Shown here in pieces: positions 1 to 64,000 of a stretch of DNA of 64,000 nt. The notes beneath the pieces were generated by a model that worked only from the letters and a program-made list of their open reading frames with translations, made no database searches and had not been told where the DNA came from. The position numbers and the translations under genes are program-made. Each line of letters opens with the position of its first letter. Position 1 is the stretch's first letter. Source of the stretch: Nocardia flavorosea NBRC 108225 (lineage in GTDB: Bacteria; Actinomycetota; Actinomycetes; Mycobacteriales; Mycobacteriaceae); NCBI RefSeq assembly GCF_001613385.1, contig NZ_BDCG01000017.1, positions 124,001 through 188,000 of the forward strand, read 5' to 3'.

Positions 1-1
1 C

Positions 2-1072
2 CGTGTCACCTACGCCAACGACCCGGTCGTGGCCGAGCTGATCACCACCACCGGAGCGGCGTTCGTCTCGTGCACTTCGGCGCTACCGGTCGCCGACAAC
101 AACTGGCCCGACGACCCGATCGCCGCCGCGAGCCTGTTCCTCGACGATGCCGTCGCGGCACTGCCCCAGTTGCAGGCCCACTACGATCGCGATCCGGCCG
201 ACCTCTACCTGTACGACATCGGTGCCTACGCCGCACGCGCCCTCGCCGAGAAGCAGCAACGCCCACTGCTGCTGTTGTCCCCGACCTTCGTGGCGTGGAA
301 CGGCTACGACGAGGATGTCGCCGCCCACTTGCGACAGCTGCCCGGCGCCGGCGACTACCGGGCACGATTCGCCCGATGGCTCGCCGAATGCGGAGCGGCC
401 ACCACCGACGTCGACACCTTCTCCGGCCGTCCCGCACGGACCGTGGCTCTCATCCCGCGTGCGATGCAACCGAATGCCGAACACGTCGACAGCGATACGG
501 TGACCTACACCGGCCCCTGCCTGCCTCAGGGCGATTCCGGCACCTGGGCCCGCCCCGGCTCGGCCGAGAACGTGCTGCTGATCTCACTGGGCTCGGCGTA
601 TACCCACCGGCCGAAGTTCTATCGGCAATGCCTGGCCGCGTTCGGTGACCTGCCGGGCTGGTATGTGGTGCTACAGACCGGGAAATACACCGACCCGCAG
701 GAACTCGGCACCATCCCCGCGAATGTCGAAGTGCACTCCTGGGTTCCGCAACGGTCGATCCTGGAACAGGCCGACGCCTTCGTCACGCACGCCGGCATGG
801 GCGGCAGTGCGGAGGGGCTGGCAGCCGGAGTGCCCATGATCGCTGTGCCACAGGGCGCCGAACAGTCGGTGAATGCCGACCGGCTGGTGGAACTGGGCGT
901 GGCCCGGCGGATCGATACCGAGCAAGCCACCGCCGAAACACTGCGCGCAGCCTTGAACGATCTCCTCACCGACGAAGACGTGAGTCGCCGGTCTGCTCAG
1001 CTACGTGCACAAGCCCTCGCCGAGGGCGGTACGAGCATGGCCGCCGACCTGATCGAGAACCTACTCGGCTGA
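2..1072 (+). CDS. MGT-family (UDP-glycosyltransferase-like) glycosyltransferase, 5' end outside window
   Basis: The reading frame is open from the window edge (RVTYANDPVVAEL), so the true start lies upstream. The N-terminal part matches the acceptor-binding half of macrolide-type glycosyltransferases. The C-terminal half carries the nucleotide-sugar signature: WVPQRSILEQAD, then FVTHAGMGGSAEGL, then GVPMIAVPQGAEQ. The family moves a sugar from a nucleotide donor to small hydrophobic acceptors (macrolides, flavonoids, glycopeptides); the acceptor here is unknown. It ends before a hairpin at 1112-1140. Family assignment is secure, substrate is not. Confidence 0.85.
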   Translation, partial: RVTYANDPVVAELITTTGAAFVSCTSALPVADNNWPDDPIAAASLFLDDAVAALPQLQAHYDRDPADLYLYDIGAYAARALAEKQQRPLLLLSPTFVAWNGYDEDVAAHLRQLPGAGDYRARFARWLAECGAATTDVDTFSGRPARTVALIPRAMQPNAEHVDSDTVTYTGPCLPQGDSGTWARPGSAENVLLISLGSAYTHRPKFYRQCLAAFGDLPGWYVVLQTGKYTDPQELGTIPANVEVHSWVPQRSILEQADAFVTHAGMGGSAEGLAAGVPMIAVPQGAEQSVNADRLVELGVARRIDTEQATAETLRAALNDLLTDEDVSRRSAQLRAQALAEGGTSMAADLIENLLG

Positions 1073-1111
1073 TCCGCATCGATCGGGGCCGGTCCATAAT
1101 CACGAAGCCCC

Positions 1112-1140
1112 ACCGGCCAGGGCCTTTTCGGCCCTCCGGT
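1112..1140 (+). terminator. Likely rho-independent-like hairpin after the glycosyltransferase
   Basis: ACCGG and GGGCC on the left pair with GGCCC and CCGGT on the right around a TTTTC loop, with one small internal bulge. It lies 40 bases after the glycosyltransferase stop. There is no long T run after it, which is common for actinobacterial terminators. Confidence 0.5.
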
Positions 1141-1455
1141 ACGGGAGCGTCGCCCGCATCCGCCACCGCATGCCGCGTCCCAGGATCGACGACGAGCCGG
1201 GAAGACCGATTGCCCTGTCTGCGCCGGAAGCGAGTAAGCGAGGGCGGCCGACCGCCGAACACACGGGATCCCGTGACCGTTGTGGTCGGCATCGACCCGC
1301 GGGGTGCTCAGAACAGCACCGGGTAACCCATCCGTGTGTGGCGAATCGCCGTCCCGGTAGTCATCACCGCAGACCTTAGCAAAAGTGCGCTTATGGCGCG
1401 ATCTGTGGGATACATGTCGTTGACGCCATCCACGGTACGGCGGAAGGTGGGAAGT
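1141..1455. other. Intergenic stretch before the GlxA-type regulator
   Basis: About 315 bases with no convincing gene. In-frame upstream codons allow the regulator to be read from as early as 1336, but that extension lacks family similarity. The promoter for the regulator operon should lie here; I could not point to clear -35/-10 boxes. Confidence 0.4.
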
Positions 1456-2436
1456 GTGCAGCAACGCCGTGTCGTATTCGTCGTCTTCGACGATTTCCAA
1501 GCGCTCGACCTGGTCGGCCCCTACGAGGTCTTCCGAGGTTCCGGTGAGTACGACTGCCAGATCGTGGCCTCACGTCCGGGCTGCGTGCGATCCGACAGCG
1601 GTTTACCGGTAGGAGTCGATTGCAGCGTGGAGGACGTGGACCCGGTCACCGTGGACACGCTCGTAGTCGTCGGCGGGCCCGGTGTCGAGGCCGCCCGAGA
1701 TGAACCCCGCCTCATGCAATGGATCCGGTCGGCCGCGGGAGCCCGGCGCGTCGCCTCGGTATGCACCGGCGCGTTCCTGCTCGCCGCCGCGGGCCTCCTG
1801 GACGGGAAACGGGTTACCACGCATTGGGCGTTCACCGCACAGCTCGCCCGCGAGTATCCCCGGGTGGGTGTCGACCGCGATCCGATCTTCGTGCACGACG
1901 GAAACATCTGGTCCTCGGCCGGCGTAACCGCCGGGATGGATCTCGCCCTGGCTCTCGTAGAGGATGACCTCGGCCGCCGGGCTGCCCTCGAATTAGCGCG
2001 CTACCTGGTGCTTTTCCTACGCCGGCCCGGCGGACAGACCCAGTACAGCACGGCGCTGTGGCGACCGCAGCCCGCGACCGACCCCGTACGGGCGGCGGTG
2101 GCGGCCATCCATGCCGAACCGGGCGCCCGGCACAGTATCGGCGATCTCGCAGCCCGGTCCGGTTTGAGTCCCCGCCACTTCCAGCGCCGCTTCACCGCCG
2201 AACTCGGCGTCGGCCCGGCGGCCTATGTCGAGCAGGTCCGGATCGAAGCCGCCCAGACCGCACTGATCGATGGCGATCCGGTCGGCGCCGTCGCCCGGCG
2301 GTGTGGTTTCGGTACTGCCGAATCATTGCGCCGCGCCTTCCACCGCCGACTCGGGGTGTCACCCGCGGACTACCGGGACCGCTTCCGCTCCACCACTGCC
2401 ACTGCCATCACGGCGAAACCCGCCGCAACTGCCTGA
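1456..2436 (+). CDS. GlxA-family transcriptional regulator (DJ-1/PfpI domain plus AraC-type HTH)
   Basis: GTG start chosen at 1456 because the conserved DJ-1/PfpI fold begins immediately (VVFVVFDDFQALDLVGPYEVF region) and a GGTGGGAA purine stretch precedes it. Residues about 1-180 form the PfpI-like domain, with the nucleophile-elbow-type ASVCTGAFLLAAAGLLDG segment. Residues about 215-315 form an AraC helix-turn-helix pair (HSIGDLAARSGLSPRHFQRRF and a second helix pair ending GVSPADYRDRF). Such regulators usually activate a neighbouring enzyme gene in response to a small amide or nitrile-like ligand. The HD hydrolase 95 bases downstream is the obvious target. Ligand unknown. Confidence 0.85.
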   Translation: MQQRRVVFVVFDDFQALDLVGPYEVFRGSGEYDCQIVASRPGCVRSDSGLPVGVDCSVEDVDPVTVDTLVVVGGPGVEAARDEPRLMQWIRSAAGARRVASVCTGAFLLAAAGLLDGKRVTTHWAFTAQLAREYPRVGVDRDPIFVHDGNIWSSAGVTAGMDLALALVEDDLGRRAALELARYLVLFLRRPGGQTQYSTALWRPQPATDPVRAAVAAIHAEPGARHSIGDLAARSGLSPRHFQRRFTAELGVGPAAYVEQVRIEAAQTALIDGDPVGAVARRCGFGTAESLRRAFHRRLGVSPADYRDRFRSTTATAITAKPAATA

Positions 2437-2531
2437 CCGGCACCGCCCTGTCCCAGCCCAGCAATCTCGACCGGCCCCGGCCGTCCACCGGCATGCGTCT
2501 GCCGCATGTCCTTTCACCCCGAGGAGTTCCC

Positions 2532-3176
2532 ATGTCCCTGGACCTACCGGCCACGCCCCTGGCGCGCGCGGCGCAGACCGTGATCGATACCGAACTGACC
2601 CCGGCCCTACGCAATCACAGCGTCCGCTCGTTCCTGTTCGCCCGGGCCGCGGCCGCCGACCGCGGACTGCGGCCCGGCGTGGACTACAACGAAGAAACCA
2701 TGTACCTCATCTGCACCCTGCACGATATCGGCCTGGCCGAAATCGCCAACGGCGATCAGCGTTTCGAGGTCGACGGCGCCGACTACGCCGCCGAATTCCT
2801 GGAGTCCCAGGGCGTGACCGACGAGCGCGTCGATATCGTCTGGGATGCCATCGCTGCCCACACCACCGGCCTCAGCAACTCCCCCGTCTACCGTCGCCGC
2901 CGCCCCGCCGCCATCTGGGTCGCTGTCGACGGTATCGCCATCGATATCGGCGGCAACGCAGACATGCTTCCCCGGGGATACGCAGACCGCGTACACATGG
3001 ACTATCCGCGACTCGGCGGAATCCGCGCACTGACCCACCTCGTCGAAGAACAGGCCGTAGCGAATCCCGCCAAGGCACAACCGGGTTCGCTGCCCGGCGA
3101 AATCGTCCGCCTCACCCACCCGGAACTCGCCCCCAGTTGGCAGGACGTCATCGCCGCCGGCGGGTGGGGCGACTAG
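2532..3176 (+). CDS. HD-domain metal-dependent hydrolase, cyanamide-hydratase-like
   Basis: 214 aa; ATG at 2532 with GAGGAG eight bases upstream. The metal-binding HD motif is visible as LICTLHDIGL, with an upstream HSVRSFLFA histidine and a later AAHTTG. This arrangement resembles fungal and bacterial cyanamide hydratases and related HD proteins that hydrate or hydrolyse small nitrogen compounds. The preceding GlxA-type regulator and the following small monooxygenase form a likely three-gene unit. Exact reaction not determinable. Confidence 0.75.
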   Translation: MSLDLPATPLARAAQTVIDTELTPALRNHSVRSFLFARAAAADRGLRPGVDYNEETMYLICTLHDIGLAEIANGDQRFEVDGADYAAEFLESQGVTDERVDIVWDAIAAHTTGLSNSPVYRRRRPAAIWVAVDGIAIDIGGNADMLPRGYADRVHMDYPRLGGIRALTHLVEEQAVANPAKAQPGSLPGEIVRLTHPELAPSWQDVIAAGGWGD

Positions 3177-3242
3177 CGACGCGCCCCAGCACGAATCCTT
3201 CGTCTCCCATTTTCCACCGGTCAGAACAGTCAGGAGCCTGCC

Positions 3243-3551
3243 GTGACCGATCCCGGTGTCACCTTCATCAACGTCATCGAACTCCCCGCCGAGGCGGTCG
3301 ACGAGTTCATCGTCCACTGGCGCGAACGGGCAGCCCGTATGCGGGCCGCCCCCGGCTTCCGGGATGTCCGTCTACACCGCGCATTGCTTCCGGATTCCCG
3401 GTTCCAGCTGGTCAATATCGCTCATTGGGACAGCGCCGAAGATTGCCGTGCCGCCGGTGCCGATCCGATGGTAACGGCCTCGGTAGCGGAAGCGGAGAAG
3501 TCTGCCGTTGCGTACCCGAGCCTCTATCGAGTTGTCGCCGAATTCAACTGA
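3243..3551 (+). CDS. Antibiotic biosynthesis monooxygenase (ABM)-domain protein
   Basis: 102 aa, GTG start at 3243 with AGGAG at 3231-3235. It shows the ferredoxin-like dimeric alpha/beta barrel pattern of ABM proteins: FINVIELPAEAVDEF strand-helix, W..RAARMRAAPGFRDVRLHRAL, then LVNIAHWDSAEDCRAA. The family includes cofactor-independent monooxygenases and heme-degrading enzymes; this one is too general to assign. It is the last gene of the GlxA/HD unit and is followed by a hairpin. Confidence 0.7.
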   Translation: MTDPGVTFINVIELPAEAVDEFIVHWRERAARMRAAPGFRDVRLHRALLPDSRFQLVNIAHWDSAEDCRAAGADPMVTASVAEAEKSAVAYPSLYRVVAEFN

Positions 3552-3584
3552 ACCGCGAAATCATCGACCGACGAAATGAGAGAA

Positions 3585-3606
3585 GCCCCGGCGTCAGCGC
3601 CGGGGC
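3585..3606 (+). terminator. Hairpin terminator after the ABM gene
   Basis: Perfect 9-bp stem GCCCCGGCG / CGCCGGGGC with a TCAG loop, 34 bases after the stop codon at 3551. Confidence 0.65.
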
Positions 3607-3757
3607 CCAGGTCCATGCCTCGGCGGAATCCGGGCGCTGACTCCGCGGGACCGAACCGGTCCCGTGAGTGTGCGTACCGTGCGCAGACCGGGCACCTGAC
3701 CAGCCCGGCAACCGGCGCGACCACCGTCGACATTATCCGCCATTGACAAATGGCACA

Positions 3758-3784
3758 TTCATAACTGATTCTTACAGATATGAA
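3758..3784 (+). promoter_or_regulatory. Inverted repeat upstream of the SDR/ferritin/monooxygenase operon
   Basis: TTCATAACTG and CAGATATGAA are reverse complements at 9 of 10 positions, separated by 7 bases, and end 53 bases before the operon's first start codon. A TTGACA at 3743-3748 may be the -35 box, so the repeat would sit in the promoter. This AT-rich symmetric site in GC-rich DNA looks like an operator. The likely binder is unknown; the MerR protein at the operon's end is one candidate. Confidence 0.5.
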
Positions 3785-3837
3785 CAGGTCGACGAAGACC
3801 TCACTGCCGGTGTCCACGGCACGGAAGGTGGGCTGAC

Positions 3838-4731
3838 ATGCTCGGACTCGATATCTTCCGGCCCTTCGGCCCGCCGCCGCGCAGCCGTGGCGCCCGGGCG
3901 GTCGTCACCGGCGCGGGCAGCGGTATCGGCCGGGCCTTCGCCCACGAGCTGGCCGCTCGCGGGGGCCGGATCGTCTGCGCCGATATCGACGAGGATCGTG
4001 CGGCGGAAACGGTGGCATTGATCGGGCGCGAGCATCCGGGCGTTGCCTACCCGTTCCGCTGCGATGTGGCGAAACGCGACGATGTCGAGGTGCTGGCGCG
4101 CTACGCGGAATCCGTTTTCGACGGCCCCGCCACGCTGGTGATCAACAATGCCGGGGTCGGATCGGGCGGGCTGCCCATCGGCGAGATCGGTTTCGCCGAA
4201 TGGGAGCGCACCCTGGGCATCAATCTGTGGGGCGTCATCCACGGGTGCGAGATATTCGCTCCACGGCTGCGCGAGGCCGGCCACGGCGGGTTCATCAATG
4301 TCGCCTCGGCCGCGTCGTTCGGCACCGCACCGCGGATGGCCGCCTACAACACCGGCAAGGCCGGGGTGCTCGCGCTGTCGGAAACGATGGCCGCGGAATT
4401 CGGCGGGACCGATATCGCGGTGACCGTACTGTGCCCGACCTTCGTCCGCACCAATATCGCGCGCGACGCACCGGTCCCCGCGGGGCCCCGCGAACTCGCC
4501 GGCACCCTGATGCGCTGGACCGGGTTCTCTCCGGAGAGCATCGCCCGCACCACGCTCGACGCACACGACCGCGGCCGGTTGCACGTCGTCCCGCAGCCGG
4601 ACGCGCAACTCCTCTGGCTACTGAAGCGGCTGTTCCCCGGCCAGTGCACGGCTGTGGCCGGGCTGCTCGCGCGACTGCTGCCCGACGAGGAAGCGGCAGT
4701 GTCCATCACCCCGGAAAGAACTGGAGTCTGA
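3838..4731 (+). CDS. Short-chain dehydrogenase/reductase (SadH-like)
   Basis: 297 aa, first gene of a tight operon (next start is 2 bases after its stop). Rossmann motif TGAGSGIG near residue 23, NNAG near residue 103, catalytic Ser in NVASAAS and YNTGK at the active site. The C-terminal extension (about residues 240-297, hydrophobic LLWLLKRLF) is typical of the mycobacterial SadH group found with MymA-type monooxygenases. It probably oxidises or reduces an alcohol/ketone made or used by the downstream monooxygenase. Substrate inferred only by neighbourhood. Confidence 0.85.
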   Translation: MLGLDIFRPFGPPPRSRGARAVVTGAGSGIGRAFAHELAARGGRIVCADIDEDRAAETVALIGREHPGVAYPFRCDVAKRDDVEVLARYAESVFDGPATLVINNAGVGSGGLPIGEIGFAEWERTLGINLWGVIHGCEIFAPRLREAGHGGFINVASAASFGTAPRMAAYNTGKAGVLALSETMAAEFGGTDIAVTVLCPTFVRTNIARDAPVPAGPRELAGTLMRWTGFSPESIARTTLDAHDRGRLHVVPQPDAQLLWLLKRLFPGQCTAVAGLLARLLPDEEAAVSITPERTGV

Positions 4732-4732
4732 T

Positions 4733-5656
4733 ATGGCGACCATGGACTTCGACGATATGCTCGGCAAGATCAAGGACCGGCAGTGGGCGCTGGCCGATAT
4801 CGATTGGGACGCACCGGGCGCGGAAACGCTCACTCCCGAACAGCACGCCCGGCTGAAGCCGTTCATGGCGGATCTGATGTGGATCGAGAACGTGGGCGCG
4901 CGGGGTTTCGCGGCGATGGCGAGGAAAGCGCCCACCGAGACCCTGCGGGAGATCTACCGCTGGTTCCACGCCGAAGAACAGCGGCACGCCAATGCCGAAC
5001 TCGCCCTGATGCGGCGCTGGGGGATGCTGGACGGCGACGAGATCCCGCAGCCGAATGTCAATGTCAAACTCGTGATCGATTTCCTGGACAAATACTCCGA
5101 CGATATGTCGCTGTCGTTCCTGGGTACCGTGATCCCGATGCTGGAGGTCGCGCTCGACGGTGCCCTGGTGAAGTTCATCATGGACGAGATCGACGATCCG
5201 GTCTGCCAGGAAACGTTCCGCCGGATCAATGCCGACGAATCCCGTCACCTCGCTGTCGATTTCGCGGTGATGGATGTACTCGGGCACGCGGAGCTGCGCA
5301 AACTGCTCATCGACCTGGTCGGCGGCTGGGTGAAACCGACGTTCCTCATCGGCGTGCTCAGCTATGTGCCGCTGCTGAACAAGATGCGCGACAATATCGT
5401 CGCGATGGGCGTGGACGAGCAGAAGCTCTATACGGCCATGGAGCGCTACCGGAAAGTAGGCGAGCGTAGCGAATTCGTACGCCGGCTCCCGATGTATCAG
5501 ATCGTGAAACTGCAGGCGAACTGGGTCGTCGACCGCGGCCACCCCTATCACCTCCTCGCCGACGCGCTGGTGAAGATCACCGGGGCCATCCCGCGGCAGC
5601 TGCTGCGCAAGGATCCGACCTGGTCGAAAGAGCTGACCTACACCCCCGCTGCGTGA
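4733..5656 (+). CDS. Ferritin-like diiron-fold protein
   Basis: 307 aa, ATG at 4733. The helical protein carries two carboxylate/histidine signatures spaced as in ferritin-like diiron enzymes: WFHAEEQRHAN (ExxxRH type) near residue 80 and RINADESRHLAVD (DExRH) near residue 165. A first Glu may come from MWIENVG. Such proteins occur beside SDR and flavin monooxygenase genes in Mycobacterium and Nocardia. A role as an oxygenase or desaturase-like partner is possible but unproven. The stop overlaps the next gene's possible GTG start. Confidence 0.7.
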   Translation: MATMDFDDMLGKIKDRQWALADIDWDAPGAETLTPEQHARLKPFMADLMWIENVGARGFAAMARKAPTETLREIYRWFHAEEQRHANAELALMRRWGMLDGDEIPQPNVNVKLVIDFLDKYSDDMSLSFLGTVIPMLEVALDGALVKFIMDEIDDPVCQETFRRINADESRHLAVDFAVMDVLGHAELRKLLIDLVGGWVKPTFLIGVLSYVPLLNKMRDNIVAMGVDEQKLYTAMERYRKVGERSEFVRRLPMYQIVKLQANWVVDRGHPYHLLADALVKITGAIPRQLLRKDPTWSKELTYTPAA

Positions 5657-5667
5657 ACGAGGACATC

Positions 5668-7188
5668 ATGACCACCAACCATGCGGCGGTGCTGGATGTC
5701 GCCGTGATCGGTGCCGGCTTCGCCGGAATCGGCACCGCAATTCGTCTACGTCAGAGCGGTATCGGGAATTTCGCCGTATTCGAACGGGGTTCCGCGATCG
5801 GCGGCACCTGGCGTGACAACACCTATCCGGGCGCCGCCTGCGATATACCGTCGCGGCTGTATTCCTACAGTTTCGCACCCAATCCGGAGTGGTCGCACAC
5901 CTACTCGGGTAGTACCGAAATCCTCGGCTATATCGAGTCGATCACGGCGAAGTACGAGGTCACACCGCATATTCGACTGCAGCACAACGTCTCCGGGATG
6001 TGGTTCGACGAAGAAGCCGGGCTGTGGAATATCGCGTTCGAGGGCCGCGAACCTGTCCGGGCGCGGGCGGTCGTGCTGGCGTCCGGGCCGCTCACCGAAC
6101 CCGGCTTCCCCGATATTCCGGGGATCGACACATTCACCGGGCACAAAATCCACAGCGCCCGATGGGATCACGATTACGACTTCACCGGTAAACGGGTCGC
6201 GGTGATCGGCACCGGCGCAAGCGCGGTCCAGATCATTCCCGAATTGGTCCGGAAGGCCGGCTCGGTCAAGGTTTTCCAGCGCACGCCCGGCTGGGTGCTG
6301 CCCCGGGTCAACCGCCGCACCGGCACACTGGCCAAGGAGATCTACCGGCAGGTTCCAGGGGCGGAAACGCTGGCCCGGCAGGCCTGGTTCTACGGTCACG
6401 AATCGGTGGCGCTGGGCGTCGTCTGGAATACCCCGCTCACCCGGGTGGTCGAATTGGTCGGGCGCGCGCAGTTGCGGCGCCAGGTACGCGATCCGTGGCT
6501 GCGCCGCCAGCTCACCCCGGAATTCCGGGCCGGTTGCAAACGCCTGCTCATGTCCGACGACTACTATCCGGCGCTGCAGCGCGACAACTGCAAACTGATC
6601 ACCTGGCCGATCGCGCGAATAGCCCCGGACGGTATCCGCACGGCCGAGGGAATCGAACACCGGGCCGACTGCATCGTGTTCGCGACCGGCTTCGATGTCT
6701 CCAAGAAAGGCACTCCGATCCCGATCACGGGCCGTGACGGCCGGGTGCTCGCCGACGAATGGCGACGCGGCGCATTTGCGTACCGCAGTGTCACCGTATC
6801 GGGCTATCCGAACCTGTTCCTCACCTTCGGTCCCAATTCCGGCCCCGGACACAATTCGGCGCTGGTGTATATGGAATCGCAGATCGACTATCTGGTTCGC
6901 GCCATCCGGATAATCCTGGACCGCGACCTGACAATGCTCGACGTCCGCCCGGACCGCCAGGAACGTTACAACGCGACGATCCAGCGCCGGCTGGGCGCGA
7001 CCACCTGGAATTCGGGCTGCCGGAGCTGGTATCTCACCGAGGACGGTTTCAACCCGACCATGTACCCGGGTTTCGCCACCCAGTACCGCCACGAGCTGCG
7101 CGACGTCGACCTCGACGACTACACGGTGACGACCGCCCGGAGCGATCATTCCGCCGACGTCGGTCCCGGCGTTCTGAGCGGCGGCTAG
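5668..7188 (+). CDS. Flavin-containing (Baeyer-Villiger-type) monooxygenase
   Basis: 506 aa from ATG 5668, which has ACGAGG upstream; a GTG at 5653 in the same frame overlaps the previous stop and is an alternative. FAD-binding GAGFAGIG lies at the N-terminus, GGTWRDNTYPGAACD follows, then the fingerprint FTGHKIHSARWD (FxGxxxHxxxW) and the NADPH-binding VIGTGASAVQIIPEL. These identify a class B flavoprotein monooxygenase that inserts oxygen next to a ketone or oxidises heteroatoms. It ends the structural part of the SDR/ferritin operon. Confidence 0.9.
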   Translation: MTTNHAAVLDVAVIGAGFAGIGTAIRLRQSGIGNFAVFERGSAIGGTWRDNTYPGAACDIPSRLYSYSFAPNPEWSHTYSGSTEILGYIESITAKYEVTPHIRLQHNVSGMWFDEEAGLWNIAFEGREPVRARAVVLASGPLTEPGFPDIPGIDTFTGHKIHSARWDHDYDFTGKRVAVIGTGASAVQIIPELVRKAGSVKVFQRTPGWVLPRVNRRTGTLAKEIYRQVPGAETLARQAWFYGHESVALGVVWNTPLTRVVELVGRAQLRRQVRDPWLRRQLTPEFRAGCKRLLMSDDYYPALQRDNCKLITWPIARIAPDGIRTAEGIEHRADCIVFATGFDVSKKGTPIPITGRDGRVLADEWRRGAFAYRSVTVSGYPNLFLTFGPNSGPGHNSALVYMESQIDYLVRAIRIILDRDLTMLDVRPDRQERYNATIQRRLGATTWNSGCRSWYLTEDGFNPTMYPGFATQYRHELRDVDLDDYTVTTARSDHSADVGPGVLSGG

Positions 7189-7247
7189 ACTCGATCACTC
7201 GAGCCGGGGGCAACCGGGCGGTAGGCGGGCGAGGAGGTGCGGCGGAG

Positions 7248-8021
7248 ATGCCGAGGTATCGGATCGACGATCTGGCCCGTGCCGCGGGCACCACCTCCCG
7301 CAATGTCCGCGCCTACCAGGAACGCGGTCTGCTCCCACCGCCGGCGGCCAAGGACGGCCGCGCCAGTATCTACGACGATTCCCACCTCGAACGGCTGCGC
7401 CTCATCGACGCGCTGCTGCAACGCGGGTTCACCACCGCGCATATCTCCGATTTCATCACCAGCTGGGAAACGGGTAAGGACCTCACCGAGGTGCTCGGCC
7501 TGCAGCACGCGGTCACGGCCAACTGGTCCCAGGAGGAACCGTTCGAGGTCTCCCGGGAACTGCTCACCACCATTCTCGGCGCACAATCCGAGGAACTGGT
7601 GGAGAAATTGCACCGGATGGATCTGGTCCGCACCGACGGCGATACCGTGACGATCACCGATACCCAGCTGCTCACGTCGTTCACCGAACTCCATGAGTAC
7701 GGGATCGATCTGGGCACGCTGATCTCCGTATACGCCGAGGTCGCGACCCGGATCGACGATATCAGCGGAATCCTTATCCGCGCTGCGAAGAAGCATATCG
7801 TCGACGAACACGGGCCGGGTTGGCTCCCCGACACCAACGAGGAAATCGCCGCCACCACCCGCATGCTCAACACCATGCGCGAACTGGGTGTCGCCGCCGT
7901 GCACAGCAGCCTGGCTCGTTCACTGGACGCGACGCTGGCCCGCGAACTCGGTGACTATCTCGCCACCGCCGCCGAACGCGAACGCGAACGCAAGGCAGAT
8001 CCCGCCCATCGCGGACGCTGA
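7248..8021 (+). CDS. MerR-family transcriptional regulator
   Basis: 257 aa; ATG 7248 chosen because the MerR winged helix begins at once (YRIDDLARAAGTTSRNVRAYQERGLLPPP). The DNA-binding part covers residues 1-75 with the second helix pair around RLRLIDALLQRGFTTAHI. The long C-terminal region has no metal-binding cysteines, arguing against a metal sensor and for a small-molecule or lipid ligand. It follows the monooxygenase by 59 bases on the same strand and probably controls that operon. Confidence 0.85.
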   Translation: MPRYRIDDLARAAGTTSRNVRAYQERGLLPPPAAKDGRASIYDDSHLERLRLIDALLQRGFTTAHISDFITSWETGKDLTEVLGLQHAVTANWSQEEPFEVSRELLTTILGAQSEELVEKLHRMDLVRTDGDTVTITDTQLLTSFTELHEYGIDLGTLISVYAEVATRIDDISGILIRAAKKHIVDEHGPGWLPDTNEEIAATTRMLNTMRELGVAAVHSSLARSLDATLARELGDYLATAAERERERKADPAHRGR

Positions 8022-8105
8022 TCCCGGCGGACATCAGCTGCCCATCGGACTGCCGGGGATCGAGCGCCCACTTCCGGTCGATCTGTGGTTTCCGGCGGCG
8101 AGCGT

Positions 8106-9905
8106 TCAGGCCGGAAAACGCAAGCGCAGCATCATGTCGTGGTCCTCGTGGTCGAGGATGTGGCAGTGCCAGACGTACCCGCGTAGGTCGGTGGGGTTGT
8201 CGTGGCTGTTGTGCACCGGACGGCGGCCTGGGTGACGCCCGGGTCCGTGGCTGTTCCCCGATGAGAGGTCGAGCCGCGGGAATGCGGCGTCGGGATCGAA
8301 TCCCAGTTCCTCCGCCGTCGGGATGCGCACGATGATCCGGGTAACCGTTCCCCCGTCGGCCCGCACGATATCCTTCCACCCCTGCTCCCACGGGGGCACC
8401 GGAACCGGAGGGCCGGCGAGAAACCCGCCGGCCGGTGGCGTCCACCGGGTACCGACCGGCGGCTGTGGGTGGGCGGCCTGATATTCCAGCGTGCGGAGGG
8501 GGGTCCGGTCCAGCACTCGGAAGGTGACGAGGTGGATGTGAATGGGATGTGGGTCGGGGGTGATATTCACGATGTTCCATTGCTCGACCGTGCCCTGGCG
8601 CGGCATCTCGATATCGGGATCGGAATAGCGGAGATTGTTCAGCGTCATGATCGCCGGGGGTAGCCGCGTGACATCGTAGGGTTGACTGAGGGTGATGTTG
8701 CGGACAACCGTCGGTGTCAGTGGCGCGGGTATCACCGCGGGCTGCCGATACCCGCCGCGCAACCGCTCCGGCACCGGGCCGGTGAACCCACGCCGCGGTT
8801 CGGCGCGGAAACGGCAGAACACCGGCATCGCCACCTGTCCGATCAGGCGCGCCTGGAATACCGGCTGCTCGTCGTTGCAGAGCTCTACCGTCTCCCCCGG
8901 CGCCAGCCCGGAGAAATCGACCAGCAGATCGATCCGCTCCCCCGCCGCCAAGCGGAAGTTCTGCACCGGCACCGGCGCATCGAGCAGGCCGTGTTCGTTG
9001 CCGATCACCCAGAACCGCATCCGGTTGCCGAAGAACAGGTTCCAGGTGCTGAACGAGGAGGCGTTGATCGTCCGGAAACGGTAGAGCCCACGCGCGACCG
9101 GCAGTTCCGGCCAGACCTTCCCGTTCACCAGTCCGGTGTCGCCCGCGCCACCGCCCTCCCAGCTCCCTTCGGGTACCACTATCGTGGACCGCAGACTCTG
9201 CTGCCCATCGGGCCGGAAGATCTTCTCCTGCAGCACCAGTGGCATCTCGAACTCGCCGTACGGCAGGCCCGGCGGATTCCCTTGCTCCCCCGTATCGAAC
9301 TCGTCACGCAACAGGAGCATCCCGGCCAGGCCTGCGTAGACGTTGGCGCGGGTGACAGCCATCGGATGGTCGTGGTACCAGAGCGTCCCGGCGTCCTGCC
9401 GCAGCGGATAGTGGTGATCCACGCTCTGCCCCGGCATGACCAGTTGTTCCGGATGCCCGTGACTGTCCGGGGGTGTCACTCCGCCGTGCAGGTGCAGGGA
9501 GGCCGGAGGCACACTCCGGTAGCTTTCCTGTACGCCGTGCAGGCTGGTGTCCAGATCCGCTGCGAACGGATGCGCACCCAGAGTGTTGGCGAACCGTATG
9601 TGCAGTTGCTCATCGCGGTGGTGATCGATGGTCGGTCCGAGATAACTCTGCCCGTGATATCCGAATGCCGGCGCATCCGGCAGGTCCCGATGGAACCGAT
9701 GCCTCGTCGTCGCCGCGGCCAAGTCCAGCCGCTGCCCGCGCACCACCGGAATCCGCGGCATCTCGTCCACGAACTTCGCCAGCTCCGGTGAATGGAAAAG
9801 CAGCGGACTGCCGGACGGTTGCGCCGCCGCCCTGCCCGCGGCGAGTCCGCTCAGCGCACCCGCCGCCCCGCGCAGTACTGCGCGCCGCCCGATCGGCCTG
9901 TTCAT
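8106..9905 (-). CDS. Tat-exported multicopper oxidase
   Basis: 599 aa from the ATG complementary to 9903-9905; the frame stays open upstream but that part is not conserved. The N-terminus has a twin-arginine signal (GRRAVLRGAAGALSGLAAG). Copper motifs are complete: LHLHGG and LWYHDHP in domain 1, HPIHIHLVTF and HCHILDHEDHDMM at the end (type 1, 2 and 3 copper ligands). This is a CotA/CueO-like periplasmic or cell-wall oxidase of phenols, metals or bilirubin-like compounds. It converges with the MerR gene and has an inverted repeat just upstream. Confidence 0.92.
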   Translation of the reverse strand: MNRPIGRRAVLRGAAGALSGLAAGRAAAQPSGSPLLFHSPELAKFVDEMPRIPVVRGQRLDLAAATTRHRFHRDLPDAPAFGYHGQSYLGPTIDHHRDEQLHIRFANTLGAHPFAADLDTSLHGVQESYRSVPPASLHLHGGVTPPDSHGHPEQLVMPGQSVDHHYPLRQDAGTLWYHDHPMAVTRANVYAGLAGMLLLRDEFDTGEQGNPPGLPYGEFEMPLVLQEKIFRPDGQQSLRSTIVVPEGSWEGGGAGDTGLVNGKVWPELPVARGLYRFRTINASSFSTWNLFFGNRMRFWVIGNEHGLLDAPVPVQNFRLAAGERIDLLVDFSGLAPGETVELCNDEQPVFQARLIGQVAMPVFCRFRAEPRRGFTGPVPERLRGGYRQPAVIPAPLTPTVVRNITLSQPYDVTRLPPAIMTLNNLRYSDPDIEMPRQGTVEQWNIVNITPDPHPIHIHLVTFRVLDRTPLRTLEYQAAHPQPPVGTRWTPPAGGFLAGPPVPVPPWEQGWKDIVRADGGTVTRIIVRIPTAEELGFDPDAAFPRLDLSSGNSHGPGRHPGRRPVHNSHDNPTDLRGYVWHCHILDHEDHDMMLRLRFPA

Positions 9906-9935
9906 GGTCGTGCCTCCTGCTCGCACCGGGCGCTG

Positions 9936-9955
9936 ACCATACCATCGAGTATGGT
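9936..9955 (-). promoter_or_regulatory. Perfect inverted repeat upstream of the multicopper oxidase
   Basis: ACCATAC and GTATGGT are exact reverse complements with a 6-base spacer, 31 bases upstream of the oxidase start. The ACC...GGT edges resemble MerR-type metal-sensor operators, but the spacing differs from the CueR consensus. No -35 box fits convincingly. It is probably an operator for the oxidase gene. Confidence 0.5.
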
Positions 9956-9973
9956 GCGGTGCTCGCGGAATCG

Positions 9974-11026
9974 TCAGAAGGCGAGCCGGCAGAGCGTTTT
10001 CCCTGTGGTGAGTCCGGACAGCATCGCCGGCAGAGCTGTGCTCGCCGACTCGATCCCGTCGAACACGGTCTCCCGGTAGACCAACCGGCCGTCCGCGAGG
10101 TAGCGGCCCACTTCCCGGCGCATCGATTTCTCGAGGTGCAGGAACGACCCCGCGCGGAAACCACGCATTCGCAGCCCCTTCGACACCATCGTGAACAGGT
10201 TCGGCGGCCCCTGCGGCACGGCGCCGTCGTAACCGGAGACAGCACCGCACAGCGCGATCCGGCCGGACGGACGGAGGATGTCCAAGGCGGCGGTCAGGTG
10301 GTCACCGCCGACATTGTCGAAATAGGCGTCGATACCGCCGGGCGCCAGCGCTGCCAGCGATTCCGGTAGCGGGCCGTCGTGGTAATCGAACGCGGGGATG
10401 CCGAGTTCGTCGCACAGGAACGCAACCTTTGCGGGGCTTCCGGCAGACCCGATCACGGTGGCGCCGCGGATCTTCGCGAGTTGCGCGGCCAGCACGCCGA
10501 CAGCCCCCGCGGCGGACGACACCCACAGAGTGTCGTCCGCATCGAGATCCAGGATTTCGAACAATCCGACGTAGGCGGTGAGCCCGGCACTGCCGAGGGG
10601 ACCGAGAAACCACTGGGGCGGTAGGTCTCCGGCATCGATCCGGGACGCTGCACCGTAGCCTCCGATGGTCTGCGTTCGAGCGCCGACCAGCGCATACTCC
10701 CGGTAACCGAGGGTATGCGACACCAAGTCACCGACCGCGAAATCCGGGCACCGGGATTCGATCACGGTGCCGAGGGCGAGCCCGGACAGCTCGTCGCCGG
10801 GGCGTAGAGGTGGGAGATACCCGTTCGGAGTTGTTTCGGCCAGCCGGATCCGAATCGACGGGTCGATCGACAACCAGGTGTTGCGCACCAGCGCCTCGCC
10901 CGGGCCCGGTTCCGGAATCGGCGCCTCGGCCAGCTCGAGGTCGGCGGCCAGTAGCTTCCCGGACGGCCGGCGGGCCATCCGCACGTGACGATTCAACGGC
11001 GTGTCCTTCACTACGATCCTCGGCAT
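9974..11026 (-). CDS. NADP-dependent MDR-superfamily oxidoreductase (zinc-independent)
   Basis: 350 aa. The N-terminal GroES-like domain contains the family-typical NTWLSIDPSIRIRL; the nucleotide-binding domain has AAGAVGVLAAQLAKIRG near residue 170. No zinc-ligand cysteines are seen. It resembles the CurA/leukotriene B4 dehydrogenase group that reduces enones. It lies 3 bases after the two SnoaL-like genes and is probably cotranscribed with them from the promoter near 11.8 kb. Confidence 0.85.
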   Translation of the reverse strand: MPRIVVKDTPLNRHVRMARRPSGKLLAADLELAEAPIPEPGPGEALVRNTWLSIDPSIRIRLAETTPNGYLPPLRPGDELSGLALGTVIESRCPDFAVGDLVSHTLGYREYALVGARTQTIGGYGAASRIDAGDLPPQWFLGPLGSAGLTAYVGLFEILDLDADDTLWVSSAAGAVGVLAAQLAKIRGATVIGSAGSPAKVAFLCDELGIPAFDYHDGPLPESLAALAPGGIDAYFDNVGGDHLTAALDILRPSGRIALCGAVSGYDGAVPQGPPNLFTMVSKGLRMRGFRAGSFLHLEKSMRREVGRYLADGRLVYRETVFDGIESASTALPAMLSGLTTGKTLCRLAF

Positions 11027-11029
11027 GCT

Positions 11030-11401
11030 TCAGCGCACGAACGCGATCTCGGGGGTCCGGGCGATGAGCAGGCGGCGCACCGCGCCGGTTGCGTCGAGTT
11101 GCGCGGTTGCATTGAAGGACGCCTCGAACACGCCGTCGCGGGTGGTGCGACCGACGACCATCTCGTATTCGCCGGCCACGGTGCCGATATCGATGTGGTG
11201 GATCAGCGTGCTCTTTTCACGTTGCGCCAGATAGGCAACCAATCCCGCTCGGTCGCCGACGAATTCGGCACTTTGGCCGCCACCTTTGGAGAACTGCACG
11301 GACATGGTGAAATCGGCGGCGATCATGCCGAGCACCCGGTCCGGGTCGTCGGAGTCCATATAGCCGAACCACCGGGTGAGTACGGGTACCGCCGTCGTCA
11401 T
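11030..11401 (-). CDS. SnoaL/NTF2-like protein (second of a tandem pair)
   Basis: 123 aa; start ATG complementary to 11399-11401 overlaps the upstream gene's stop by 4 bases (ATGA). The cone-shaped NTF2 fold is indicated by RWFGYMDSDDPDRVLGMIAADF followed by alternating beta strands ending in LDATGAVRRLLIARTPEI. Members are small isomerases, cyclases or dehydratases, or scaffolds. Function in this pathway is unknown; pairing with a second NTF2-like gene suggests a heterodimer. Confidence 0.75.
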   Translation of the reverse strand: MTTAVPVLTRWFGYMDSDDPDRVLGMIAADFTMSVQFSKGGGQSAEFVGDRAGLVAYLAQREKSTLIHHIDIGTVAGEYEMVVGRTTRDGVFEASFNATAQLDATGAVRRLLIARTPEIAFVR

Positions 11402-11781
11402 GCCCGCGCCCCTTCGGTCGAGGACTGTGCCGGTATGAGCGCGAAATCCGCGCTGAACGAGACTTGATACCGGTCGATGAGGCCGTCGGCGCCGATATGC
11501 ATGGCGGCGACGAACCAGCCGGTGGTCACGGAATCGTTCTCGGTGACCGCACCGTGGGCGAACTGCATATCGCCGTCGACGGCCACCCGGAGCATCCGGT
11601 GTTTGCGGTTCACCTTCGGCCTGCCGCTCAGGTAGTCGAACATGGCCGCACGACCGCGGCCCTGGTTGGCTCCTGTCGGCAGTATCATCGCGAACTCGAC
11701 ATCCTCGGCCAGCATGGCCGTCGCCTCCCGCAGTCTGCCGCTGTCGACCGTCGCGTAGTAGTCCTCGATCACGTGGGTCAT
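11398..11781 (-). CDS. SnoaL/NTF2-like protein (first of a tandem pair)
   Basis: 127 aa; begins THVIEDYYATVDSGRLREATAMLAEDV, a typical SnoaL-like opening, and ends with LIDRYQVSFSADF. The start codon lies at the edge of the operator-like element, and the predicted -10 box (CTAAGT on the minus strand, 11789-11794) places transcription start at about the ATG itself. No ribosome-binding site precedes it, so translation is probably leaderless. It heads the SnoaL/SnoaL/MDR unit, divergent from the acyl-CoA dehydrogenase. Confidence 0.75.
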   Translation of the reverse strand: MTHVIEDYYATVDSGRLREATAMLAEDVEFAMILPTGANQGRGRAAMFDYLSGRPKVNRKHRMLRVAVDGDMQFAHGAVTENDSVTTGWFVAAMHIGADGLIDRYQVSFSADFALIPAQSSTEGARA

Positions 11782-11798
11782 GAAATGAACTTAGTTCA
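11781..11798 (-). promoter_or_regulatory. Operator-like element (copy D) inside the SnoaL-pair promoter
   Basis: TGAAATGAACTTAGTTCA differs from the 18-mer at 13075 and 31200 at four positions and keeps both TGAA and AGTTCA ends. On the minus strand a -35 TCGACA (11812-11817), 17-base spacer and -10 CTAAGT (11789-11794) overlap it. A protein bound here would block the promoter. Confidence 0.5.
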
Positions 11799-11845
11799 GC
11801 CAACCTCTTCTTGTCGAGAGGTTCAGCCGCTAGGGTCAGCATTAT

Positions 11846-11863
11846 CGAATTGAACTCAACTCA
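11846..11863 (+). promoter_or_regulatory. Operator-like element (copy E) upstream of the acyl-CoA dehydrogenase
   Basis: CGAATTGAACTCAACTCA matches the 18-mer at 12 of 18 positions and directly follows CATTAT (11840-11845), a possible -10 box. It is weaker than the copies at 13075 and 31200. It sits 10 bases before the gene's start codon. Confidence 0.35.
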
Positions 11864-11873
11864 AGGGGAGATT

Positions 11874-13016
11874 ATGCCTCCGACCTCGGCAGCACCCGCC
11901 GAACACCCCTGGCCGGGCTCGGAACCGCCGGGATTGTCCCCCGATCCCGAACAGGTTCAACTGCGCGAATCGCTGCGGGGACTGCTCGGAAAGTACAGCA
12001 ATATCGACCACGTCCGGGCAATCGCGGACACCGGCCTCGGCTACTCACCGCAACTGTGGCGGATGCTCGTCGACGAGATGTCGGTGACCGGCCTGGCCGT
12101 ACCGGAACAGCACGGCGGCCTCGGCTACGGAACGGCCGAGCTGGCGGTCGTCCTCGAAGAATGCGGCCGGGCGCTGGTCTGCGAACCCGTCTACAGCTCG
12201 GCAGTCCTCGGCACACACGCACTGCTGACGGCACCGGAAGCCGAAGGCAATCCACTTCCGGAGGTTCTCGCCGGGAACCTCGTCGCCACGATGAGTTCGC
12301 TCGATCCGGCCACCGACGATCTGCGGGCGACGCCGAGTCCGCACGGATGGCGGATCGACGGCACGGTCACCCACCTCACCGGCGGGCGCAGCGCCGATAT
12401 CGTCATCGCCTCGGCAGAAACGGCCGGCGGCCCGAGACTGTTCGCGCTGCAACCATCGAATGATGCAGTGCGCACGGACCTACGTGTACTCGACCCCACC
12501 AGGCGACAAGCCGATCTGACCGTGCGCGACTGCCCGGCCGTGGCACTCACCGCACCCGACGCCACCCCGGCGGCGCGCTCCCGGTTGCGCGATCTGGCGA
12601 CGCTCGCCCTCGCCTGCGAGAACACCGGAATCATCGAACGCCTGCTGGAAATGACCGTGGAGTACGCCGCTACCCGGCACCAGTTCGGCCGGGCCATCGG
12701 CTCGTTCCAGGCGATCAAACACCGGCTGGCCGATCTGCTGGTCTCACTGGAACGCGCGCGGTCGGCATCGCGGTATGCGGCAGCACTCTATGCCGAGGAC
12801 CCTCATTCGGCCCGCTTGGCCGTCGCGGTGGCCGGTGCGGTATGCACCGACGCTGCTGTTCACGCGGCGGCCGAGGCTGTGCAGCTACACGGCGGAGTGG
12901 GGTTCACCTGGGAACATCCCGCGCACTCCTATCTTCGCCGGGTATTGGGAAACGAAGCGGCACAGGGCGATGCGCGCACACACCGCACCCGTGTCGCCGC
13001 ACTGATCGGCGTGTGA
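11874..13016 (+). CDS. Acyl-CoA dehydrogenase (FadE-like, alpha-subunit-like short form)
   Basis: 380 aa; ATG 11874 with AAGGGGAG upstream. The helical N-terminal domain contains LAVPEQHGGLGYGTAELAVV. The C-terminal part contains YAATRHQFGRAIGSFQAIKHRLADL and AVQLHGGVGFTWEHPAHSYLRR, standard ACAD signatures for FAD and electron-transfer contacts. The middle beta domain is degenerate. Such proteins often pair with a second FadE to form an alpha2beta2 enzyme, as in steroid degradation; the FadE at 15.5 kb is a candidate partner. Confidence 0.85.
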   Translation: MPPTSAAPAEHPWPGSEPPGLSPDPEQVQLRESLRGLLGKYSNIDHVRAIADTGLGYSPQLWRMLVDEMSVTGLAVPEQHGGLGYGTAELAVVLEECGRALVCEPVYSSAVLGTHALLTAPEAEGNPLPEVLAGNLVATMSSLDPATDDLRATPSPHGWRIDGTVTHLTGGRSADIVIASAETAGGPRLFALQPSNDAVRTDLRVLDPTRRQADLTVRDCPAVALTAPDATPAARSRLRDLATLALACENTGIIERLLEMTVEYAATRHQFGRAIGSFQAIKHRLADLLVSLERARSASRYAAALYAEDPHSARLAVAVAGAVCTDAAVHAAAEAVQLHGGVGFTWEHPAHSYLRRVLGNEAAQGDARTHRTRVAALIGV

Positions 13017-13045
13017 CCAGCCGCGACGTTCGCCGGAAATCCGTA

Positions 13046-13074
13046 TTGACGCGCTTCGCGCCGTCGAGTACAAC
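13046..13074 (+). promoter_or_regulatory. Promoter of the ten-gene catabolic operon
   Basis: TTGACG (-35, 13046-13051), 17-base spacer, TACAAC (-10, 13069-13074). This is the best housekeeping-type promoter in the window and ends exactly where operator copy A begins. The crotonase start lies 43 bases downstream. Confidence 0.6.
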
Positions 13075-13093
13075 TGAAGTGAATCCAGTTCAG
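13074..13093 (+). promoter_or_regulatory. Operator-like palindrome (copy A)
   Basis: A 20-base imperfect palindrome with CTGAA and TTCAG ends. Its core TGAAGTGAATCCAGTTCA (13075-13092) is identical to 31200-31217. It begins at the last base of the -10 box of the operon promoter, a position expected for a repressor. Confidence 0.65.
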
Positions 13094-13117
13094 GAAATGA
13101 TCCCGAAAGAGGCTCCG

Positions 13118-13906
13118 ATGATCGACACCGACCACATCGTCCTGGAAAAAGACGGCGATATCGCGCGCGTCTGGCTCAACCGCCCGCACAAGAAGAACGC
13201 AGTGACGGTGGAACTGCTGCACCGGCTCGACGAGATCATCGTCGAGGTGGACAACGATCCCGAGCTGAAGGTGCTGGTACTGCGGGGGCGCAACAACACC
13301 TTCTGCTCCGGCTTCGACCTCGACGAACTGCGCGAGAACTACGTCGGCAAAACCAATGCCATGGACGTCGCGGTGCTCTCCGCGAAGGTCTGCGACCGGC
13401 TGTACTCGATGAACACTCCGTCGGTCGCGGTACTCGAAGGCCACGTCACCGCGGGCGGGTTCGAGCTCATGATCTCCTGCGATTTCGCGGTCGCCGCCGA
13501 GGACGCCAAGATCGGCGACTTCCACATCCGGCGGGCCCTGTTCGGCGGGGCCGGCCCGATCTACCGGCTCCCCCGGATGATCGGTATCCGCAAGACCAAG
13601 GAGCTGATGCTCACCGGCAAGCTGCTGAACGGCCGCGAGGCCGCCGACTTCGACCTGATCAATGCCTGCGCCCCCGCCGCGGAACTGGATCAGCTCGTCG
13701 CCGATTTCATCGCTCCGATCGTGGACAAGAGCCCGTTCGCCATGAAGCTCACCAAGATGACCATCGATCGGGGTCTGGATGCCGATATCCAATCGCTGAT
13801 GGTGATGGAACACCTCGCCGTCGGCAATGCCCTGCAGTCCGAGGACGCGCGCGAAGGCGTGAACGCCTTCCTGGAAAAGCGGGAACCGAAGTGGGTCGGG
13901 CGCTGA
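13118..13906 (+). CDS. Enoyl-CoA hydratase/isomerase (crotonase) family protein
   Basis: 262 aa; ATG 13118 with GAAAGAGG upstream (an in-frame ATG at 13097 is less well placed). Crotonase features: LNRPHKKNAVT, FCSGFDLDEL, and GHVTAGGFELMISCDFAVAAEDAKIG. The first catalytic Glu seems present (GGFEL), but the second, normally in a PE motif, is replaced in DFHIRRALFGG. Hydratase activity is therefore doubtful and isomerase, hydrolase or C-C lyase chemistry is possible. First gene of the large operon, just after operator copy A. Confidence 0.85.
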   Translation: MIDTDHIVLEKDGDIARVWLNRPHKKNAVTVELLHRLDEIIVEVDNDPELKVLVLRGRNNTFCSGFDLDELRENYVGKTNAMDVAVLSAKVCDRLYSMNTPSVAVLEGHVTAGGFELMISCDFAVAAEDAKIGDFHIRRALFGGAGPIYRLPRMIGIRKTKELMLTGKLLNGREAADFDLINACAPAAELDQLVADFIAPIVDKSPFAMKLTKMTIDRGLDADIQSLMVMEHLAVGNALQSEDAREGVNAFLEKREPKWVGR

Positions 13907-13941
13907 ATTCCGGATAGCAGTCACAAATCGGAAGGGACGAC

Positions 13942-14316
13942 ATGGGCGAGCAGGTGAAACCGGTACTGGAAGGCAGTAGGTGCGCGGTATGCGGCACGGT
14001 GGGTTATCCGGCGAGCGCGCATTGCGCGCGCTGCGCCGCGCCGACCGCCGAACCGCTGACGCTGAGCACCGAAGGCGTGGTGTGGGCGCATACCGTGCAA
14101 CGGTTCGCACCGAAAGCGCCGCCGTATGTCGTTCCCGCCGAAGGCTTCACGCCCTACGCGGTCGGCTATGTCGAACTGCCCGAGGGAATCCGGGTCGAGG
14201 CGATCCTCGACTGCGACGATTTCGCCGATCTGGACCGGGCACCGGTACGCCTCGTCGCGGTAGCGCCGGTGCCGCGGTTCGCCACCACACACCGTCAGCA
14301 GAGCGAGGTCCGGTGA
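13942..14316 (+). CDS. DUF35 OB-fold protein with rubredoxin-like zinc ribbon
   Basis: 124 aa. Four cysteines in two pairs (C14, C17, C28, C31: RCAVCG and HCARC) form the zinc ribbon. The rest is an OB-fold with VVWAHTVQRFAPKAPPYVVP and YAVGYVELPEG, which in this family often binds acyl-CoA. DUF35 proteins act as obligate partners of thiolase-like Ltp aldolases in steroid side-chain degradation. The next gene, overlapping by 3 bases, is such a thiolase-like protein, so the two probably form a complex. Confidence 0.85.
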   Translation: MGEQVKPVLEGSRCAVCGTVGYPASAHCARCAAPTAEPLTLSTEGVVWAHTVQRFAPKAPPYVVPAEGFTPYAVGYVELPEGIRVEAILDCDDFADLDRAPVRLVAVAPVPRFATTHRQQSEVR

Positions 14317-15464
14317 CCCAGCAGGTTTCGATCATCGGCAGCGGGTTGTCCCGCTTCGGCCGGCAGCCCGGGGTCACCGGGCGGCAACTCGCCGTCCAGG
14401 CGATCGGCAATGCGCTAGCGGACGCCGGGCTGACCTGGCCCGATATCCAGGTTGCCTACGGCGGCAGCGACGGGTCCGGATTGGCGGACACCCTGGTGGC
14501 CGAACTCGGTTTCACCGGAATCCCGTTCACCAATGTCAAGAACGGCTGCGCCACGGGTGGCAGCGCATTGTTCTCCGCGGTCAACGCGATCCGCTCCGGC
14601 GCCGCGGAGATCGCTCTCGCCGTCGGTTTCGACAAGCACCCGCGGGGCGCGTTCGACCCCGTCCCCGCCGATTGGGGTCTGCCCGAGGGCTACGGGTCGG
14701 CCGGGCTCATGGTGACGACACAATTTTTCGGCGCCAAGATCGGCCGCTATATGCGCGAGCACGGTATCTCCGAGGCGACGCTGGCCATGGTCGCCGAGAA
14801 GGCCTACCGCAACGGCAGTCGCAATCCGAATGCCTGGCGCCGCGATCCGATCTCGGCGGAGCAGATCCTCTCGGCCGAGATGGTCAACGATCCGCTCACC
14901 AAGTTGATGTTCTGCTCTCCTGGTGAGGGCGGCGCGGCTGTGGTGGTCGCAAGTTCGGCGGCGGTCCGCCGCCTCGGCGGCCGGCCGGTCCGGCTGCGGG
15001 CCATCAGCCATCGCACCCGGCGGTTCGGCTCCTTCGAGGTGTTCAGTCCGGCTGTCCAGGGCACCGGTGAACCGACCAGTGTCAGCGCGGATGCCGCCTC
15101 GGCGGTGTTCGAACAGGCCGGTATCGGACCGGCGGAGATCGGTGTCGCGCAACTCCAGGACACCGAGAGCGGTGCGGAGATCATGCATATGGCCGAATGC
15201 GGGTTCTGTGTTCCCGGGGAACAAGAGGAGGTGATCGCGGCGGGCGCCACCGAGATCGACGGCCGGCTGCCGATCAATACCGACGGCGGATGTATTGCCA
15301 ATGGCGAACCCATCGGTGCCTCGGGGCTGCGGCAGGTGCACGAGATCGTGACCCAGCTGCGTGGTGAAGCCGGCGATCGGCAGGTACCGGGCGCGCCGAA
15401 AACCGGTTTCACCCATGTGTACGGTGCCCCCGGAATCAGCGCCTGTACGGTTCTGTCGGTCTGA
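14313..15464 (+). CDS. Thiolase-like lipid-transfer protein (Ltp/SCP-x type), probable aldolase subunit
   Basis: 383 aa, GTG start overlapping the DUF35 stop (GTGA). The thiolase fold is evident: KNGCATGGSALFSAVNAI with the usual nucleophile-position Cys, GEGGAAVVVAS, and a C-terminal APGISACTVLS. The catalytic histidine motif GHPxGxSG reads NGEPIGASG here, so that histidine is absent. This pattern is typical of the Ltp group that pairs with DUF35 proteins and performs retro-aldol cleavage instead of thiolysis. It probably cleaves a beta-hydroxyacyl-CoA in this pathway (inference). Confidence 0.85.
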   Translation: MTQQVSIIGSGLSRFGRQPGVTGRQLAVQAIGNALADAGLTWPDIQVAYGGSDGSGLADTLVAELGFTGIPFTNVKNGCATGGSALFSAVNAIRSGAAEIALAVGFDKHPRGAFDPVPADWGLPEGYGSAGLMVTTQFFGAKIGRYMREHGISEATLAMVAEKAYRNGSRNPNAWRRDPISAEQILSAEMVNDPLTKLMFCSPGEGGAAVVVASSAAVRRLGGRPVRLRAISHRTRRFGSFEVFSPAVQGTGEPTSVSADAASAVFEQAGIGPAEIGVAQLQDTESGAEIMHMAECGFCVPGEQEEVIAAGATEIDGRLPINTDGGCIANGEPIGASGLRQVHEIVTQLRGEAGDRQVPGAPKTGFTHVYGAPGISACTVLSV

Positions 15465-15474
15465 GGTGGACACA

Positions 15475-16683
15475 GTGAACACACAGCAGTTGCCCGACCT
15501 CACCGAATTCACCGAGCAGGCCCGCGCCTGGCTTGCCGGTACGGCGGCACCGCGAACGGCATCCACCTGGGGCGCCGGTGACGATTCGGTGGCGGTTTTC
15601 GAGAACTGGACCGCCACGGAAGAACGCCGGCACACCGACCGCATCCGCGCCTACGAACAGGCCAAATTCGATGCGGGCTGGGGTGCACTCACCTGGCCCG
15701 CCGAATACGGCGGCCAGGGACTGCCGATGTCCTACGCGCTGGCCTTCCGCCGCGCCGAGGAAGAATTCGAGGTACCGCGGCGGACCGAGATGTTCTCGGT
15801 CACTCAGCAATTGGTGGCGCCGACGATCGAGCAGTGGGGCACCGATGAGCAGCGGGAAAGATATGTGCGGGCGATGCTGCGTACCGATCTCATCGCATGC
15901 CAGCTCTTCTCCGAAACCGAGGCCGGATCGGATCTGGCCGCGGTGCGCACCAAGGCCACCCGCAACGCCGACGGCGCCTGGACACTCGACGGGCACAAGG
16001 TGTGGACGTCCGGGGCCCGCGTCGCCGACCTCGGGGTCGCGGTATGCCGGACCGATCCCGCGGCGCCGAAGCACGCGGGACTCACCGTCTTCCTGGTGCC
16101 GATGGACGCACCGGGCGTCTCCGTCCGGCCGATCCGGCAGATGACCGGCGGGAGTTCGTTCAACGAGGTCTATCTCGACGGCGTCGTACTCGACGACGGA
16201 TTGCGGCTCGGACCGGTCGGTAAGGGCTGGCCGGTGGCCCTCACCGTGCTCGCCGCGGAGCGGCTCGACGGCGCCGGGCTGGGTCTGGCGAATGCGGACC
16301 AGGCCGTGGAGCTGGCCCGCAACCTCGGCCGTCAACTGACCGAACTCGAACGCGACCGAGTGGCGGACCTGGTGACCCGCAGTTATGTGCAGCGGATCGC
16401 CGGAATGCGGGTGGCCGCGGCGGTGGTCGCGGGCCGCGATCCCGGACCGGAGGCGTCGGTCGGCAAATTGCTCGCCACCGACACCATGGCCCGGACCTCC
16501 GAGGTTGTGCGGCTACTGCTCGGCCGGGAACTCACCGCCGATTCCGGACGCTGGGGCACCTACGCCTGGACCGAACACGTCCTGGGCGCGCCCGGGTACC
16601 GGATCGCGGGCGGGACCGACGAGATCCAGCACAACATCATCGCCGAGCGGGCGCTCGGCCTACCCAAGGAGCCGCGGCCATGA
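15475..16683 (+). CDS. Acyl-CoA dehydrogenase (FadE-like)
   Basis: 402 aa from GTG 15475 (GTG 15466 is an in-frame alternative). N-terminal WGALTWPAEYGGQGLPMS, middle FSETEAGSDLAAVRTKATR and WTSGARVADLGV form the acyl and FAD site. C-terminal YRIAGGTDEIQHNIIAERALGL carries the family signature. It alpha,beta-dehydrogenates an acyl-CoA. The ATG of the kinase gene overlaps its stop by 4 bases. It may pair with the shorter FadE at 11.9 kb. Confidence 0.9.
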   Translation: MNTQQLPDLTEFTEQARAWLAGTAAPRTASTWGAGDDSVAVFENWTATEERRHTDRIRAYEQAKFDAGWGALTWPAEYGGQGLPMSYALAFRRAEEEFEVPRRTEMFSVTQQLVAPTIEQWGTDEQRERYVRAMLRTDLIACQLFSETEAGSDLAAVRTKATRNADGAWTLDGHKVWTSGARVADLGVAVCRTDPAAPKHAGLTVFLVPMDAPGVSVRPIRQMTGGSSFNEVYLDGVVLDDGLRLGPVGKGWPVALTVLAAERLDGAGLGLANADQAVELARNLGRQLTELERDRVADLVTRSYVQRIAGMRVAAAVVAGRDPGPEASVGKLLATDTMARTSEVVRLLLGRELTADSGRWGTYAWTEHVLGAPGYRIAGGTDEIQHNIIAERALGLPKEPRP

Positions 16684-17630
16684 CGCTGGAACAGCGAGTG
16701 CGTGACCGGTTGCGCGCAGAACTGAATATCGAGGTCACCGGATTCGAATCACTGCCCGGCGGTCATTCGGGCCTCACCTACCGGGTCGCCACCACCGGTC
16801 CTGAGTTCGTGGTGAAGGCGGTGCCCGAGGGCCGCAAACCGGTCGGCCGCCACGATATGCTGCGGCAGGCGCGGGTGATGCGGGCGCTGGCCGATACCGA
16901 TGTGCCGGTGCCGCGTATCGTGGCCGTCGACGAGGCCGAACCCGCGTGGTTCGCCATGGAATTCGTGTCAGGGGATTCGCTCGAGCCGGTCCTGGACGAC
17001 CCGGCCGTCGAGCCCACCCTGGCGGCGGCACGAATGCGACGAGCCGCCGAGGTGCTGCCGCGGCTGCACGCGATCGATCCGGGCTCGGTGCCGGGCGCGG
17101 AAGCGGCACTGACACCGGCCGATGAACTCGCCCGCTGGGCGCGCACCCTGGGCGCGGTGCCGCCCGAGCTGGTCGCGGGCGGCGACCGGCTGCTCGGCCT
17201 GCTGGGCCGGCGGATCCCCGAACCCGTGCCCCCCACGCTCGTGCACGGTGACTACCGGCTCGGCAATATCATCGCCGACGGTACCGAACCGGTCGCGCTG
17301 ATCGACTGGGAGATCTGGAGCGCCGGAGATCCACGCGTGGAACTCGGCTGGTTCCTGGTATTCGCCGACGGCACGAATTTTCCGGAGGTGGGCCGCACCG
17401 TGCCGGGCCTGCCCGATCCGGCCGAACTCGTCGACCGCTACCGCGCTGGTGGTCCAGAACTGTCCGACCTGCCTTGGTTCGACGCGCTCGGGCGGCTGAA
17501 GATGGCCGCGATCATGGGTCACAACCTGCGGCGGCACCGGGAAGGCCGGCACCACGACCCGGACCAGGAAAAGCTGCCCGCCACCATCAATCGCCTCATC
17601 GAGACCGGAACCGCGCTCCTCGCCGGTTGA
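16680..17630 (+). CDS. Aminoglycoside-phosphotransferase-fold kinase (LvaA/ACAD10-11 kinase-like)
   Basis: 316 aa. Kinase features: FESLPGGHSGLTYRV (nucleotide loop), Lys in FVVKAVPEG, catalytic loop LVHGDYRLGNII (HGDxxxxN) and metal-binding ALIDWEIWSAGDP. It sits between two acyl-CoA dehydrogenase genes, 28 bases before the second. In ACAD10/11 a kinase of this fold is fused to an acyl-CoA dehydrogenase, and in Pseudomonas levulinate catabolism LvaA and LvaC are separate; both phosphorylate 4-hydroxyacyl-CoA. I infer the same role, not antibiotic resistance. Confidence 0.85.
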   Translation: MTLEQRVRDRLRAELNIEVTGFESLPGGHSGLTYRVATTGPEFVVKAVPEGRKPVGRHDMLRQARVMRALADTDVPVPRIVAVDEAEPAWFAMEFVSGDSLEPVLDDPAVEPTLAAARMRRAAEVLPRLHAIDPGSVPGAEAALTPADELARWARTLGAVPPELVAGGDRLLGLLGRRIPEPVPPTLVHGDYRLGNIIADGTEPVALIDWEIWSAGDPRVELGWFLVFADGTNFPEVGRTVPGLPDPAELVDRYRAGGPELSDLPWFDALGRLKMAAIMGHNLRRHREGRHHDPDQEKLPATINRLIETGTALLAG

Positions 17631-17658
17631 GGTCCTCACCCGATTCAGGAGCCCTATC

Positions 17659-18861
17659 GTGGATTTCTCCTACTCCCCCCGCACCCGAGAACTGCTCGGC
17701 CGGCTCGGACAATTCATGGACGAGTACGTGTATCCCGCCGAGCGGGTGTACGACGAACAGATCGCCGCCGCGGACGATCCGCACGAACAACCGCCGATCA
17801 TGCGCGAACTGCAAGCCGAGGCCCGGCGGCAGGGGCTGTGGAACCTCTTCATGACCCACGACGGCCTCGGTGCCGGGCTCACCAATCTCGAATACGCCCC
17901 GCTGGCCGAAATGGTGGGCCGATCGATCATCGGCAACGAGACGATCAACTGTTCGGCCCCCGATACCGGCAATATGGAAATCCTCGCCATGTTCGGTAGC
18001 GAGCAGCAGAAGGACAAGTGGCTGAAACCACTGCTGGACTGCAAGATCCGTTCGGCCTTCGCGATGACCGAGCCGGCCGTCGCCAGCTCGGACGCCACCA
18101 ACATCACCTCCACCATCCGGCGCGACGGGGGCCACTATGTCCTCAACGGCCGCAAATGGTACATCTCCGGAATCCTCGATCCGGACTGCAAACTGATCAT
18201 CTTCATGGGCAAATCCGATCCGGACGCCCCGGCCTATCGCCGGCAGAGCATGATCCTGGTACCCGCCGACACACCGGGTATCGAGGTACTGCGCGATCTG
18301 CCGATGTTCGGCTTCCACGACCGGCTGGGCCACGGCGAAGTGCAGTTCACCGATGTGCGGATCCCGGCGGAGAATATGCTCGGCACCGAGGGCGACGGTT
18401 TCGCGATCGCCCAGGGCCGGCTCGGACCGGGCCGGATGCATTACGCCATGCGCGCCATCGGGATGGCCGAACGCGCCTTGGAGCTCATGTGCCGGAGGTC
18501 GCTGGACCGGACCGCGTTCGGTGGGCCGCTGGCCGACCGTGGGGTGGTGCGGGAATGGATCGCGCGCAGCCGGATCGAGATCGATCAGATCCGGCTGCTG
18601 ACCCTGCAAGCGTCCTGGCTGATGGATACGAAGGGTAACGCGGCGGCGCGCTCGGAAGTCGCGGCCATCAAGGTTTCGGCGATGGAGGTCGCGCACAAGG
18701 TGGTCGACCGCGCAGTGCAGACATTCGGCGCGGCGGGGGTCAGCAACGATACCGTTCTGGCCCGGATGCACGCCATCACCCGGGCCCTGCAGATCGCGGA
18801 CGGCCCCAACGAAGTACATCTGCGCACCATCGCACGTCTCGAGGTGAAGAAATACCGATGA
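17659..18861 (+). CDS. Acyl-CoA dehydrogenase, ACAD11/LvaC-like
   Basis: 400 aa, GTG start with AGGAG upstream. Opening DFSYSPRTRELLGRLGQFMDEYVYPAE, then NCSAPDTGNMEIL, FAMTEPAVASSDATN, KWYISG and C-terminal FGAAGVSNDTVLARM and IADGPNEVHLRTIARLE. This subgroup matches the dehydrogenase half of ACAD11 rather than ordinary beta-oxidation enzymes. With the upstream kinase it could turn a 4-phosphoacyl-CoA into an enoyl-CoA by phosphate loss. The next SDR start overlaps its stop (ATGA). Confidence 0.9.
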   Translation: MDFSYSPRTRELLGRLGQFMDEYVYPAERVYDEQIAAADDPHEQPPIMRELQAEARRQGLWNLFMTHDGLGAGLTNLEYAPLAEMVGRSIIGNETINCSAPDTGNMEILAMFGSEQQKDKWLKPLLDCKIRSAFAMTEPAVASSDATNITSTIRRDGGHYVLNGRKWYISGILDPDCKLIIFMGKSDPDAPAYRRQSMILVPADTPGIEVLRDLPMFGFHDRLGHGEVQFTDVRIPAENMLGTEGDGFAIAQGRLGPGRMHYAMRAIGMAERALELMCRRSLDRTAFGGPLADRGVVREWIARSRIEIDQIRLLTLQASWLMDTKGNAAARSEVAAIKVSAMEVAHKVVDRAVQTFGAAGVSNDTVLARMHAITRALQIADGPNEVHLRTIARLEVKKYR

Positions 18862-19613
18862 GCACAACGGATCTGAGCGGGAAGGTCGCGCTGGTCACCG
18901 GTGCGAGCCGTGGACTGGGGCTGGCCATCGCCCGCGGACTACGCGACGCGGGTGCCACCGTGATCGTCTCCAGCCGCAAACTCACGGCCTGCGAAACAGC
19001 CGTCGCCGCGCTCGGCGACGGACCGGGCAACGCGTATCCACTGGAATTACATGTAGGCCGGTGGGACACCCTCGAACCGGCGGTCGACGGGATCATCGAG
19101 CGTTTCGGCAGACTCGACATTCTGGTCAACAACGCCGGAATCGCCCCGTCGGCCGAGAATCTGGCGTCGGTCAGCGAAGGACTGTGGGACAAGACCATCG
19201 AGGTGAATCTGAAGGGCCCGTTCCGTCTCATGGCGGTCGCCGGGGCCCGGATGGCCGCCGCCGGCGGGGGCTCGATCATCAATATCTCGAGTATCGGTGC
19301 GGTGCGGCCGAGCCCGCCGGAGGCGATGTACGCCGCGGCCAAGAACGGGCTCAATGCGCTCACCATGGCCTTCGCCCAGGAATATGCACCGTCGGTGCGG
19401 GTGAACTGTGTGATGCCGGGCGGGTTCGCGACCGATATGTCGGAGCACTGGGACGACGAATTCGTGGGCAAGATCGTCGACCGGCTGCCCGCCGGGCGGC
19501 TCGGCGATCCGGCCGAGATCGCCGGGCTGGTAACCCATCTCGCGAGCGATGCCGCCGGGTATACGACGGGTGCGCTGATCCCGGTCGACGGCGGCCGTAC
19601 CGCGGTGTACTGA
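18858..19613 (+). CDS. SDR-family oxidoreductase
   Basis: 251 aa. TGASRGLGLAIARGL at the N-terminus, NNAG near residue 90, NISSIG with catalytic Ser, YAAAKNG catalytic Tyr-Lys, and C-terminal AGYTTGALIPVDGG. Classical SDR of FabG type. It overlaps the ACAD11-like gene and probably oxidises the hydroxyacyl product or reduces a ketoacyl intermediate. Confidence 0.88.
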   Translation: MSTTDLSGKVALVTGASRGLGLAIARGLRDAGATVIVSSRKLTACETAVAALGDGPGNAYPLELHVGRWDTLEPAVDGIIERFGRLDILVNNAGIAPSAENLASVSEGLWDKTIEVNLKGPFRLMAVAGARMAAAGGGSIINISSIGAVRPSPPEAMYAAAKNGLNALTMAFAQEYAPSVRVNCVMPGGFATDMSEHWDDEFVGKIVDRLPAGRLGDPAEIAGLVTHLASDAAGYTTGALIPVDGGRTAVY

Positions 19614-19625
19614 GAGGCGGCACAG

Positions 19626-20396
19626 ATGAATACACCGGTAGTGCAGGATCTATTCGGATTGACCGGCCGGGTCGCCGTCGTCACCGGAGCATCCTCCGGC
19701 CTCGGCGCCGGTTTCGCACGGGCGCTCGCCGGCGCGGGAGCCACCGTATACGCGGCCGCCCGCCGGGTGGACCGGGTACAGGCACTCGCCGCGGACGAAC
19801 CGCGGATCATCCCGGTACGCTGCGATGTCACCGCCCCCGGGGACCGCGCCGGACTCGTCGACCGCTGCTACGAACAGTCCGGTCGCCTCGACATCCTGGT
19901 CAACAACGCGGGCCGGGCCGGGCCGCCGAATGCGGAACAGGAGACCGATGCCGAATTCCGCGCCATCCTGGATCTGAACCTGCTGGCAGGATTCCACCTG
20001 GCGACGTGTGCGGCGTCCAGGCTCCCCGAGGGGGAACGCGCGTCGTATATCAATATCTCCTCGGTGATCGGCCTCGTATCGACCGCGCCGATCGGGGGCG
20101 CGAGCTACGCCGCGTCGAAAGCGGGGACGCTCGGATTGACCCGTGAACTGGCGGGGCAATGGGGCAGGCGCGGTATCCGGGTCAACGCCGTGGTCCCGGG
20201 ATGGTTCGATACCGATATGACCGACGGCCTGTTCACCGACGAGAAATCCGCGGGCTGGGTGCGGCGCAACACCATGCTCGGCCGGGGCGGCCGGGCGGGT
20301 GAGGTGGACGGGGCCGTGGTTTTCCTCGCCTCGGACGCGTCCTCGTATATGACCGGACAGGCGCTCGTCGTCGACGGCGGCTGGACGGCACGCTGA
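19626..20396 (+). CDS. SDR-family oxidoreductase
   Basis: 256 aa. TGASSGLGAGFARAL, NNAG, NISSVIG, YAASKAG and C-terminal SSYMTGQALVVDGG. Twelve bases separate it from the preceding SDR and its stop shares a base with the next start (TGATG), so translation is coupled. Two adjacent SDRs suggest two successive alcohol/ketone steps, or opposite stereochemistry. Substrate unknown. Confidence 0.88.
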   Translation: MNTPVVQDLFGLTGRVAVVTGASSGLGAGFARALAGAGATVYAAARRVDRVQALAADEPRIIPVRCDVTAPGDRAGLVDRCYEQSGRLDILVNNAGRAGPPNAEQETDAEFRAILDLNLLAGFHLATCAASRLPEGERASYINISSVIGLVSTAPIGGASYAASKAGTLGLTRELAGQWGRRGIRVNAVVPGWFDTDMTDGLFTDEKSAGWVRRNTMLGRGGRAGEVDGAVVFLASDASSYMTGQALVVDGGWTAR

Positions 20397-21469
20397 TGCT
20401 GGCCGTTCAGCTCACCGCATGGGGCGCAGAACCCGAACTCCGCGAGATCCCCACCCCGCGGCCGCGAGGCGAAGAACTGCTCGTCCGCGTGACGGCGGCC
20501 GGTCTGTGCCGTTCCGACCTCCACGTCATGGACGCCCCGGCCGGCAGTTTCGACTACTCGCTACCGCTGACCCTCGGCCACGAAGTGGCCGGGACCGTCG
20601 TAGACGCGGGACCGGCCGCCGACCGGGGCTGGCTCGGAGAACACGTGGTGGTGCACGGCATCTGGGGCTGCGGCGGCTGCCGTAACTGCCTGCGTGGCCG
20701 GGAGAACTATTGCCTGCGCCTGCGACCGCGCGACGGTCGCGGCGCACCGATCGGGAACGGACTCGGTTATCCGGGCGGTCTGGCCGAAGCGGTGATCGTT
20801 CCCGCGGCCCGGTTCCTGGTGCGTTCGGCCGGTGTCGATCCGGTGGTCTGCGCACCACTCGCCGATGCCGGGCTGACCGCCTACCACGCGGTCCGCGAAC
20901 ATCGCGATCTTCTCGACGCCCAGAGCGTCTGCGTGGTGATCGGGGTCGGCGGCCTGGGACATCTCGCGCTCCAGGTACTGCGTGATCTCGGCGCCGGACG
21001 TATCGTCGCGGTCGACACTCGCTCCGACGCCCGGGATATGGCCGCAGAGCTGGGAGCCGGCGCCGTATTCGGCGATATCGACTCCGCCGCTTCAGCGCTG
21101 GGCGAGGGCGCGGACCTGATCCTGGATTTCGCCGGTGCTCCGGATACGGTCGCCCCGGCCGCCGCCGCACTCGCTCCCGGCGGACGGTTATCGGTGGTCG
21201 GCAGTGCGGGCGGACGCCTCGAGGCCGGTAAGGATGTGGGACTGGCGGCCGGTTGGGGGATCACTGCCCCGTTCTGGGGACCGCGCGCAGATTTGGCGGC
21301 AGTAGTCGATATGGCACGCCGGGGCGCGCTGCACGTCACCGCGCAGACCTACCCCCTCACCGCGGCGGTCGAGATCTACCGGCAGTTGCGGTCGGGTGGT
21401 ATCACCGGCCGCGCAGTTCTGGTCCCGCCGGCGGTGAACGGCACAAACCGCCCCGCGGCGGATGGATAG
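20396..21469 (+). CDS. Zinc-dependent alcohol dehydrogenase (MDR)
   Basis: 357 aa. Catalytic zinc ligands: C in GLCRSDLH and H in LGHEVAGTV. Structural zinc site: CGGCRNCLRGRENYC, four cysteines. Nucleotide-binding GVGGLGHLALQVLRDLGAGR. A medium-chain alcohol dehydrogenase, similar to actinobacterial NAD-dependent ADHs of aromatic and aliphatic alcohols. It could introduce or remove the aldehyde or ketone before CoA activation by the next gene product. Confidence 0.9.
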   Translation: MLAVQLTAWGAEPELREIPTPRPRGEELLVRVTAAGLCRSDLHVMDAPAGSFDYSLPLTLGHEVAGTVVDAGPAADRGWLGEHVVVHGIWGCGGCRNCLRGRENYCLRLRPRDGRGAPIGNGLGYPGGLAEAVIVPAARFLVRSAGVDPVVCAPLADAGLTAYHAVREHRDLLDAQSVCVVIGVGGLGHLALQVLRDLGAGRIVAVDTRSDARDMAAELGAGAVFGDIDSAASALGEGADLILDFAGAPDTVAPAAAALAPGGRLSVVGSAGGRLEAGKDVGLAAGWGITAPFWGPRADLAAVVDMARRGALHVTAQTYPLTAAVEIYRQLRSGGITGRAVLVPPAVNGTNRPAADG

Positions 21470-21508
21470 CGAGTAAACAGAGAGCACAGCGGCACAAGGA
21501 ACGGGTAG

Positions 21509-23026
21509 ATGAAAGTACTGGCGCAGGAGATGGTCGAGCGGGCCCGCCGGGCTCCGGGCGACATCGCCGTGATCGACGAGCTCGGACAGCACACCTCGGG
21601 CGAGATCATGGCGACGGCGCACGCGCTCGCCGAACGTATCGCGGCCATCGACGGCCGGGGACCGACCGTGATCATCCAGGCGGACAACACCTGGCGCACG
21701 CTCGCCGCGGCGCTGGCCGTGGGCCTTCGGGGCGGTGTGGTGGCCGTGTTCAGCCCGCACGCCACCGAATCCGAATTCCGGTTCGCGCTCGCGGATATCG
21801 ACCCCGATCTGGTGATCGCGGAACCCGCAGCCCTCAGTCGATGGGATGTCCCCGCGACGGAGTTCCCTGACGCTGCCACCGCCTTCGGCGACCATGTGCT
21901 CCGTTCGCGCGGCGTCCCGTTCGGCCCGGTACAGCGGTGGCGCGGCGGCAATGCCATCGCCATGACCTCCGGTTCCACCGGCCGTCCCAAATGCGTGGTC
22001 CAGTCCGAGGACGCCATCCGCTACGCCTGCCGCAGCACCATCGAAGCCGTCGGCCTGCGGCCGGGCGAATCGGTGGGTGCGTTCGTACCGCTGTCCTCGG
22101 TGGCCGCGTTCTGTTTCGGTATGTATCTGCCGGCCTTCCTGGGCGGCACCATGGTCACCCTCGGTCGATGGACTCCGGCGGCCGCGCTCGACGCCATGGC
22201 CGAGCATCGGATCGCCTGGACCATGCTGGTACCGACCATGGCTTTACAGCTCTCGGTCACCGCCAACAGCGCCGGCCGACTGGCCGGTATGCGGGCGATG
22301 ACCGTGGGCGGCGGGCCGATGAACCAGCGAGCCCTGGCCGAGGCCGAGGCCAAGCTGGGCACCACCTTCCTCCGGGTTTTCGGAATGTCGGAATGCCTCG
22401 GTCATACGACCCCGCGGCCGGACGATCCCCCGGAAATCCGGCTGGGTCGCGACGGGCGGCCCTTCCCCGGCACCGTAGTCCGCGCGGTCGACGAATCGGG
22501 TGCGCGGCTGCCTGCCGGTGCGATCGGTGACGCCCAGGTGAAGGGGCCGTCGTTGTTCGTGGGTTATGCCCGTGGCGGCGTCCCCGGCCGGCCCGACCTC
22601 ACCGCGGACGGATTCCTGCCCACCGGCGATCTCGTAGAGGTGGCCGCAGACGGTTCGATCCGGGTGATGGGCCGACAGAAACAGATCATCATCCGCGGCG
22701 GCCGCAATATCGATATCAACGAGATGGAGTCGGCGATCGCGGCACTGCCCGGAATCGTGCAGGTCTGCGTGGTTCCGGTTCCCGACGAGTTGCTCGGCGA
22801 GCGGGCGGCGGCGCTGGTCGTCGCCGACGGCGTGACGCCGACGCTGACCGGCATCACCGACCGGCTGGCCGCGGCGGGCTTCCCGAAGTTCAAATGGCCG
22901 GAATACCTTTTCCCGGTCACCGACCTGCCGCAGAACCGGGTCGGGAAACTGTCCCGGCCGGACGCGATCCAGCTCGCCACCCGGCTCGCCGCGGCTGACT
23001 CGAATTCATCTCAGGTTGGGCTGTAG
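21509..23026 (+). CDS. Acyl-CoA ligase (AMP-forming, FadD-like)
   Basis: 505 aa. ATP-binding P-loop MTSGSTGRPK (about residue 151), A5-type FGMSECLGH, TGDLVEVA, RQKQIIIRGG, and C-terminal catalytic Lys in NRVGKLSRPD. Activates a carboxylic acid to its CoA thioester with pyrophosphate release. Last gene of the run that begins at 13.1 kb. Its LvaE-like position beside a 4-hydroxyacyl-CoA kinase supports a keto- or hydroxy-acid substrate. Chain length cannot be read from sequence. Confidence 0.9.
   Translation: MKVLAQEMVERARRAPGDIAVIDELGQHTSGEIMATAHALAERIAAIDGRGPTVIIQADNTWRTLAAALAVGLRGGVVAVFSPHATESEFRFALADIDPDLVIAEPAALSRWDVPATEFPDAATAFGDHVLRSRGVPFGPVQRWRGGNAIAMTSGSTGRPKCVVQSEDAIRYACRSTIEAVGLRPGESVGAFVPLSSVAAFCFGMYLPAFLGGTMVTLGRWTPAAALDAMAEHRIAWTMLVPTMALQLSVTANSAGRLAGMRAMTVGGGPMNQRALAEAEAKLGTTFLRVFGMSECLGHTTPRPDDPPEIRLGRDGRPFPGTVVRAVDESGARLPAGAIGDAQVKGPSLFVGYARGGVPGRPDLTADGFLPTGDLVEVAADGSIRVMGRQKQIIIRGGRNIDINEMESAIAALPGIVQVCVVPVPDELLGERAAALVVADGVTPTLTGITDRLAAAGFPKFKWPEYLFPVTDLPQNRVGKLSRPDAIQLATRLAAADSNSSQVGL
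23001..23018 (+). promoter_or_regulatory. Weak operator-like element (copy F) before the TetR gene
   Basis: CGAATTCATCTCAGGTTG matches copy C at 13 of 18 positions but copies A and B poorly. It overlaps the end of the ligase gene and lies 52 bases before the TetR start. If genuine it would mean autoregulation. Only suggestive. Confidence 0.25.
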
Positions 23027-23069
23027 AGTTGACCGACCCACACACAGCCGATATTTGGGGGCACAACTC

Positions 23070-23693
23070 ATGACCGTTGACACCGGCGCCCGGCGGGAAA
23101 GCCCGCGGTCGAAACGCAGCAGCATCCTGACGGCCGCCATCGAGCAGTTCGGACGAGTCGGTTACGACCATACGAAATGGGCCTCCATCGCCGATGAAGT
23201 CGGTATCGGCCAGACCGCCCTCTATCACTACTTCGAGTCGAAGGCGCACTGCCTGCTCACGATCATGCGCCTCGAACTCGCCGATTCCGTCGACCGCTTC
23301 GTCTCGGCGACCGAGAACGAGAAGGATCCCGAGCAGGCCCTGCGCGCCGCCGTCGCCGCCGCTCTGCGCGCCGAGCCGATCGACGCCCTGCAACGCCGCA
23401 TTCTGCAGAACCATATGGACCTGCTCGCCCAACCGCGCCAATCGGAGAAGGAGGAGGCCGAACGGCTGCGGTCGCGGGAACTGGTCCAGGAGATCGAACA
23501 GAATTGGACCGAGCTGATCGAGCGGGGCATCGAGGCCGGCGTTTTCGCCGGCGGCGATCCCAAGATTCTCGGCCGGATGGTACTGGCCGTGGTGATCAGC
23601 GTCTGGCGCTGGTATCGCCCGGACGGCACGCTCACCTTGGCGGAGATCACCGATACCGTCACCGATACCGCGGTGCGGATGGTGCGCGCCTGA
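23070..23693 (+). CDS. TetR-family transcriptional regulator, candidate regulator of the island
   Basis: 207 aa; ATG 23070 chosen because the HTH domain begins soon after (RSKRSSILTAAIEQFGRVGY, then IADEVGIGQTALYHYFESK). The remaining 140 residues are the variable ligand-binding helices (FVSATENEKDPEQALRAAV region) with FadR/KstR-like length, consistent with an acyl-CoA or lipid ligand. It is the only regulator gene within the 10-36 kb catabolic block, hence the prime candidate for binding the repeated 18-base element. Confidence 0.85.
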   Translation: MTVDTGARRESPRSKRSSILTAAIEQFGRVGYDHTKWASIADEVGIGQTALYHYFESKAHCLLTIMRLELADSVDRFVSATENEKDPEQALRAAVAAALRAEPIDALQRRILQNHMDLLAQPRQSEKEEAERLRSRELVQEIEQNWTELIERGIEAGVFAGGDPKILGRMVLAVVISVWRWYRPDGTLTLAEITDTVTDTAVRMVRA

Positions 23694-23807
23694 CGGCAAC
23701 ACCCGCACGGCGCGGACCACAGTTCCGGCACGCTCGGGCCGGTGGACCGGACCTGCCCGGCTCCCGGACGGCGACAGCGAACGGCGCCGGGGCACACCCT
23801 ACCAACC

Positions 23808-23825
23808 TGAACAGAATTCAGTTAG
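23808..23825 (+). promoter_or_regulatory. Operator-like element (copy G) before the EthD/MBL unit
   Basis: TGAACAGAATTCAGTTAG; with its flanking base it forms the near-palindrome CTGAACAGAATTCAGTTAG. It shares the TGAA and CAGTT blocks with the other copies. It lies directly before the AGGAG ribosome-binding site of the EthD-like gene. Confidence 0.45.
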
Positions 23826-23833
23826 GAGTACCT

Positions 23834-24169
23834 GTGTACAACCTCATCGTGCTGGCGTCCCGGCCCAGCGACTGGTCGCACGAACAGTTCATCGAATGGT
23901 GGCGCGGCGAACACGCCGAAATGACCTATCCGCTGCCCGGCCTGCTGCGCTGGCAACACACCGAACTACTCGACACCTTCGACGACAAATCGGCCGGCTG
24001 GGACGGGTTGTCGATCCTGAGCTTCGAATCCCGCGAGGCGCTCGACGCGGCGCTGGCCAGCCCCGAATGGAAAGCCGCCGTCCAGCATGTGGGCGCGATG
24101 CGCGGCCGCCGCATGATCTGGTTCGGCGAAGAGCAGACCATGGTGCCCCTGGGCGGCAGCGGCGAATGA
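23834..24169 (+). CDS. EthD-domain protein
   Basis: 111 aa, GTG start with AGGAG at 23824-23828. Pattern VLASRPSDWSHEQFIEWWRGEHAEM and FESREALDAALASPEWKAA is typical of EthD dimeric alpha/beta barrel proteins, which occur with ether- and polyketide-degrading enzymes and may be isomerases or hydrolases. The stop overlaps the MBL gene start (ATGA), so the two are translationally coupled. Confidence 0.75.
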   Translation: MYNLIVLASRPSDWSHEQFIEWWRGEHAEMTYPLPGLLRWQHTELLDTFDDKSAGWDGLSILSFESREALDAALASPEWKAAVQHVGAMRGRRMIWFGEEQTMVPLGGSGE

Positions 24170-25185
24170 GCACGCACTGGGCCGAGCCCGGCTGCTACCC
24201 GGTCGCCGACGGCATCCACCGCATTCCGCTGCAACTACCGCAGGACGGATTACGCGCGGTGAACGTCTATGCGCTGGAAACCGATACCGGACTCGTCCTG
24301 ATCGACGGCGGCTGGCACCGCCCGGGCACCTACCGCGAGCTCACCGCCGGTCTCGCGCGGATCGGCCGCTCCCCCGACGATATCCACGATGTCCTGGTCA
24401 CCCATATCCACCGCGACCACTACACCTTCGCGGTGGAACTGCGGCGCCGCCACGGCTGCCGAGTCCATCTCGGCGCCGGCGAATCTGCCGGACTCGCGGA
24501 GATCCGCGCACTCGGCAACAATGTGCCCACCAGTTCCCTGCGCGAACTACGCCGCGCCGGCGCCACCGATATCGCGGCACGTGCGTACGCCGACAGCATC
24601 GGCGAACCCTTCGACGTCGCCGACTGGGCAGCCCCCGATCGATGGCTGCAGCCCGGGACACTCACCCTCGGCGGGTACGAACTCGAGGTCCGTGCCACCC
24701 CGGGCCATACCAAGGGACACGTGGTTTTTCAGGACCGCGCCCGGCGGCTGCTGTTCACCGGCGACCATCTGCTGCCGACCATCACACCCTCCATCGGCTT
24801 CGAACTGGGCATCTGGGAGCTCCCGCTGGACAACTACCTGAGCTCGCTCGCTCTGCTCCGCGACGACGATGATCAGACCATGCTGCCCGCCCACGGCCCC
24901 GACGGCGGCAACGCCGGCCGGCGGGCCCGGGATCTGCTGGATCATCACGATCGGCGATTCGGGCAGATCCGCACCGCCGTCACCGAACTCGCCCCCTGCA
25001 CGGGTCTCGAAGTCGCCCGCGCGCTGACCTGGACGCGCCGGGAGCGCCCATTCGACACCCTCGATACGTTCAATCAGATGGTGGCCGCCTGCGAAACGAT
25101 GGCGCACCTCGATGTTCTGGTCGCCCGGAACGACCTGACCGGCGAAACAGACTCCGGTATCGATTTTTTCGCACCCGCGCTCTGA
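24166..25185 (+). CDS. Metallo-beta-lactamase-fold hydrolase
   Basis: 339 aa. Zinc motif VTHIHRDHYTFA (HxHxDH) near residue 80, then GHTKGH and FTGDHLLPT carrying the later His and Asp ligands. This glyoxalase-II-like group includes thioesterases, lactonases and quorum-quenching enzymes. With the EthD-like protein it could hydrolyse a thioester or lactone produced in the island's pathway. A strong hairpin lies downstream. Confidence 0.85.
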   Translation: MSTHWAEPGCYPVADGIHRIPLQLPQDGLRAVNVYALETDTGLVLIDGGWHRPGTYRELTAGLARIGRSPDDIHDVLVTHIHRDHYTFAVELRRRHGCRVHLGAGESAGLAEIRALGNNVPTSSLRELRRAGATDIAARAYADSIGEPFDVADWAAPDRWLQPGTLTLGGYELEVRATPGHTKGHVVFQDRARRLLFTGDHLLPTITPSIGFELGIWELPLDNYLSSLALLRDDDDQTMLPAHGPDGGNAGRRARDLLDHHDRRFGQIRTAVTELAPCTGLEVARALTWTRRERPFDTLDTFNQMVAACETMAHLDVLVARNDLTGETDSGIDFFAPAL

Positions 25186-25527
25186 CCTATCCGGGATCTG
25201 CCCGACAGTACCCAGCCCCTCCACGGACCGGTACCGGGCCCAGTCCCGCTTTTCGCACCGGCAACACCCACCACGGTGACCCGATCGCGTACCGTCTGCC
25301 ATCCGCCCGCATCCCATAGCCGGGTGGGCACCGTCTGCTGCGTCGCCACTGTCATCAGCTCCGGGTGCCGGAGGCCTACCCCGGCCCGATCGCAGGCAAT
25401 ACGCCACTGCTACCCACAGCGACCGCCGCTGACGCAGCCGGCGATAGCACACGCGACAGCCCGACAGCGGCGCGCTACCAGCGCCCATGCCGTGGCGGCG
25501 GGCCCGTAGGGATGAACAGACCGCTGA
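25186..25527. other. Intergenic region between convergent genes
   Basis: About 340 bases between the MBL gene and the hairpin at 25528. Several overlapping open frames exist on both strands but none has family features or a good ribosome-binding site. No repeats or sites were seen. Confidence 0.4.
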
Positions 25528-25560
25528 GGTTGTCTCCGCCCTCATCCGGCGGAGACAACC
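25528..25560. terminator. Bidirectional hairpin terminator between convergent operons
   Basis: Perfect 13-bp stem GGTTGTCTCCGCC / GGCGGAGACAACC with a 7-base loop. It separates the plus-strand MBL gene from the minus-strand transporter operon and can serve both. Confidence 0.75.
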
Positions 25561-25575
25561 CCGGCTTCCGCGCCG

Positions 25576-26340
25576 TCAGGCGCAGGTCCAGCCGCCGTCC
25601 ACGTAGAGTTCGCTGCCGGTGACGAAGGTCGAGTCGTCTCCGGCCAGGAACGCCACCGCGGCGGCTACTTCCTCGGGCTTGCCGAGCCGGTCCATCGGTG
25701 TATTAGCAAGCATCGCGCGATACCGGTCGGTGCCTTCATAGCGTTCGAGGAGTTGTCCGGTTTCGATGAAGCCCGGATGGATCGAGTTGACGCGGACACC
25801 TTTCGCCGCCCAGTGCAGGGCGGCGTTCTTCGTCATCGTCCGCACCGCCCCCTTGGCGGCCGCGTAGGCGAGGCTGTTACCCAATCCGCCGACGGTGCCG
25901 AGGATCGAGCAGAGATTGACGATGGAGCCGCCCCCACTCTGCTCGATCAGGGCTCCGGCATGTTTCATACCCAGCCACGTGCCGGTCTGGCCGACCTCGA
26001 TCACCCGGTTGTAGCGGTCGAGATCTTCGTCGACCACCGAGGCCAGGCTGCCGATGGCGCCGTTGTTGACCAGGGCGTCCAACCGCCCGTACCGGTCGCG
26101 CACCGCACTCACCACGGCGCCCCATTCCTGTTCCCGGGCGATATCGAGGGTCCGGGTGAGATGGTGGTCCGGCCGGTCCAGGGTGGCGACGAGATCGGCG
26201 CATGCCGCCTCGCCGAGGTCGGTCACCACCAGCACGGCGCCTTCGGCGGCGAGGCGGCGTGCGATTTCCACACCGATACCGCCGGTCGCACCGGTCACCA
26301 GGATCACCTTGTCGATCAACCGCGACGGACCCGTAGCCAT
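25576..26340 (-). CDS. SDR-family oxidoreductase (last gene of the ABC transporter operon)
   Basis: 254 aa. TGATGGIGVEIARRL, catalytic Ser in VNLCSILG, YAAAKGA, C-terminal STFVTGSELYVDGG. The usual NNAG motif reads NNGA. It is separated from the permease by 43 bases on the same strand and is probably cotranscribed with the importer, linking uptake to a first redox step on the imported compound. Confidence 0.85.
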   Translation of the reverse strand: MATGPSRLIDKVILVTGATGGIGVEIARRLAAEGAVLVVTDLGEAACADLVATLDRPDHHLTRTLDIAREQEWGAVVSAVRDRYGRLDALVNNGAIGSLASVVDEDLDRYNRVIEVGQTGTWLGMKHAGALIEQSGGGSIVNLCSILGTVGGLGNSLAYAAAKGAVRTMTKNAALHWAAKGVRVNSIHPGFIETGQLLERYEGTDRYRAMLANTPMDRLGKPEEVAAAVAFLAGDDSTFVTGSELYVDGGWTCA

Positions 26341-26383
26341 GGCAGGCCTTTCTGTTTCGAGGAGATGTATGCGGGCCGGCCGT

Positions 26384-28081
26384 TCACAACTTGTTCAGCA
26401 CGTTGCGGCCGCCGACGAGCATGGCCACACCGACACCCGCGGTGGTCACCGCTGTCATCAGCAGCGCCATCGCCGCCACCAGCGGGTAGGAGCCGTTCTG
26501 CCACAGGTCGAACAGCAGGGTGCCCATCACCTGGGTGGTGGAGGCGCGCACCAGCAACGAGGCCGCGAATTCGTGGGTCAGCAGGATGAACATCAGGGCG
26601 ACGGCGCTGAGGACGGTGGGCCGCATCAGCGGCAGCATCACCCGCAGATTGGTCACCAGTGGCGACGCGCCGCTGGTCGCCGACGCCTCACTGTAGGTGT
26701 TGCCGAGCGAAAGCATGGCGGTCATCTGCATCCGGGTCGCGTAGGGCAGCATCAGCACGATGTAGACCAGGATGATCACGGTCTGGGTCCCGTACAGGAT
26801 GAGCGGCGGCTCGGTATAGGTGAGCAGGAACCCGACACCGAAGATAACTGCCGGAATACCCAAGGGCAGCGCGGTGATCAGATCGGCCAGTAATGCCATG
26901 ATCTTGAACTGCCGCCCGCGGACCAAGAGGGTGGCCATCAGATAACCCAGCGGTACGCAGATCAGCACGGCGGCCAGCGAGGTCGACACACTGGTGAGCA
27001 CAGAGCTCATGATGGCGCTGTCGGCGGCCAGGGCACGGAAGTTGTCCAGCGTGAGCAGATCCCAGGACAGCGACCCGGACCAGTACGGGGTCAGCGCGAC
27101 GATGATCAGTCCGATCAGTGGGATGATCAGCGCGAACAGGGCGTACACCACAATGGTCACCGTGGCCCACAGCGAGCGGCCCCCGGCCGGCGCGAAGGAT
27201 TTCCCGCCGTGGGTGACGAAACGGGATTGGTTGCCCAGCAGTCCTTTCTGGATCAGCACCAGCACCAACCCGAAAATCACCAGTGGTGAACCGGCGGCGG
27301 CCGCCGCGGCGAAATCCGACGGTGATTCCGAGACCCGGCGATACATCTCGGTCGTCAGCACTTTCACACCGTAGTTCTGGCCGAGCAGCAGCGGGCCCGT
27401 GAACTGGCCGAGCCCCAACAGCAGCGCGATACCGCCACCGTAGATCAGTGACGGCCGCAGCAGTGGCAGGACGACCCGGAAGAAAACTCCGACGGTCGAG
27501 GATCCGCTGATCTGCGCAGCCTCCAGATGTTCGGCGCCGATGTTCTGCATACCGGCGCTGACGAACAGGTACACGAACGAAGTGAGCCCGAATCCGGTGA
27601 GGATGATGATCCACGGCACGGTGTATACGTCGATCGGCCCGGAATCCGTGCCGCTCCACCAGGGCAGCTTCCGGAGCAGGACGTTCAGGTAGCCCGGCCC
27701 GGGCGAGAGCAGGAATGCCCAGCCCACGATGTTGGCGACCGCCGGCATCACGATCGGCAGGATCGGGATTATCCGCAGGAACCCGAAGCGTTGCGGCAGC
27801 CGGCTCGCCGCGAACGCGAGCAGCGTGCCGAGCACCATGGCGATCACCAGCGACCCCAGCGCGAGCGCGATGGTGGTCCCGATGGTTTCGCCGATATCGA
27901 AACGGGTGTACTGCGCCCGGTAGCCGCGGGCACCGTCTTCGAAGGCCAGCGACTGCAACCGAATCATCGGCAGCACCACCAGATATGCCAGCACGGCGAG
28001 CAGGGCGAAATACCCGAGCCGGGTCCGCCATTGCGCCGGTAAGGCGAACGAGCGGTTCACGGCGGTGGTGACGGTGGCCAT
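26384..28081 (-). CDS. ABC transporter permease, two fused inner-membrane domains (Fe3+/AfuB-type family)
   Basis: 565 aa with about 12 hydrophobic segments in two similar halves, each with a binding-protein-dependent transport (EAA-like) loop: EAAQISGSSTVGVFFRVVLPLL in the first and EASATSGASPLVTNLRVMLPLM in the second (parts shown exceed the key E-A-x-G core only slightly). This architecture is seen for FbpB/AfuB-like importers of iron, thiamine or organophosphonates. The start overlaps the ATPase stop by one base. The cargo is more likely an organic catabolite than iron, given the neighbouring SDRs (inference). Confidence 0.85.
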   Translation of the reverse strand: MATVTTAVNRSFALPAQWRTRLGYFALLAVLAYLVVLPMIRLQSLAFEDGARGYRAQYTRFDIGETIGTTIALALGSLVIAMVLGTLLAFAASRLPQRFGFLRIIPILPIVMPAVANIVGWAFLLSPGPGYLNVLLRKLPWWSGTDSGPIDVYTVPWIIILTGFGLTSFVYLFVSAGMQNIGAEHLEAAQISGSSTVGVFFRVVLPLLRPSLIYGGGIALLLGLGQFTGPLLLGQNYGVKVLTTEMYRRVSESPSDFAAAAAAGSPLVIFGLVLVLIQKGLLGNQSRFVTHGGKSFAPAGGRSLWATVTIVVYALFALIIPLIGLIIVALTPYWSGSLSWDLLTLDNFRALAADSAIMSSVLTSVSTSLAAVLICVPLGYLMATLLVRGRQFKIMALLADLITALPLGIPAVIFGVGFLLTYTEPPLILYGTQTVIILVYIVLMLPYATRMQMTAMLSLGNTYSEASATSGASPLVTNLRVMLPLMRPTVLSAVALMFILLTHEFAASLLVRASTTQVMGTLLFDLWQNGSYPLVAAMALLMTAVTTAGVGVAMLVGGRNVLNKL

Positions 28082-29244
28082 CAGGCGTGCCCTCCCGCAC
28101 TCACGGCGACGGGTTCCGGCGCGGCGGCGGGCTCGTCTCCCGGCATCGCGAAAACACGCAGGCTCGCCGGGGAGAAGCTCACGACCAGCCGTGCGCCCGG
28201 GCGGCTGCCCCGCAGGGCCGCACTGTGCCGGGCGGCGGGCGCCCGCAGGATCAGTTGTTCACCACCGGTTTCGACGGTGACATCGAAGTACCGGCCACCG
28301 TATTCGTAGGTCACCAGTTCGGCGTGCAGGGCGAGATTGCCGGGCGGCACCTCCTCGGCACCGGTGTGCAACAGCACATCGTCTGGACGCAACCGGGCGA
28401 CGGCGGTGGTGTGCCGATCGGCGGAATCGCGGACCACGGCATGGGTGAGGTCGATCGGGTCGCCGGCCGAGGTTTCCCAGCCGTCGTGTCCGCGCCGCAG
28501 CGACAACTTGTTGCTCATCCCGATGAAGGCGGCGACATAGTCCGATACCGGGTTCTCGAAGACCTGTTCGGGCGCATCGTACTGTTCGATCTTGCCGGCC
28601 TTCATGATGGCGAGCCGGTCGCCCAGGGCGAATGCCTCGGACTGGTCATGAGTGACGAATACCGCGGTGAATCCGAGCTTCTGGTGCAGCTGGTGGATCT
28701 GGGTGCGCACCTGGTCGCGGAGCCGGGCGTCGAGGTTGCTCAGCGGTTCGTCGAACAGCACCAGATCGGGCCGCGCCACCAGGCCGCGGGCGACAGCCAC
28801 TCGTTGTTGCTGGCCGCCGCTGAGCTGGGACGGATACCGGTCGAGCAACTTCCCGCAATCGACCATCTCGGCAGCCGCCTCCACCGCCCCCTCGGCGAGG
28901 GCTTCCTTCATCTTCCGGACCTTCAACGGGTAGCGGATATTGTTGCGGACGGTCATATGCGGCCACAGCGCGTAGGACTGGAACACCATCCCGATATTGC
29001 GTTTGTGAGCGGGCGTGTTCAGCCGCGCCTCGGCGTCGAAAACGGGCCGGTCCTTGAAAGCGATCGCGCCGCCCTGGGGTGTTTCCAACCCGGCCAGGCA
29101 GCGTAGCGTCGTAGTTTTCCCGCACCCGCTCGGACCGAGCAGCACCAGGAATTCGCCCTCCTCGATGGTGAGGTCGAGTTGATCGACGACAACGTTGTTG
29201 CCATAGGTCTTGGTCAGGCCGGAAACGGTGAATTGCGACGTCAT
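28081..29244 (-). CDS. ABC transporter ATP-binding protein (PotA/FbpC-like)
   Basis: 387 aa from the ATG complementary to 29242-29244. Walker [12 protein letters not shown]-loop [12 protein letters not shown], signature [13 protein letters not shown], Walker B LVLFDEP, switch His [13 protein letters not shown]. Residues about 245-387 form the TOBE-like regulatory domain. It energises the fused permease downstream. Its start is 2 bases from the end of the upstream SDR gene, confirming operon structure. Confidence 0.92.
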
Positions 29245-29245
29245 C

Positions 29246-30028
29246 TCATGCCTTCTGGGTCGATAGTTTCGGAGTGCGGACGCCGGCGGCGGTTCCGCCG
29301 TCGACGAGAAGATCGGTTCCGGTGACATAACTGCTCTCGGCGCCGGCCAGAAAGGCGATCACCGCGGCCACTTCGGCGGGGTCGCCTCGGCGCTGCATCG
29401 GAATACTGCGGATATATGCCGCTACATCGTCGGCGGCGAAGCCGGGGGCCGCGGTGATCTCGGTCGTGATACTGCCGGGGCATACCGAATTCACCCGGAT
29501 GCCCTGTTCGGCCAATTCCAGTGCGGCGACCTTGGTCAGCGCGCGGACACCGAATTTGGCGGCGCCGTACGCGCCGAGTTCGGCGGTGGCGAGCACACCG
29601 CGTAGCGAGGAGATATTCACGACCGAGCCGCCCCCGGTCATCGCCGCGGCCGCGGTGCGCAATCCGAGGAATGTCGCGACCAGATGCTGGTCGATCATCC
29701 GGCGGAACTCGTCGAGCGTGGTCTGCGTCAGCGTCGCTTTCATCGCAGTTCCGGCACTGTTGACGAGCACATTCATCTCGTGCCCGGACTGTTGCATCGC
29801 GCCGGCCACCGCGTCCCATGCGGCCTCGTCGGTGACGTCGAGGTGACGGTAGTGGGCGCGTGGGCCCAGCGCCCGCGCGCGTTCCCGGCCGGCGATATCG
29901 TCGATATCGGTGAGGTAGACCGTCGCGCCCTTCGCGACGAACAGTTCGGCGGTTGCCCCGCCTATCCCGCCGGATGCTCCGGTCACCAGTACGTGGGTGC
30001 CGTGCCAGGGCTCGGCCGTATCGTCCAT
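29246..30028 (-). CDS. SDR-family oxidoreductase
   Basis: 260 aa. TGASGGIGGATAELF, NSAG in place of NNAG, NISSLRG, YGAAKFG and SSYVTGTDLLVDGG. Lies between the binding-protein and ATPase genes of the importer operon, an unusual insertion that argues that its substrate is the imported compound. Exact reaction unknown. Confidence 0.87.
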   Translation of the reverse strand: MDDTAEPWHGTHVLVTGASGGIGGATAELFVAKGATVYLTDIDDIAGRERARALGPRAHYRHLDVTDEAAWDAVAGAMQQSGHEMNVLVNSAGTAMKATLTQTTLDEFRRMIDQHLVATFLGLRTAAAAMTGGGSVVNISSLRGVLATAELGAYGAAKFGVRALTKVAALELAEQGIRVNSVCPGSITTEITAAPGFAADDVAAYIRSIPMQRRGDPAEVAAVIAFLAGAESSYVTGTDLLVDGGTAAGVRTPKLSTQKA

Positions 30029-30068
30029 GCCTATCCTTCGTCGATGTATCGGGAACGCCGGAGCCGGA

Positions 30069-31106
30069 TCAGCTCTGGAATCGCCGGGCCCATTCCTGGG
30101 AGTACTGCGCGACCTTGTCCGGTGTCAGATCACGGGTGTCGGGTGCGGCGATATCCTGTGCCTGCACAACGGAGCCCGGGATATCGGGCAACGCTGCGGC
30201 ATAGCCTTCGTTGAGCGCGGTCTGTCCCTCGCGAGTGGCCAGGAAGTCAACCAGAAGCTGGGCGGCGTTCGGATGTGGCGCGACGCTCAGCACATGGCTG
30301 TACCAGGGTGTGCCCCACGGTTGCGGCGGAAGAGCCCAGTCGACCGGAGCGCCCGCGGCCACTTCGGTCACCAGCGGCTGCACCGACGGAGTCACCATGA
30401 TCTCGCCCGAGGCGAGGGCCTGTGCGATACCGAGTGCACTCGGATATATCCGGGGTTTCAGCTCGGCCATCCGCTCCCAGAAGTCGGCGCCGTAGGTATC
30501 GGCGTAATACCGGTAGAGATCGACGTACGACGCGATGCCGGTGGGATTGACGATGCCGATCTTGCCGGTGTATTTCGGGTCGAGAATGTCACGTGGCGAA
30601 GTCAGGCCGGAAGGCACTGCGTCGGTGTTCCAGCCCAGGGCGAACACGGCCGCGCTGCTGAGCGCGAATCGGTTCTCCAGCACGCCGGCCTCCGGCCGAT
30701 ATTCCGGTGCCCGCAGGTTCGGCCCGATCAGTTCGGTCGAATAGCTGCCCGATTGGGCGGCATTGGTGATCCATGTGGCGTCGGTGAGCATATGGACGTC
30801 CGCGGTACCGCGCCCGGTCCGGTTCTCCGTTTCCACGCGGGGATTGATATCGGCGTCGGTACCCCGGACGAATTCGAGATCGATGCGGGGATACGCCGTT
30901 TCGAAGGCCTTTTCGAGCCGTTCGAGATTGGCCGGTTTCTGGCTCGAGTAGAGCAGCACGCTGCCTTCGTTCTCGGCGGCGCCGATCACTTCGTCCCATG
31001 TTCCCGATACCGGAGCCGTGGTTCCGGGACTCGCGCCACAGGCAGTGAGTACGGAGGTGACAGCGAGGACCGCGACGGCCGCCGTGGCCTGGAACAGCAA
31101 CTTCAT
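30069..31106 (-). CDS. Extracellular solute-binding lipoprotein of the ABC importer
   Basis: 345 aa from ATG (complement of 31104-31106); a GTG at 31121 gives five more residues. Lipoprotein signal peptide MKLLFQATAAVAVLAVTSVL followed by lipobox LTAC. Mature protein has family 1 / Fe3+-type binding features: WDEVIGAAENEGSVLLYSSQ, FETAYPRIDLEFVRGTDADI, GWNTDAVPSG and IAQALASGEI. It is paralogous to the frameshifted gene at 33.3 kb. It heads the importer operon, right after operator copy C. Confidence 0.88.
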   Translation of the reverse strand: MKLLFQATAAVAVLAVTSVLTACGASPGTTAPVSGTWDEVIGAAENEGSVLLYSSQKPANLERLEKAFETAYPRIDLEFVRGTDADINPRVETENRTGRGTADVHMLTDATWITNAAQSGSYSTELIGPNLRAPEYRPEAGVLENRFALSSAAVFALGWNTDAVPSGLTSPRDILDPKYTGKIGIVNPTGIASYVDLYRYYADTYGADFWERMAELKPRIYPSALGIAQALASGEIMVTPSVQPLVTEVAAGAPVDWALPPQPWGTPWYSHVLSVAPHPNAAQLLVDFLATREGQTALNEGYAAALPDIPGSVVQAQDIAAPDTRDLTPDKVAQYSQEWARRFQS

Positions 31107-31133
31107 AGTGCGAATACCCACATCCCACAGAAC

Positions 31134-31157
31134 TGAACTGATGTCAGTTTGAAACTA
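31134..31157 (-). promoter_or_regulatory. Operator copy C and -10 box of the importer operon promoter
   Basis: On the minus strand, TAGTTT (31152-31157) is the -10 box, 17 bases from the -35 TTGACA (31175-31180). Directly downstream lies the palindrome at 31134-31151, with AACTGA and TCAGTT arms around two bases. The layout equals that of copy A. Confidence 0.6.
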
Positions 31158-31199
31158 TGCCATACCCATTGTGGTGTCAATCACCTTGTGGCAATAATA

Positions 31200-31217
31200 T
31201 GAAGTGAATCCAGTTCA
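31200..31217 (+). promoter_or_regulatory. Operator copy B before the OYE-type reductase operon
   Basis: TGAAGTGAATCCAGTTCA, identical to 13075-13092. It overlaps TAATAT (31195-31200), a likely -10 box, and runs into the AAGGAGGAA ribosome-binding site. With copy C it brackets a 49-base divergent promoter region. Confidence 0.65.
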
Positions 31218-31228
31218 AGGAGGAACTC

Positions 31229-33172
31229 TTGGTCTCCCCTCTCCTGTCGGACCCACTGCGGATAGGCGGTCTCGAGCTGCGTAACCGCCTGGTCGCGACC
31301 GCACACGGCTCCGGCGTGGTCAGTGCCGGAGCCGCCCGGCCCGGCGACGACGACTACTGGCGGCGCTGCGCGGCCGGAGGTGCGGCCATGGTCATCGCGG
31401 GGGGAACGGTGGTCGGATCGGACTCCGGCAACCGGACAGGAAACATCACCGACGCCTCCCTGCCCGATGCCCTCCCGGGCCTGCACCGGCGCGCACGGGC
31501 GATCGCCGAAGGCGGCGCGATACCGGCCTGCCAGCTCGTACATCTGGGGCGTGAAACCCTCGGCGCCGAGATCTGGGAACATCCGGTCGCGCCGTCGGCC
31601 GTCCGGTCGCCGCGCGAACCGGTCCGCGCACGGGTGCTGTCGGACAGTGATATAGACCGGGTGATCGCCGATTTCGTCCGCAGTTCCCGCCACGCTGCCG
31701 AAGCGGGTTTCGCCGCAGTGGAACTGCACGCCGCCCACGGATACCTGCTGGCCCAGTTCCTGTCTCCGGCCACGAACACCCGGGCAGATGCCACTACCGC
31801 CACCGAGCGGGCCACGATCCTGCACCGGCTGCACACCGAAATCACGCAAGCCTGCCCCGGCCTCGTCGTCGGAGTACGGATTTCGCTGGATGGTGCAGAG
31901 GAAGCGGGATTGGACGCCGACGGCCTGTGCGAACTGCTGCCACTACTGGACATGTTCGCCTACCTCGACATCACGGCCGGCGTACGCACCACCTACGTCC
32001 GCGATATGGCCACCACCGAACCGCCGCTGCTCCCGCTACTGGACCGGCTGCGCGCGGCGACCACCCGCCCGTTACTGGTATCCCAGGCGTTCCGGTCGCG
32101 AGCGGAGATCGAAGGCGCCCTCGCCGCCGGCGCGGACCTGGTCGGGATGGCACGGCCCTTCGTTGCCGACCCGGAGATCGCGGTGAAACTCCTACGGGGT
32201 GAGGATTCCACGATACGGCCCTGTGTGTCCTGTAACGAAGATTGCCGTTCGTTCACCCCGGTATTGCTGTGCACGGTGAACCCGGTCTTGGCGCCGCCCG
32301 GTCACTCGGCACGCCCGGCGCAGCCCTTACGTTTCGGCCGGCCGCGTTACCGAACGGGCCGCGTCGCGGTGGTCGGCTCCGGACCGGCAGGTCTGGAAGC
32401 CGCCCTCCGGCTGGCTCCGGCGTCCGACGTCACCCTCTTCGACGTACAGCCGCGGGTCGGGGGCCAGTTGCGCACCGCCGCGCAGGCACCGAACCGGACG
32501 GGCTGGTCGGCGCTGTTGCGCTACTACCAGGACAACCTCGACGGTGTCCGGAAAGAACTCGGGCACCGGGTATCTCCGGCGGATCTCGCCGATTTCGACG
32601 AGATCGTCGTAGCGACCGGCGCCACCGAATCCGAAACCGCCCGCGCCGTGACGACCACCTCGGTCCTGACCGATCCGCGGCAGATCCGGCCCGGTAACCA
32701 CGTGGTGGTGGTCGACGACGGATTCGGCTACTGGCCTGCCCTCGGCGCCGTGGAAGCGGCGCTGACCCGAGGTGCCGGCCGGGTCACCGTGCTCGTCCCC
32801 GGCCCGGCGATCGCGGCAGGGGTACCGGCGGAAAGCCGGGTGCAGTTGCTGCGCCGGCTGGCGGGCCGCCCAGTGGATTTCGTCGTCCAGGCCGCGCAGG
32901 TCGAGGTGCACGACGATGGACCGGACACCGTCGTGGGCTACCGCAACGCGTTCTCGGGGGAGTTGCGTGAGCTGGCCTGCGATCGGGTGGTGGTCGCGGG
33001 GGAACGGATCGCCACCGACTGGCGGCCCTTCCCGGAGCTACTGACGCAGGCGAGGGTGCAGGTCATCGGCGATGCCCTCGTCCCCCGGCGGGTCTCCCAC
33101 GCCGTCGCCGAAGGTTACGCGGCCGCGGAAACGATTCTCGGCAGCACGCGAGTGCCCGCACAGGCCGGGTGA
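31229..33172 (+). CDS. Old-Yellow-Enzyme-type FMN/FAD/Fe-S oxidoreductase (2,4-dienoyl-CoA reductase / 2-enoate reductase family)
   Basis: 647 aa; TTG start at 31229 with a strong AAGGAGGAA site, and no better start. Residues about 1-330 are the FMN TIM barrel (LELHAAHGYLLAQFLSP, GADLVGMARPF). Cysteines of CVSCNEDC and C16 residues later (LLCTVNP) bind a 4Fe-4S cluster. The C-terminal part binds FAD/NADPH (VAVVGSGPAGLEAALRL). It reduces an activated C=C bond. It starts the plus-strand operon of the divergent pair. Confidence 0.9.
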   Translation: MVSPLLSDPLRIGGLELRNRLVATAHGSGVVSAGAARPGDDDYWRRCAAGGAAMVIAGGTVVGSDSGNRTGNITDASLPDALPGLHRRARAIAEGGAIPACQLVHLGRETLGAEIWEHPVAPSAVRSPREPVRARVLSDSDIDRVIADFVRSSRHAAEAGFAAVELHAAHGYLLAQFLSPATNTRADATTATERATILHRLHTEITQACPGLVVGVRISLDGAEEAGLDADGLCELLPLLDMFAYLDITAGVRTTYVRDMATTEPPLLPLLDRLRAATTRPLLVSQAFRSRAEIEGALAAGADLVGMARPFVADPEIAVKLLRGEDSTIRPCVSCNEDCRSFTPVLLCTVNPVLAPPGHSARPAQPLRFGRPRYRTGRVAVVGSGPAGLEAALRLAPASDVTLFDVQPRVGGQLRTAAQAPNRTGWSALLRYYQDNLDGVRKELGHRVSPADLADFDEIVVATGATESETARAVTTTSVLTDPRQIRPGNHVVVVDDGFGYWPALGAVEAALTRGAGRVTVLVPGPAIAAGVPAESRVQLLRRLAGRPVDFVVQAAQVEVHDDGPDTVVGYRNAFSGELRELACDRVVVAGERIATDWRPFPELLTQARVQVIGDALVPRRVSHAVAEGYAAAETILGSTRVPAQAG

Positions 33173-33267
33173 CCGGCGCCCCACAGAACTGCGCCGGCCA
33201 CCGGCGTGATCGGCGGGCGGGCCCGGATGAGGCGCGGACCGTTCGCCACGGACAAGGAGAGGTGAGT

Positions 33268-34310
33268 ATGCGGAAACCCCTTCGGAAAAGGGTTCTGGGG
33301 ACGGTAGCGGTGCTGGGGGCGATCACCCTGACTCTCGCCGGATGCGGTGGTCCCACCGCGGTGTCCCGGCCGGTCTCCGGATCGTGGGACGAACTGGTGG
33401 CGGCGGCGAACGAAGAAGGCTCCGTCACGCTCTACTCGACGCAGGCCCAACCCGTGCTCGCGGACCTCGAGCGAGCCTTCGAAAAGGCTTATCCCCGTAT
33501 CGATCTGACCGTGGTCCGGGGCATCGACTCCGACCTGCTCTTCCGCGTCGATATCGAAGCCCGCACGGGCAAGGGGGCGGGGGATGTCGCGGTGATCACC
33601 GATACGGCCTGGATGCAGGCGGCCGCAGACACGGACAAGGCGGTGGAGGTCATCGGTCCCGCGTTCGACGCGCCCGAGTACCGGCGCGCCGACAGCATCG
33701 TCGACGGGAGGTTCTTCCTCGAGGGCGCCGTGGTCCTCGGCTTCGGCTGGAACACCGCCGCATACCCCAAAGGCATCCGGACGGCACAGGATCTGCTCGA
33801 CCCGGCACTGAAAGGCAGGGTCGGAATCGTCACCCCGGCGACCTCGCCGACCTACATCGACTATTACGACCATATCGAGGAGAACTACGGCGGCCGCGAA
33901 TTCCTCGACCGGCTCGCGCAGAACGCGCCACGTATCTACCCGAGCTCCCAACCACTCGGGCAGGCACTGGCCTCCGGCGAGATCGTGGCCGCGCTGATGT
34001 GCAACCCGATGCTGCCGGAACAGGCGGCGGGCGCACCCGTCGGCTGGACCGCCGGACCGGCGGTATGGGGGGCACGCTGGTACGGCCTGGCGCTGGGCTC
34101 GGCCCCCACCCCAACGCGGCCCAGGTACTCGCGGACTTCATGGTGAGCCGGTCCGGCCAGCAGGCGACGTCCCCCGGATACGGATCTGTCCTGCCGGACA
34201 TCGAGGGCGCCCTGGCGGTGGCGCAGGACATTCCCGACCAGAACCTCGAGGTGACCGTCGGCGAAGGCGCCGAAAAGTACCGCAACGACTGGGAAAACAT
34301 CTTCCAGTGA
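33268..34310 (+). pseudogene. Second ABC solute-binding lipoprotein, frameshifted
   Basis: ATG 33268 with AAGGAGAGG upstream; signal peptide ending in lipobox LAGC. The first frame runs to 34146 but loses similarity after YGLALGSAP. The continuation HPNAAQVLADFMVSRSGQQ through KYRNDWENIF lies in another frame to 34310 and aligns with the paralogue at 30.1-31.1 kb. One C missing from the run at 34103-34107 explains it. Either a true inactivating mutation or a homopolymer sequencing error. If intact it would offer a second ligand specificity to the same permease. Confidence 0.85.
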
Positions 34311-34345
34311 GCACCGATTCCATCACCACACACGAGGAGACGACC

Positions 34346-35134
34346 GTGCCGGACCAGCAGTTCGACGGGAAGGTGGCGCTCGTTACCGGCGCCGGATCGG
34401 GGATCGGTGCCGCCACCGCGCGGCTGCTCGCGCGGCGGGGAGCGACAGCAGTGCACCTCTGCGATATCGACCGGCGGGCGGTTGCCGCGGTGGCGGCCGA
34501 TATCGCGGGCGGCGTCCCGGTCGAACTGGATGTGGCCGATTCGGCTCAGGTCGATCAGGTCTTCGCCGCGGCGCTGACCGAGCACGGCCGGGTCGATATC
34601 GTGGTCCACCCGGCCGGTGTCGACGATCCGCGCAGCAAACAGCGCATCTACGAGGCCGCCGCACAGAACCGGCCGCCGGAGGTCATCACCCACCTCGAGG
34701 ACACCGACTGGCGGCGCATCCTCTCGATCAATCTGGACGGCACCTTCCACGTCCTGCGCGCCGCGGTCCGCGCCATGCAGGATTCCGGCGGCGGAGCGAT
34801 CGTCACCGTGGGTTCGTCGGCGGCGTTCGACACCCTGGCCGGCTATCCGCACTATGCGGCGTCCAAGGCGGGTGTGCACGCGCTCAGTCAGTCGGTGGCG
34901 AAAGAGGTGGCGCATCTCGGGATCCGGGTGAACACCGTCGCCCCGGGTCCGGTCGATACGGGGATGGCCCGGCGCACACCACCGCATCTGCGCGCTGCCA
35001 TGTCCGAAGGCACCGCCCGCGGATACGCCACCGCCGAAGAACTGGCCGACAACATCCTGTATCTCGCCGCACCGTCCGCCGCCAATGTCGTGGGCGCGGT
35101 GCTGTTGAGCAACGGCGGCCGGTTCACGGCCTGA
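34346..35134 (+). CDS. SDR-family oxidoreductase
   Basis: 262 aa from GTG 34346, which has GAGGAGA six bases upstream; a GTG at 34307 overlapping the previous stop is an alternative. TGAGSGIGAATARLL, HPAG in place of NNAG, VTVGSSAAF, YAASKAG. The usual C-terminal TG-DGG is altered to VVGAVLLSNGG. Fifth SDR of the island; substrate unknown. Confidence 0.85.
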   Translation: MPDQQFDGKVALVTGAGSGIGAATARLLARRGATAVHLCDIDRRAVAAVAADIAGGVPVELDVADSAQVDQVFAAALTEHGRVDIVVHPAGVDDPRSKQRIYEAAAQNRPPEVITHLEDTDWRRILSINLDGTFHVLRAAVRAMQDSGGGAIVTVGSSAAFDTLAGYPHYAASKAGVHALSQSVAKEVAHLGIRVNTVAPGPVDTGMARRTPPHLRAAMSEGTARGYATAEELADNILYLAAPSAANVVGAVLLSNGGRFTA

Positions 35135-35163
35135 ACCACCGGATCAGCAACAAGGGAGTACGA

Positions 35164-36519
35164 ATGCAGAGGATCGAAACCGATGTCCTGGTGATCGGCG
35201 CGGGGATGGCCGGCCTCACCGCCGCGGCCCGCTCGCTCGACCGCGGCGCTTCGGTCGTCGTGGTCGAAAAGGCCGATGCCGTCGGGGGGTCGGCGCGCTT
35301 TGCCGGATATGCCTGGACCGCACCCGACCGGGCGGTGATGGACGAGGCCAACCCGAAGGGCGATCCGGCGCTGCGCCACGCACTCGTGGACGGATTCGCC
35401 GACGGTATCGCGTGGATCCGGGCGCTCGGCGTGCACTGCGCCGATGCGGTACCGATCCTGCGCTACGGCCGCGGCCACCACTTCGACACCAACCAGTACC
35501 TCGACGAATGCCGGCGTCGGGTAAGCGCCGGGGGGCAGCTGTTCACCGGCACGGATACTCTGGCTCTGCACACCGCAGACGGTGCGGTAACCGGCGCCCG
35601 AGTACACAGGCCGGATGGCACCGAAATCGAGATACACAGTGCCGCAGTGATTCTGGCTACGGGTGGCTTCCAGGCCGACAGCACGCTCGTCGCCGAGCAC
35701 ATTCATCCCCGCGCCGCCGGAATGCAGGTGCGGGCCAACCAGGTGAGCGCGGGAGCCGGTCTGCGCCTGGCCGAAAGCGTGGGCGCCGCGACCGGGAATA
35801 CGCGCTCCGGTTTCTACGGGCATCTGGTGCCGGCGCAGGTACCGTTCCGCGATCCCGCCGATTTCGTGGCATTGTCGCTGTATTACAGCGAGCATGCACT
35901 GCTGTTCAACCTCGGCAACCGGCGCTTCACCGACGAGACCCAGGGTGATCACCTCACCGCGATGCACCTGCTCGACCAGCCGGAATCCCGCGGTTTGCTC
36001 GTCGCCGACGAACGCGTCTACCGGGAATGGGTCCTCGGCAGCTATGTCGAGGGGGCGATCGCGGTGGACAAGTTCGAGCTCACCCAGCGCCGCGGTGGCC
36101 GCTGCGGTATTGCGGAGACCCTGGAGGATTTCGCCTATCTGCCGCCGGAGTGGGGATACGACGGGGCGGCCGTCGCCGAGCAGATCAGGCAGGTCAATGC
36201 CGCCGGTGCCGCGGTCCGGCCCACTCGGACCCACGACGACCAGCCCCTGGACAAGGGCCCGTACTACCTCATCGAAACGTGCCCCGCGCTGACCTTCCCG
36301 TTCCACGGCATCCGCATCGACGCCACCGCACGTGTCCTGTCCGCGACCGGCGGCACGATTGCCGGGCTTTTCGCCGCGGGTTCCGATACCGGGGGTCTCT
36401 ACGACTACGCCTATGCCGGTGGGATCGCGCCCGCGCTCGTCTTCGGTCTGGCGGCCGCCGATACCGCGACCGGGGACCGGCCGGCCGATTCTCACGTGCC
36501 CGCGGCGAACATCGGGTAG
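35164..36519 (+). CDS. FAD-dependent dehydrogenase/reductase (fumarate reductase flavoprotein-like)
   Basis: 451 aa. FAD-binding VLVIGAGMAGLTAAARSLDRG, then VVEKADAVGGSARFAGY, substrate-cap region with HHFDTNQYLDECR, AVILATGGFQAD, and C-terminal GLFAAGSDTGGLYDYAYAGG. The group includes tricarballylate dehydrogenase, 3-ketosteroid-delta1-dehydrogenase and flavocytochrome fumarate reductases. It probably dehydrogenates or reduces a C-C bond of the imported compound. Last gene of the plus-strand operon. Confidence 0.87.
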   Translation: MQRIETDVLVIGAGMAGLTAAARSLDRGASVVVVEKADAVGGSARFAGYAWTAPDRAVMDEANPKGDPALRHALVDGFADGIAWIRALGVHCADAVPILRYGRGHHFDTNQYLDECRRRVSAGGQLFTGTDTLALHTADGAVTGARVHRPDGTEIEIHSAAVILATGGFQADSTLVAEHIHPRAAGMQVRANQVSAGAGLRLAESVGAATGNTRSGFYGHLVPAQVPFRDPADFVALSLYYSEHALLFNLGNRRFTDETQGDHLTAMHLLDQPESRGLLVADERVYREWVLGSYVEGAIAVDKFELTQRRGGRCGIAETLEDFAYLPPEWGYDGAAVAEQIRQVNAAGAAVRPTRTHDDQPLDKGPYYLIETCPALTFPFHGIRIDATARVLSATGGTIAGLFAAGSDTGGLYDYAYAGGIAPALVFGLAAADTATGDRPADSHVPAANIG

Positions 36520-36669
36520 GCCCGACTGCGCTGGGCCGCCGATGAGGGGCGGCCCAGCGCAGGCACGGCGCCGATCGACTACCCCGGCAACACGTGGGCC
36601 CCCGTCGGCCGCCGCGCGGAAACGGGCTCGATGGCCCGTTCCCGGCCGCCGCCGCACTATTCTGCTCGG

Positions 36670-37098
36670 ATGACGGAATCTCCCCGGTCACCCGGCCGCA
36701 CCGGTGAACTCGATATCGCGGCCGAAATAGAGCGGGTCCACGATCTGCTGGCGACCTGGCTGGGTTCGGCCGCTTCACCGCGCGTCCTCGACAGGTTCGC
36801 CGCCGCACACGACGAGGACTTCTCGATGGTCACCGCCGAGGGCACGGTGGTGTGCAAACGCGACCTGCTGTCCGGTCTGCACCGAGCGCGCAACAGCCGG
36901 CCCGGTCTGGTGATCGAGGTCTCCGAGGTCGAAACGCTGCGCTCGGACGGCGATACCACCGTGGCCCGTTTCGTCGAATGCCAGCGCGACACTACCGGGC
37001 AGGACCACAGGCGAACCACGGCGGTATTGCGCGTCGATCCGGACCTGTCCTACCGCTGGATCACGGTCCAGGAGACAGCGGTCACCGCACCGGATTAG
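36670..37098 (+). CDS. SnoaL/DUF4440-like small protein
   Basis: 142 aa from ATG 36670. IERVHDLLATWLGSA..VLDRFAAAHDEDFSMVTAEGTVV and later beta strands VSEVETLRSDGDTTVARFVE, TTAVLRVDPDLSYRWITVQE match the NTF2-like fold. Function unknown. It stands alone, 151 bases after the FAD enzyme; no operator copy was seen before it, so it probably lies outside the island's regulon. Confidence 0.6.
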   Translation: MTESPRSPGRTGELDIAAEIERVHDLLATWLGSAASPRVLDRFAAAHDEDFSMVTAEGTVVCKRDLLSGLHRARNSRPGLVIEVSEVETLRSDGDTTVARFVECQRDTTGQDHRRTTAVLRVDPDLSYRWITVQETAVTAPD

Positions 37099-37310
37099 CT
37101 TCCCTTGCGGACAGGCCCGAAGCCCCGTCGCATATCGAGCCGGATGTCGGCGGCCGGGAATTCCCGCCACGCGGTTTCTCGCATCCGCTGTCGGAGCCGG
37201 CCCAGGGTCCGCTTCGCGCACCCGGATCCCACAGCCGAACCTGAACCATTGTGCGGATAGCCGGTGACGCGCGACCCCCTCGAAGTCTCGATAATCGAGG
37301 GAGCAGCGGA

Positions 37311-37592
37311 ATGGACGATTCCCACACCCTGGTCACGACAAGAACCATCGGCGCACCCCGCGTAGTGCCACCGACACGACTCGTGTACACCACCCTCGGT
37401 TCCGAGCAGTTCGGCTCGGCCGCTTTCCAGTCCGTTGTCGATCTCGAAGAGCTCGGCGACCGAACACGAGTGACCCTGCGGTCACGGTTTTCTTCCGCAG
37501 AGGACAAACGCAAACATGTAGAGGATTCCCTTGGGATCGAAGGCTCCCGGCAGCTCCTGCAACGTCTGGAGGAACAGGCCGTAACCGACTGA
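37311..37592 (+). pseudogene. AHSA1/SRPBCC-family gene with internal in-frame deletion
   Basis: 93 aa versus about 140-160 in the family. The N-terminal TLVTTRTIGAPR is the usual opening of AHSA1 proteins. It is followed at once by VVPPTRLVYTTLGSEQFG, which normally comes about 50 residues later, then TRVTLRSRFSSAEDKRKHVED and the final helix. The missing part is the central sheet region of the cavity, so the product is unlikely to fold normally. The frame is intact, and a ribosome-binding-like GAGGGAG precedes it. Confidence 0.55.
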
Positions 37593-37672
37593 CCTCGACC
37601 CCGCGCGGTCGCGCATCGGACGCAGCTCACGAGCGCCCGACCGCGACCGCGCGGCCCGGGCCCGTTCTGCTG

Positions 37673-38905
37673 TCAGGCGCGCGCGGCCACTCCGCGCCGG
37701 GCCGCCCACACCGTGACGGTGAAGAGCAGGACACCCAGCAAGGCGAGACCGGCGCCGACCACCGCGGGTGCCGTATAGCCGTAGCCTGCGGCGATCACCA
37801 GCCCGCCGAGCCAGGCGCCGGCCGCGTTCGCGATGTTCAGGGCGGCGTGGTTGAGCGCGGCCGCCAAGGTCTGAGCGTCGGCGGCCACGTCCATGAGCCG
37901 GGTCTGCAATCCGGGCGCCAGGGCGGCTCCCGCCGCCCCGACCAGCAGGGCGCCGATCCCGGCGGTGACCGGATTGTGCGCGGCGGCGACGAACACCGTC
38001 AGGATCACCGTCATAGCGCCCATGGCCAGGAAGATCGACCGGTCCACGCCGCGATCGGCGAGGACACCGCCGACGATATTGCCCAGCACCATGCCGACCC
38101 CGAACAGCATCAGCACCACCGGCACCAGCCCGGTGCTCAGGCCCGCCACATCGGTGAGGGTCGTGCTCACATACGTGTAGACCGCGAACATGCCGCCGAA
38201 CCCGATCGCGCCCACAGCCAGCGTGAGCAGCACCTGAGATCGGCGCAGCGCACCCAGTTCGGTGAGCGGGTTGGTGATCGCGATCCCGGTCAGTGCGGGC
38301 ACGTACCGCACCAGGGCCACGACGGTGGCCACTCCGATCATCCCGACCAGAACGAACGCACTGCGCCAGCCGAGATGCTGGCCCAGCCAGGTCGCGGCGG
38401 GGACACCTACGACATTGGCGGTGCTCAGCCCGAGCATGACCGCCGCTACCGCTTTCGCACGCTGCCCCACCGGCGCCAGCGTCGCCGCGGCCAGCGAGGC
38501 GACCCCGAAATAGGCGCCGTGCGGCAGGCCGGCCACGAAACGTGCGCCGACCAGGGTCGCGAAGTTCGGCGCGAAAGCCGACGCCAGGTTGCCGGCCGTG
38601 AACGCCACCATGAGCACCACCAGGAGACGTTTGCGCGCCACCGATGCACACGCCGCCGCGATCACCGGCGCACCGACCACCACTCCGAGCGCATAAGCGG
38701 AGACGGCATGCCCGGCGGTGGGCTCGGACACCGCGAAAGCATCCGCTATATCGGGCAGCAGCCCCATCGTCACGAATTCGGTGGTGCCGATCCCGAAGCC
38801 GCCCAGCGCCAGCGCCAGCATTGCCGGGATATGCCAGCTGGTGCGAGCAGTGGGTCCCGGAGTCGTGGCCGTGCCGGTAGCGGTAGAAGTCACGCTTCCG
38901 TGCAA
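37673..38905 (-). CDS. MFS transporter, AraJ/DHA1-type exporter
   Basis: 410 aa with about 12 membrane segments. Opening ALGGFGIGTTEFVTMGLLPDIADAF is the hallmark of the AraJ/YdhP/chloramphenicol-resistance group; ARFVAGLPHGAYFG also fits. TTG at 38905 or GTG at 38893 could start it; the family begins near the latter. Exports small molecules or sugars; substrate unknown. Flanked by unrelated single genes. Confidence 0.88.
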   Translation of the reverse strand: MHGSVTSTATGTATTPGPTARTSWHIPAMLALALGGFGIGTTEFVTMGLLPDIADAFAVSEPTAGHAVSAYALGVVVGAPVIAAACASVARKRLLVVLMVAFTAGNLASAFAPNFATLVGARFVAGLPHGAYFGVASLAAATLAPVGQRAKAVAAVMLGLSTANVVGVPAATWLGQHLGWRSAFVLVGMIGVATVVALVRYVPALTGIAITNPLTELGALRRSQVLLTLAVGAIGFGGMFAVYTYVSTTLTDVAGLSTGLVPVVLMLFGVGMVLGNIVGGVLADRGVDRSIFLAMGAMTVILTVFVAAAHNPVTAGIGALLVGAAGAALAPGLQTRLMDVAADAQTLAAALNHAALNIANAAGAWLGGLVIAAGYGYTAPAVVGAGLALLGVLLFTVTVWAARRGVAARA

Positions 38906-39394
38906 CAGGCGGTCCGGGGACAGGTTTCCTCATCCGGGCTGTGAGTTCACCCACCGGGGGGCACCGGTCCGCCCGGCCGGTCGCCGGCTCGCCGAGTTAC
39001 TGCCCGGGTGCGAGAGGTTTGCGCGGCTCGGCAACACCACGACCGCTGCTGATCACGGGGCCCTCGCGGACCACGAGACCGGGTCTCAGCACTCGGCGCT
39101 CGGTGTCCGCCGGGCCGATGGCGTGCGCCGGCTCCATGACCCCCGACAAAGTGCGCAGTTCATGGTTACAGCCCCTGTTCCGGCGCAGACGAGCGGCCTC
39201 CGCAGGTGCTCAGCAGCCCCGGTACGCGGCGGCGGCTCCGGCCCGGCCGGCCTGGCACCCTGCTCGGCATCCGGGACGATACGATTCCCCGTGGTCTGCG
39301 AGGTATCCGGGACTGTCGGCTCCGATGCCGGGCGGCGAAGATTCCGGGCGCCGCCGACCGCCCGAAGCGCGTACGCCACAGATGAGGACGGCGG
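38906..39394. other. Intergenic region between divergent MFS and esterase genes
   Basis: About 490 GC-rich bases. Long frames on both strands show no recognisable family, poor start sites and arginine/proline-rich composition typical of shadow frames. Promoters for both flanking genes should lie here; I could not identify boxes. Confidence 0.4.
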
Positions 39395-40234
39395 ATGAAC
39401 GACCCACAGGTCCGGGATCGGACCCTCGACGGGCTCCGTGGCGCGGTCCCGATCCGGGAGTACCTGCCCGCGGCCCCCGATCCGGCGGCCGACCCGCTGT
39501 TGTGGATCCACGGGGGTGCGTTCGTTTCCGGCGGGCTCGATCAGCACGAATCCCATGCGGTGGCGTTACGAGTGGCCGCGGCCGGGCGGCGGGTACGCAC
39601 CGTCGACTATGCGCTGGTGCCGCGGTTCCGGCTCTGGGGTCCGCCGGTTCTGCGTCCCTCGGAGAATCGCTATCCGGCGCCGCTGGACGATGTCCTCACC
39701 GCCGCCACCGACCTCATGACGGGCGGACGGCGGATCGTGATCGGTGGCGCGAGCGCGGGCGGCTGCCTGGCCGCCTCGGGCGCGCTGCGATTGCGGGACC
39801 GGTCCGCGGAGGTTCCGGTCGGGATAATCCTCGCGTATGCGACCCTGCACGCCGAACTGCCGCCGCTACCGGATTCGGTCCGGGCGCGGGTGCGGGGCCG
39901 GCGCCGGATCGGCACCTACACGCCGCACATGATCCGGCGGATGAACCTCAACTATGCGGGATCGCCGGAATTGCTCGCGGATCCGGAGGTTTTCCCGGGC
40001 GGCGGTAAACTCACCGCCCTGCCGCCGGTACTGCTGCTCGATGCCGCCTACGACACATTGAGCGCCTCGAGTACCACCTTCGCCGGTGAACTCACCGAGG
40101 CCGGGGTGCCGGCCGAGCATCGTGTCGTCCCGGGTACGCGGCACGGTTTCCTCGACCGCCCCGATTCGCCAGGGTTCCGGGCCGGTATCGATTCGATCCT
40201 CGATTGGCTCGGCCGGACCGCGCGCAACGGTTGA
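39395..40234 (+). CDS. Alpha/beta hydrolase, HSL-type (esterase/lipase)
   Basis: 279 aa. Oxyanion-hole motif WIHGGAFVSGG, nucleophile elbow GGASAGGCLA (GxSxG), acid in LLLDAAYD, catalytic His in GTRHGFLD. A cytoplasmic esterase of the hormone-sensitive-lipase family. The region around residues 70-85 (LWGPPVLRPSENRYPAPLDD) holds the usual YxxAPExPFPAxxxD helix entry in modified form. Converges with the cupin gene across a hairpin. Confidence 0.85.
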   Translation: MNDPQVRDRTLDGLRGAVPIREYLPAAPDPAADPLLWIHGGAFVSGGLDQHESHAVALRVAAAGRRVRTVDYALVPRFRLWGPPVLRPSENRYPAPLDDVLTAATDLMTGGRRIVIGGASAGGCLAASGALRLRDRSAEVPVGIILAYATLHAELPPLPDSVRARVRGRRRIGTYTPHMIRRMNLNYAGSPELLADPEVFPGGGKLTALPPVLLLDAAYDTLSASSTTFAGELTEAGVPAEHRVVPGTRHGFLDRPDSPGFRAGIDSILDWLGRTARNG

Positions 40235-40268
40235 CCGCTATACCAGGAACGCGGCGAGAGTTGAGGGA

Positions 40269-40294
40269 CCTGTGCCCGGTCGGCCGGGCACAGG
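40269..40294. terminator. Bidirectional hairpin terminator
   Basis: Perfect 11-bp stem CCTGTGCCCGG / CCGGGCACAGG with a TCGG loop, between the convergent esterase and cupin genes. Confidence 0.75.
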
Positions 40295-40325
40295 GCACCA
40301 CGGCTGTGCCCGGCACTAACCGAAC

Positions 40326-41375
40326 TCAGCGCGCGGTGACCGGTTGCCCTTCGGCCGGATGGACGCCGTATTGGCCGGTTTCCATCAGATGCGCGATATC
40401 CCGGCCGGCCGGCGTCATCGTCAACGAGGACCGGGTTTCCAGCAGCCACGCCCGGTAGCCGGGCTGGACGTTCTCTTCCGGGCCCTGGTGCAGGATGCCC
40501 TTCGGGGTCCAGGTGACCGTGCCGGGCGTATCGACCGAACCCCACGGTGAGGGGCCCATGCCGTAGCAGATGACCTCGTCGAAATCGGCGTTGTGATGTA
40601 CCGGGGGCCGGGCGCTGTGGCGGCTGCCGACGCCGAAGATGTAGTCGCGGCCGGAGGTGCTGCTCATCAGCTGGGCAGGCGCCAGTCCGCCTTCGGCGAC
40701 AGCGAGACCCTGCACATTCTCGATATTGAACCGGACCACGAGCGGGGCGCCGATGACATCGAGGCAGGGGATCGGGTCGACGTCGTAGTAGTAGGACGTG
40801 AACCTGTCGCCGGTGCGGACCACGACCTCGTATTCGTCGTCCACCGCGTCCCCGGGCCGGCCGTGCGGGACGGGGCGATCGAGGTGGAGATCGGGGTTGA
40901 AGGTGGCGGGGGCGCCCTCCGGGTCCAGGCGTAGCTCGCTGGTGGTGGCCACGATGAATTCGTTGATCTCTTCGGCGATTTCGCCCCAGCGGTAGGTCAC
41001 GGCGCGCGGAATGAGCACGAAATCGCCGGTACGGACGTCGAGTGTGCCGACCTCGGTGTCGAGCCGGCCGCGCCCGGAGACGATGTAGTGCAGTTCGTCG
41101 GCCCACACATTGACGTAGCCGAACGACATGGCGGTGGTGCGGCGGTTCAGCTCGAGGCCGATCCCCTCCCCCTCCAGGATCGGCACCGGGAGGGCTTTCG
41201 GCTCGGCGAAAACCTGGGCCGGTAGTTCCCAGGTGTGGAAACGACGCGGTAGGTACTCGCCGCGGGCACGCAGGAACCGCGGCCGGTACTGGGCCCGGAC
41301 GATGGTGGTGTTCGGACCGGCGAAACCGTTACGGGAGTAAAGCTCGATATTGGGCGCCAGGACTTCGTCCGGCAT
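40326..41375 (-). CDS. Homogentisate 1,2-dioxygenase-like cupin protein
   Basis: 349 aa, shorter than classic HmgA (about 430). Likely iron site: PPVHHNADFDEVICYGMG followed by WTPKGILHQGP, matching the His-Glu-His arrangement of homogentisate dioxygenase. The N-terminal cupin carries NVWADELHYIVSGRGRLDTEVG. Probable ring-cleaving dioxygenase of a homogentisate-related compound; no other homogentisate pathway genes (fumarylacetoacetase, isomerase) are nearby, so the substrate is uncertain. The next gene on the same strand is a crotonase upstream. Confidence 0.78.
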   Translation of the reverse strand: MPDEVLAPNIELYSRNGFAGPNTTIVRAQYRPRFLRARGEYLPRRFHTWELPAQVFAEPKALPVPILEGEGIGLELNRRTTAMSFGYVNVWADELHYIVSGRGRLDTEVGTLDVRTGDFVLIPRAVTYRWGEIAEEINEFIVATTSELRLDPEGAPATFNPDLHLDRPVPHGRPGDAVDDEYEVVVRTGDRFTSYYYDVDPIPCLDVIGAPLVVRFNIENVQGLAVAEGGLAPAQLMSSTSGRDYIFGVGSRHSARPPVHHNADFDEVICYGMGPSPWGSVDTPGTVTWTPKGILHQGPEENVQPGYRAWLLETRSSLTMTPAGRDIAHLMETGQYGVHPAEGQPVTAR

Positions 41376-41426
41376 GCAGCACCTCCGAAAATCGTTGTGC
41401 CACAGATCCTAGACAAGAGACACCGT

Positions 41427-41446
41427 GTTCGCGCACTTTTGCGAAC
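41427..41446 (-). promoter_or_regulatory. Inverted repeat upstream of the cupin gene
   Basis: GTTCGC and GCGAAC are exact reverse complements with an 8-base spacer, 52 bases upstream of the cupin start. The stretch up to 41480 is unusually AT-rich for this window. A possible operator or promoter region. Confidence 0.35.
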
Positions 41447-41501
41447 TCACTATTCCAGAGTTAACTGGTACCGAAAGTACACTCGCCCTGGCGAATCCGG
41501 G

Positions 41502-42353
41502 TCAATCCCGGAACGGCGGGACCGGCAGATCCACACCGAAGATATCCGGGGTATCGCGCAGCACACTGTCCGGGAAATTGGCCGCCCGCTTTTCCAAGAA
41601 CGACGAAACACCCTCTTGCGCATCTGCGCTGGCTCCACGGCTGCGGATCCCGCGCGATTCGACCCGGTGCGCGATCATCGGATGATCGGCACCCAGCCCC
41701 CGCCACAGCATCTGCCGCGATAAACCCACCGACACCGGCGCCGAATGCTCGGTGACGCGGCGGGCCAGAGCAACTGCTTCGTCCAGCAGGCTTTCCGGCG
41801 AATACAACCCGTAGAACAACCCCGCCTCGTACGCTTCCGCCGCGTCCACGAGCCGCCCGGAATACACCCAGTCCAGCGCCTTCTGCATCGACACCAGCCG
41901 CGGCAGGAACCAGCTGGAACAGGATTCGGGGACGATACCGCGCCGGTTGAAGACGAAACCGATCCGGGCACCCTCGACCGCCAGCCGGAAATCGGCGGCA
42001 AGGGTCATGGTGATACCGACGCCCACGGCGGGCCCGTTGACGGCGGCGATAATGGGTTTACGCGATTCGAACATCCGTAGCACCACTTCCCCACCGCCGT
42101 CGCGGAAGGATTCCGGGTTCCCGTCCTCCGGCGCGACGAAGGTCTGTCCACCCGCGGAGAGGTCGGCCCCGGCGCAGAAAGCCCGGCCGGCGCCGGTGAC
42201 GATGATCGCGCGGACACCGTCGTCGCGGTCGCAGGTGTCGAACGCGTCGATCAGCTCCTCGCCCATTGCGGTGGTGAACGCATTGAGCCGGGCCGGGCGG
42301 TCCAGGGTGATGGTGGCAACGGAATCGGAAACAGCGAGGCGGATATCGGCCAT
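41502..42353 (-). CDS. Enoyl-CoA hydratase/isomerase family protein
   Basis: 283 aa from ATG 42353 (ATG 42365 also in frame). Crotonase features: VATITLDRPARLNAFTTAM, FCAGADLSAGG, GPAVGVGITMTLAADFRLA, then RRGIVPESCSSWFLP. The first catalytic Glu of hydratases is not seen (GVGITMT), while a Glu is present in GIVPES as in isomerase-like members. It is common as a single gene in mycobacteria and nocardiae. A 126-base gap separates it from the cupin gene downstream. Confidence 0.85.
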   Translation of the reverse strand: MADIRLAVSDSVATITLDRPARLNAFTTAMGEELIDAFDTCDRDDGVRAIIVTGAGRAFCAGADLSAGGQTFVAPEDGNPESFRDGGGEVVLRMFESRKPIIAAVNGPAVGVGITMTLAADFRLAVEGARIGFVFNRRGIVPESCSSWFLPRLVSMQKALDWVYSGRLVDAAEAYEAGLFYGLYSPESLLDEAVALARRVTEHSAPVSVGLSRQMLWRGLGADHPMIAHRVESRGIRSRGASADAQEGVSSFLEKRAANFPDSVLRDTPDIFGVDLPVPPFRD

Positions 42354-42472
42354 AGCCGACAGCATGCCACGTCTGTCCCGGACAGTGGACCCCTATGGAC
42401 TGCTCCATCGGACGCCACGTTTTCCACTCGAACACATGGAATCCCGCGGCCTTCCACGTGGCGTAGGGCTGC

Positions 42473-43378
42473 TCAGATCCGGGTGGCGCACTGTACGAGC
42501 AGATCCGCTGCGCCGGCCGGTGGCGTCGCGCGGCGCCAGATCACCCGGAACTGCCGATCGAGGACCACCGCGTCCGCGAGCTCCACCCGACGCAGCGCAC
42601 CGGTCGCGAGTTCGGGCACGGCAACCAGCGAACTGAGCACCGCCGGGGCCATTCCGGTCCGGGCGGCCGCGACGATCGCGACCGCGGAGCCCAGTTCGGC
42701 GGCCGGCGGGGCGGGCGGCCCGTACCCACTCAGGATTTCCCAGACGGTGTCGCGGGTGCCGGAGCCCGGTTCGCGCCACAGCAGCGGTGTCGCAACCAGC
42801 TCACGCAACGAGACCGGCGTGGTCCGGGTCGCCCACGGATGGCCCGGTCCCACCACCAGCAACAACTCGTCGGCGCCGAGCGCCCGCCCGCCGAGGTCCG
42901 GCGGCGGATGGGGACCTTCTACGAAGCCGAGGTCGGCGTCGCCCGCGCGCACCATGGCTTCCACATGGGTGGTGTTGTCCACCTCCAGCGATACCGCGAT
43001 ATCCGGCCGGATGCCGCGCAACGCCGCCAGCCACTGCGGGACCCTGTGGTCGGCAATGGTTTTCGAGGCAGCGATACGCAGTCGTGGTGTGTCGGTGCTG
43101 TGCAGCGCGGCAACGGTGTCGTTGAACGATCGGGCCGCATCCAGCACGGTCCGCGCGGCGGCGACCACCGTGCGGCCGGAGTCGGTCGGGGAGGAGCCGG
43201 TGGGGCCGCGGTCGAGCAACTGTACGCGCATGCGTCGTTCGAGCGCACTGATCCGCATACTCGCCGCCGGCTGACTCATGCCGTGCCGGCGTGCGGCCGC
43301 GCCCAGACTGCCCGTATCCGCGACCGAGACCAGCAGGTCCAGCACGGCGAGGTCGGGGGTTCCGGGTGGCAGGGTCAC
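42473..43378 (-). CDS. LysR-family transcriptional regulator
   Basis: 301 aa from GTG 43378 (GTG 43420 is an in-frame alternative). N-terminal winged HTH: LLVSVADTGSLGAAARRHGMSQPAASMRISALERRM. C-terminal effector domain contains LRIAASKTIADHRVPQWLA and AELGSAVAIVAAARTGMA. Divergent from the YeiH-type membrane protein, a classic LysR-target arrangement in which the YeiH gene is regulated by the LysR protein. Confidence 0.88.
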   Translation of the reverse strand: MTLPPGTPDLAVLDLLVSVADTGSLGAAARRHGMSQPAASMRISALERRMRVQLLDRGPTGSSPTDSGRTVVAAARTVLDAARSFNDTVAALHSTDTPRLRIAASKTIADHRVPQWLAALRGIRPDIAVSLEVDNTTHVEAMVRAGDADLGFVEGPHPPPDLGGRALGADELLLVVGPGHPWATRTTPVSLRELVATPLLWREPGSGTRDTVWEILSGYGPPAPPAAELGSAVAIVAAARTGMAPAVLSSLVAVPELATGALRRVELADAVVLDRQFRVIWRRATPPAGAADLLVQCATRI

Positions 43379-43495
43379 GGGGTCGATTATGGGCTGTCGG
43401 CGAATGTGCCCGACCGGCACCCATCAGCTTCGCTTATGACCTCCTGCGGATTCACCGGCTACCGGGACCGGACCCGGTCGGACAAGGTCGGACAG

Positions 43496-44500
43496 GTGAA
43501 CGAGGTGTATCGCAGAATTCCGGGCCTCGGCCTCGCCGCCGGCCTCGCGACCCTGGCCACGCTGCTGGGCACGCTCGTGCCGGTCGCGGGCGCGCCGGTG
43601 CTCGCCCTGGCCGCCGGTGCCGTGGTCGGTATGCGCACCGAAGCCCAGGTGGCGGATTCGGGCCGGTTCGGCCCGGGGCTGACCTGGGCGCGGCAGCATC
43701 TGCTGGGCGCGGCGATCGTGTTACTCGGGCTCGGACTCCCGGTGGGGGCGGTATTCACGGTCGGCCGCGAAACCGCCGTGGTCCTGCTCGGGACCCTGTG
43801 CGTGGGTGCGGTGACAGCGCTGATCGTCGGCCGATTGCTGACGCTGCATCGCGAATCGGTGATCCTGATCGCCGCCGGGACCACGATCTGCGGCGCGTCC
43901 GCCATCGCGGCCACCACGGCAGTGCTGAAACCGGACCGCGAACGCGTCGCCTACGCGCTCGGGACGATCTTCGTCTTCAATATCGTCGCGGTCCTCGCCT
44001 ATCCCCCGCTGGGCCGGGCCCTCGGAATGTCGGAGCAGGCATTCGGCCTGTGGGCCGGGACCGCGATCAACGACACCTCGTCCGTACTCGCGGCCGGTAT
44101 CGCTTTCGGGCCGGCGGCCGCGAGTTTCGCGGTGGTCGTGAAACTGGTGCGCAGCCTGATGATCGTCCCGCTGTGCGTCGGCCTGCATTTCACCGGCCAC
44201 CGCGCCGGTACCGTCGATCTCGCCCGGACTCCCCTGTGGCGCACCATCCCCCTGTTCGTCGTACTGTTCCTCGCCGCGTCGGTCGTCGCCGGAACCGGGG
44301 TCCTGCCGTCGTCCTGGACCGCGCATCTCACCGATCTGAGTTCCTGGCTGGTCGCCGCCGTACTCGCCGCGATCGGCACATCGCTCACCTGGCGGCGGAT
44401 CCGGGCGGCCGGTTCGCGACCATTGTTGTTCGGCGGCATCCTCGCGGTGGTCCTCGCCCTCTCGGCGCTCGCCCTGCAATGGTCCACCGGCTGGCGCTGA
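43496..44500 (+). CDS. YeiH/UPF0324-family membrane protein (putative sulfate or small-anion exporter)
   Basis: 334 aa with about 10 membrane segments. GTG 43496 chosen (AAGG eight bases upstream); ATG 43436 in the same frame would add 20 polar residues. Conserved family motifs: ILIAAGTTICGASAIAATTAVL, GTIFVFNIVAVLAYPPLG, FGLWAGTAINDTSSVLAAG. Members are linked to sulfur metabolism and are often regulated by an adjacent LysR protein, as here. Transport direction and substrate are not established. Confidence 0.85.
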   Translation: MNEVYRRIPGLGLAAGLATLATLLGTLVPVAGAPVLALAAGAVVGMRTEAQVADSGRFGPGLTWARQHLLGAAIVLLGLGLPVGAVFTVGRETAVVLLGTLCVGAVTALIVGRLLTLHRESVILIAAGTTICGASAIAATTAVLKPDRERVAYALGTIFVFNIVAVLAYPPLGRALGMSEQAFGLWAGTAINDTSSVLAAGIAFGPAAASFAVVVKLVRSLMIVPLCVGLHFTGHRAGTVDLARTPLWRTIPLFVVLFLAASVVAGTGVLPSSWTAHLTDLSSWLVAAVLAAIGTSLTWRRIRAAGSRPLLFGGILAVVLALSALALQWSTGWR

Positions 44501-44854
44501 GCGCCCCGAACGCCGCCCCCCCGCCTCCCCGGACAGCGGCCGCAGTGGGACGAAACCGCTCAGACTCTTGCGACCTGCAGAAACGCGTCGGCGGTGGCTG
44601 TCCGTTCAGCGATCATCAGGTTGTGGCGGTGTCGATATCCCGCAGCCGGCCCGCGCTCCGTGATTCGGCGAGCAACGCCGGGTCTCCGGTGGCGGTGCAG
44701 ACGATGGGAACTGGGGAATCACCACAGCGCCGCCTCGTCGCGCTGCTCGAATTCGTCCTCGGAAACAGCGCCCCGGAACGGGCGGTGAGCCGCTCGGGCC
44801 GAAGACCCGCAATCGCGGCGCATGAGGCATCGCCGTAATCAGTACTCGGCTGCC
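44501..44854. other. Intergenic region after the YeiH gene
   Basis: About 350 bases. Frames on both strands are short and lack family features. It may hold degraded sequence, but I could not recognise a parent gene. Confidence 0.35.
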
Positions 44855-44900
44855 GACAACGCGCTGCCCGTCCCGGTGGGCCGGGACGGGCAGCGTTGTC
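44855..44900. terminator. Long hairpin terminator of the branched-chain ABC operon
   Basis: GACAAC plus CGCTGCCCGTCCCGG pair with CCGGGACGGGCAGCG plus TTGTC around TGGG; one 2-base bulge, about 20 pairs in all. It directly follows the minus-strand stop at 44905. Confidence 0.75.
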
Positions 44901-44904
44901 CGGG

Positions 44905-45639
44905 TTACGGGGTGGTCGGCCGGCACGCCGGATGCTCCGGCGGGCACGGGGACAGGATGGTCGAGAAGTACTGGAAGGCCGCGAAAACAGCGACCGGTCC
45001 ACCGATCAGGAACGCACCGATGATCCCACCGGCGGCACCCAGTGTCGCGGCACCGGCGACACAGCCGCCGATGGTGGCGCCGACGAACGGGACCAGCAAT
45101 AGGGCGATGGGGCTGGACACCAGCGCACCGGTCGCGGCGCCGAGCACACAGCCCAGGCCGCCGCCGATCACCGCGCCGACCGCGCCCGCGATCGCCGCGC
45201 TCATCGTCGCCCGCTGCGCGAACACACCCAGGGCCTGCATATCGCGGGGCGTGAACTGTTCGGCCACCTCCTGGGCCGCCTGCTCGGGCGTGACCACGGG
45301 CGCGCTGACCGGCGCGACCGGCACACCACCCGTACGCTGCGGAGTCAGTACCGCCGTGCCACCGTCGATCTTCGCGGCGATGGGGAAGGCGATATTGTCC
45401 TTGCGGTAGGTGAGCGGCACCGTGGTGAGCAGCGTGTCGTCGACGGCCCGCAGGATGAGCTGATCGCCCGCCACCTGCCATTTTCCGTTCGTCTCGACTA
45501 CGGCACTGTCGCCGGAGTGCGTGATCTCGTAGGTGAGTTCCCGCGGTGCGGGCGCGGGTTGCGCGGAGACCGGAGCGGCGGTGGCACCGAGGGCCGCGAC
45601 CGCGAGCGCCGCGGTGGCGACACTGGTTCGGAGTTTCAT
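44905..45639 (-). CDS. Secreted protein with glycine-rich hydrophobic C-terminal domain, unknown function
   Basis: 244 aa. Sec signal peptide MKLRTSVATAALAVAALGA ending near AQPAPAP. Residues about 33-95 form a beta-rich domain (LTYEITHSGDSAVVETNG, GDQLILRAVDD). Residues about 135-225 are long glycine/alanine-rich hydrophobic stretches (AIAGAVGAVIGGGLGCVLG and similar) with spaced cysteines, ending SPCPPEHPACRP. Proteins with this build are common in Nocardia and Rhodococcus but have no assigned role. It is 72 bases after the binding protein of the ABC operon. Confidence 0.75.
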   Translation of the reverse strand: MKLRTSVATAALAVAALGATAAPVSAQPAPAPRELTYEITHSGDSAVVETNGKWQVAGDQLILRAVDDTLLTTVPLTYRKDNIAFPIAAKIDGGTAVLTPQRTGGVPVAPVSAPVVTPEQAAQEVAEQFTPRDMQALGVFAQRATMSAAIAGAVGAVIGGGLGCVLGAATGALVSSPIALLLVPFVGATIGGCVAGAATLGAAGGIIGAFLIGGPVAVFAAFQYFSTILSPCPPEHPACRPTTP

Positions 45640-45711
45640 GGTTGTGTCCTCATCGGTTGATATCGAGGCGGCCGTCGGCGCGGGAATGCGCCACGGACGT
45701 TTTCGGGGCCG

Positions 45712-46965
45712 TCACCGGCCGGAGGTATCGACCAGATCACCGGAGAGCACCCAGCGGTCTCCCTGGAAACGCTGGATCTGCATGGCCTCCATCGGATAGC
45801 CGTCGCCTTCGCCGGTGTGCAGTGTGATACCGGGCAGCAGCAGATCGATCTCCACATCGTCGAGCGAGCGCATCGCATCGCGCAGGCCCTCACGGGTTTT
45901 GCAGGTCGCGGCGTCGAAGGCTTTGTGGAAGCTCTGCGCCATCGCCCAGCCGACGAGCGTGTATCCGTCGGACGGATCGGCGCCGGGGACGTACCGGGCG
46001 AGTTTGTCGCGGTAGAGCTGCATCCCGGGGTCGTCGGTCCACTGCGGATCGGCCGGATCCTTGACGAAGACCGAGGTGACGACGTTCTGCACATTCTCGA
46101 ACCCGACCGGCTCGAGCACGCTCATGGTGCTGGAGACCTGGGTGAGAATATGCAGCGGATTCCATTCGGAATTACGCGCATCCGCCGCCAGTGTCTGCGC
46201 GGCGAATTTCGGGGTGGCGAAGTTCAACAGCACATCGGCTTTCGAATTCGCCAGATTGCGCAACTGGGGGTCGACCGTAGGATCGGTGACCTCGTAGCTC
46301 TGTTCGGCGATCACCCGTACCCTGCTGCCGGCGGTGGCCTCGGTGAAACTTGCCAGCAGGTCCTTGCCGAAATCGTCGTTCTGGTACAGGACCGCGACCG
46401 TGGCGTCCGGTTTCTGCTCGGTGACGTACCGGGCGAACACCTGCCCCTCGGCGTGGTAGCTGGGCTGCCAGCCGATGGTCCACGGATGCCCGTCGCCGAC
46501 ACCCCACTGCGTCGCCCCGCCGGCCACGAAGATCTGCGGCACCTCCCGCTGGTTCAGGTAGTCCCAGACCGCCGCCGAGGTGGGGGTGCCGAGCGTGGAC
46601 AGCACGGCGAACACCTGATCCTGTTCCACCAGCCGCCGGGTCTCCTCCACAGTTTTCGGGGGCTGATAACCGTCGTCGCGCAGCAGGTACTCCACCTTGC
46701 GGCCGTCGATACCGCCCTGTTCGTTGTTCACGTATTCGAAGTAGGCCTGCATCCCCTTCGGGAGTTCGGCGTAGGCGGAGGCCGGGCCGGACAGCGGGAA
46801 TACGCCGCCCAATTTCATCGTGCTGTCGGTGAGCCCCGTCGTCTGCTGGCCGTGGCAGTCGCCCGAGGCCGTATCGCCGGCGGCGTCGTCGCGACCCCCG
46901 CAGCCGGCGACGGCGACGACGACCGCGGTGGCGGCGAGCGCCGCCTGTATCGCTCTAGTGCGCAT
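45712..46965 (-). CDS. Branched-chain amino-acid-type ABC transporter substrate-binding lipoprotein
   Basis: 417 aa from the ATG complementary to 46963-46965. Signal peptide MRTRAIQAALAATAVVVAV followed by lipobox VAGC. Leu/Ile/Val-binding family features: MKLGGVFPLSGPASAYAELPKG, GGIDGRKVEYLLRDDGYQP, VAVLYQNDDFGKDLLASF. Members bind amino acids, amides or aromatic acids. The start overlaps the LivM-like stop. It is the fifth gene of the LivG-F-H-M-J-ordered operon. Confidence 0.9.
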   Translation of the reverse strand: MRTRAIQAALAATAVVVAVAGCGGRDDAAGDTASGDCHGQQTTGLTDSTMKLGGVFPLSGPASAYAELPKGMQAYFEYVNNEQGGIDGRKVEYLLRDDGYQPPKTVEETRRLVEQDQVFAVLSTLGTPTSAAVWDYLNQREVPQIFVAGGATQWGVGDGHPWTIGWQPSYHAEGQVFARYVTEQKPDATVAVLYQNDDFGKDLLASFTEATAGSRVRVIAEQSYEVTDPTVDPQLRNLANSKADVLLNFATPKFAAQTLAADARNSEWNPLHILTQVSSTMSVLEPVGFENVQNVVTSVFVKDPADPQWTDDPGMQLYRDKLARYVPGADPSDGYTLVGWAMAQSFHKAFDAATCKTREGLRDAMRSLDDVEIDLLLPGITLHTGEGDGYPMEAMQIQRFQGDRWVLSGDLVDTSGR

Positions 46966-48013
46966 CGGTTCTTCCTTTCCGGGCCCGGTGTCCGAGCCAG
47001 TGCGCCGCCCGGCCGACGAGTCCGGCCAATCCATTCGGCGCGAGGTACATGACCGCGATGATGAGGAGCCCGAACACGACCCCCGGTGCGGCTTGGTTGA
47101 TGTCCTGGGCCACGGTCGGCACGTACATGACGAACAGGCCGCCCAGCACCGGGCCCCACTGTCCGCCGAGTCCGCCGACGACCAGTCCGGCCAGCAGGGT
47201 TATGGAGAAGGTGAGCGTGAAGGAGTCCGGGGACACGTACCCGATCACCCAGATGTAGACGCAACCGGCAGCCCCGGCGAACATCGCACCCCAGGCGAAG
47301 GCCAGAGTCTTGTAGAAGGCCGGCCGCACGCCGGTGACCTCGGCGGCGATCTCGTTGTCCCGCACCGCGTGCAGCGCCCGCCCCACCCGCGACCGCAGCA
47401 GCCCGGCGACCAGTAGATAGCTCACCGCGGTGACCGCGAGCACGAGGAAATACAGCCACTGGTCCTCGGCCAACCCGGTCCAGGCCGGTGGTTCCGGTTT
47501 GTCCAGAGTCAGGCCCATGGAGCCGCCGGTCACCGTTTCGAAGCGTTTCAGCAGGGGCACCAGGAAGATCGCAATGGCCAGGGTGACCAGTGCGAGATAG
47601 AGCCCGCGTAGCCGCAAGGCCGGGATTCCCAGGCCGATTCCGAGTACGAACGCGACCGCCGCCGCGACCGGCAGGGTCACCGGGTAGGGCGTGTCCCAGC
47701 GGTCCATCATGATCGCCGTGGTGTAGGCACCCACCGCGAAGAACGCCCCGTGTCCGAGAGATATCTGCCCGGTATGTCCCACCAGCAGATTCAGTCCGAG
47801 CAGGGCGACGGCGTAGATCATCGCCAACGACAGCTGGAAGGTGTGGAAGGGCGCCAGTTCGAACGGCGCCCAGCAGGCGACCAGTAGTAGTACTGCCACC
47901 GCGGCCCATGACCGGTCGATCCGCCGGAATCGGGCCCGGGGCCGGGTCGTTTCGGCCACGGGAGGGTGTTCTTCCGGTGCCATCGTGGTGTCCGGGATTC
48001 CCATATCGCTCAT
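46955..48013 (-). CDS. Branched-chain ABC transporter permease, LivM-like
   Basis: 352 aa; ATG complementary to 48011-48013 overlaps the LivH-like stop (ATGA). About 9-10 membrane segments. Typical LivM segments: NLLVGHTGQISLGHGAFFAVGAY, LRSRVGRALHAVRDNEIAAEVTG, LAGLVVGGLGGQWGPVLGG. The hydrophilic first 35 residues are a usual LivM feature. Forms the membrane channel with the LivH-like protein. Confidence 0.9.
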   Translation of the reverse strand: MSDMGIPDTTMAPEEHPPVAETTRPRARFRRIDRSWAAVAVLLLVACWAPFELAPFHTFQLSLAMIYAVALLGLNLLVGHTGQISLGHGAFFAVGAYTTAIMMDRWDTPYPVTLPVAAAVAFVLGIGLGIPALRLRGLYLALVTLAIAIFLVPLLKRFETVTGGSMGLTLDKPEPPAWTGLAEDQWLYFLVLAVTAVSYLLVAGLLRSRVGRALHAVRDNEIAAEVTGVRPAFYKTLAFAWGAMFAGAAGCVYIWVIGYVSPDSFTLTFSITLLAGLVVGGLGGQWGPVLGGLFVMYVPTVAQDINQAAPGVVFGLLIIAVMYLAPNGLAGLVGRAAHWLGHRARKGRTDAH

Positions 48014-48897
48014 GCCCTTTCCACCGCCGGCGTGCCGAACAGGCCCTGCGGCCGGATCAGCAGCACGCCGAGGATGATCACCAGTGGCACACCGATCTTC
48101 AGTTCGGTGCCGATGACGTCGAGATACGCGCCGGCCAGGGTTTCCGCGACCCCGACGATCAGCCCCCCGGCCACCGCACCACCGGGACTGTCGAAACCAC
48201 CCAGGGTGGCCGCCGCGAAGGCGTAGATGAGTACGCCGCCCATCATGTTGGGTTCGAGGAACAGCAGGGGCGCCGACAGGACGCCGGAGACGGCGCCCAC
48301 GGCGGCGGCCAGCCCCCAGCCGAGCGCGAGCACGGTGCCGACACCGATACCCATCAGCCGCGCCGACTGCGGGTTGGCCGCCACCGCGCGCATCGCCAAC
48401 CCGGTCCGGGTGTAACGGAACAGCACGTACAGCAGCGCCATCACCACCGCGACCACGGCGAGAATGCCCAGGTTGCCGTATCCGGCGGTGACCCCACCGG
48501 CCCGCAACGCGCCTTCCGGGAAGGGGTTCGGGAAACTTTTCAACCGATACGACCAGATCCAGCCCGCGGCCGCGTTGACGAAGAAGAACAACCCGACGGT
48601 GACGATGACCAGCGTGAGTTCCGGTGCACCCTCGACCGGCCGGATCACGATCCGCTCGATCAGCATGCCGCCGGCGAAGGAGATCGCGAGGGTCACCGGG
48701 AGTGCCAGCCAGAACGGTGTACCGCTCTGCACCAGCTGCCAGGCCAGGAACGCCGAGAACATGGCCAGCTCGCCCTGGGCGAAGTTGACGATCCCGGTGA
48801 ACCGGTAGATGAGAACGAGAGCGAGAGCCATACCGGCGTACAGGGCCCCGGCGCTGAGGCCCTCGATGATCTGCTGCGCGAATCCGGACACGATCAC
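48010..48897 (-). CDS. Branched-chain ABC transporter permease, LivH-like
   Basis: 295 aa; GTG complementary to 48895-48897 overlaps the ATPase stop (GTGA). Starts with IVSGFAQQIIEGLSAGALYAGMALALVLIYRFTGIVNFAQGE (LivH hallmark, only key FAQQ, GALYAG and VNFAQGE needed). Later GLAMRAVAANPQSARLMGI and AAATLGGFDSPGGAVAGG confirm. About 8 membrane segments. Confidence 0.9.
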   Translation of the reverse strand: MIVSGFAQQIIEGLSAGALYAGMALALVLIYRFTGIVNFAQGELAMFSAFLAWQLVQSGTPFWLALPVTLAISFAGGMLIERIVIRPVEGAPELTLVIVTVGLFFFVNAAAGWIWSYRLKSFPNPFPEGALRAGGVTAGYGNLGILAVVAVVMALLYVLFRYTRTGLAMRAVAANPQSARLMGIGVGTVLALGWGLAAAVGAVSGVLSAPLLFLEPNMMGGVLIYAFAAATLGGFDSPGGAVAGGLIVGVAETLAGAYLDVIGTELKIGVPLVIILGVLLIRPQGLFGTPAVERA

Positions 48898-49709
48898 ACC
48901 CGGTATCCGAGGTAGGACCGGGCGACCTGTTCGTCGGCGGCGATATCGGCCGCGGCACCGGACAGGACGATCCGCCCGCTTTCCAGCACATGTGCGCGGT
49001 GCGCGGTGCGCAGCGCCAGCTGAGCATTCTGCTCGACGACGATCACGGTGGTGTGTTCCTCCGAGTTGATGGTGTGCACGATGCGGAAGAGTTCCCGGGT
49101 GACCATCGGCGCGAGCCCCAGCGATGGTTCGTCCAGGAGCAGCAGCCGCGGGCGGGACATGAGCGCCCGGCCCAGTGCCAGCATCTGCTGCTGACCACCG
49201 GAGAGCCGGCCCGCTTTTTCGTGCAGTTTGTCGCGTAGGACCGGGAAGTAGTCGTAGACGCGGCGCAGGTCGGTATCGAGTCCACCTCGGGTGCGTCGAT
49301 GTCCAGTGCTGCCGTCTCCGCGGCTGTCTCCGCCTCCGCGGCGGCATCTGTTACTGCCGCCCCCGCGGCGAAATCGGGCACCGCCGCGGGAGTAGGCGCC
49401 CAGGCGGAGGTTTTCCTCGACGGTGAGCGGGGCGAAGGTACCGCGTCCCTCCGGAACGTGCGCGACCCCCGCCCGGGCGATCTTCTCGGGTGCGCGCCCG
49501 CCGATTTCGGCTCCCGCCAGGGTGACCGATCCGCGCACCCGGACCAGACCGCTCAGTGCCCGCAGCAAGGTGGTCTTACCGGCGCCGTTGGGACCGAGGA
49601 CAGCGCAGATCTCGCCGGTGGTCACGGAGAAATCGATCCCGTGCAGCACCTCGCCGGCGCCATATCCCGCCGTGAGTCCGGTGACGGCGAGCAGGGGTTC
49701 ACTGCTCAT
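48894..49709 (-). CDS. Branched-chain ABC transporter ATP-binding protein, LivF-like, with an extra insertion
   Basis: 271 aa from ATG 49709, which has AAAGGA upstream; an in-frame ATG at 49778 overlaps the LivG-like stop. Walker A LGPNGAGKTT (39-47), Q-loop region VAHVPEGRGTF, signature RLSGGQQQMLALGRAL, Walker B LLLLDEPSLGL, switch VIVVEQNAQLAL. LivF proteins have about 235 residues. The excess lies at about residues 107-145, a Gly/Arg-rich stretch between LRLGAY and DLRRVYDYFP (49275-49391). See findings. Confidence 0.9.
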   Translation of the reverse strand: MSSEPLLAVTGLTAGYGAGEVLHGIDFSVTTGEICAVLGPNGAGKTTLLRALSGLVRVRGSVTLAGAEIGGRAPEKIARAGVAHVPEGRGTFAPLTVEENLRLGAYSRGGARFRRGGGSNRCRRGGGDSRGDGSTGHRRTRGGLDTDLRRVYDYFPVLRDKLHEKAGRLSGGQQQMLALGRALMSRPRLLLLDEPSLGLAPMVTRELFRIVHTINSEEHTTVIVVEQNAQLALRTAHRAHVLESGRIVLSGAAADIAADEQVARSYLGYRV

Positions 49710-49774
49710 CACACGTCCTTTCGAAAGGCTCATCGGCCCATGGCCTTCCACGACCCGGCCCGTAGCTCGGGCGT

Positions 49775-50533
49775 TCATGCCGCCGTACCCAGATAGGCCT
49801 CGATCACAGCGGGGTCGCGCTGCACCTCATCGGGCGTCCCATCGGCGATGACCCGGCCGAACTCGAGACAGACCACGCGATCGCAGAGGCCCATGACGAA
49901 GCCCATATGGTGTTCGACCACCACAACGGTCAGGTCGAAATCCACTCGCAGGCCGGCGAGCAGTTCGGCGAATGCGCCGACCTCCCCGTGGCTGAGCCCG
50001 TTGACCGGTTCGTCGAGCAGCAGCAGGCGCGGTCCGGCGGCCAGCGCCCGGGCCAGTTCGATCCGTTTCAACGTGCCGAACGGCAGACCGGCGGCCGGGT
50101 GGTCGGCGATATCGACCAGGTCGAGGCGTTCGAGTAAGCCGTCGACTTGGGTGCGCAGCCGGCGTTCCTCGGCGCGCACCGGCGGCAGGAACAGGCTTGC
50201 CGCGACAAATCCGGCGCGCGCCCGGTGGTGCGCGCCGACGAGTACGTTGTCCCGGACGGACATGCGGGTGAACAGGCCGAGGTTCTGGAAGGTCCGCGCG
50301 ATTCCGAGCCGGGCCAGGAGATCGGGCCGTACCGCGAGCAGATCGGTTCCGAGGTAGCGCAGCGCGCCGGCGGTCGGGACACAGCGCCTGGTCAGGCAGT
50401 TGAACAGCGTGGTCTTCCCCGCCCCGTTGGGGCCGATGAGACCGGTCATTTCGCCGGGCGCCACGGCGAATCCGACATCGTCGAGGGCCGTGATGCCGCC
50501 GAATCGAACGGTCAGGCCGGATATCTCGAGCAT
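49775..50533 (-). CDS. Branched-chain ABC transporter ATP-binding protein, LivG-like
   Basis: 252 aa from ATG 50533. Walker A GLIGPNGAGKTTLFN, ARTFQNLGLF Q-loop, ABC signature in the reduced form LPFGTLKRIELARAL, Walker B LLLLDEP, VVVVEHHMGFVMGL switch, and C-terminal DEVQRDPAVIEAYLG, which is LivG-typical. First gene of the importer operon, divergent from the PucR-type regulator across 240 bases. Confidence 0.92.
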   Translation of the reverse strand: MLEISGLTVRFGGITALDDVGFAVAPGEMTGLIGPNGAGKTTLFNCLTRRCVPTAGALRYLGTDLLAVRPDLLARLGIARTFQNLGLFTRMSVRDNVLVGAHHRARAGFVAASLFLPPVRAEERRLRTQVDGLLERLDLVDIADHPAAGLPFGTLKRIELARALAAGPRLLLLDEPVNGLSHGEVGAFAELLAGLRVDFDLTVVVVEHHMGFVMGLCDRVVCLEFGRVIADGTPDEVQRDPAVIEAYLGTAA

Positions 50534-50773
50534 GAATCCTCCGGGTCGCGTGGTCGCGGTCAGTCGCGGTCGAAATTCTGTGGGGCAGCACACAGTCCGT
50601 CGCGTCGGCTATGGGTCAGGCCAGCGTAAGAGCGGCATGAATGAAACACATCAGCCCATGCGTCCCAATTATTGCCGCCACATTTGTCCCCGGAGTACAA
50701 GCGAGCAGGTCATAATTTGATACATACTCGGTCGAATGTTGACATTGCCCATCAGGGCGTGGACCATCCGACT

Positions 50774-52072
50774 ATGTCTGCTGGATCACACCCACCGGCC
50801 GCGTCGCTTCCCGGACCGGTGCAGCTCGCGCGCACCCGGGTCGCCGGCATCGTCTACGATCGCGCGGAGGAGATCGCCGAGCAGGGCAGCACCGCCATCC
50901 TCACCCAGATCCCCGGCTACGCCGGCCGCGACAGCGAATTCCGCGCCGACGTCCACGACCAAGTGGCGCGGCTGTGCCGCACCGGACTGGGCGCACTGCT
51001 GGACCATCGACGGGTCACCGCGACCGACCTCGCCCATACCCGCCGGGCGGCGGTGCGGCGCGCCCGGTCCGGACTACCCCTGGCCGATTACATCACCGCG
51101 TTCCGGCTCGGCCAGCAGACCTTCTGGAAGCACCTGATCGCACACGCCGGCGATTCCCCCGCCGCCCGGGAGGCAACACTGTCACTGGTACTTCCGCTCA
51201 CCCGGTACTGCGATCTGATCAGCACCGAAGCCACACAGGCCTATCTGGATTTCCAGCAGCATCACCCGGGCGAAGCCGGGCGCGACGAGCACGATCTGGT
51301 CGAAGCGCTGCTCGGCGGCACGCTCCCCGAACGTGGACCGCTCCCGGCGGCCGCGGCCGCCCACGGTATCGGCCCCGCCCCCGGGGAACGCTTCGTCGTT
51401 ATCGCGGCGACCGTCCTCGACAGCAGCGAACGCAGTACGCATTCCGCGACCGAAGCGCCGCAGATCGTTTCGTCGGCGCTGGCACGCACCGGAGTCAACG
51501 GGCACCGCACCCTGGCCGTCGCCCGTGATACCGAGATCGTCGCCGTCGCGGGGCTCGGCCGCGCTGCGGCCGGCGAACTGTGCACCCGGCTGCGACGTAC
51601 CCGCGACACCCTCTTCGCGGAGGGCATCACCACCGGGTTCGGGATCAGCACAGTCGTCACCGGTGTCGAACAGCTTCCCCGCGGCCGACAGGAAGCGGTC
51701 TCCGCACTGGACCTGCTGCCCGACAGCGGTGGTGTCCTGGCGCTGCCCGAACTCACCCCGTTCCGCTATCTCGTCCTCAGCTCCGACGAGACCGCGCGCG
51801 GCCTCGTCGACCCGCGAATCGCCCGCGCCCTCGCCGACGACCAGGCCAAGGGCGGGGTGCTCGCCGACACCATCCGGGCTTTCATCGCTGCCGATACGAA
51901 TCTGCGTGAGGCGGCCGACGCCCTGCGCATCCACCACAACACCGCCAAATACCGGCTACGCCGAATCCAGCAATTGACCGGTCGCAATATCCGCACGGTC
52001 ACCGATCTCGTCGAGCTCCTGGTCGCGATCGAACTCCGGCAGGCACCGGCGCCGGTGCCACGCGAACGCTGA
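50774..52072 (+). CDS. PucR/CdaR-type transcriptional regulator
   Basis: 432 aa from ATG 50774. The C-terminal end has the PucR-type HTH: FIAADTNLREAADALRIHHNTAKYRLRRIQQLTGR (key: LREAADAL, HHNTAKYRL). The middle is a GGDEF-like ligand domain; the N-terminal 150 residues hold the helical RsbT-type region. Such regulators often control transport and catabolism of purines or amino acids. Its divergent placement suggests control of the Liv-type operon. Confidence 0.85.
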   Translation: MSAGSHPPAASLPGPVQLARTRVAGIVYDRAEEIAEQGSTAILTQIPGYAGRDSEFRADVHDQVARLCRTGLGALLDHRRVTATDLAHTRRAAVRRARSGLPLADYITAFRLGQQTFWKHLIAHAGDSPAAREATLSLVLPLTRYCDLISTEATQAYLDFQQHHPGEAGRDEHDLVEALLGGTLPERGPLPAAAAAHGIGPAPGERFVVIAATVLDSSERSTHSATEAPQIVSSALARTGVNGHRTLAVARDTEIVAVAGLGRAAAGELCTRLRRTRDTLFAEGITTGFGISTVVTGVEQLPRGRQEAVSALDLLPDSGGVLALPELTPFRYLVLSSDETARGLVDPRIARALADDQAKGGVLADTIRAFIAADTNLREAADALRIHHNTAKYRLRRIQQLTGRNIRTVTDLVELLVAIELRQAPAPVPRER

Positions 52073-52254
52073 GCTGTCCCCGCGTATCCCGCGGCGACCC
52101 GCAGCGCGCCCGGGGTCCCGCACAGCCGCCCCGCGCGTGGGTATCATTTCCGGCCGTACGCGAAACGTGTACCGGCCGAGCCTTTTCAAGCAGGTGGTTG
52201 CGGCCGTTCCGGACTGCGCCCGGAGTCCCGGCGCACAACCGCAGGGGGTACCAG

Positions 52255-53514
52255 GTGACAGGGCAGTCCCGGCCGGCGTCCACACAACGTCGCGGCAGCA
52301 CCGTCACACCGACGGATTCCACCGGTTCCCGGATCCCGCTCTACTCTCGCGAATTCGCGACCGACCCGCACGGGTTCTACCAGTGGATGCGCCGGCGGTA
52401 CGGCGCGGTGGCCCCGGTCGACCTCGCACCCGGGGTGCCCGCCACCCTCGTGGTGGACGACCGGACGGCGCGGCGAATCCTCGACGACGCCGACCATTTC
52501 CCGTCCGACCCCCGCGGTTGGCAGCAGAAAGCACCGGCCGGACTGCCGATCGTGCCGATGATGCAATGGCGGCCCAATCCGCTGCGCACGCACGGCCCGG
52601 ACCACGACCGCTACCGTGCCGCCACGGTGGACGCATTGGCCGGCGTGGACCCGAATTCGCTGCGTACCACCGTTTCGCGTATCGCACTGGACCTGATCAA
52701 CCGGTTCTGCTCGGAAGGCGCCGCCGATCTGCTCGACCGGTATGTGGTGCCGCTGGTGTTCCGGACGATGGACGATGTCCTCGGCTGCCCGACCGAACTC
52801 GGCGACCGGCTGCGTCTCGCGCTGACCGAGATGATCGACGGCGCCGCGGACGATGGTGCCGAGCCGCGGATCCAGGGGTTGCTCGCCGAGCTGATCGCCG
52901 GTAAACGTACCGACCCCGGCGACGATGTCACCAGCCGCCTGATCCGGCACCCGGCGAATCTGTCGGACGAGGAGCTCGTTCACCAACTGCTGGGCCTGTA
53001 TTGGACCGGGCTCGAACCGCCACGCAATCTGATCGCCAATACGCTACTGCTGACCCTCACCGACCCCCGGTTCACCAGCGATCACACCGGGTTCGCACCA
53101 CCCGCGCGCGACGCACTCGACGAGGTGCTGGCCAACGATCCACCGCTGGCCAATCACAGCATCAGCTATCCCCCGCTTCCCGTGATGGTCGACGATGTCC
53201 TACTACCCGCGGACCAGCCGGTACTCATCGGCGCGGCCGCCTGCCACGGCGACCCGGACCGGTCGGCTGCGCCTGTACCCCATGATGACCGGGACCTCGC
53301 CTGGGGCCGCGGAGCGCACGCGTGCCCGGCCCATGCCCGCACGATATCCCGGCTGCTCGCCGAGGAGGCGATAGAGCAGTTGCTCGACGCGCTACCCGAT
53401 CTGACTCTCGCGTTCGACCCGGATCGGACGATCTGGCGGCCGGGCCCGTTCCATCGCGCGCTCATCGCGCTCCCGGTGCGGTTCCCGCCCGCGCCGGGCA
53501 TGCCGCTGGGTTGA
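52255..53514 (+). CDS. Cytochrome P450 with atypical ExxR and I-helix motifs
   Basis: 419 aa from GTG 52255 with AGGGGG upstream. Heme loop WGRGAHACPAHA with the Cys ligand. The K-helix ExxR reads EVLA (DEVLANDPPL), lacking the Arg. The I-helix, usually AGxxT, reads YWTGLEPPRN without the acidic-Thr pair. P450s lacking ExxR (CYP157-like) occur in actinobacterial conservon loci; no conservon genes are next to it here. It may have an unusual or non-monooxygenase role. Confidence 0.85.
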   Translation: MTGQSRPASTQRRGSTVTPTDSTGSRIPLYSREFATDPHGFYQWMRRRYGAVAPVDLAPGVPATLVVDDRTARRILDDADHFPSDPRGWQQKAPAGLPIVPMMQWRPNPLRTHGPDHDRYRAATVDALAGVDPNSLRTTVSRIALDLINRFCSEGAADLLDRYVVPLVFRTMDDVLGCPTELGDRLRLALTEMIDGAADDGAEPRIQGLLAELIAGKRTDPGDDVTSRLIRHPANLSDEELVHQLLGLYWTGLEPPRNLIANTLLLTLTDPRFTSDHTGFAPPARDALDEVLANDPPLANHSISYPPLPVMVDDVLLPADQPVLIGAAACHGDPDRSAAPVPHDDRDLAWGRGAHACPAHARTISRLLAEEAIEQLLDALPDLTLAFDPDRTIWRPGPFHRALIALPVRFPPAPGMPLG

Positions 53515-53943
53515 TCACCCGGAGCGGGCGCTACGCGTCCCCGCGATAGGACACCGCCCTGACGCCGAGCACCCGGCCGGCGATTATCCCGGGTGTAGGT
53601 GCTCACCGAACCAGCCATGGAGGCTACCGATGCTCTCTCCGGCCGTCGTCCCGTCCAACCCCGTTCAGGGCCTGATCATGGAACTGAGCCGGCTGTTGTG
53701 CACGTTGTCGTCGGGTGGAGGCTGCATGGTCATCATGTAGGCGGGAGGCGTCGGGCGCCTGTTCATCTCCGATCCCGGCCTCGTCCAGCGCTGGCGCCAC
53801 GGCGTGGTGTAGGCTGACGCAGTCGCCCTTCGGCAACTTCTCCGCATCCCGGTTTTTACCTGTAACCGCTAGTTACAGATACTGCTGGGTCAGCGCTCGC
53901 CTATCCACCTCATTCCTGCGCCTCCCGGCGCTACCATGCGCAG
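53515..53943. other. Intergenic region between P450 and the degraded gene
   Basis: About 430 bases. Several short frames exist, none convincing. It contains the palindrome at 53860-53878. The surrounding disrupted gene suggests that this area has lost sequence. Confidence 0.4.
53860..53878. promoter_or_regulatory. Perfect inverted repeat CTGTAAC-N5-GTTACAG
   Basis: Seven-base arms with a 5-base spacer (CGCTA). GTAAC/GTTAC palindromes are typical of TetR-type operators, but no TetR gene is adjacent. It may be a relic of a lost regulator or an operator for the downstream degraded gene. Confidence 0.45.
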
Positions 53944-54922
53944 ATGGGGCAACCCGCCACACCAGGCGCGGACACCCTCGGGCGGTTGCACGGCGATCAG
54001 CTCGCGGAAACCCCGCGTCGATTCACCGCGGCGTGGCAGGACTCACCCGCACGACCCGATCTCACGCAGTACCTGCCCAGGCCTACCGCCCTCCGGCGCG
54101 TGGCACTCATCGAAGTGGTCAAAATCGACCTCGTCCAGCGCCGGCGGTGCACAGGTCAGGACAGACGCCTCGCCGACCATCGAGTCCTCATCATCGATGA
54201 CCTGGATCCCGGTGCGCACGAGACCTTCCAGCGGGTCGCGCCGTTCACCTATGGTCTCGCGTTTCTGGCCGGTTTCGTCGTCACCACCGTGCTCACCGCA
54301 CCTCTGGGTTCGGTGCTGCGCGGCCTCCGCCGCGGCGGGAGCGGCCGGGACAGTCGCAGCTACGACAACACCACGCCGGCCCGCGCCCGCCGCGATACCC
54401 TGCTGTTGAGCAGTCGTACGGTGCCGGCCCGGTTTCCCGCTCTGGGCGATCACGGGAGTTGCCGTCCCGATCACGATGCAGGCGTCCGGTAGCACACTGG
54501 GTGTGGCGGCGTCCGCGCATTTCTCCGGGAACCGGATCGTCTGTGGCGCGATGGCCATGGCGTATCCGTATTTCCCGGTCGGCAGTTATGCGGTGCGGTC
54601 GCTGTATCCGGCGTTCCTGCCGCTGGGTGGTGCGTTCGGCAGCGATGTGGAACAGTTGCGCGCACTGGATCGGCGCAGTACGTATTTCCTGCTGCTCGCC
54701 GCGGCGGTCCCGCTACTCGGTGCGGCCGGCGTGACCTTCCTGCCGGCCGCCGATATCACCGAGGTCCGGCCCGCTTTGCGGGTGCTGTTGCTGGGTAGCG
54801 CACTCGCCTTCGCGGGGGCGTATCTGCTGTTCCGGACGCTCGAACGCGATATCGCCGCACTCGAACGTGTGGTCGCCCACGGAATCACCCCACACGCCGC
54901 GGATTCGGCGAGTACGGTATAG
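53944..54922 (+). pseudogene. Degraded membrane protein gene with kinase-associated N-terminus
   Basis: Two frames seem to be parts of one gene. The first (53944-54492) begins with RFTAAWQDSPARPDL and ALIEVVKIDLVQRRR, resembling the N-terminal module before Ser/Thr kinase domains in some actinobacteria and planctomycetes, then jumps to a membrane segment (FLAGFVVTTVLTAPLGSVL). The second, reading from about 54410 to 54922, has membrane segments (WAITGVAVPITM, YFLLLAAAVPLLGAAGVTFL, LLLGSALAFAGAYLLF). No kinase catalytic motifs remain. Frameshift and deletion are inferred; two small genuine membrane proteins remain possible. Confidence 0.4.
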
Positions 54923-54975
54923 CCACCGCATTGCTGCGGGGTGAATCGAAGCGGTGGAAAGGCGGGGCACAGGAT

Positions 54976-57537
54976 ATGCATGATCCGGGATCGCCGGGTA
55001 TCGGATTCGTTCCATCGCAGGCCGATAGGTCCGCACCGGTATCGGGTGCCGGTCAGCTGCCCAGGTATCTACGCGGTGGTTATCGCGATGCCACACCGTT
55101 GCTGACGGGCGCCCCGCGGCCGTCGTCGGGACCGCGGCACAGCGCGGAACCGGCACCGCAGCGCCGTACGCTCGCCGCCCGTTACCGCAGCGCGGACCCG
55201 ATCGATCTGGACGGCGCCACGGTATATCCCATGTACAGCGAGCAGTTGCCCACTCCGGCATCAGCATTGACCATGACCCTGCTCTCGGCGACACCGCCGG
55301 CCGGATTGGCCGCCGTCGGTATCGGCCTGTCGGTGATCGATGGATATATCGACCTCGACGACCGGCACCTGGCCGGAGTCGATATCTGGCGCGACGCACT
55401 CGAACGCGGCATAACCTTCGATCTGGCCGCGGACTCGCCGGACGCCCTGTTCGCGCTCACGCCGGTCTGGTCGGATGCCGCGGGAGAACCGCAATCGTGG
55501 TCCGGCAATTACGGAATCGTCGTCGAGCGCACGGAAATGGGCCGGACCGTTTTGTGGTGCAGTATGGGCGAAGGTCCACCCCATTTCGCCGATCTGGTGA
55601 TCGAGGTGCGCAGCACTCCACTGGACCCGCACCCGCACCTGTTCATGTCCGGGGCCATCCCCGCCATTTCCACGGCCACGCCCCCGGAGGGCCGGCGTAA
55701 CCGGCACCACTGGGTGGAACCCGACGATCCCGCCCCCGACGACGCCCTCGAACTCGACCCGTGGGCAGCGCATTACGAACCCGCCGCAGACGACTCCCCC
55801 GCGATACCGGCCGTCGACGACCCCCTGGCGCGGACGACCACAGCCGGCCCGCTGACCACTCCGATTGACGACTCCGCACCGGAACCGGTCACAGACGAGG
55901 CCACAACGGCATCCACCACACACAAGTCGGTACCGGCGGCTGCCGCACCCGAGTCGGTGCCGGTACCTGCCGCTCACGAATCTCTTGCGGCACCTGCCGC
56001 TCACGGGCCCGCCCCGGTGCCCATCAGAGCCGACAATCTGTCCGCACCCACCGTGTCGCCGCCGATCACCGGCACCTTCACCACCGCATCCACCAAGGAC
56101 TCCGTGTCGGCCCGCACGACGGCCGACCCTGCGACGTCACCCACCATGAGCGAATCCGCCACGCCCCCCGAACCCGCACCGCCGCCCACCGAGGTCGACG
56201 CGCTGCCCACCCCCACCGTGTCGGTGCCGACCGCATATACCTTCACCACTTCCCCCACGATTCCGGCGCCCACCGCAGCCGCCCCTGTGCCGACCGCCGC
56301 CGTATCGCCGCCGGTCACGTACACCTTCACCAGTGCACCCGCCGGCTACGACTCTCGGCCGACACTCACGACAGCCAGTCCCGCGCCGTCACCCACCATG
56401 ACCGGAACGGTCCCGGTGCCGGCCACGTCCGAGCCCGCGTCGGCGCCCACCGCAGCCGGCGCTCTCCCGCCTGCATCCGCCGTATGCAGCTTCCCCGTGG
56501 ACCACGATCCCCTGCCGATACCCGCCGCTCACGATGCGCTGCCGGCGTCTACGACCCATAGATCTGCGACCGCGGAAGGCGTAGCTGACAACGCGCCACC
56601 GGCCGTCGCTTCCGCCGATCACTTGGCCGAATCCGTCGTGAACGATATTGCGATGGCAGCCGACGCACCTGGTTCCGTGCCGGAATCCATCGAGGACGAC
56701 GCCGAAATACAGGGTTACCTTTGCAGTTTCGCCGATATTCGGCTGTCCGTCCCGGCGTACGAGGAGGGATCGGCAGATACTCCAGACCTGGAGGCGACCG
56801 CGCCGCACCGCGCTCTGATCGATGATCTCACCGGATACGATGACCCACTCGCCGGAACGGGCGGGGGACACCATTCCCCGGCTGACGTGGGCGAAGAATC
56901 ATATTCGGACACCGGTCGGCACGGCTGGGCCGAGAACCCCGAACTGACAGGTCTCGTCCCGGTCATCCGCGATGCCGGTTTCACCGACTACGGCCCCGAG
57001 CCGCCCCGGCCGGCAGCCACCGCTGCCACCGCCACGACCTCCCTGTACCGCACACCGCTGTTCGCCGGTGGCGAAGCGGTCACGGAATTCGCAATGCGCG
57101 AGGACCACGCGCTCGTCGACACCCTCGCCGACGATTCGCTCGCTCCGGTAACGCCGCCTTCGGTATCGCCCACCGATATGCCGACCGCAGAAGTAACCCC
57201 GCCCCCGGACGATGACATCGACCCCGCTCGGCTTCATTCGCTCGGCGCCATCGCCCACGCCCAGGGCGACGACGACCGCGCCCATCTGCTGTGGACCCGC
57301 GCCGCGCGGGCCGGGAGCCTGGGCGCAATATACGATCTCGGCGCGCTGTCGCTGCGCCGGGACGATCCCGGCGCCGCGGAGCGCTGGTGGCGGACCGCGG
57401 CCGGCCGGCGAATGATCCCGGCGATGGCCGAACTGGCGGTACTCCTGGAACAACGCGGCGCCCTGGCCGAGGCTCGGATGTGGCGCACCCAGGCCGTGGC
57501 CGAAGAGGTCATTGCCACCGCGAACCGGCAGCGATGA
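54976..57537 (+). CDS. Large Pro/Ala/Thr-rich protein with C-terminal Sel1/TPR-like repeats
   Basis: 853 aa from ATG 54976. Residues about 60-235 form an ordered domain (GLAAVGIGLSVIDGYIDLDD, NYGIVVERTEMGRTVLWCS). Residues about 260-560 are a Pro/Ala/Thr/Ser-rich disordered linker with three imperfect copies of a PTVSxPxTYTFTxxP unit. Residues about 750-853 hold three Sel1-like helical repeats (LHSLGAIAHAQGDDDRAHLLW, YDLGALSLRRDDPGAAERWW, MAELAVLLEQRGALAEARMW). No signal peptide or membrane segment is seen. Function unknown; Sel1 repeats suggest protein binding. Confidence 0.8.
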   Translation: MHDPGSPGIGFVPSQADRSAPVSGAGQLPRYLRGGYRDATPLLTGAPRPSSGPRHSAEPAPQRRTLAARYRSADPIDLDGATVYPMYSEQLPTPASALTMTLLSATPPAGLAAVGIGLSVIDGYIDLDDRHLAGVDIWRDALERGITFDLAADSPDALFALTPVWSDAAGEPQSWSGNYGIVVERTEMGRTVLWCSMGEGPPHFADLVIEVRSTPLDPHPHLFMSGAIPAISTATPPEGRRNRHHWVEPDDPAPDDALELDPWAAHYEPAADDSPAIPAVDDPLARTTTAGPLTTPIDDSAPEPVTDEATTASTTHKSVPAAAAPESVPVPAAHESLAAPAAHGPAPVPIRADNLSAPTVSPPITGTFTTASTKDSVSARTTADPATSPTMSESATPPEPAPPPTEVDALPTPTVSVPTAYTFTTSPTIPAPTAAAPVPTAAVSPPVTYTFTSAPAGYDSRPTLTTASPAPSPTMTGTVPVPATSEPASAPTAAGALPPASAVCSFPVDHDPLPIPAAHDALPASTTHRSATAEGVADNAPPAVASADHLAESVVNDIAMAADAPGSVPESIEDDAEIQGYLCSFADIRLSVPAYEEGSADTPDLEATAPHRALIDDLTGYDDPLAGTGGGHHSPADVGEESYSDTGRHGWAENPELTGLVPVIRDAGFTDYGPEPPRPAATAATATTSLYRTPLFAGGEAVTEFAMREDHALVDTLADDSLAPVTPPSVSPTDMPTAEVTPPPDDDIDPARLHSLGAIAHAQGDDDRAHLLWTRAARAGSLGAIYDLGALSLRRDDPGAAERWWRTAAGRRMIPAMAELAVLLEQRGALAEARMWRTQAVAEEVIATANRQR

Positions 57538-57784
57538 GTCTCTAACGACTCTTCCGACCGGCGGTCGCGACGTTTTGGCGAATAAGAGTCAGCGCGCCCC
57601 GGCGGTCGATAATGGCAGAACCGGACTTCTTGCCGCGCAGCAGGTGTCCAGCCCTCGCGGTGACCGCGGCCTGGGCACCGACGACATCGGTGGGCGGACC
57701 GGTCGCTGCAGCAGGCTATCCTGGCCCGACGCTCGCGCGTCCGGACGCTCATCTGGTGGCGGCTGCCACCGCGGCGGGCAATTC

Positions 57785-58648
57785 TCAGCGGCTCGCGCGC
57801 AGTATGCGGTTTGCCCGCACCGCCCGGGGCAGTTCGCTCGCGAAGCTCGTGGATCCGTCGAGGTAGCCGGTGATGAGATCAGGGCCGGAATGGTCTTCGA
57901 GGTCGGTGAAGCCGAAGGCGCGCAGCTGTGCGGCGATATCGACGGGTGTGAAGTAGCTGCACACGGGTTCGCCTGCCGCGGCCAGCCGCTCGGCACGTGC
58001 CTGCTGGTGCGCACGACCCTCGTCACTGTCCGCAGGCTGCAGATAATCGAAAACCACCTCCACCCGCTGGGCCTGACCAGCGATGTATTCGAGGGTGGTA
58101 TGGGCGGCGCTCGGGGTCAGGTAGAACACGACGCCCAGCCAGACGAATACGGCCGGGTCTGTCCGTTTGAATCCGCCGGATTCCAGCCCTGCTGCCAGGG
58201 CTTGGGTTTCGAAGTCGACCGGGACGAAGGTCAACGTTTCCGGACGGCCGATTCCGGCCGCCGCGAGGCGTTCGCGCTTCCACGCCTGGGTGGCGGGGTG
58301 GTCGACTTCGAAGACACGCAACTCTGGGAGCGGATTGCGATAGGCGAACGTGTCCAGGCCTGCGCCGAGGATCACGACCTGCCGCACACCGGCGGCGATG
58401 GCCGCGGCCACGGCGTCCTCGGCGAAGCGGGCGCGGGCGGCGAAGAACAGGCGGCGCGACCGATCCCTGACAGCGAGATCGAGGTAGTCGGTTGTGGGCG
58501 TGCCCAATTCGGTCAATTCGGCTGCGGTGACGCCGAGCAGACGTGCCGCCACGGGGTCGGCGAAGATCAGCGGCCGGTCAGCGATCTGGTGATAGGCGCG
58601 GGCATACGCGGTAATGAGCGCTGTCCGGCTGGGACCGTCGTTATCCAT
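57785..58648 (-). CDS. SAM-dependent methyltransferase, TIGR00027/LCMT-like family
   Basis: 287 aa from ATG 58648 (GTG 58666 in frame adds six residues). SRTALITAYARAYHQ opening, RPLIFADPVAARLLG, SAM motif VVILGAGLDTFAYR, FEVDHPATQAWKRERL, later FVWLGVVFYL. These match the large actinobacterial family of putative S-adenosylmethionine-dependent O-methyltransferases, of which nocardiae and mycobacteria carry many. Substrate unknown. Confidence 0.88.
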   Translation of the reverse strand: MDNDGPSRTALITAYARAYHQIADRPLIFADPVAARLLGVTAAELTELGTPTTDYLDLAVRDRSRRLFFAARARFAEDAVAAAIAAGVRQVVILGAGLDTFAYRNPLPELRVFEVDHPATQAWKRERLAAAGIGRPETLTFVPVDFETQALAAGLESGGFKRTDPAVFVWLGVVFYLTPSAAHTTLEYIAGQAQRVEVVFDYLQPADSDEGRAHQQARAERLAAAGEPVCSYFTPVDIAAQLRAFGFTDLEDHSGPDLITGYLDGSTSFASELPRAVRANRILRASR

Positions 58649-59057
58649 ATCCAGAAACCTAGCCACGAATGTGGCGCATGCTCTATGAACTCACTCACGC
58701 CCACTCCGCAAAGGAGCACGCGAGCGCAGTGATTCTTTCCGGCGCCCCGGGTCGACGGCGCGATACTGCGGATAGTGCGCCGTCCGATCCCGTTGTACCG
58801 GCCGGTGCCCGCGGTGATTCCGGCGAATGGTGGACGTGGGCTTCTCGGGAGTCGGTGGTTCGCTCGCCGCCTCACTCCGGCGCTCGCATTCGGACCGGGC
58901 GGTGACCCGGGCCTGCGCGGCGGCCGGTATCGCGACCGGCCTACCGGTGGGATTGGTTCCCTCCGCCGCATGGCTCACCCTGTACCGCCTGTTGCACGAG
59001 ACCGCCGCGCCGGCACACGACCGTCCGGCGCCCCGGCGAGGCCGCTGACCCGGACAC
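58649..59057. other. Intergenic region before the ect terminator
   Basis: About 410 bases between the divergently placed methyltransferase start and the hairpin after ectD. A 73-codon frame at 58827-59048 is the best candidate, but it has no recognisable family and no clear ribosome-binding site. Confidence 0.35.
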
Positions 59058-59097
59058 GGCGACGGGGACGAACCCTGCGGGATTCGTCCCCGTCGCC
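59058..59097 (-). terminator. Hairpin terminator of the ectoine operon
   Basis: Perfect 15-bp stem GGCGACGGGGACGAA / TTCGTCCCCGTCGCC with a 10-base loop, 18 bases after the ectD stop on the minus strand. Confidence 0.8.
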
Positions 59098-59115
59098 ATG
59101 GGCGAGTAGTCCCTT

Positions 59116-59985
59116 CTACACCGCCGTGAAGTCGCGACTCGCGATATATGCCGGGCGGCGCGCCGGTGCCGCGAACGGCTCCTCCAGGGTGTTCTCCACA
59201 CTGTTGAACACGAGGAAGATATTCGACCGCGGGAACGGCGTGATGTTGTTCGCCGACGCGTGCATGATATTCGAATCGAACAGCAGCGCCGACCCGGCCG
59301 GACCGGTGAACTGCTCGATTCCGTACTTATGGGCCAATTCGGTGATATCGGCCTGGCTCGGTACCCCGATCTCCTGCTCACGCAGTGATTCGCGGTAGTG
59401 ATCCGCCGGTGTTTCGCCCTGGCAGGGAACGAAAGTGCGGTGCGATCCGGGCATCACCATCAGGCTGCCGTTGTACGGGTAGTTGTCCGTCAACGCGATG
59501 GACAGACTCACCGCCCGTGGCGTGGGCATTCCGTCTTCGGCGTGCCAGGTCTCGAAATCGGAATGCCAGTAGAAGCCGGTACCGAACCCGGGAAGATAAT
59601 TGACCCGGCTCTGGTGGATGTACACATCCGAACCCAGAACCTGTCGGGCCAGGTCCACCACCCGGGATTCACGCACCAGCTCCTTCACCGCCGGGCTCAG
59701 CGTGTGCACATCGAATACCGAGCGCACCCGCTGCGACGTCTTTTCCACGATGAGCCGGTCGTCACCCTGCAAATCCGGATCATTTGCCAGCCGATCGATC
59801 TCGGTGGCGAATTCGGCCACCTCTTCGGGGCTGAGCAAACGATCCAGAATTGCGTAACCGTCGGTATCGAACGCAGCCAGCTCCGCGTTGCCGATCCGGC
59901 CCCACACCGTCGCGTCGTGTCGCTCCTGAAGCGCCAGCCGCTCGGCGGTTCTGGTCGGATAGCGATCGATCCGATTGTCAACCAA
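59116..59985 (-). CDS. ectD: Ectoine hydroxylase
   Basis: 289 aa; TTG start complementary to 59983-59985 with GAAGGA upstream, no ATG in a suitable place. Non-heme Fe(II)/2-oxoglutarate dioxygenase that converts ectoine to 5-hydroxyectoine. The EctD fingerprint FYWHSDFETWHAEDGMP includes the iron-binding His-x-Asp, and the distal His lies in SNIMHASANN. RLIVEKTSQRVRSVFDVH and SLSIALTDNY are also conserved. Last of the four ect genes. Confidence 0.95.
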   Translation of the reverse strand: MVDNRIDRYPTRTAERLALQERHDATVWGRIGNAELAAFDTDGYAILDRLLSPEEVAEFATEIDRLANDPDLQGDDRLIVEKTSQRVRSVFDVHTLSPAVKELVRESRVVDLARQVLGSDVYIHQSRVNYLPGFGTGFYWHSDFETWHAEDGMPTPRAVSLSIALTDNYPYNGSLMVMPGSHRTFVPCQGETPADHYRESLREQEIGVPSQADITELAHKYGIEQFTGPAGSALLFDSNIMHASANNITPFPRSNIFLVFNSVENTLEEPFAAPARRPAYIASRDFTAV

Positions 59986-60003
59986 CGTCGTTCGTCCTTC
60001 CTC

Positions 60004-60399
60004 TCAGTCGGCCGGAACGGCGATCAACGGATAAACGCCGTTCTCGTCGTGCACCTCCTGCCCCGTGACAGGAGGATTGAACACGCACAGCATCCGCATC
60101 CGTGTCCGTGTCCGCACCTCGTGCTTCTCGTGCCCGTCGAGCAGGTACATGGTGCCCGGGGCGAGATCGTAGGTGCGGTCGTTGGTCAGATCGGTGAGGG
60201 TGCCTTCGCCCTCGACCAACCAGACCGCTTCCACATGGTTCTGATAGTGGAAGACGTGGGTGGTGCCGGCCTCGATGGTGGTCTCGTGGAACGAGAACCC
60301 CACACCATCACCGCCCAGCACGATCCGTTTGCTACGCCAACCCTCCGCACCGACATCGCGGTGGGTGCCGGTGATCTCGTCGGTGGTGCGCACGATCAT
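60004..60399 (-). CDS. ectC: Ectoine synthase
   Basis: 131 aa from ATG complementary to 60397-60399; an upstream in-frame start at 60423 would overlap ectB and lacks similarity. Cupin protein MIVRTTDEITGTHRDV with GWRSKRIVLGGDGVGFSFHETTI, HVFHYQNHVEAVWLVEGEG, LDGHEKHEVRT. It cyclises N-gamma-acetyl-diaminobutyrate to ectoine. Typical length for the family. Confidence 0.96.
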   Translation of the reverse strand: MIVRTTDEITGTHRDVGAEGWRSKRIVLGGDGVGFSFHETTIEAGTTHVFHYQNHVEAVWLVEGEGTLTDLTNDRTYDLAPGTMYLLDGHEKHEVRTRTRMRMLCVFNPPVTGQEVHDENGVYPLIAVPAD

Positions 60400-60413
60400 C
60401 GATGTAATTCCTT

Positions 60414-61673
60414 TCAGCTGCACACGGTTTCGACGGCATCGCCCAGGATGCGCAAACCGTGGTCCAGTTCGTCGTCGGCGATGGTCAGCGGCGGCAGCAG
60501 TTTCACAACTTCATCCGATGCCCCGGAGGTCTCGGCCAGCAGGCCGCGTTCGAACGCGACCTGGCAGACTTTCCCGGCCTGCGAGGCGTCGTCGAAGACC
60601 AGGCCGTGCACCAAACCGCGGCCCCGAGTCGAGATTCCCGGTGCGGCCACGGCGATATCGTTCAACGCCGCGGCCACCCGCTTACCCTTGGTGCCGGTGG
60701 ACTTCTCCAATACATCATCGGACCAATAATGCTCGAGCGCCACCTGCGCGGTCACGAAGGATGGATTGTTACCCCGGAAGGTGCCGTTGTGTTCGCCCGG
60801 TGACCACACATCGTGCTCCGGCTTGAACAGCACCAGCGCCATCGGCAGACCGTAACCGCCGATCGACTTGGACAGGGTCACGATATCGGGGGTGATCCCG
60901 GCCGCTTCGAAGGAGAAGAACGGGCCGGTGCGGCCGCAGCCCATCTGTACATCGTCGACGATGAGCAGGATGCCACGGGCGGAGCACAGCGAGGCCAGAT
61001 GCCGCAGCCATTCGGCGCGGGCCAGGTTCACCCCGCCCTCACCCTGCACGGTTTCCACGATCACGGCGGCCGGGCGGTCCAGACCCGAGGAGGAATCGTC
61101 GAGCACCCGCTCCATCCACTGGAAGTCCGCGGTGGTGCCGTCGAAGTAACCGTCGTAGGGCATGGGGGTCGCGTGGTGCAGCGGCACACCGGCGCCGGCT
61201 CGCTTCATCGCGTTACCGGTCACCGACAGGGCGCCCAGGGTCATGCCGTGGAACGCGTTGGTGAAGCTGAGAATGGACTGGCGACCGGTCACCTTACGAG
61301 CCAGCTTCAGCGCGGCCTCTACCGCGTTGGCGCCGGTCGGGCCGGGGAACTGCACCTTGTAGTCCAGGCCGCGCGGCGCCAGCAGGGTATCGCGGACGGT
61401 TTCCAGCAACTTGCGCTTGGCCACGGTCGACATGTCCAGGCCGTGGGTGACACCGTCACCGGTCAGGTAATCGATCAGCGCGGTCTTGAGCACGGGGTTG
61501 TTGTGGCCGTAGTTCAGCGCGCCCGCGCCGGCGAAGAAATCGAGGAAATCCCGGCCGTTCTCGTCGCGCAGCCAGGCACCCTGGGCGGTTTCGAACACCG
61601 CGGGCCAGGAGCGGCAGTAGCCGCGAACGTTGGATTCCAGGTCGTCGAAGATCGTCGTTTCAGGGGTAATCAT
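60414..61673 (-). CDS. ectB: L-2,4-diaminobutyrate-2-oxoglutarate transaminase
   Basis: 419 aa. PLP class III aminotransferase: NALFFAGAGALNYGHNN-type opening (DFFAGAGALNYGHN), QFPGPTGANAVEAALKLARK, SFTNAFHGMTLGALSVTGN, LIVDDVQMGCGRTG, and the PLP lysine in VTLSKSIGGYGLPMAL. It forms diaminobutyrate from aspartate semialdehyde and glutamate. The start codon shares one base with the ectA stop, so the genes are coupled. Confidence 0.96.
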   Translation of the reverse strand: MITPETTIFDDLESNVRGYCRSWPAVFETAQGAWLRDENGRDFLDFFAGAGALNYGHNNPVLKTALIDYLTGDGVTHGLDMSTVAKRKLLETVRDTLLAPRGLDYKVQFPGPTGANAVEAALKLARKVTGRQSILSFTNAFHGMTLGALSVTGNAMKRAGAGVPLHHATPMPYDGYFDGTTADFQWMERVLDDSSSGLDRPAAVIVETVQGEGGVNLARAEWLRHLASLCSARGILLIVDDVQMGCGRTGPFFSFEAAGITPDIVTLSKSIGGYGLPMALVLFKPEHDVWSPGEHNGTFRGNNPSFVTAQVALEHYWSDDVLEKSTGTKGKRVAAALNDIAVAAPGISTRGRGLVHGLVFDDASQAGKVCQVAFERGLLAETSGASDEVVKLLPPLTIADDELDHGLRILGDAVETVCS

Positions 61674-62308
61674 CAGTGATCCCTTTCGTTTTTACGGGCG
61701 ATCGGGGAGATGGTGTAGAGGTCCTCGGCGGCGTGACTGTCCGGGAACACATCCGGTTCGAACAGAACGCTGCGCACCATTTCGGCCCCGCGGCGGCGGG
61801 CCAGCGAGGCGAACATGGCGATCGAGGCGGGATTATCGGGGGACACGGTGGTCTCCAGCGCGTTTACGGCACCGCCGGCCGGATGGTCCGGCGCGGTGAC
61901 GGTGGCGACCAACCAGTCCAGCATGGCGACCCCGGTTCCGCGGCCACGCTGGTCGGCGTCCACAGCGACCTGCCAGACGAACAGGGTGCCGGGCGCATCG
62001 GGTCTCAGGTAGCCGGTGACGAAGCCGACAACACGGCCGTCGCTCTCGGCAACCACCGAGGAAGCGGCGAAATCTCGGCACCACAAAAGATAGGAATAGC
62101 TCGAATTGACGTCCAGGACCTGCGACTCGTCGGCGATCTGCCACAATCGCGCGGCGTCCGTGATCCGCGGTGAGCGCAAGCTCACGCCGGTACTGGCGGG
62201 CTCCGCATCGGTCGCGGCGGACGCGGTGGTCGAGCCGGTGCCGGTCGGACCGGCGGTCTGCGTGCCGGTCGAGCCGGCAATCTGCGTGGACTCAGTGTGT
62301 AAAGACAT
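61673..62308 (-). CDS. ectA: L-2,4-diaminobutyrate acetyltransferase
   Basis: 211 aa; GGAG precedes the ATG. GNAT fold: VSLRSPRITDAARLWQIADESQVLDVNSSYSYLLWCRDF (key DAARLW and LDVNSSYSYLLWC), VWQVAVDADQRGRGTGVAM (acetyl-CoA loop), ALETTVSPDNPASIAMF. Residues 1-42 are an extension rich in Thr, Gly, Ser and Ala (AGSTGTQTAGPTGTGSTTAS) that most EctA proteins lack. First gene of ectABCD. Confidence 0.95.
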   Translation of the reverse strand: MSLHTESTQIAGSTGTQTAGPTGTGSTTASAATDAEPASTGVSLRSPRITDAARLWQIADESQVLDVNSSYSYLLWCRDFAASSVVAESDGRVVGFVTGYLRPDAPGTLFVWQVAVDADQRGRGTGVAMLDWLVATVTAPDHPAGGAVNALETTVSPDNPASIAMFASLARRRGAEMVRSVLFEPDVFPDSHAAEDLYTISPIARKNERDH

Positions 62309-62327
62309 ACAACTCCGATGTCTGCTT

Positions 62328-62355
62328 GCAGTACTTTCCCAGGCTTACGAATCAA
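62328..62355 (-). promoter_or_regulatory. Candidate ectABCD promoter
   Basis: On the minus strand, TTGATT (62350-62355) is 16 bases from TACTGC (62328-62333), giving a start about 13 bases before the ectA ATG. The -10 box is poor and other sigma-factor recognition is possible; the gap to the histidine kinase stop is only 72 bases, so read-through from it is possible too. Confidence 0.3.
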
Positions 62356-62380
62356 CTTTGAGGTAGCCCGGTCGAGTTCT

Positions 62381-63475
62381 TTACGATTGTGTTACAGGCT
62401 GATGACGCCCCTCTCGATCGATGGCAGGAAGCCGGATGACGAATCGGGCGCCCCCTCCGGGGCGTTCCATGCATTCGACCCGGCCACGGTGAGTGGCCAC
62501 GGTCTCGGCGACGAGCGCCAGACCGATTCCGGTACCACGGGTGCTGGACCGGCGGCTGTTACGGGAAGTCGCAAAACGTTCGAATATCCGGTCGCGATCG
62601 GCGACCGCGACCCCGGGACCGGCGTCGTCGATTTCGATGACGGCCTCCGCGCCGTCGCGGCGCACGGTCACCGCCACCACGCCCCCGCCGTGCCGGTCGG
62701 CATTCTTCAGCACATTCAGCAGGGCGCGCTCCAGTTCCAGTTTACGGCCCAGCACCGTGACGGGCTCGGCGACTGTGAGCAGTTCGGCAGGCCGGTAGCT
62801 GTCGCGCAGCGTGTGTACCAGCAGATCTCCCACTGAAACGGGATCCACATCACCGTGATGCATCCCCGCCTCCACCCGAGCCAGGGCGAGGAGGTCGTCG
62901 AGTAGCCGGCGCAAATGTTCCACCTCGGCGCTCACCAGATCCAGGGCCTGCCGGGACCGCGGCGGAAGCTCCGCACGCGAGCGTTCCAGCACTCCTACCG
63001 CGGTGGTCAGAGTGGTCATCGGGGTACGCAGTTCATGGCTCACATCCCCGAAGAGCCGGTGTTCGCGATCGATCCGGCGTTGCAGCGAATCGACCATCCG
63101 ATTGAAGGATGCGACCGTACTGGCGAGATCCTGGTCGTTGCTGTCCGGCAGGCGGGTGCCCAGTTCGCCGGAGGCGATGAGAGCCGCCGCCTCGGCGACG
63201 TCGCGTAGCGGTTTGAGCATGCGCCGGCTCACCCCGACCCCGACCGCGGCGCCGACCAGCGCCGCGGCGACGGCGCATCCCACCAGCAATGCCGGACGGT
63301 GATGCAGCCGCTCGCTGAAGGTACGGCTCTCATCGCTGACCACAGCGAACACTGACAAGACCAGGACCAGCGCCATCAGGCCGGAGGACGCCGCGAACGC
63401 GGTCGTCACCCGGCTGCGCAGGCTCCAGTGCCCCGGATCGCGTTCGACCCGGGCCGTATCCGTTGTGCCGACCAT
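62381..63475 (-). CDS. Two-component sensor histidine kinase, MtrB/MprB-like
   Basis: 364 aa. Two membrane segments (LMALVLVLSVFAVV and ALLVGCAVAAALVGAAVGVGV) with only a short extracellular loop, then HAMP (RRMLKPLRDVAEAAALIASGEL). H-box FGDVSHELRTPMTTL with phospho-His, N-box LLNVLKNADRHG, G1 DDAGPGV, G2 GTGIGLALV. The short loop suggests it senses membrane state or turgor. Three bases downstream of the response regulator and just upstream of ectA. Confidence 0.93.
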   Translation of the reverse strand: MVGTTDTARVERDPGHWSLRSRVTTAFAASSGLMALVLVLSVFAVVSDESRTFSERLHHRPALLVGCAVAAALVGAAVGVGVSRRMLKPLRDVAEAAALIASGELGTRLPDSNDQDLASTVASFNRMVDSLQRRIDREHRLFGDVSHELRTPMTTLTTAVGVLERSRAELPPRSRQALDLVSAEVEHLRRLLDDLLALARVEAGMHHGDVDPVSVGDLLVHTLRDSYRPAELLTVAEPVTVLGRKLELERALLNVLKNADRHGGGVVAVTVRRDGAEAVIEIDDAGPGVAVADRDRIFERFATSRNSRRSSTRGTGIGLALVAETVATHRGRVECMERPGGGARFVIRLPAIDREGRHQPVTQS

Positions 63476-63478
63476 CGT

Positions 63479-64000
63479 TCAGCGCTGCACGTCCAGCCGG
63501 TAACCGAGGCCCCGGACGGTGACCACGATCTGCGGATCGGAGGGGTCGCGCTCGATCTTGGTGCGCAATCTTCGCATATGGACATCCACGATTCGCTCGT
63601 CACCGAAGAATCCCCGGTCCCAGACGCGCTCCAGCAGGACATCGCGGCTCAGGACCCGGCCCGGTGCATCTGCGAGTTCGCACAGCAGCCGGAATTCGGT
63701 GATGGTGAGGTTGATCTCTTCGTCGCCGCGCCGCACTGCGCCGCCCTCGGGCGAGAGGATCAGGGGTGTCACGGGGTCGGCGTCCAGAACGACCTCGATC
63801 GGCGCCGTCTCCCGTTCCACCGATAGCCGCGCGCGGCGCCGCAGGGCGCGCATCCGCGCGGTGATCTCCTTGATCTCGAACGGTTTGGTGACGAAATCAT
63901 CGGCGCCCGCCTCGAGGGCAGCCACCACATCGTGAGTATCGTCACGCGCACTCACCACGATGATGGGCACGTCGTGATCCCGGCGAATCTCCCGGATACA
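63479..64000 (-). CDS. OmpR-family response regulator, 5' end outside window
   Basis: Frame remains open to the window edge (CIREIRRDHDVPIIVVSAR), so the phosphorylated Asp lies beyond it. Visible: receiver end with conserved Thr/Ser in VVSARDD and Lys in DDFVTKPFE. The C-terminal winged helix has LTITEFRLLCELADAPGRVLSRDVLLERVWDRGFFGDERIVDVHMRRLRTKIE (key EFRLL, VDVHMRRLRTKIE). Partner of the kinase 3 bases downstream. Confidence 0.92.
   Translation of the reverse strand, partial: CIREIRRDHDVPIIVVSARDDTHDVVAALEAGADDFVTKPFEIKEITARMRALRRRARLSVERETAPIEVVLDADPVTPLILSPEGGAVRRGDEEINLTITEFRLLCELADAPGRVLSRDVLLERVWDRGFFGDERIVDVHMRRLRTKIERDPSDPQIVVTVRGLGYRLDVQR

What the first reader, a model, noticed from the sequence alone, without database searches (positions are those of the whole stretch)
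11781..31217. A shared 18-base operator-like element defines a putative 26-kb catabolic regulon
TGAAGTGAATCCAGTTCA occurs identically at 13075-13092 and 31200-31217, 18 kb apart, both just after a -10-like box and before a catabolic operon. Related copies stand at 11781-11798, 11846-11863, 31134-31151, 23808-23825 and weakly 23001-23018. All lie at starts of transcription units between 10 and 36.5 kb. One TetR-family gene (23070-23693) sits in the middle. I infer a single regulator controlling uptake and degradation of one substrate. The motif does not look like the KstR or KstR2 sites of cholesterol regulons.
Basis: partly seen in the sequence, partly recalled or inferred. Interest (0 to 1): 0.8.

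Follow-up and report, generated by a model that had tools for sequence, protein, structure and literature searches.

The report
TetR-type regulon for an unknown acid
In a Nocardia bacterium, one regulator of the TetR family probably controls about 26 genes for taking up and breaking down an unidentified acid, and the DNA sites it would bind recur in front of the same genes in many other actinobacteria and also at two other places in this genome.

Summary
All seven sites exist, and they are the only seven peaks in the window for a matrix trained solely on other genera. They are variants of one near-palindrome, TGAACTGAATTCAGTTCA. By spacing, every gene from 9974 to 36519 falls in a unit headed by a site.

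One local regulator is strongly supported by comparison, not by experiment. The TetR and a marker enoyl-CoA hydratase occur together: 24 of 148 Nocardia have both, and the same 5 of 200 genomes of the order. Three or more strong sites occur in 24 of 26 TetR+ Nocardia and 0 of 122 TetR- ones. The recognition helix is 99-100% conserved in 81 sequences.

The regulon is larger than claimed: three more sites lie on two other contigs, before two further binding-protein genes and a DUF gene group. On a Rhodococcus plasmid those genes lie inside the cluster.

Likely mechanism: repression just downstream of the -10 box, relieved by an acyl-CoA intermediate. The substrate is unknown; a kinase/dehydrogenase pair resembling ACAD11 suggests a 4-hydroxyacyl-CoA step. 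New member of a known kind.

The parts
11781..11798 (.). operator TGAAATGAACTTAGTTCA, starting on the start codon of the SnoaL gene (minus-strand unit SnoaL - small protein - ADH_N_2 reductase)
   Evidence: the same sequence recurs in several Nocardia
11846..11863 (.). operator CGAATTGAACTCAACTCA before the acyl-CoA dehydrogenase gene 11874-13016
13075..13092 (.). operator TGAAGTGAATCCAGTTCA directly after a -10-like box (TTGACG, 17 bases, TACAAC), before the long catabolic unit 13118-23026
22996..23018 (.). weak operator before the TetR gene, inside the 3' end of the ligase gene
   Evidence: 13.2 bits; TetR-upstream peaks in 37 of 80 loci
23070..23693 (+). TetR-family regulator, 207 aa
   Evidence: Pfam TetR_N and TetR_C_24; model pLDDT 92
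23808..23825 (.). operator TGAACAGAATTCAGTTAG overlapping the likely ribosome-binding region of the EthD gene
   Evidence: EthD-upstream peaks in 35 of 65 loci
31134..31151 (.). operator TGAACTGATGTCAGTTTG before the minus-strand transport unit (binding protein SBP1 - SDR - ATPase - permease - SDR)
31200..31217 (.). operator TGAAGTGAATCCAGTTCA before the unit OYE - SBP2 - SDR - FAD enzyme
9974..11026 (-). reductase (ADH_N_2/ADH_zinc_N)
11030..11401 (-). small protein, thought NTF2-like by its place beside SnoaL (no Pfam match)
   Evidence: 0 families; homologues beside the TetR cluster in other loci
11398..11781 (-). SnoaL-like protein
11874..13016 (+). acyl-CoA dehydrogenase, small-subunit type
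   Evidence: best NCBIfam model IpdE2, below cut-off
13118..13906 (+). enoyl-CoA hydratase/isomerase, one of the most conserved cluster proteins (marker gene Ech)
13942..14316 (+). OB-fold/zinc-ribbon partner protein
14313..15464 (+). thiolase-like protein, related to SCP2-type and benzoylsuccinyl-CoA thiolases
15361..16683 (+). acyl-CoA dehydrogenase, large-subunit type (open frame; true start probably near 15475 by the length of the Rhodococcus homologue)
16680..17630 (+). APH-type kinase, relative of the ACAD11 kinase domain
17659..18861 (+). acyl-CoA dehydrogenase, relative of the ACAD11 dehydrogenase domain
18858..19613 (+). SDR oxidoreductase
19626..20396 (+). SDR oxidoreductase
20396..21469 (+). 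zinc alcohol dehydrogenase
21509..23026 (+). acyl-CoA ligase (AMP-binding)
23834..24169 (+). EthD-domain protein
24166..25185 (+). MBL-fold hydrolase
25576..26340 (-). SDR oxidoreductase
26384..28081 (-). fused ABC permease, nearest the aminoethylphosphonate/sulfate type
28081..29328 (-). ABC ATPase with TOBE domain (open frame; start probably near 29244)
   Evidence: length of the Rhodococcus homologue
29246..30028 (-). SDR oxidoreductase
30069..31106 (-). ABC substrate-binding protein SBP1
31229..33172 (+). OYE/FadH-type flavin oxidoreductase
33169..34146 (+). ABC substrate-binding protein SBP2 (open frame; start uncertain)
34307..35134 (+). SDR oxidoreductase (160 bases after SBP2, so its own promoter is possible)
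35164..36519 (+). FAD_binding_2 enzyme

Best explanation
The TetR protein of 23070-23693 is the local repressor of a catabolic regulon. As a dimer it binds variants of an 18-bp palindrome (TGAACTGAATTCAGTTCA) at seven places in the 26.5-kb island and at three places on two other contigs. At the main promoter the palindrome starts right after the -10 box, so a bound repressor would block RNA polymerase at initiation. When the substrate enters through the ABC importer and is activated by the local acyl-CoA ligase, an acyl-CoA intermediate would release the repressor. Shown: sites, conservation, and the promoter layout at the main unit. Inferred from strong co-occurrence and an invariant recognition helix: that this TetR is the protein that binds. 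Inferred from the family: repression, dimer, and the acyl-CoA inducer. The pathway probably handles a bulky carboxylic acid through a 4-hydroxyacyl-CoA stage (weakest step, about 0.35).
For: Seven and only seven peaks in the window with a matrix from other genera. In 80 orthologous loci, 255 peaks, 222 upstream of mapped starts and 1 inside a mapped gene, while the upstream zone is 19.8% of the bases; 20 column-permuted palindromic matrices gave 5.55 peaks on average, at most 24. Of 31 loci where the region before Ech is held, 30 have a peak there; in the other 32 Ech loci the stretch is cut off. TetR and Ech go together: 24 of 148 Nocardia have Ech and all 24 have the TetR; in the order the same 5 of 200 genomes have both. 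At least 3 strong sites in 24 of 26 TetR+ Nocardia and 0 of 122 TetR-; the two exceptions (G021, G110) lack Ech. Residues 44-58 (VGIGQTALYHYFESK), holding the predicted recognition helix 48-54, are 99-100% conserved in 81 sequences that are otherwise 55-97% identical to the window's. TTGAC stands 28-34 bases before the site in 22 of 23 distinct Ech upstream sequences. Solved folds nearest to it include KstR2, AibR with isovaleryl-CoA, and FadR. The satellite genes lie inside the cluster, with sites, on a Rhodococcus plasmid.
Against: No binding, expression or ligand data exist here. The site before the TetR gene itself is weak in this genome (13.2 bits), and only 37 of 80 loci have a peak there, so autoregulation is unsure. 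The 80 loci were found through the TetR and include near-duplicates, so they are not independent, and 35 of them (L099-L133) gave the seeds of the matrix; the other 45 alone give 147 peaks, 134 upstream, 1 inside. Only the Ech-based searches avoid the retrieval bias, and the order-level test rests on five genomes. 35 of 122 TetR- Nocardia and 23 of 195 TetR- genomes of the order have one or two look-alike sites, so other regulators may use similar sequences. TTGAC at the right distance was found in 22 of 37 distinct SBP1 sequences and in none of 29 OYE, 35 EthD, 37 TetR or 22 SnoaL sequences. One ACAD10/11-specific residue (H634) is Tyr.
Confidence: 0.82

Rival explanations
1. The sites belong to another, unlinked regulator; the TetR gene only travels with the cluster.
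For: TetR and cluster are inherited together in all Ech-bearing genomes tested, so co-occurrence alone cannot separate them; similar sites exist in genomes without this TetR (35 of 122 Nocardia; 23 of 195 in the order).
Against: The TetR sits beside cluster genes from Nocardia to Streptomyces, Nocardioides and Pseudonocardia, its recognition helix is invariant, and peaks stand before the TetR gene in 37 of 80 loci. In L120, where of the window's genes only TetR, OYE and two weak matches were mapped, similar sites still occur, there before P450 and aldehyde dehydrogenase genes.
Confidence: 0.12
2. The TetR acts as an activator, or as both activator and repressor.
For: Some TetR-family proteins activate (recalled). 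Paired sites 65-66 bp apart occur at 11781/11846 and 31134/31200.
Against: The 13075 site lies directly downstream of the -10-like box and the same layout holds in 22 of 23 distinct Ech upstream sequences, a position for repression.
Confidence: 0.06
3. It is a steroid (KstR/KstR2/SRTF1) regulon under another name.
For: The closest named solved structures include KstR2 (Z 20.7, 25% identity; phmmer E 1e-10); the small dehydrogenase matches the IpdE2 model best; the FAD enzyme has weak matches to ketosteroid dehydrogenase models.
Against: The KstR model scores 31 bits against a cut-off of 280. None of the 30 proteins scanned between 8.1 and 40.2 kb shows a Rieske, extradiol dioxygenase or CoA-transferase domain. 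The KstR2 residues that I recall as HIP-CoA contacts (Arg162, Trp166) align with Leu and Ile (residue roles from memory).
Confidence: 0.1
4. The repeated sequence is chance or a transposon remnant.
For: Two copies are identical over 18 bases.
Against:: far above shuffled controls, placed at gene starts, conserved in many actinobacterial genera.
Confidence: 0.01

Closest known systems
KstR2 regulon (HIP catabolism in mycobacteria and rhodococci)
   Same: TetR-family repressor of related fold; acyl-CoA ligase, paired acyl-CoA dehydrogenases, enoyl-CoA hydratase and thiolase genes (pathway recalled; start of the abstract of PMC5380842 seen in a search listing).
   Different: About 25% identity of the regulator, an ABC importer, an ACAD11-like pair, no CoA-transferase domain among the 30 proteins scanned; operators were not compared by a call (KstR2 site recalled only).
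LvaA/LvaC of Pseudomonas putida and mammalian ACAD10/ACAD11 (PMC12440821, passages read)
   Same: Adjacent kinase and dehydrogenase genes; the dehydrogenase matches ACAD11 at E 1e-124; kinase Asp and Asn, dehydrogenase Asp753 and Arg626/Arg637 equivalents kept (numbering by my own count along the alignment).
   Different: The His634 equivalent is Tyr (HCMR becomes YAMR); the pair is part of a much larger gene set; activity untested.
AibR (TetR family, solved with isovaleryl-CoA, PDB 5k7f/5k7h/5k7z)
   Same: Fold, Z 19.2-19.7.
   Different: 20-21% identity; its gene cluster was not compared.
SRTF1 of Nocardioides simplex (PMC7807495; sections 10 and 15 and passages read)
   Same: TetR-family regulator of catabolic genes that lack KstR/KstR2 sites.
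   Different: There it is tied to kstD2 and steroids; no entry named SRTF1 was among the 34 PDB sequences matched by this TetR; operators not compared.

Membership tests
TetR-family repressor regulon | TetR-type HTH plus ligand domain | tested here: met
   Pfam TetR_N 1.7e-12, TetR_C_24 4.4e-19; predicted fold pLDDT 92 with TetR neighbours
TetR-family repressor regulon | shared palindromic operator before several units | tested here: met
   (6 or 7 of 9 palindromic pairs in each of 10 own-genome sites)
TetR-family repressor regulon | operator at the regulator's own promoter | tested here: inconclusive
   weak site at 22996 (13.2 bits); 37 of 80 loci have one
TetR-family repressor regulon | direct binding and release by a ligand | not testable with these tools
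   needs purified protein
KstR regulon | regulator is KstR | tested here: not met
   NCBIfam KstR 31 bits, cut-off 280
KstR2 regulon | regulator is KstR2 | tested here: inconclusive
   about 25% identity, Z 20.7 to 4w97; no curated KstR2 model was among the matches, and the recalled ligand residues are not kept
KstR/KstR2 regulon | ring-degradation enzymes (Rieske hydroxylase, extradiol dioxygenase, IpdAB) | tested here: not met
   none seen among 30 proteins of 8.1-40.2 kb; the rest of the genome was not searched for them
ACAD10/11 - LvaA/LvaC 4-hydroxyacyl-CoA pair | kinase catalytic Asp and Asn | tested here: met
   VHGDYRLGN aligned to VHGDFKLDN of ACAD11; my text pattern matched 49 of 64 orthologues, 15 did not match it and were not looked at further
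ACAD10/11 - LvaA/LvaC 4-hydroxyacyl-CoA pair | catalytic Asp753 and Arg626/Arg637 of the dehydrogenase | tested here: met
   read from the alignment with residue roles; GRLGPGRMHYAMR in 62 of 63 and IADGP.EVH in 62 of 63 orthologues
ACAD10/11 - LvaA/LvaC 4-hydroxyacyl-CoA pair | His634 of the HCMR motif | tested here: not met
   Tyr here and in 62 of 63 orthologues; so it is not filed as a member, only as possibly working like one
binding-protein-dependent ABC importer | binding protein, permease and ATPase together | tested here: met
binding-protein-dependent ABC importer | substrate class | tested here: inconclusive
   best NCBIfam match of the permease PhnU2, 102.6 bits against a cut-off of 593; binding protein weakly like iron-type SBPs

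The most novel reading that the evidence does not exclude
A regulon spread over actinobacteria in which one TetR repressor controls a single ABC permease/ATPase that is served by four paralogous binding proteins at three chromosomal places, feeding a pathway for a family of related natural acids or lactones, dismantled with a split bacterial ACAD10/11-type phosphorylation step. If right, it would be an unrecognised, widespread actinobacterial route for 4-hydroxy or 4-oxo alicyclic acids.
Probability: 0.3. Interest if true: 0.65.

Novelty: new member of a known kind. Interest (0 to 1): 0.5.

Why it matters
It turns an unassigned 26-kb island into a defined regulon of 26 island genes plus about five satellite genes, with a testable operator, regulator and promoter layout. 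The same module is present in genera from Nocardia and Rhodococcus to Streptomyces. It predicts which proteins work together, including binding proteins on other contigs that gene order in this genome would not link, and gives a ready reporter (TetR plus the 13075 promoter) for finding the unknown substrate.

Tried and rejected
An unbiased dyad count over whole loci was dominated by dyads that I take to be conserved coding sequence; the motif's inner parts appeared only among others (AACTG-N4-CAGTT, ACTGA-N7-TCAGT), so it was not used as proof. A first self-refining matrix mixed registers that differ by five bases, because the site is made of repeated TGAAC-like pentamers; I replaced it by the hold-out matrix. 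The seeds of that matrix were still picked by similarity to TGAACT-N6-AGTTCA and include a few that look like coding sequence, so it is independent in sequence but not in idea. Its thresholds (13, 14 bits) were chosen after seeing scores.

The looser pattern TGAACT-N6-AGTTCA at 3 mismatches gave 1952 places against 646 for the control and is useless for the whole genome. The C8:187219 hit was set aside because it lies in an open frame.

Substrate: I looked for a named pathway through PDB matches, NCBIfam, plasmid neighbours and papers. Thiolase relatives on one Novosphingobium plasmid and one Rhodococcus opacus plasmid lie in other clusters without peaks of 13 bits. In ten paper searches no listed title or abstract start described this cluster, TetR or motif; that covers only the open-licence library, those terms and the rows listed; two of the searches were about known systems, and searches returned mostly unrelated papers.

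SRTF1 was considered and set aside: no such name among the PDB sequence matches (that absence proves little).
Full report
WHAT WAS CLAIMED. An 18-base element recurs at seven places between 11.8 and 31.2 kb, each before a catabolic unit, and a TetR gene in the middle is proposed to be the regulator of all of them.

THE SITES ARE REAL. The two exact copies are at 13075 and 31200; shuffles give 0.03 matches on average. A matrix built from 51 seed sequences of loci L099-L133, which hold no Nocardia, gives seven separate peaks of 13 bits or more in the window and no others; Markov copies of the window average 0.39 peaks, at most 4 in 200 runs. The threshold was set after seeing the scores; the weakest site scores 13.2, and one of 100 Markov copies reached 26.2. 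The adjoining 19.9 kb on each side peak at 10.6 and 10.8 bits. The best single description is a near-palindrome TGAACTGAATTCAGTTCA; the ten own-genome sites match it at 13 to 16 of 18 positions and have 6 or 7 of 9 palindromic pairs. The half-site is itself a repeat of TGAAC-like pentamers, so neighbouring registers five bases apart also score.

WHAT THEY STAND BEFORE. The window is a Nocardia (nearest named relative N. carnea, TetR 97% identical), contig C17 of a 7.44-Mb genome. Reading the gene order with the sites, seven units are headed: SnoaL - small protein - reductase (minus, 9974-11781); a small acyl-CoA dehydrogenase (11874-13016); a long unit with enoyl-CoA hydratase (Ech), OB-fold protein, thiolase, large acyl-CoA dehydrogenase, APH kinase, third acyl-CoA dehydrogenase, two SDRs, alcohol dehydrogenase and acyl-CoA ligase (13118-23026); TetR (23070-23693); EthD and MBL hydrolase (23834-25185); a minus-strand transport unit with binding protein, SDR, ATPase, fused permease and SDR (25576-31106); and OYE, second binding protein, SDR, FAD enzyme (31229-36519). 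That is 26 genes. That they are co-transcribed is inferred from spacing; a 160-base gap before 34307 leaves room for another promoter, and in one other Nocardia (G020) the FAD enzyme gene has a site of its own (L153:2575).

CONSERVATION. The TetR query found 117 relatives in named genomes, of which the best 80 were kept. Ech is mapped in 63 of these loci and Ech or the permease in 69, from Nocardia, Rhodococcus, Gordonia, Williamsia and Dietzia to Streptomyces, Nocardioides and Pseudonocardia; 11 loci show neither within the stretch held. In these 1.6 Mb the hold-out matrix gives 255 peaks of 14 bits or more: 222 within 250 bp upstream of a mapped gene start, 1 inside a mapped gene, the rest beside genes not mapped. 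77 of 80 loci have at least one peak (L072, L094 and L100 have none). The upstream zone is 19.8% of the bases. Twenty column-permuted palindromic matrices give 5.55 peaks on average, at most 24. On the 45 loci not used for training (L054-L098) the figures are 147 peaks, 134 upstream, 1 inside. By gene, loci with an upstream peak: TetR 37 of 80, EthD 35 of 65, Ech 30 of 63, SBP1 27 of 37, SnoaL 21 of 23, OYE 16 of 23. Of the 33 Ech misses, 32 are loci that begin less than 60 bases before the gene; where the upstream region is held, 30 of 31 have the peak. The loci are related to one another and some are strains of one species, so these counts are not independent trials.

WHICH PROTEIN BINDS. 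In 148 Nocardia genomes the TetR is present in 26 and Ech in 24, all of them TetR+. Strong sites (up to 1 mismatch to TGAANTGANNTCANTTCA): three or more in 24 of 26 TetR+ genomes, 0 of 122 TetR- genomes; one or two in 35 of 122 TetR- genomes. The two TetR+ genomes without a site lack Ech at E 1e-50. Because the named loci were found through the TetR, I repeated the test over the order with Ech as query: 5 of 200 genomes have Ech and the same 5 have the TetR; they have 6, 3, 1, 2 and 3 strong sites, against none with two or more among 195 others, 23 of which have one. TetR and cluster are thus inherited together, which fits the TetR as regulator but cannot alone prove it. The further argument is the HTH: in 81 sequences residues 44-58, VGIGQTALYHYFESK, are 99-100% conserved, the predicted recognition helix is 48-54, and the operator is conserved over the same range.

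THE REGULON IS LARGER THAN THE ISLAND. In the whole genome six places match at up to one mismatch: three in the island, one on contig C21 and two on C24; at two mismatches three more, two in the island and one (C8) inside an open frame. The C21 site stands just before a binding-protein gene 60% identical to SBP1. One C24 site lies between another binding-protein gene (61%) and a DUF1254/DUF1214 protein; the other between a second DUF1254/DUF1214 protein and a DUF202-domain frame. I then fetched seven stretches of other Nocardia, chosen because one search had listed sites there, so that they hold sites is no result; what they hold beside them is: five (L148-L152) carry the C24-type binding-protein gene with DUF1254/DUF1214 or DUF202 genes, one (L154) the C21-type binding-protein gene, each with the site before it, and one (L153) proved to be part of the main island. 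On the plasmid of Rhodococcus qingshengii J1-2 the counterparts are all in one cluster with the TetR: four binding-protein genes, each closest to a different one of the four Nocardia paralogues (63-67% identity), the DUF genes, and sites before them. I see one permease/ATPase set in the island for all four; whether others exist in the genome was not searched.

PROMOTER LAYOUT. At 13075 the order is TTGACG, 17 bases, TACAAC, operator. In 22 of 23 distinct upstream sequences of Ech, TTGAC stands 28 to 34 bases before the operator, mostly 29 or 30. So the operator should cover the start of transcription. SBP1 shows TTGAC at 28 to 35 bases in 22 of 37 distinct sequences, some of the rest being the partner site of the divergent gene; 29 OYE, 35 EthD, 37 TetR and 22 SnoaL sequences do not show it. 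No transcription start was measured.

HOW IT PROBABLY WORKS. The predicted TetR fold lies nearest KstR2, PfmR, AibR, DarR, FadR and other structures; AibR with isovaleryl-CoA and FadR with stearoyl-CoA are in the listing. I infer repression at the start of transcription, relieved by an acyl-CoA intermediate made by the local ligase. The residues I recall as KstR2's ligand contacts are not kept, so the ligand should differ.

THE PATHWAY. The kinase-dehydrogenase neighbours at 16680-18861 are the best clue: the dehydrogenase matches ACAD11 at E 1e-124 and the kinase at about 1e-12. Against the residues named in PMC12440821 (passages read), Asp753, Arg626 and Arg637 and the kinase Asp and Asn are kept, His634 is Tyr. 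That suggests phosphorylation and elimination of a 4-hydroxyacyl-CoA. The thiolase with OB-fold partner, paired dehydrogenases and the set of reductases fit a bulky or ring-containing acid; the MBL protein could be a lactonase, but that is a guess. Of ten proteins beside sites at unmapped genes that I scanned (of the frames listed), some in Nocardioides, Sphaerisporangium and Nonomuraea are P450, aldehyde dehydrogenase, alpha/beta hydrolase or S15-type hydrolase, so the acid may be made from a neutral parent compound there.

NOVELTY. TetR-governed catabolic regulons are known in actinobacteria (KstR, KstR2, SRTF1); this is a new member, with an operator, a regulator and a substrate that I could not match to a name. 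Ten paper searches found no description of it in what they listed (see Tried and rejected).

Noticed in passing
genus g19 of family f15 (17 genomes with one hit): A near-identical single site (TGATATGAAGTCAGTTCA, TGATATGAATTCAGTTCA or a close variant) recurs in 16 of these 17 genomes, which lack this TetR; it looks like another regulator's operator.
   Followed up: no
G041, G048, G059, G066, G121: Another conserved look-alike, TGAAATGAACTCTATTCA or TGAAGTGAACTCTATTCA, occurs once each in five Nocardia without the TetR.
   Followed up: no
L120:3439, 5773, 12119: In Nocardioides immobilis, where most of the cluster was not mapped near the TetR, similar sites lie before an aldehyde dehydrogenase and a P450 gene, so the regulon content seems to differ there.
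   Followed up: partly
L101:13903 and L102:10736: In Sphaerisporangium and Nonomuraea the site precedes a binding protein of a different family (Peripla_BP_6), as if the importer had been swapped under the same regulator.
   Followed up: partly
L135:7740-12480: Two DUF1254/DUF1214 proteins, a DUF202-domain frame and a binding protein form a group tied to this regulon; their role is unknown.
   Followed up: partly
window 8106-9905 (-): Multicopper-oxidase-like protein directly downstream of the SnoaL unit; whether it belongs to the regulon is unclear.
   Followed up: no
L072 (Nocardia harenae) and genome G110: Close TetR orthologue (80%) in genomes without Ech or strong sites (G021, which by place and identity is the L072 genome, and G110); L072 has no peak within the 20 kb held: an orphan regulator.
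   Followed up: partly
L145 (Rhodococcus qingshengii J1-2 plasmid, 9775-16524): Here the cluster also holds a 3-hydroxyacyl-CoA dehydrogenase and an acetyl-CoA acetyltransferase gene, between sites at 11762-11879 and 17473, which could complete beta-oxidation.
   Followed up: no
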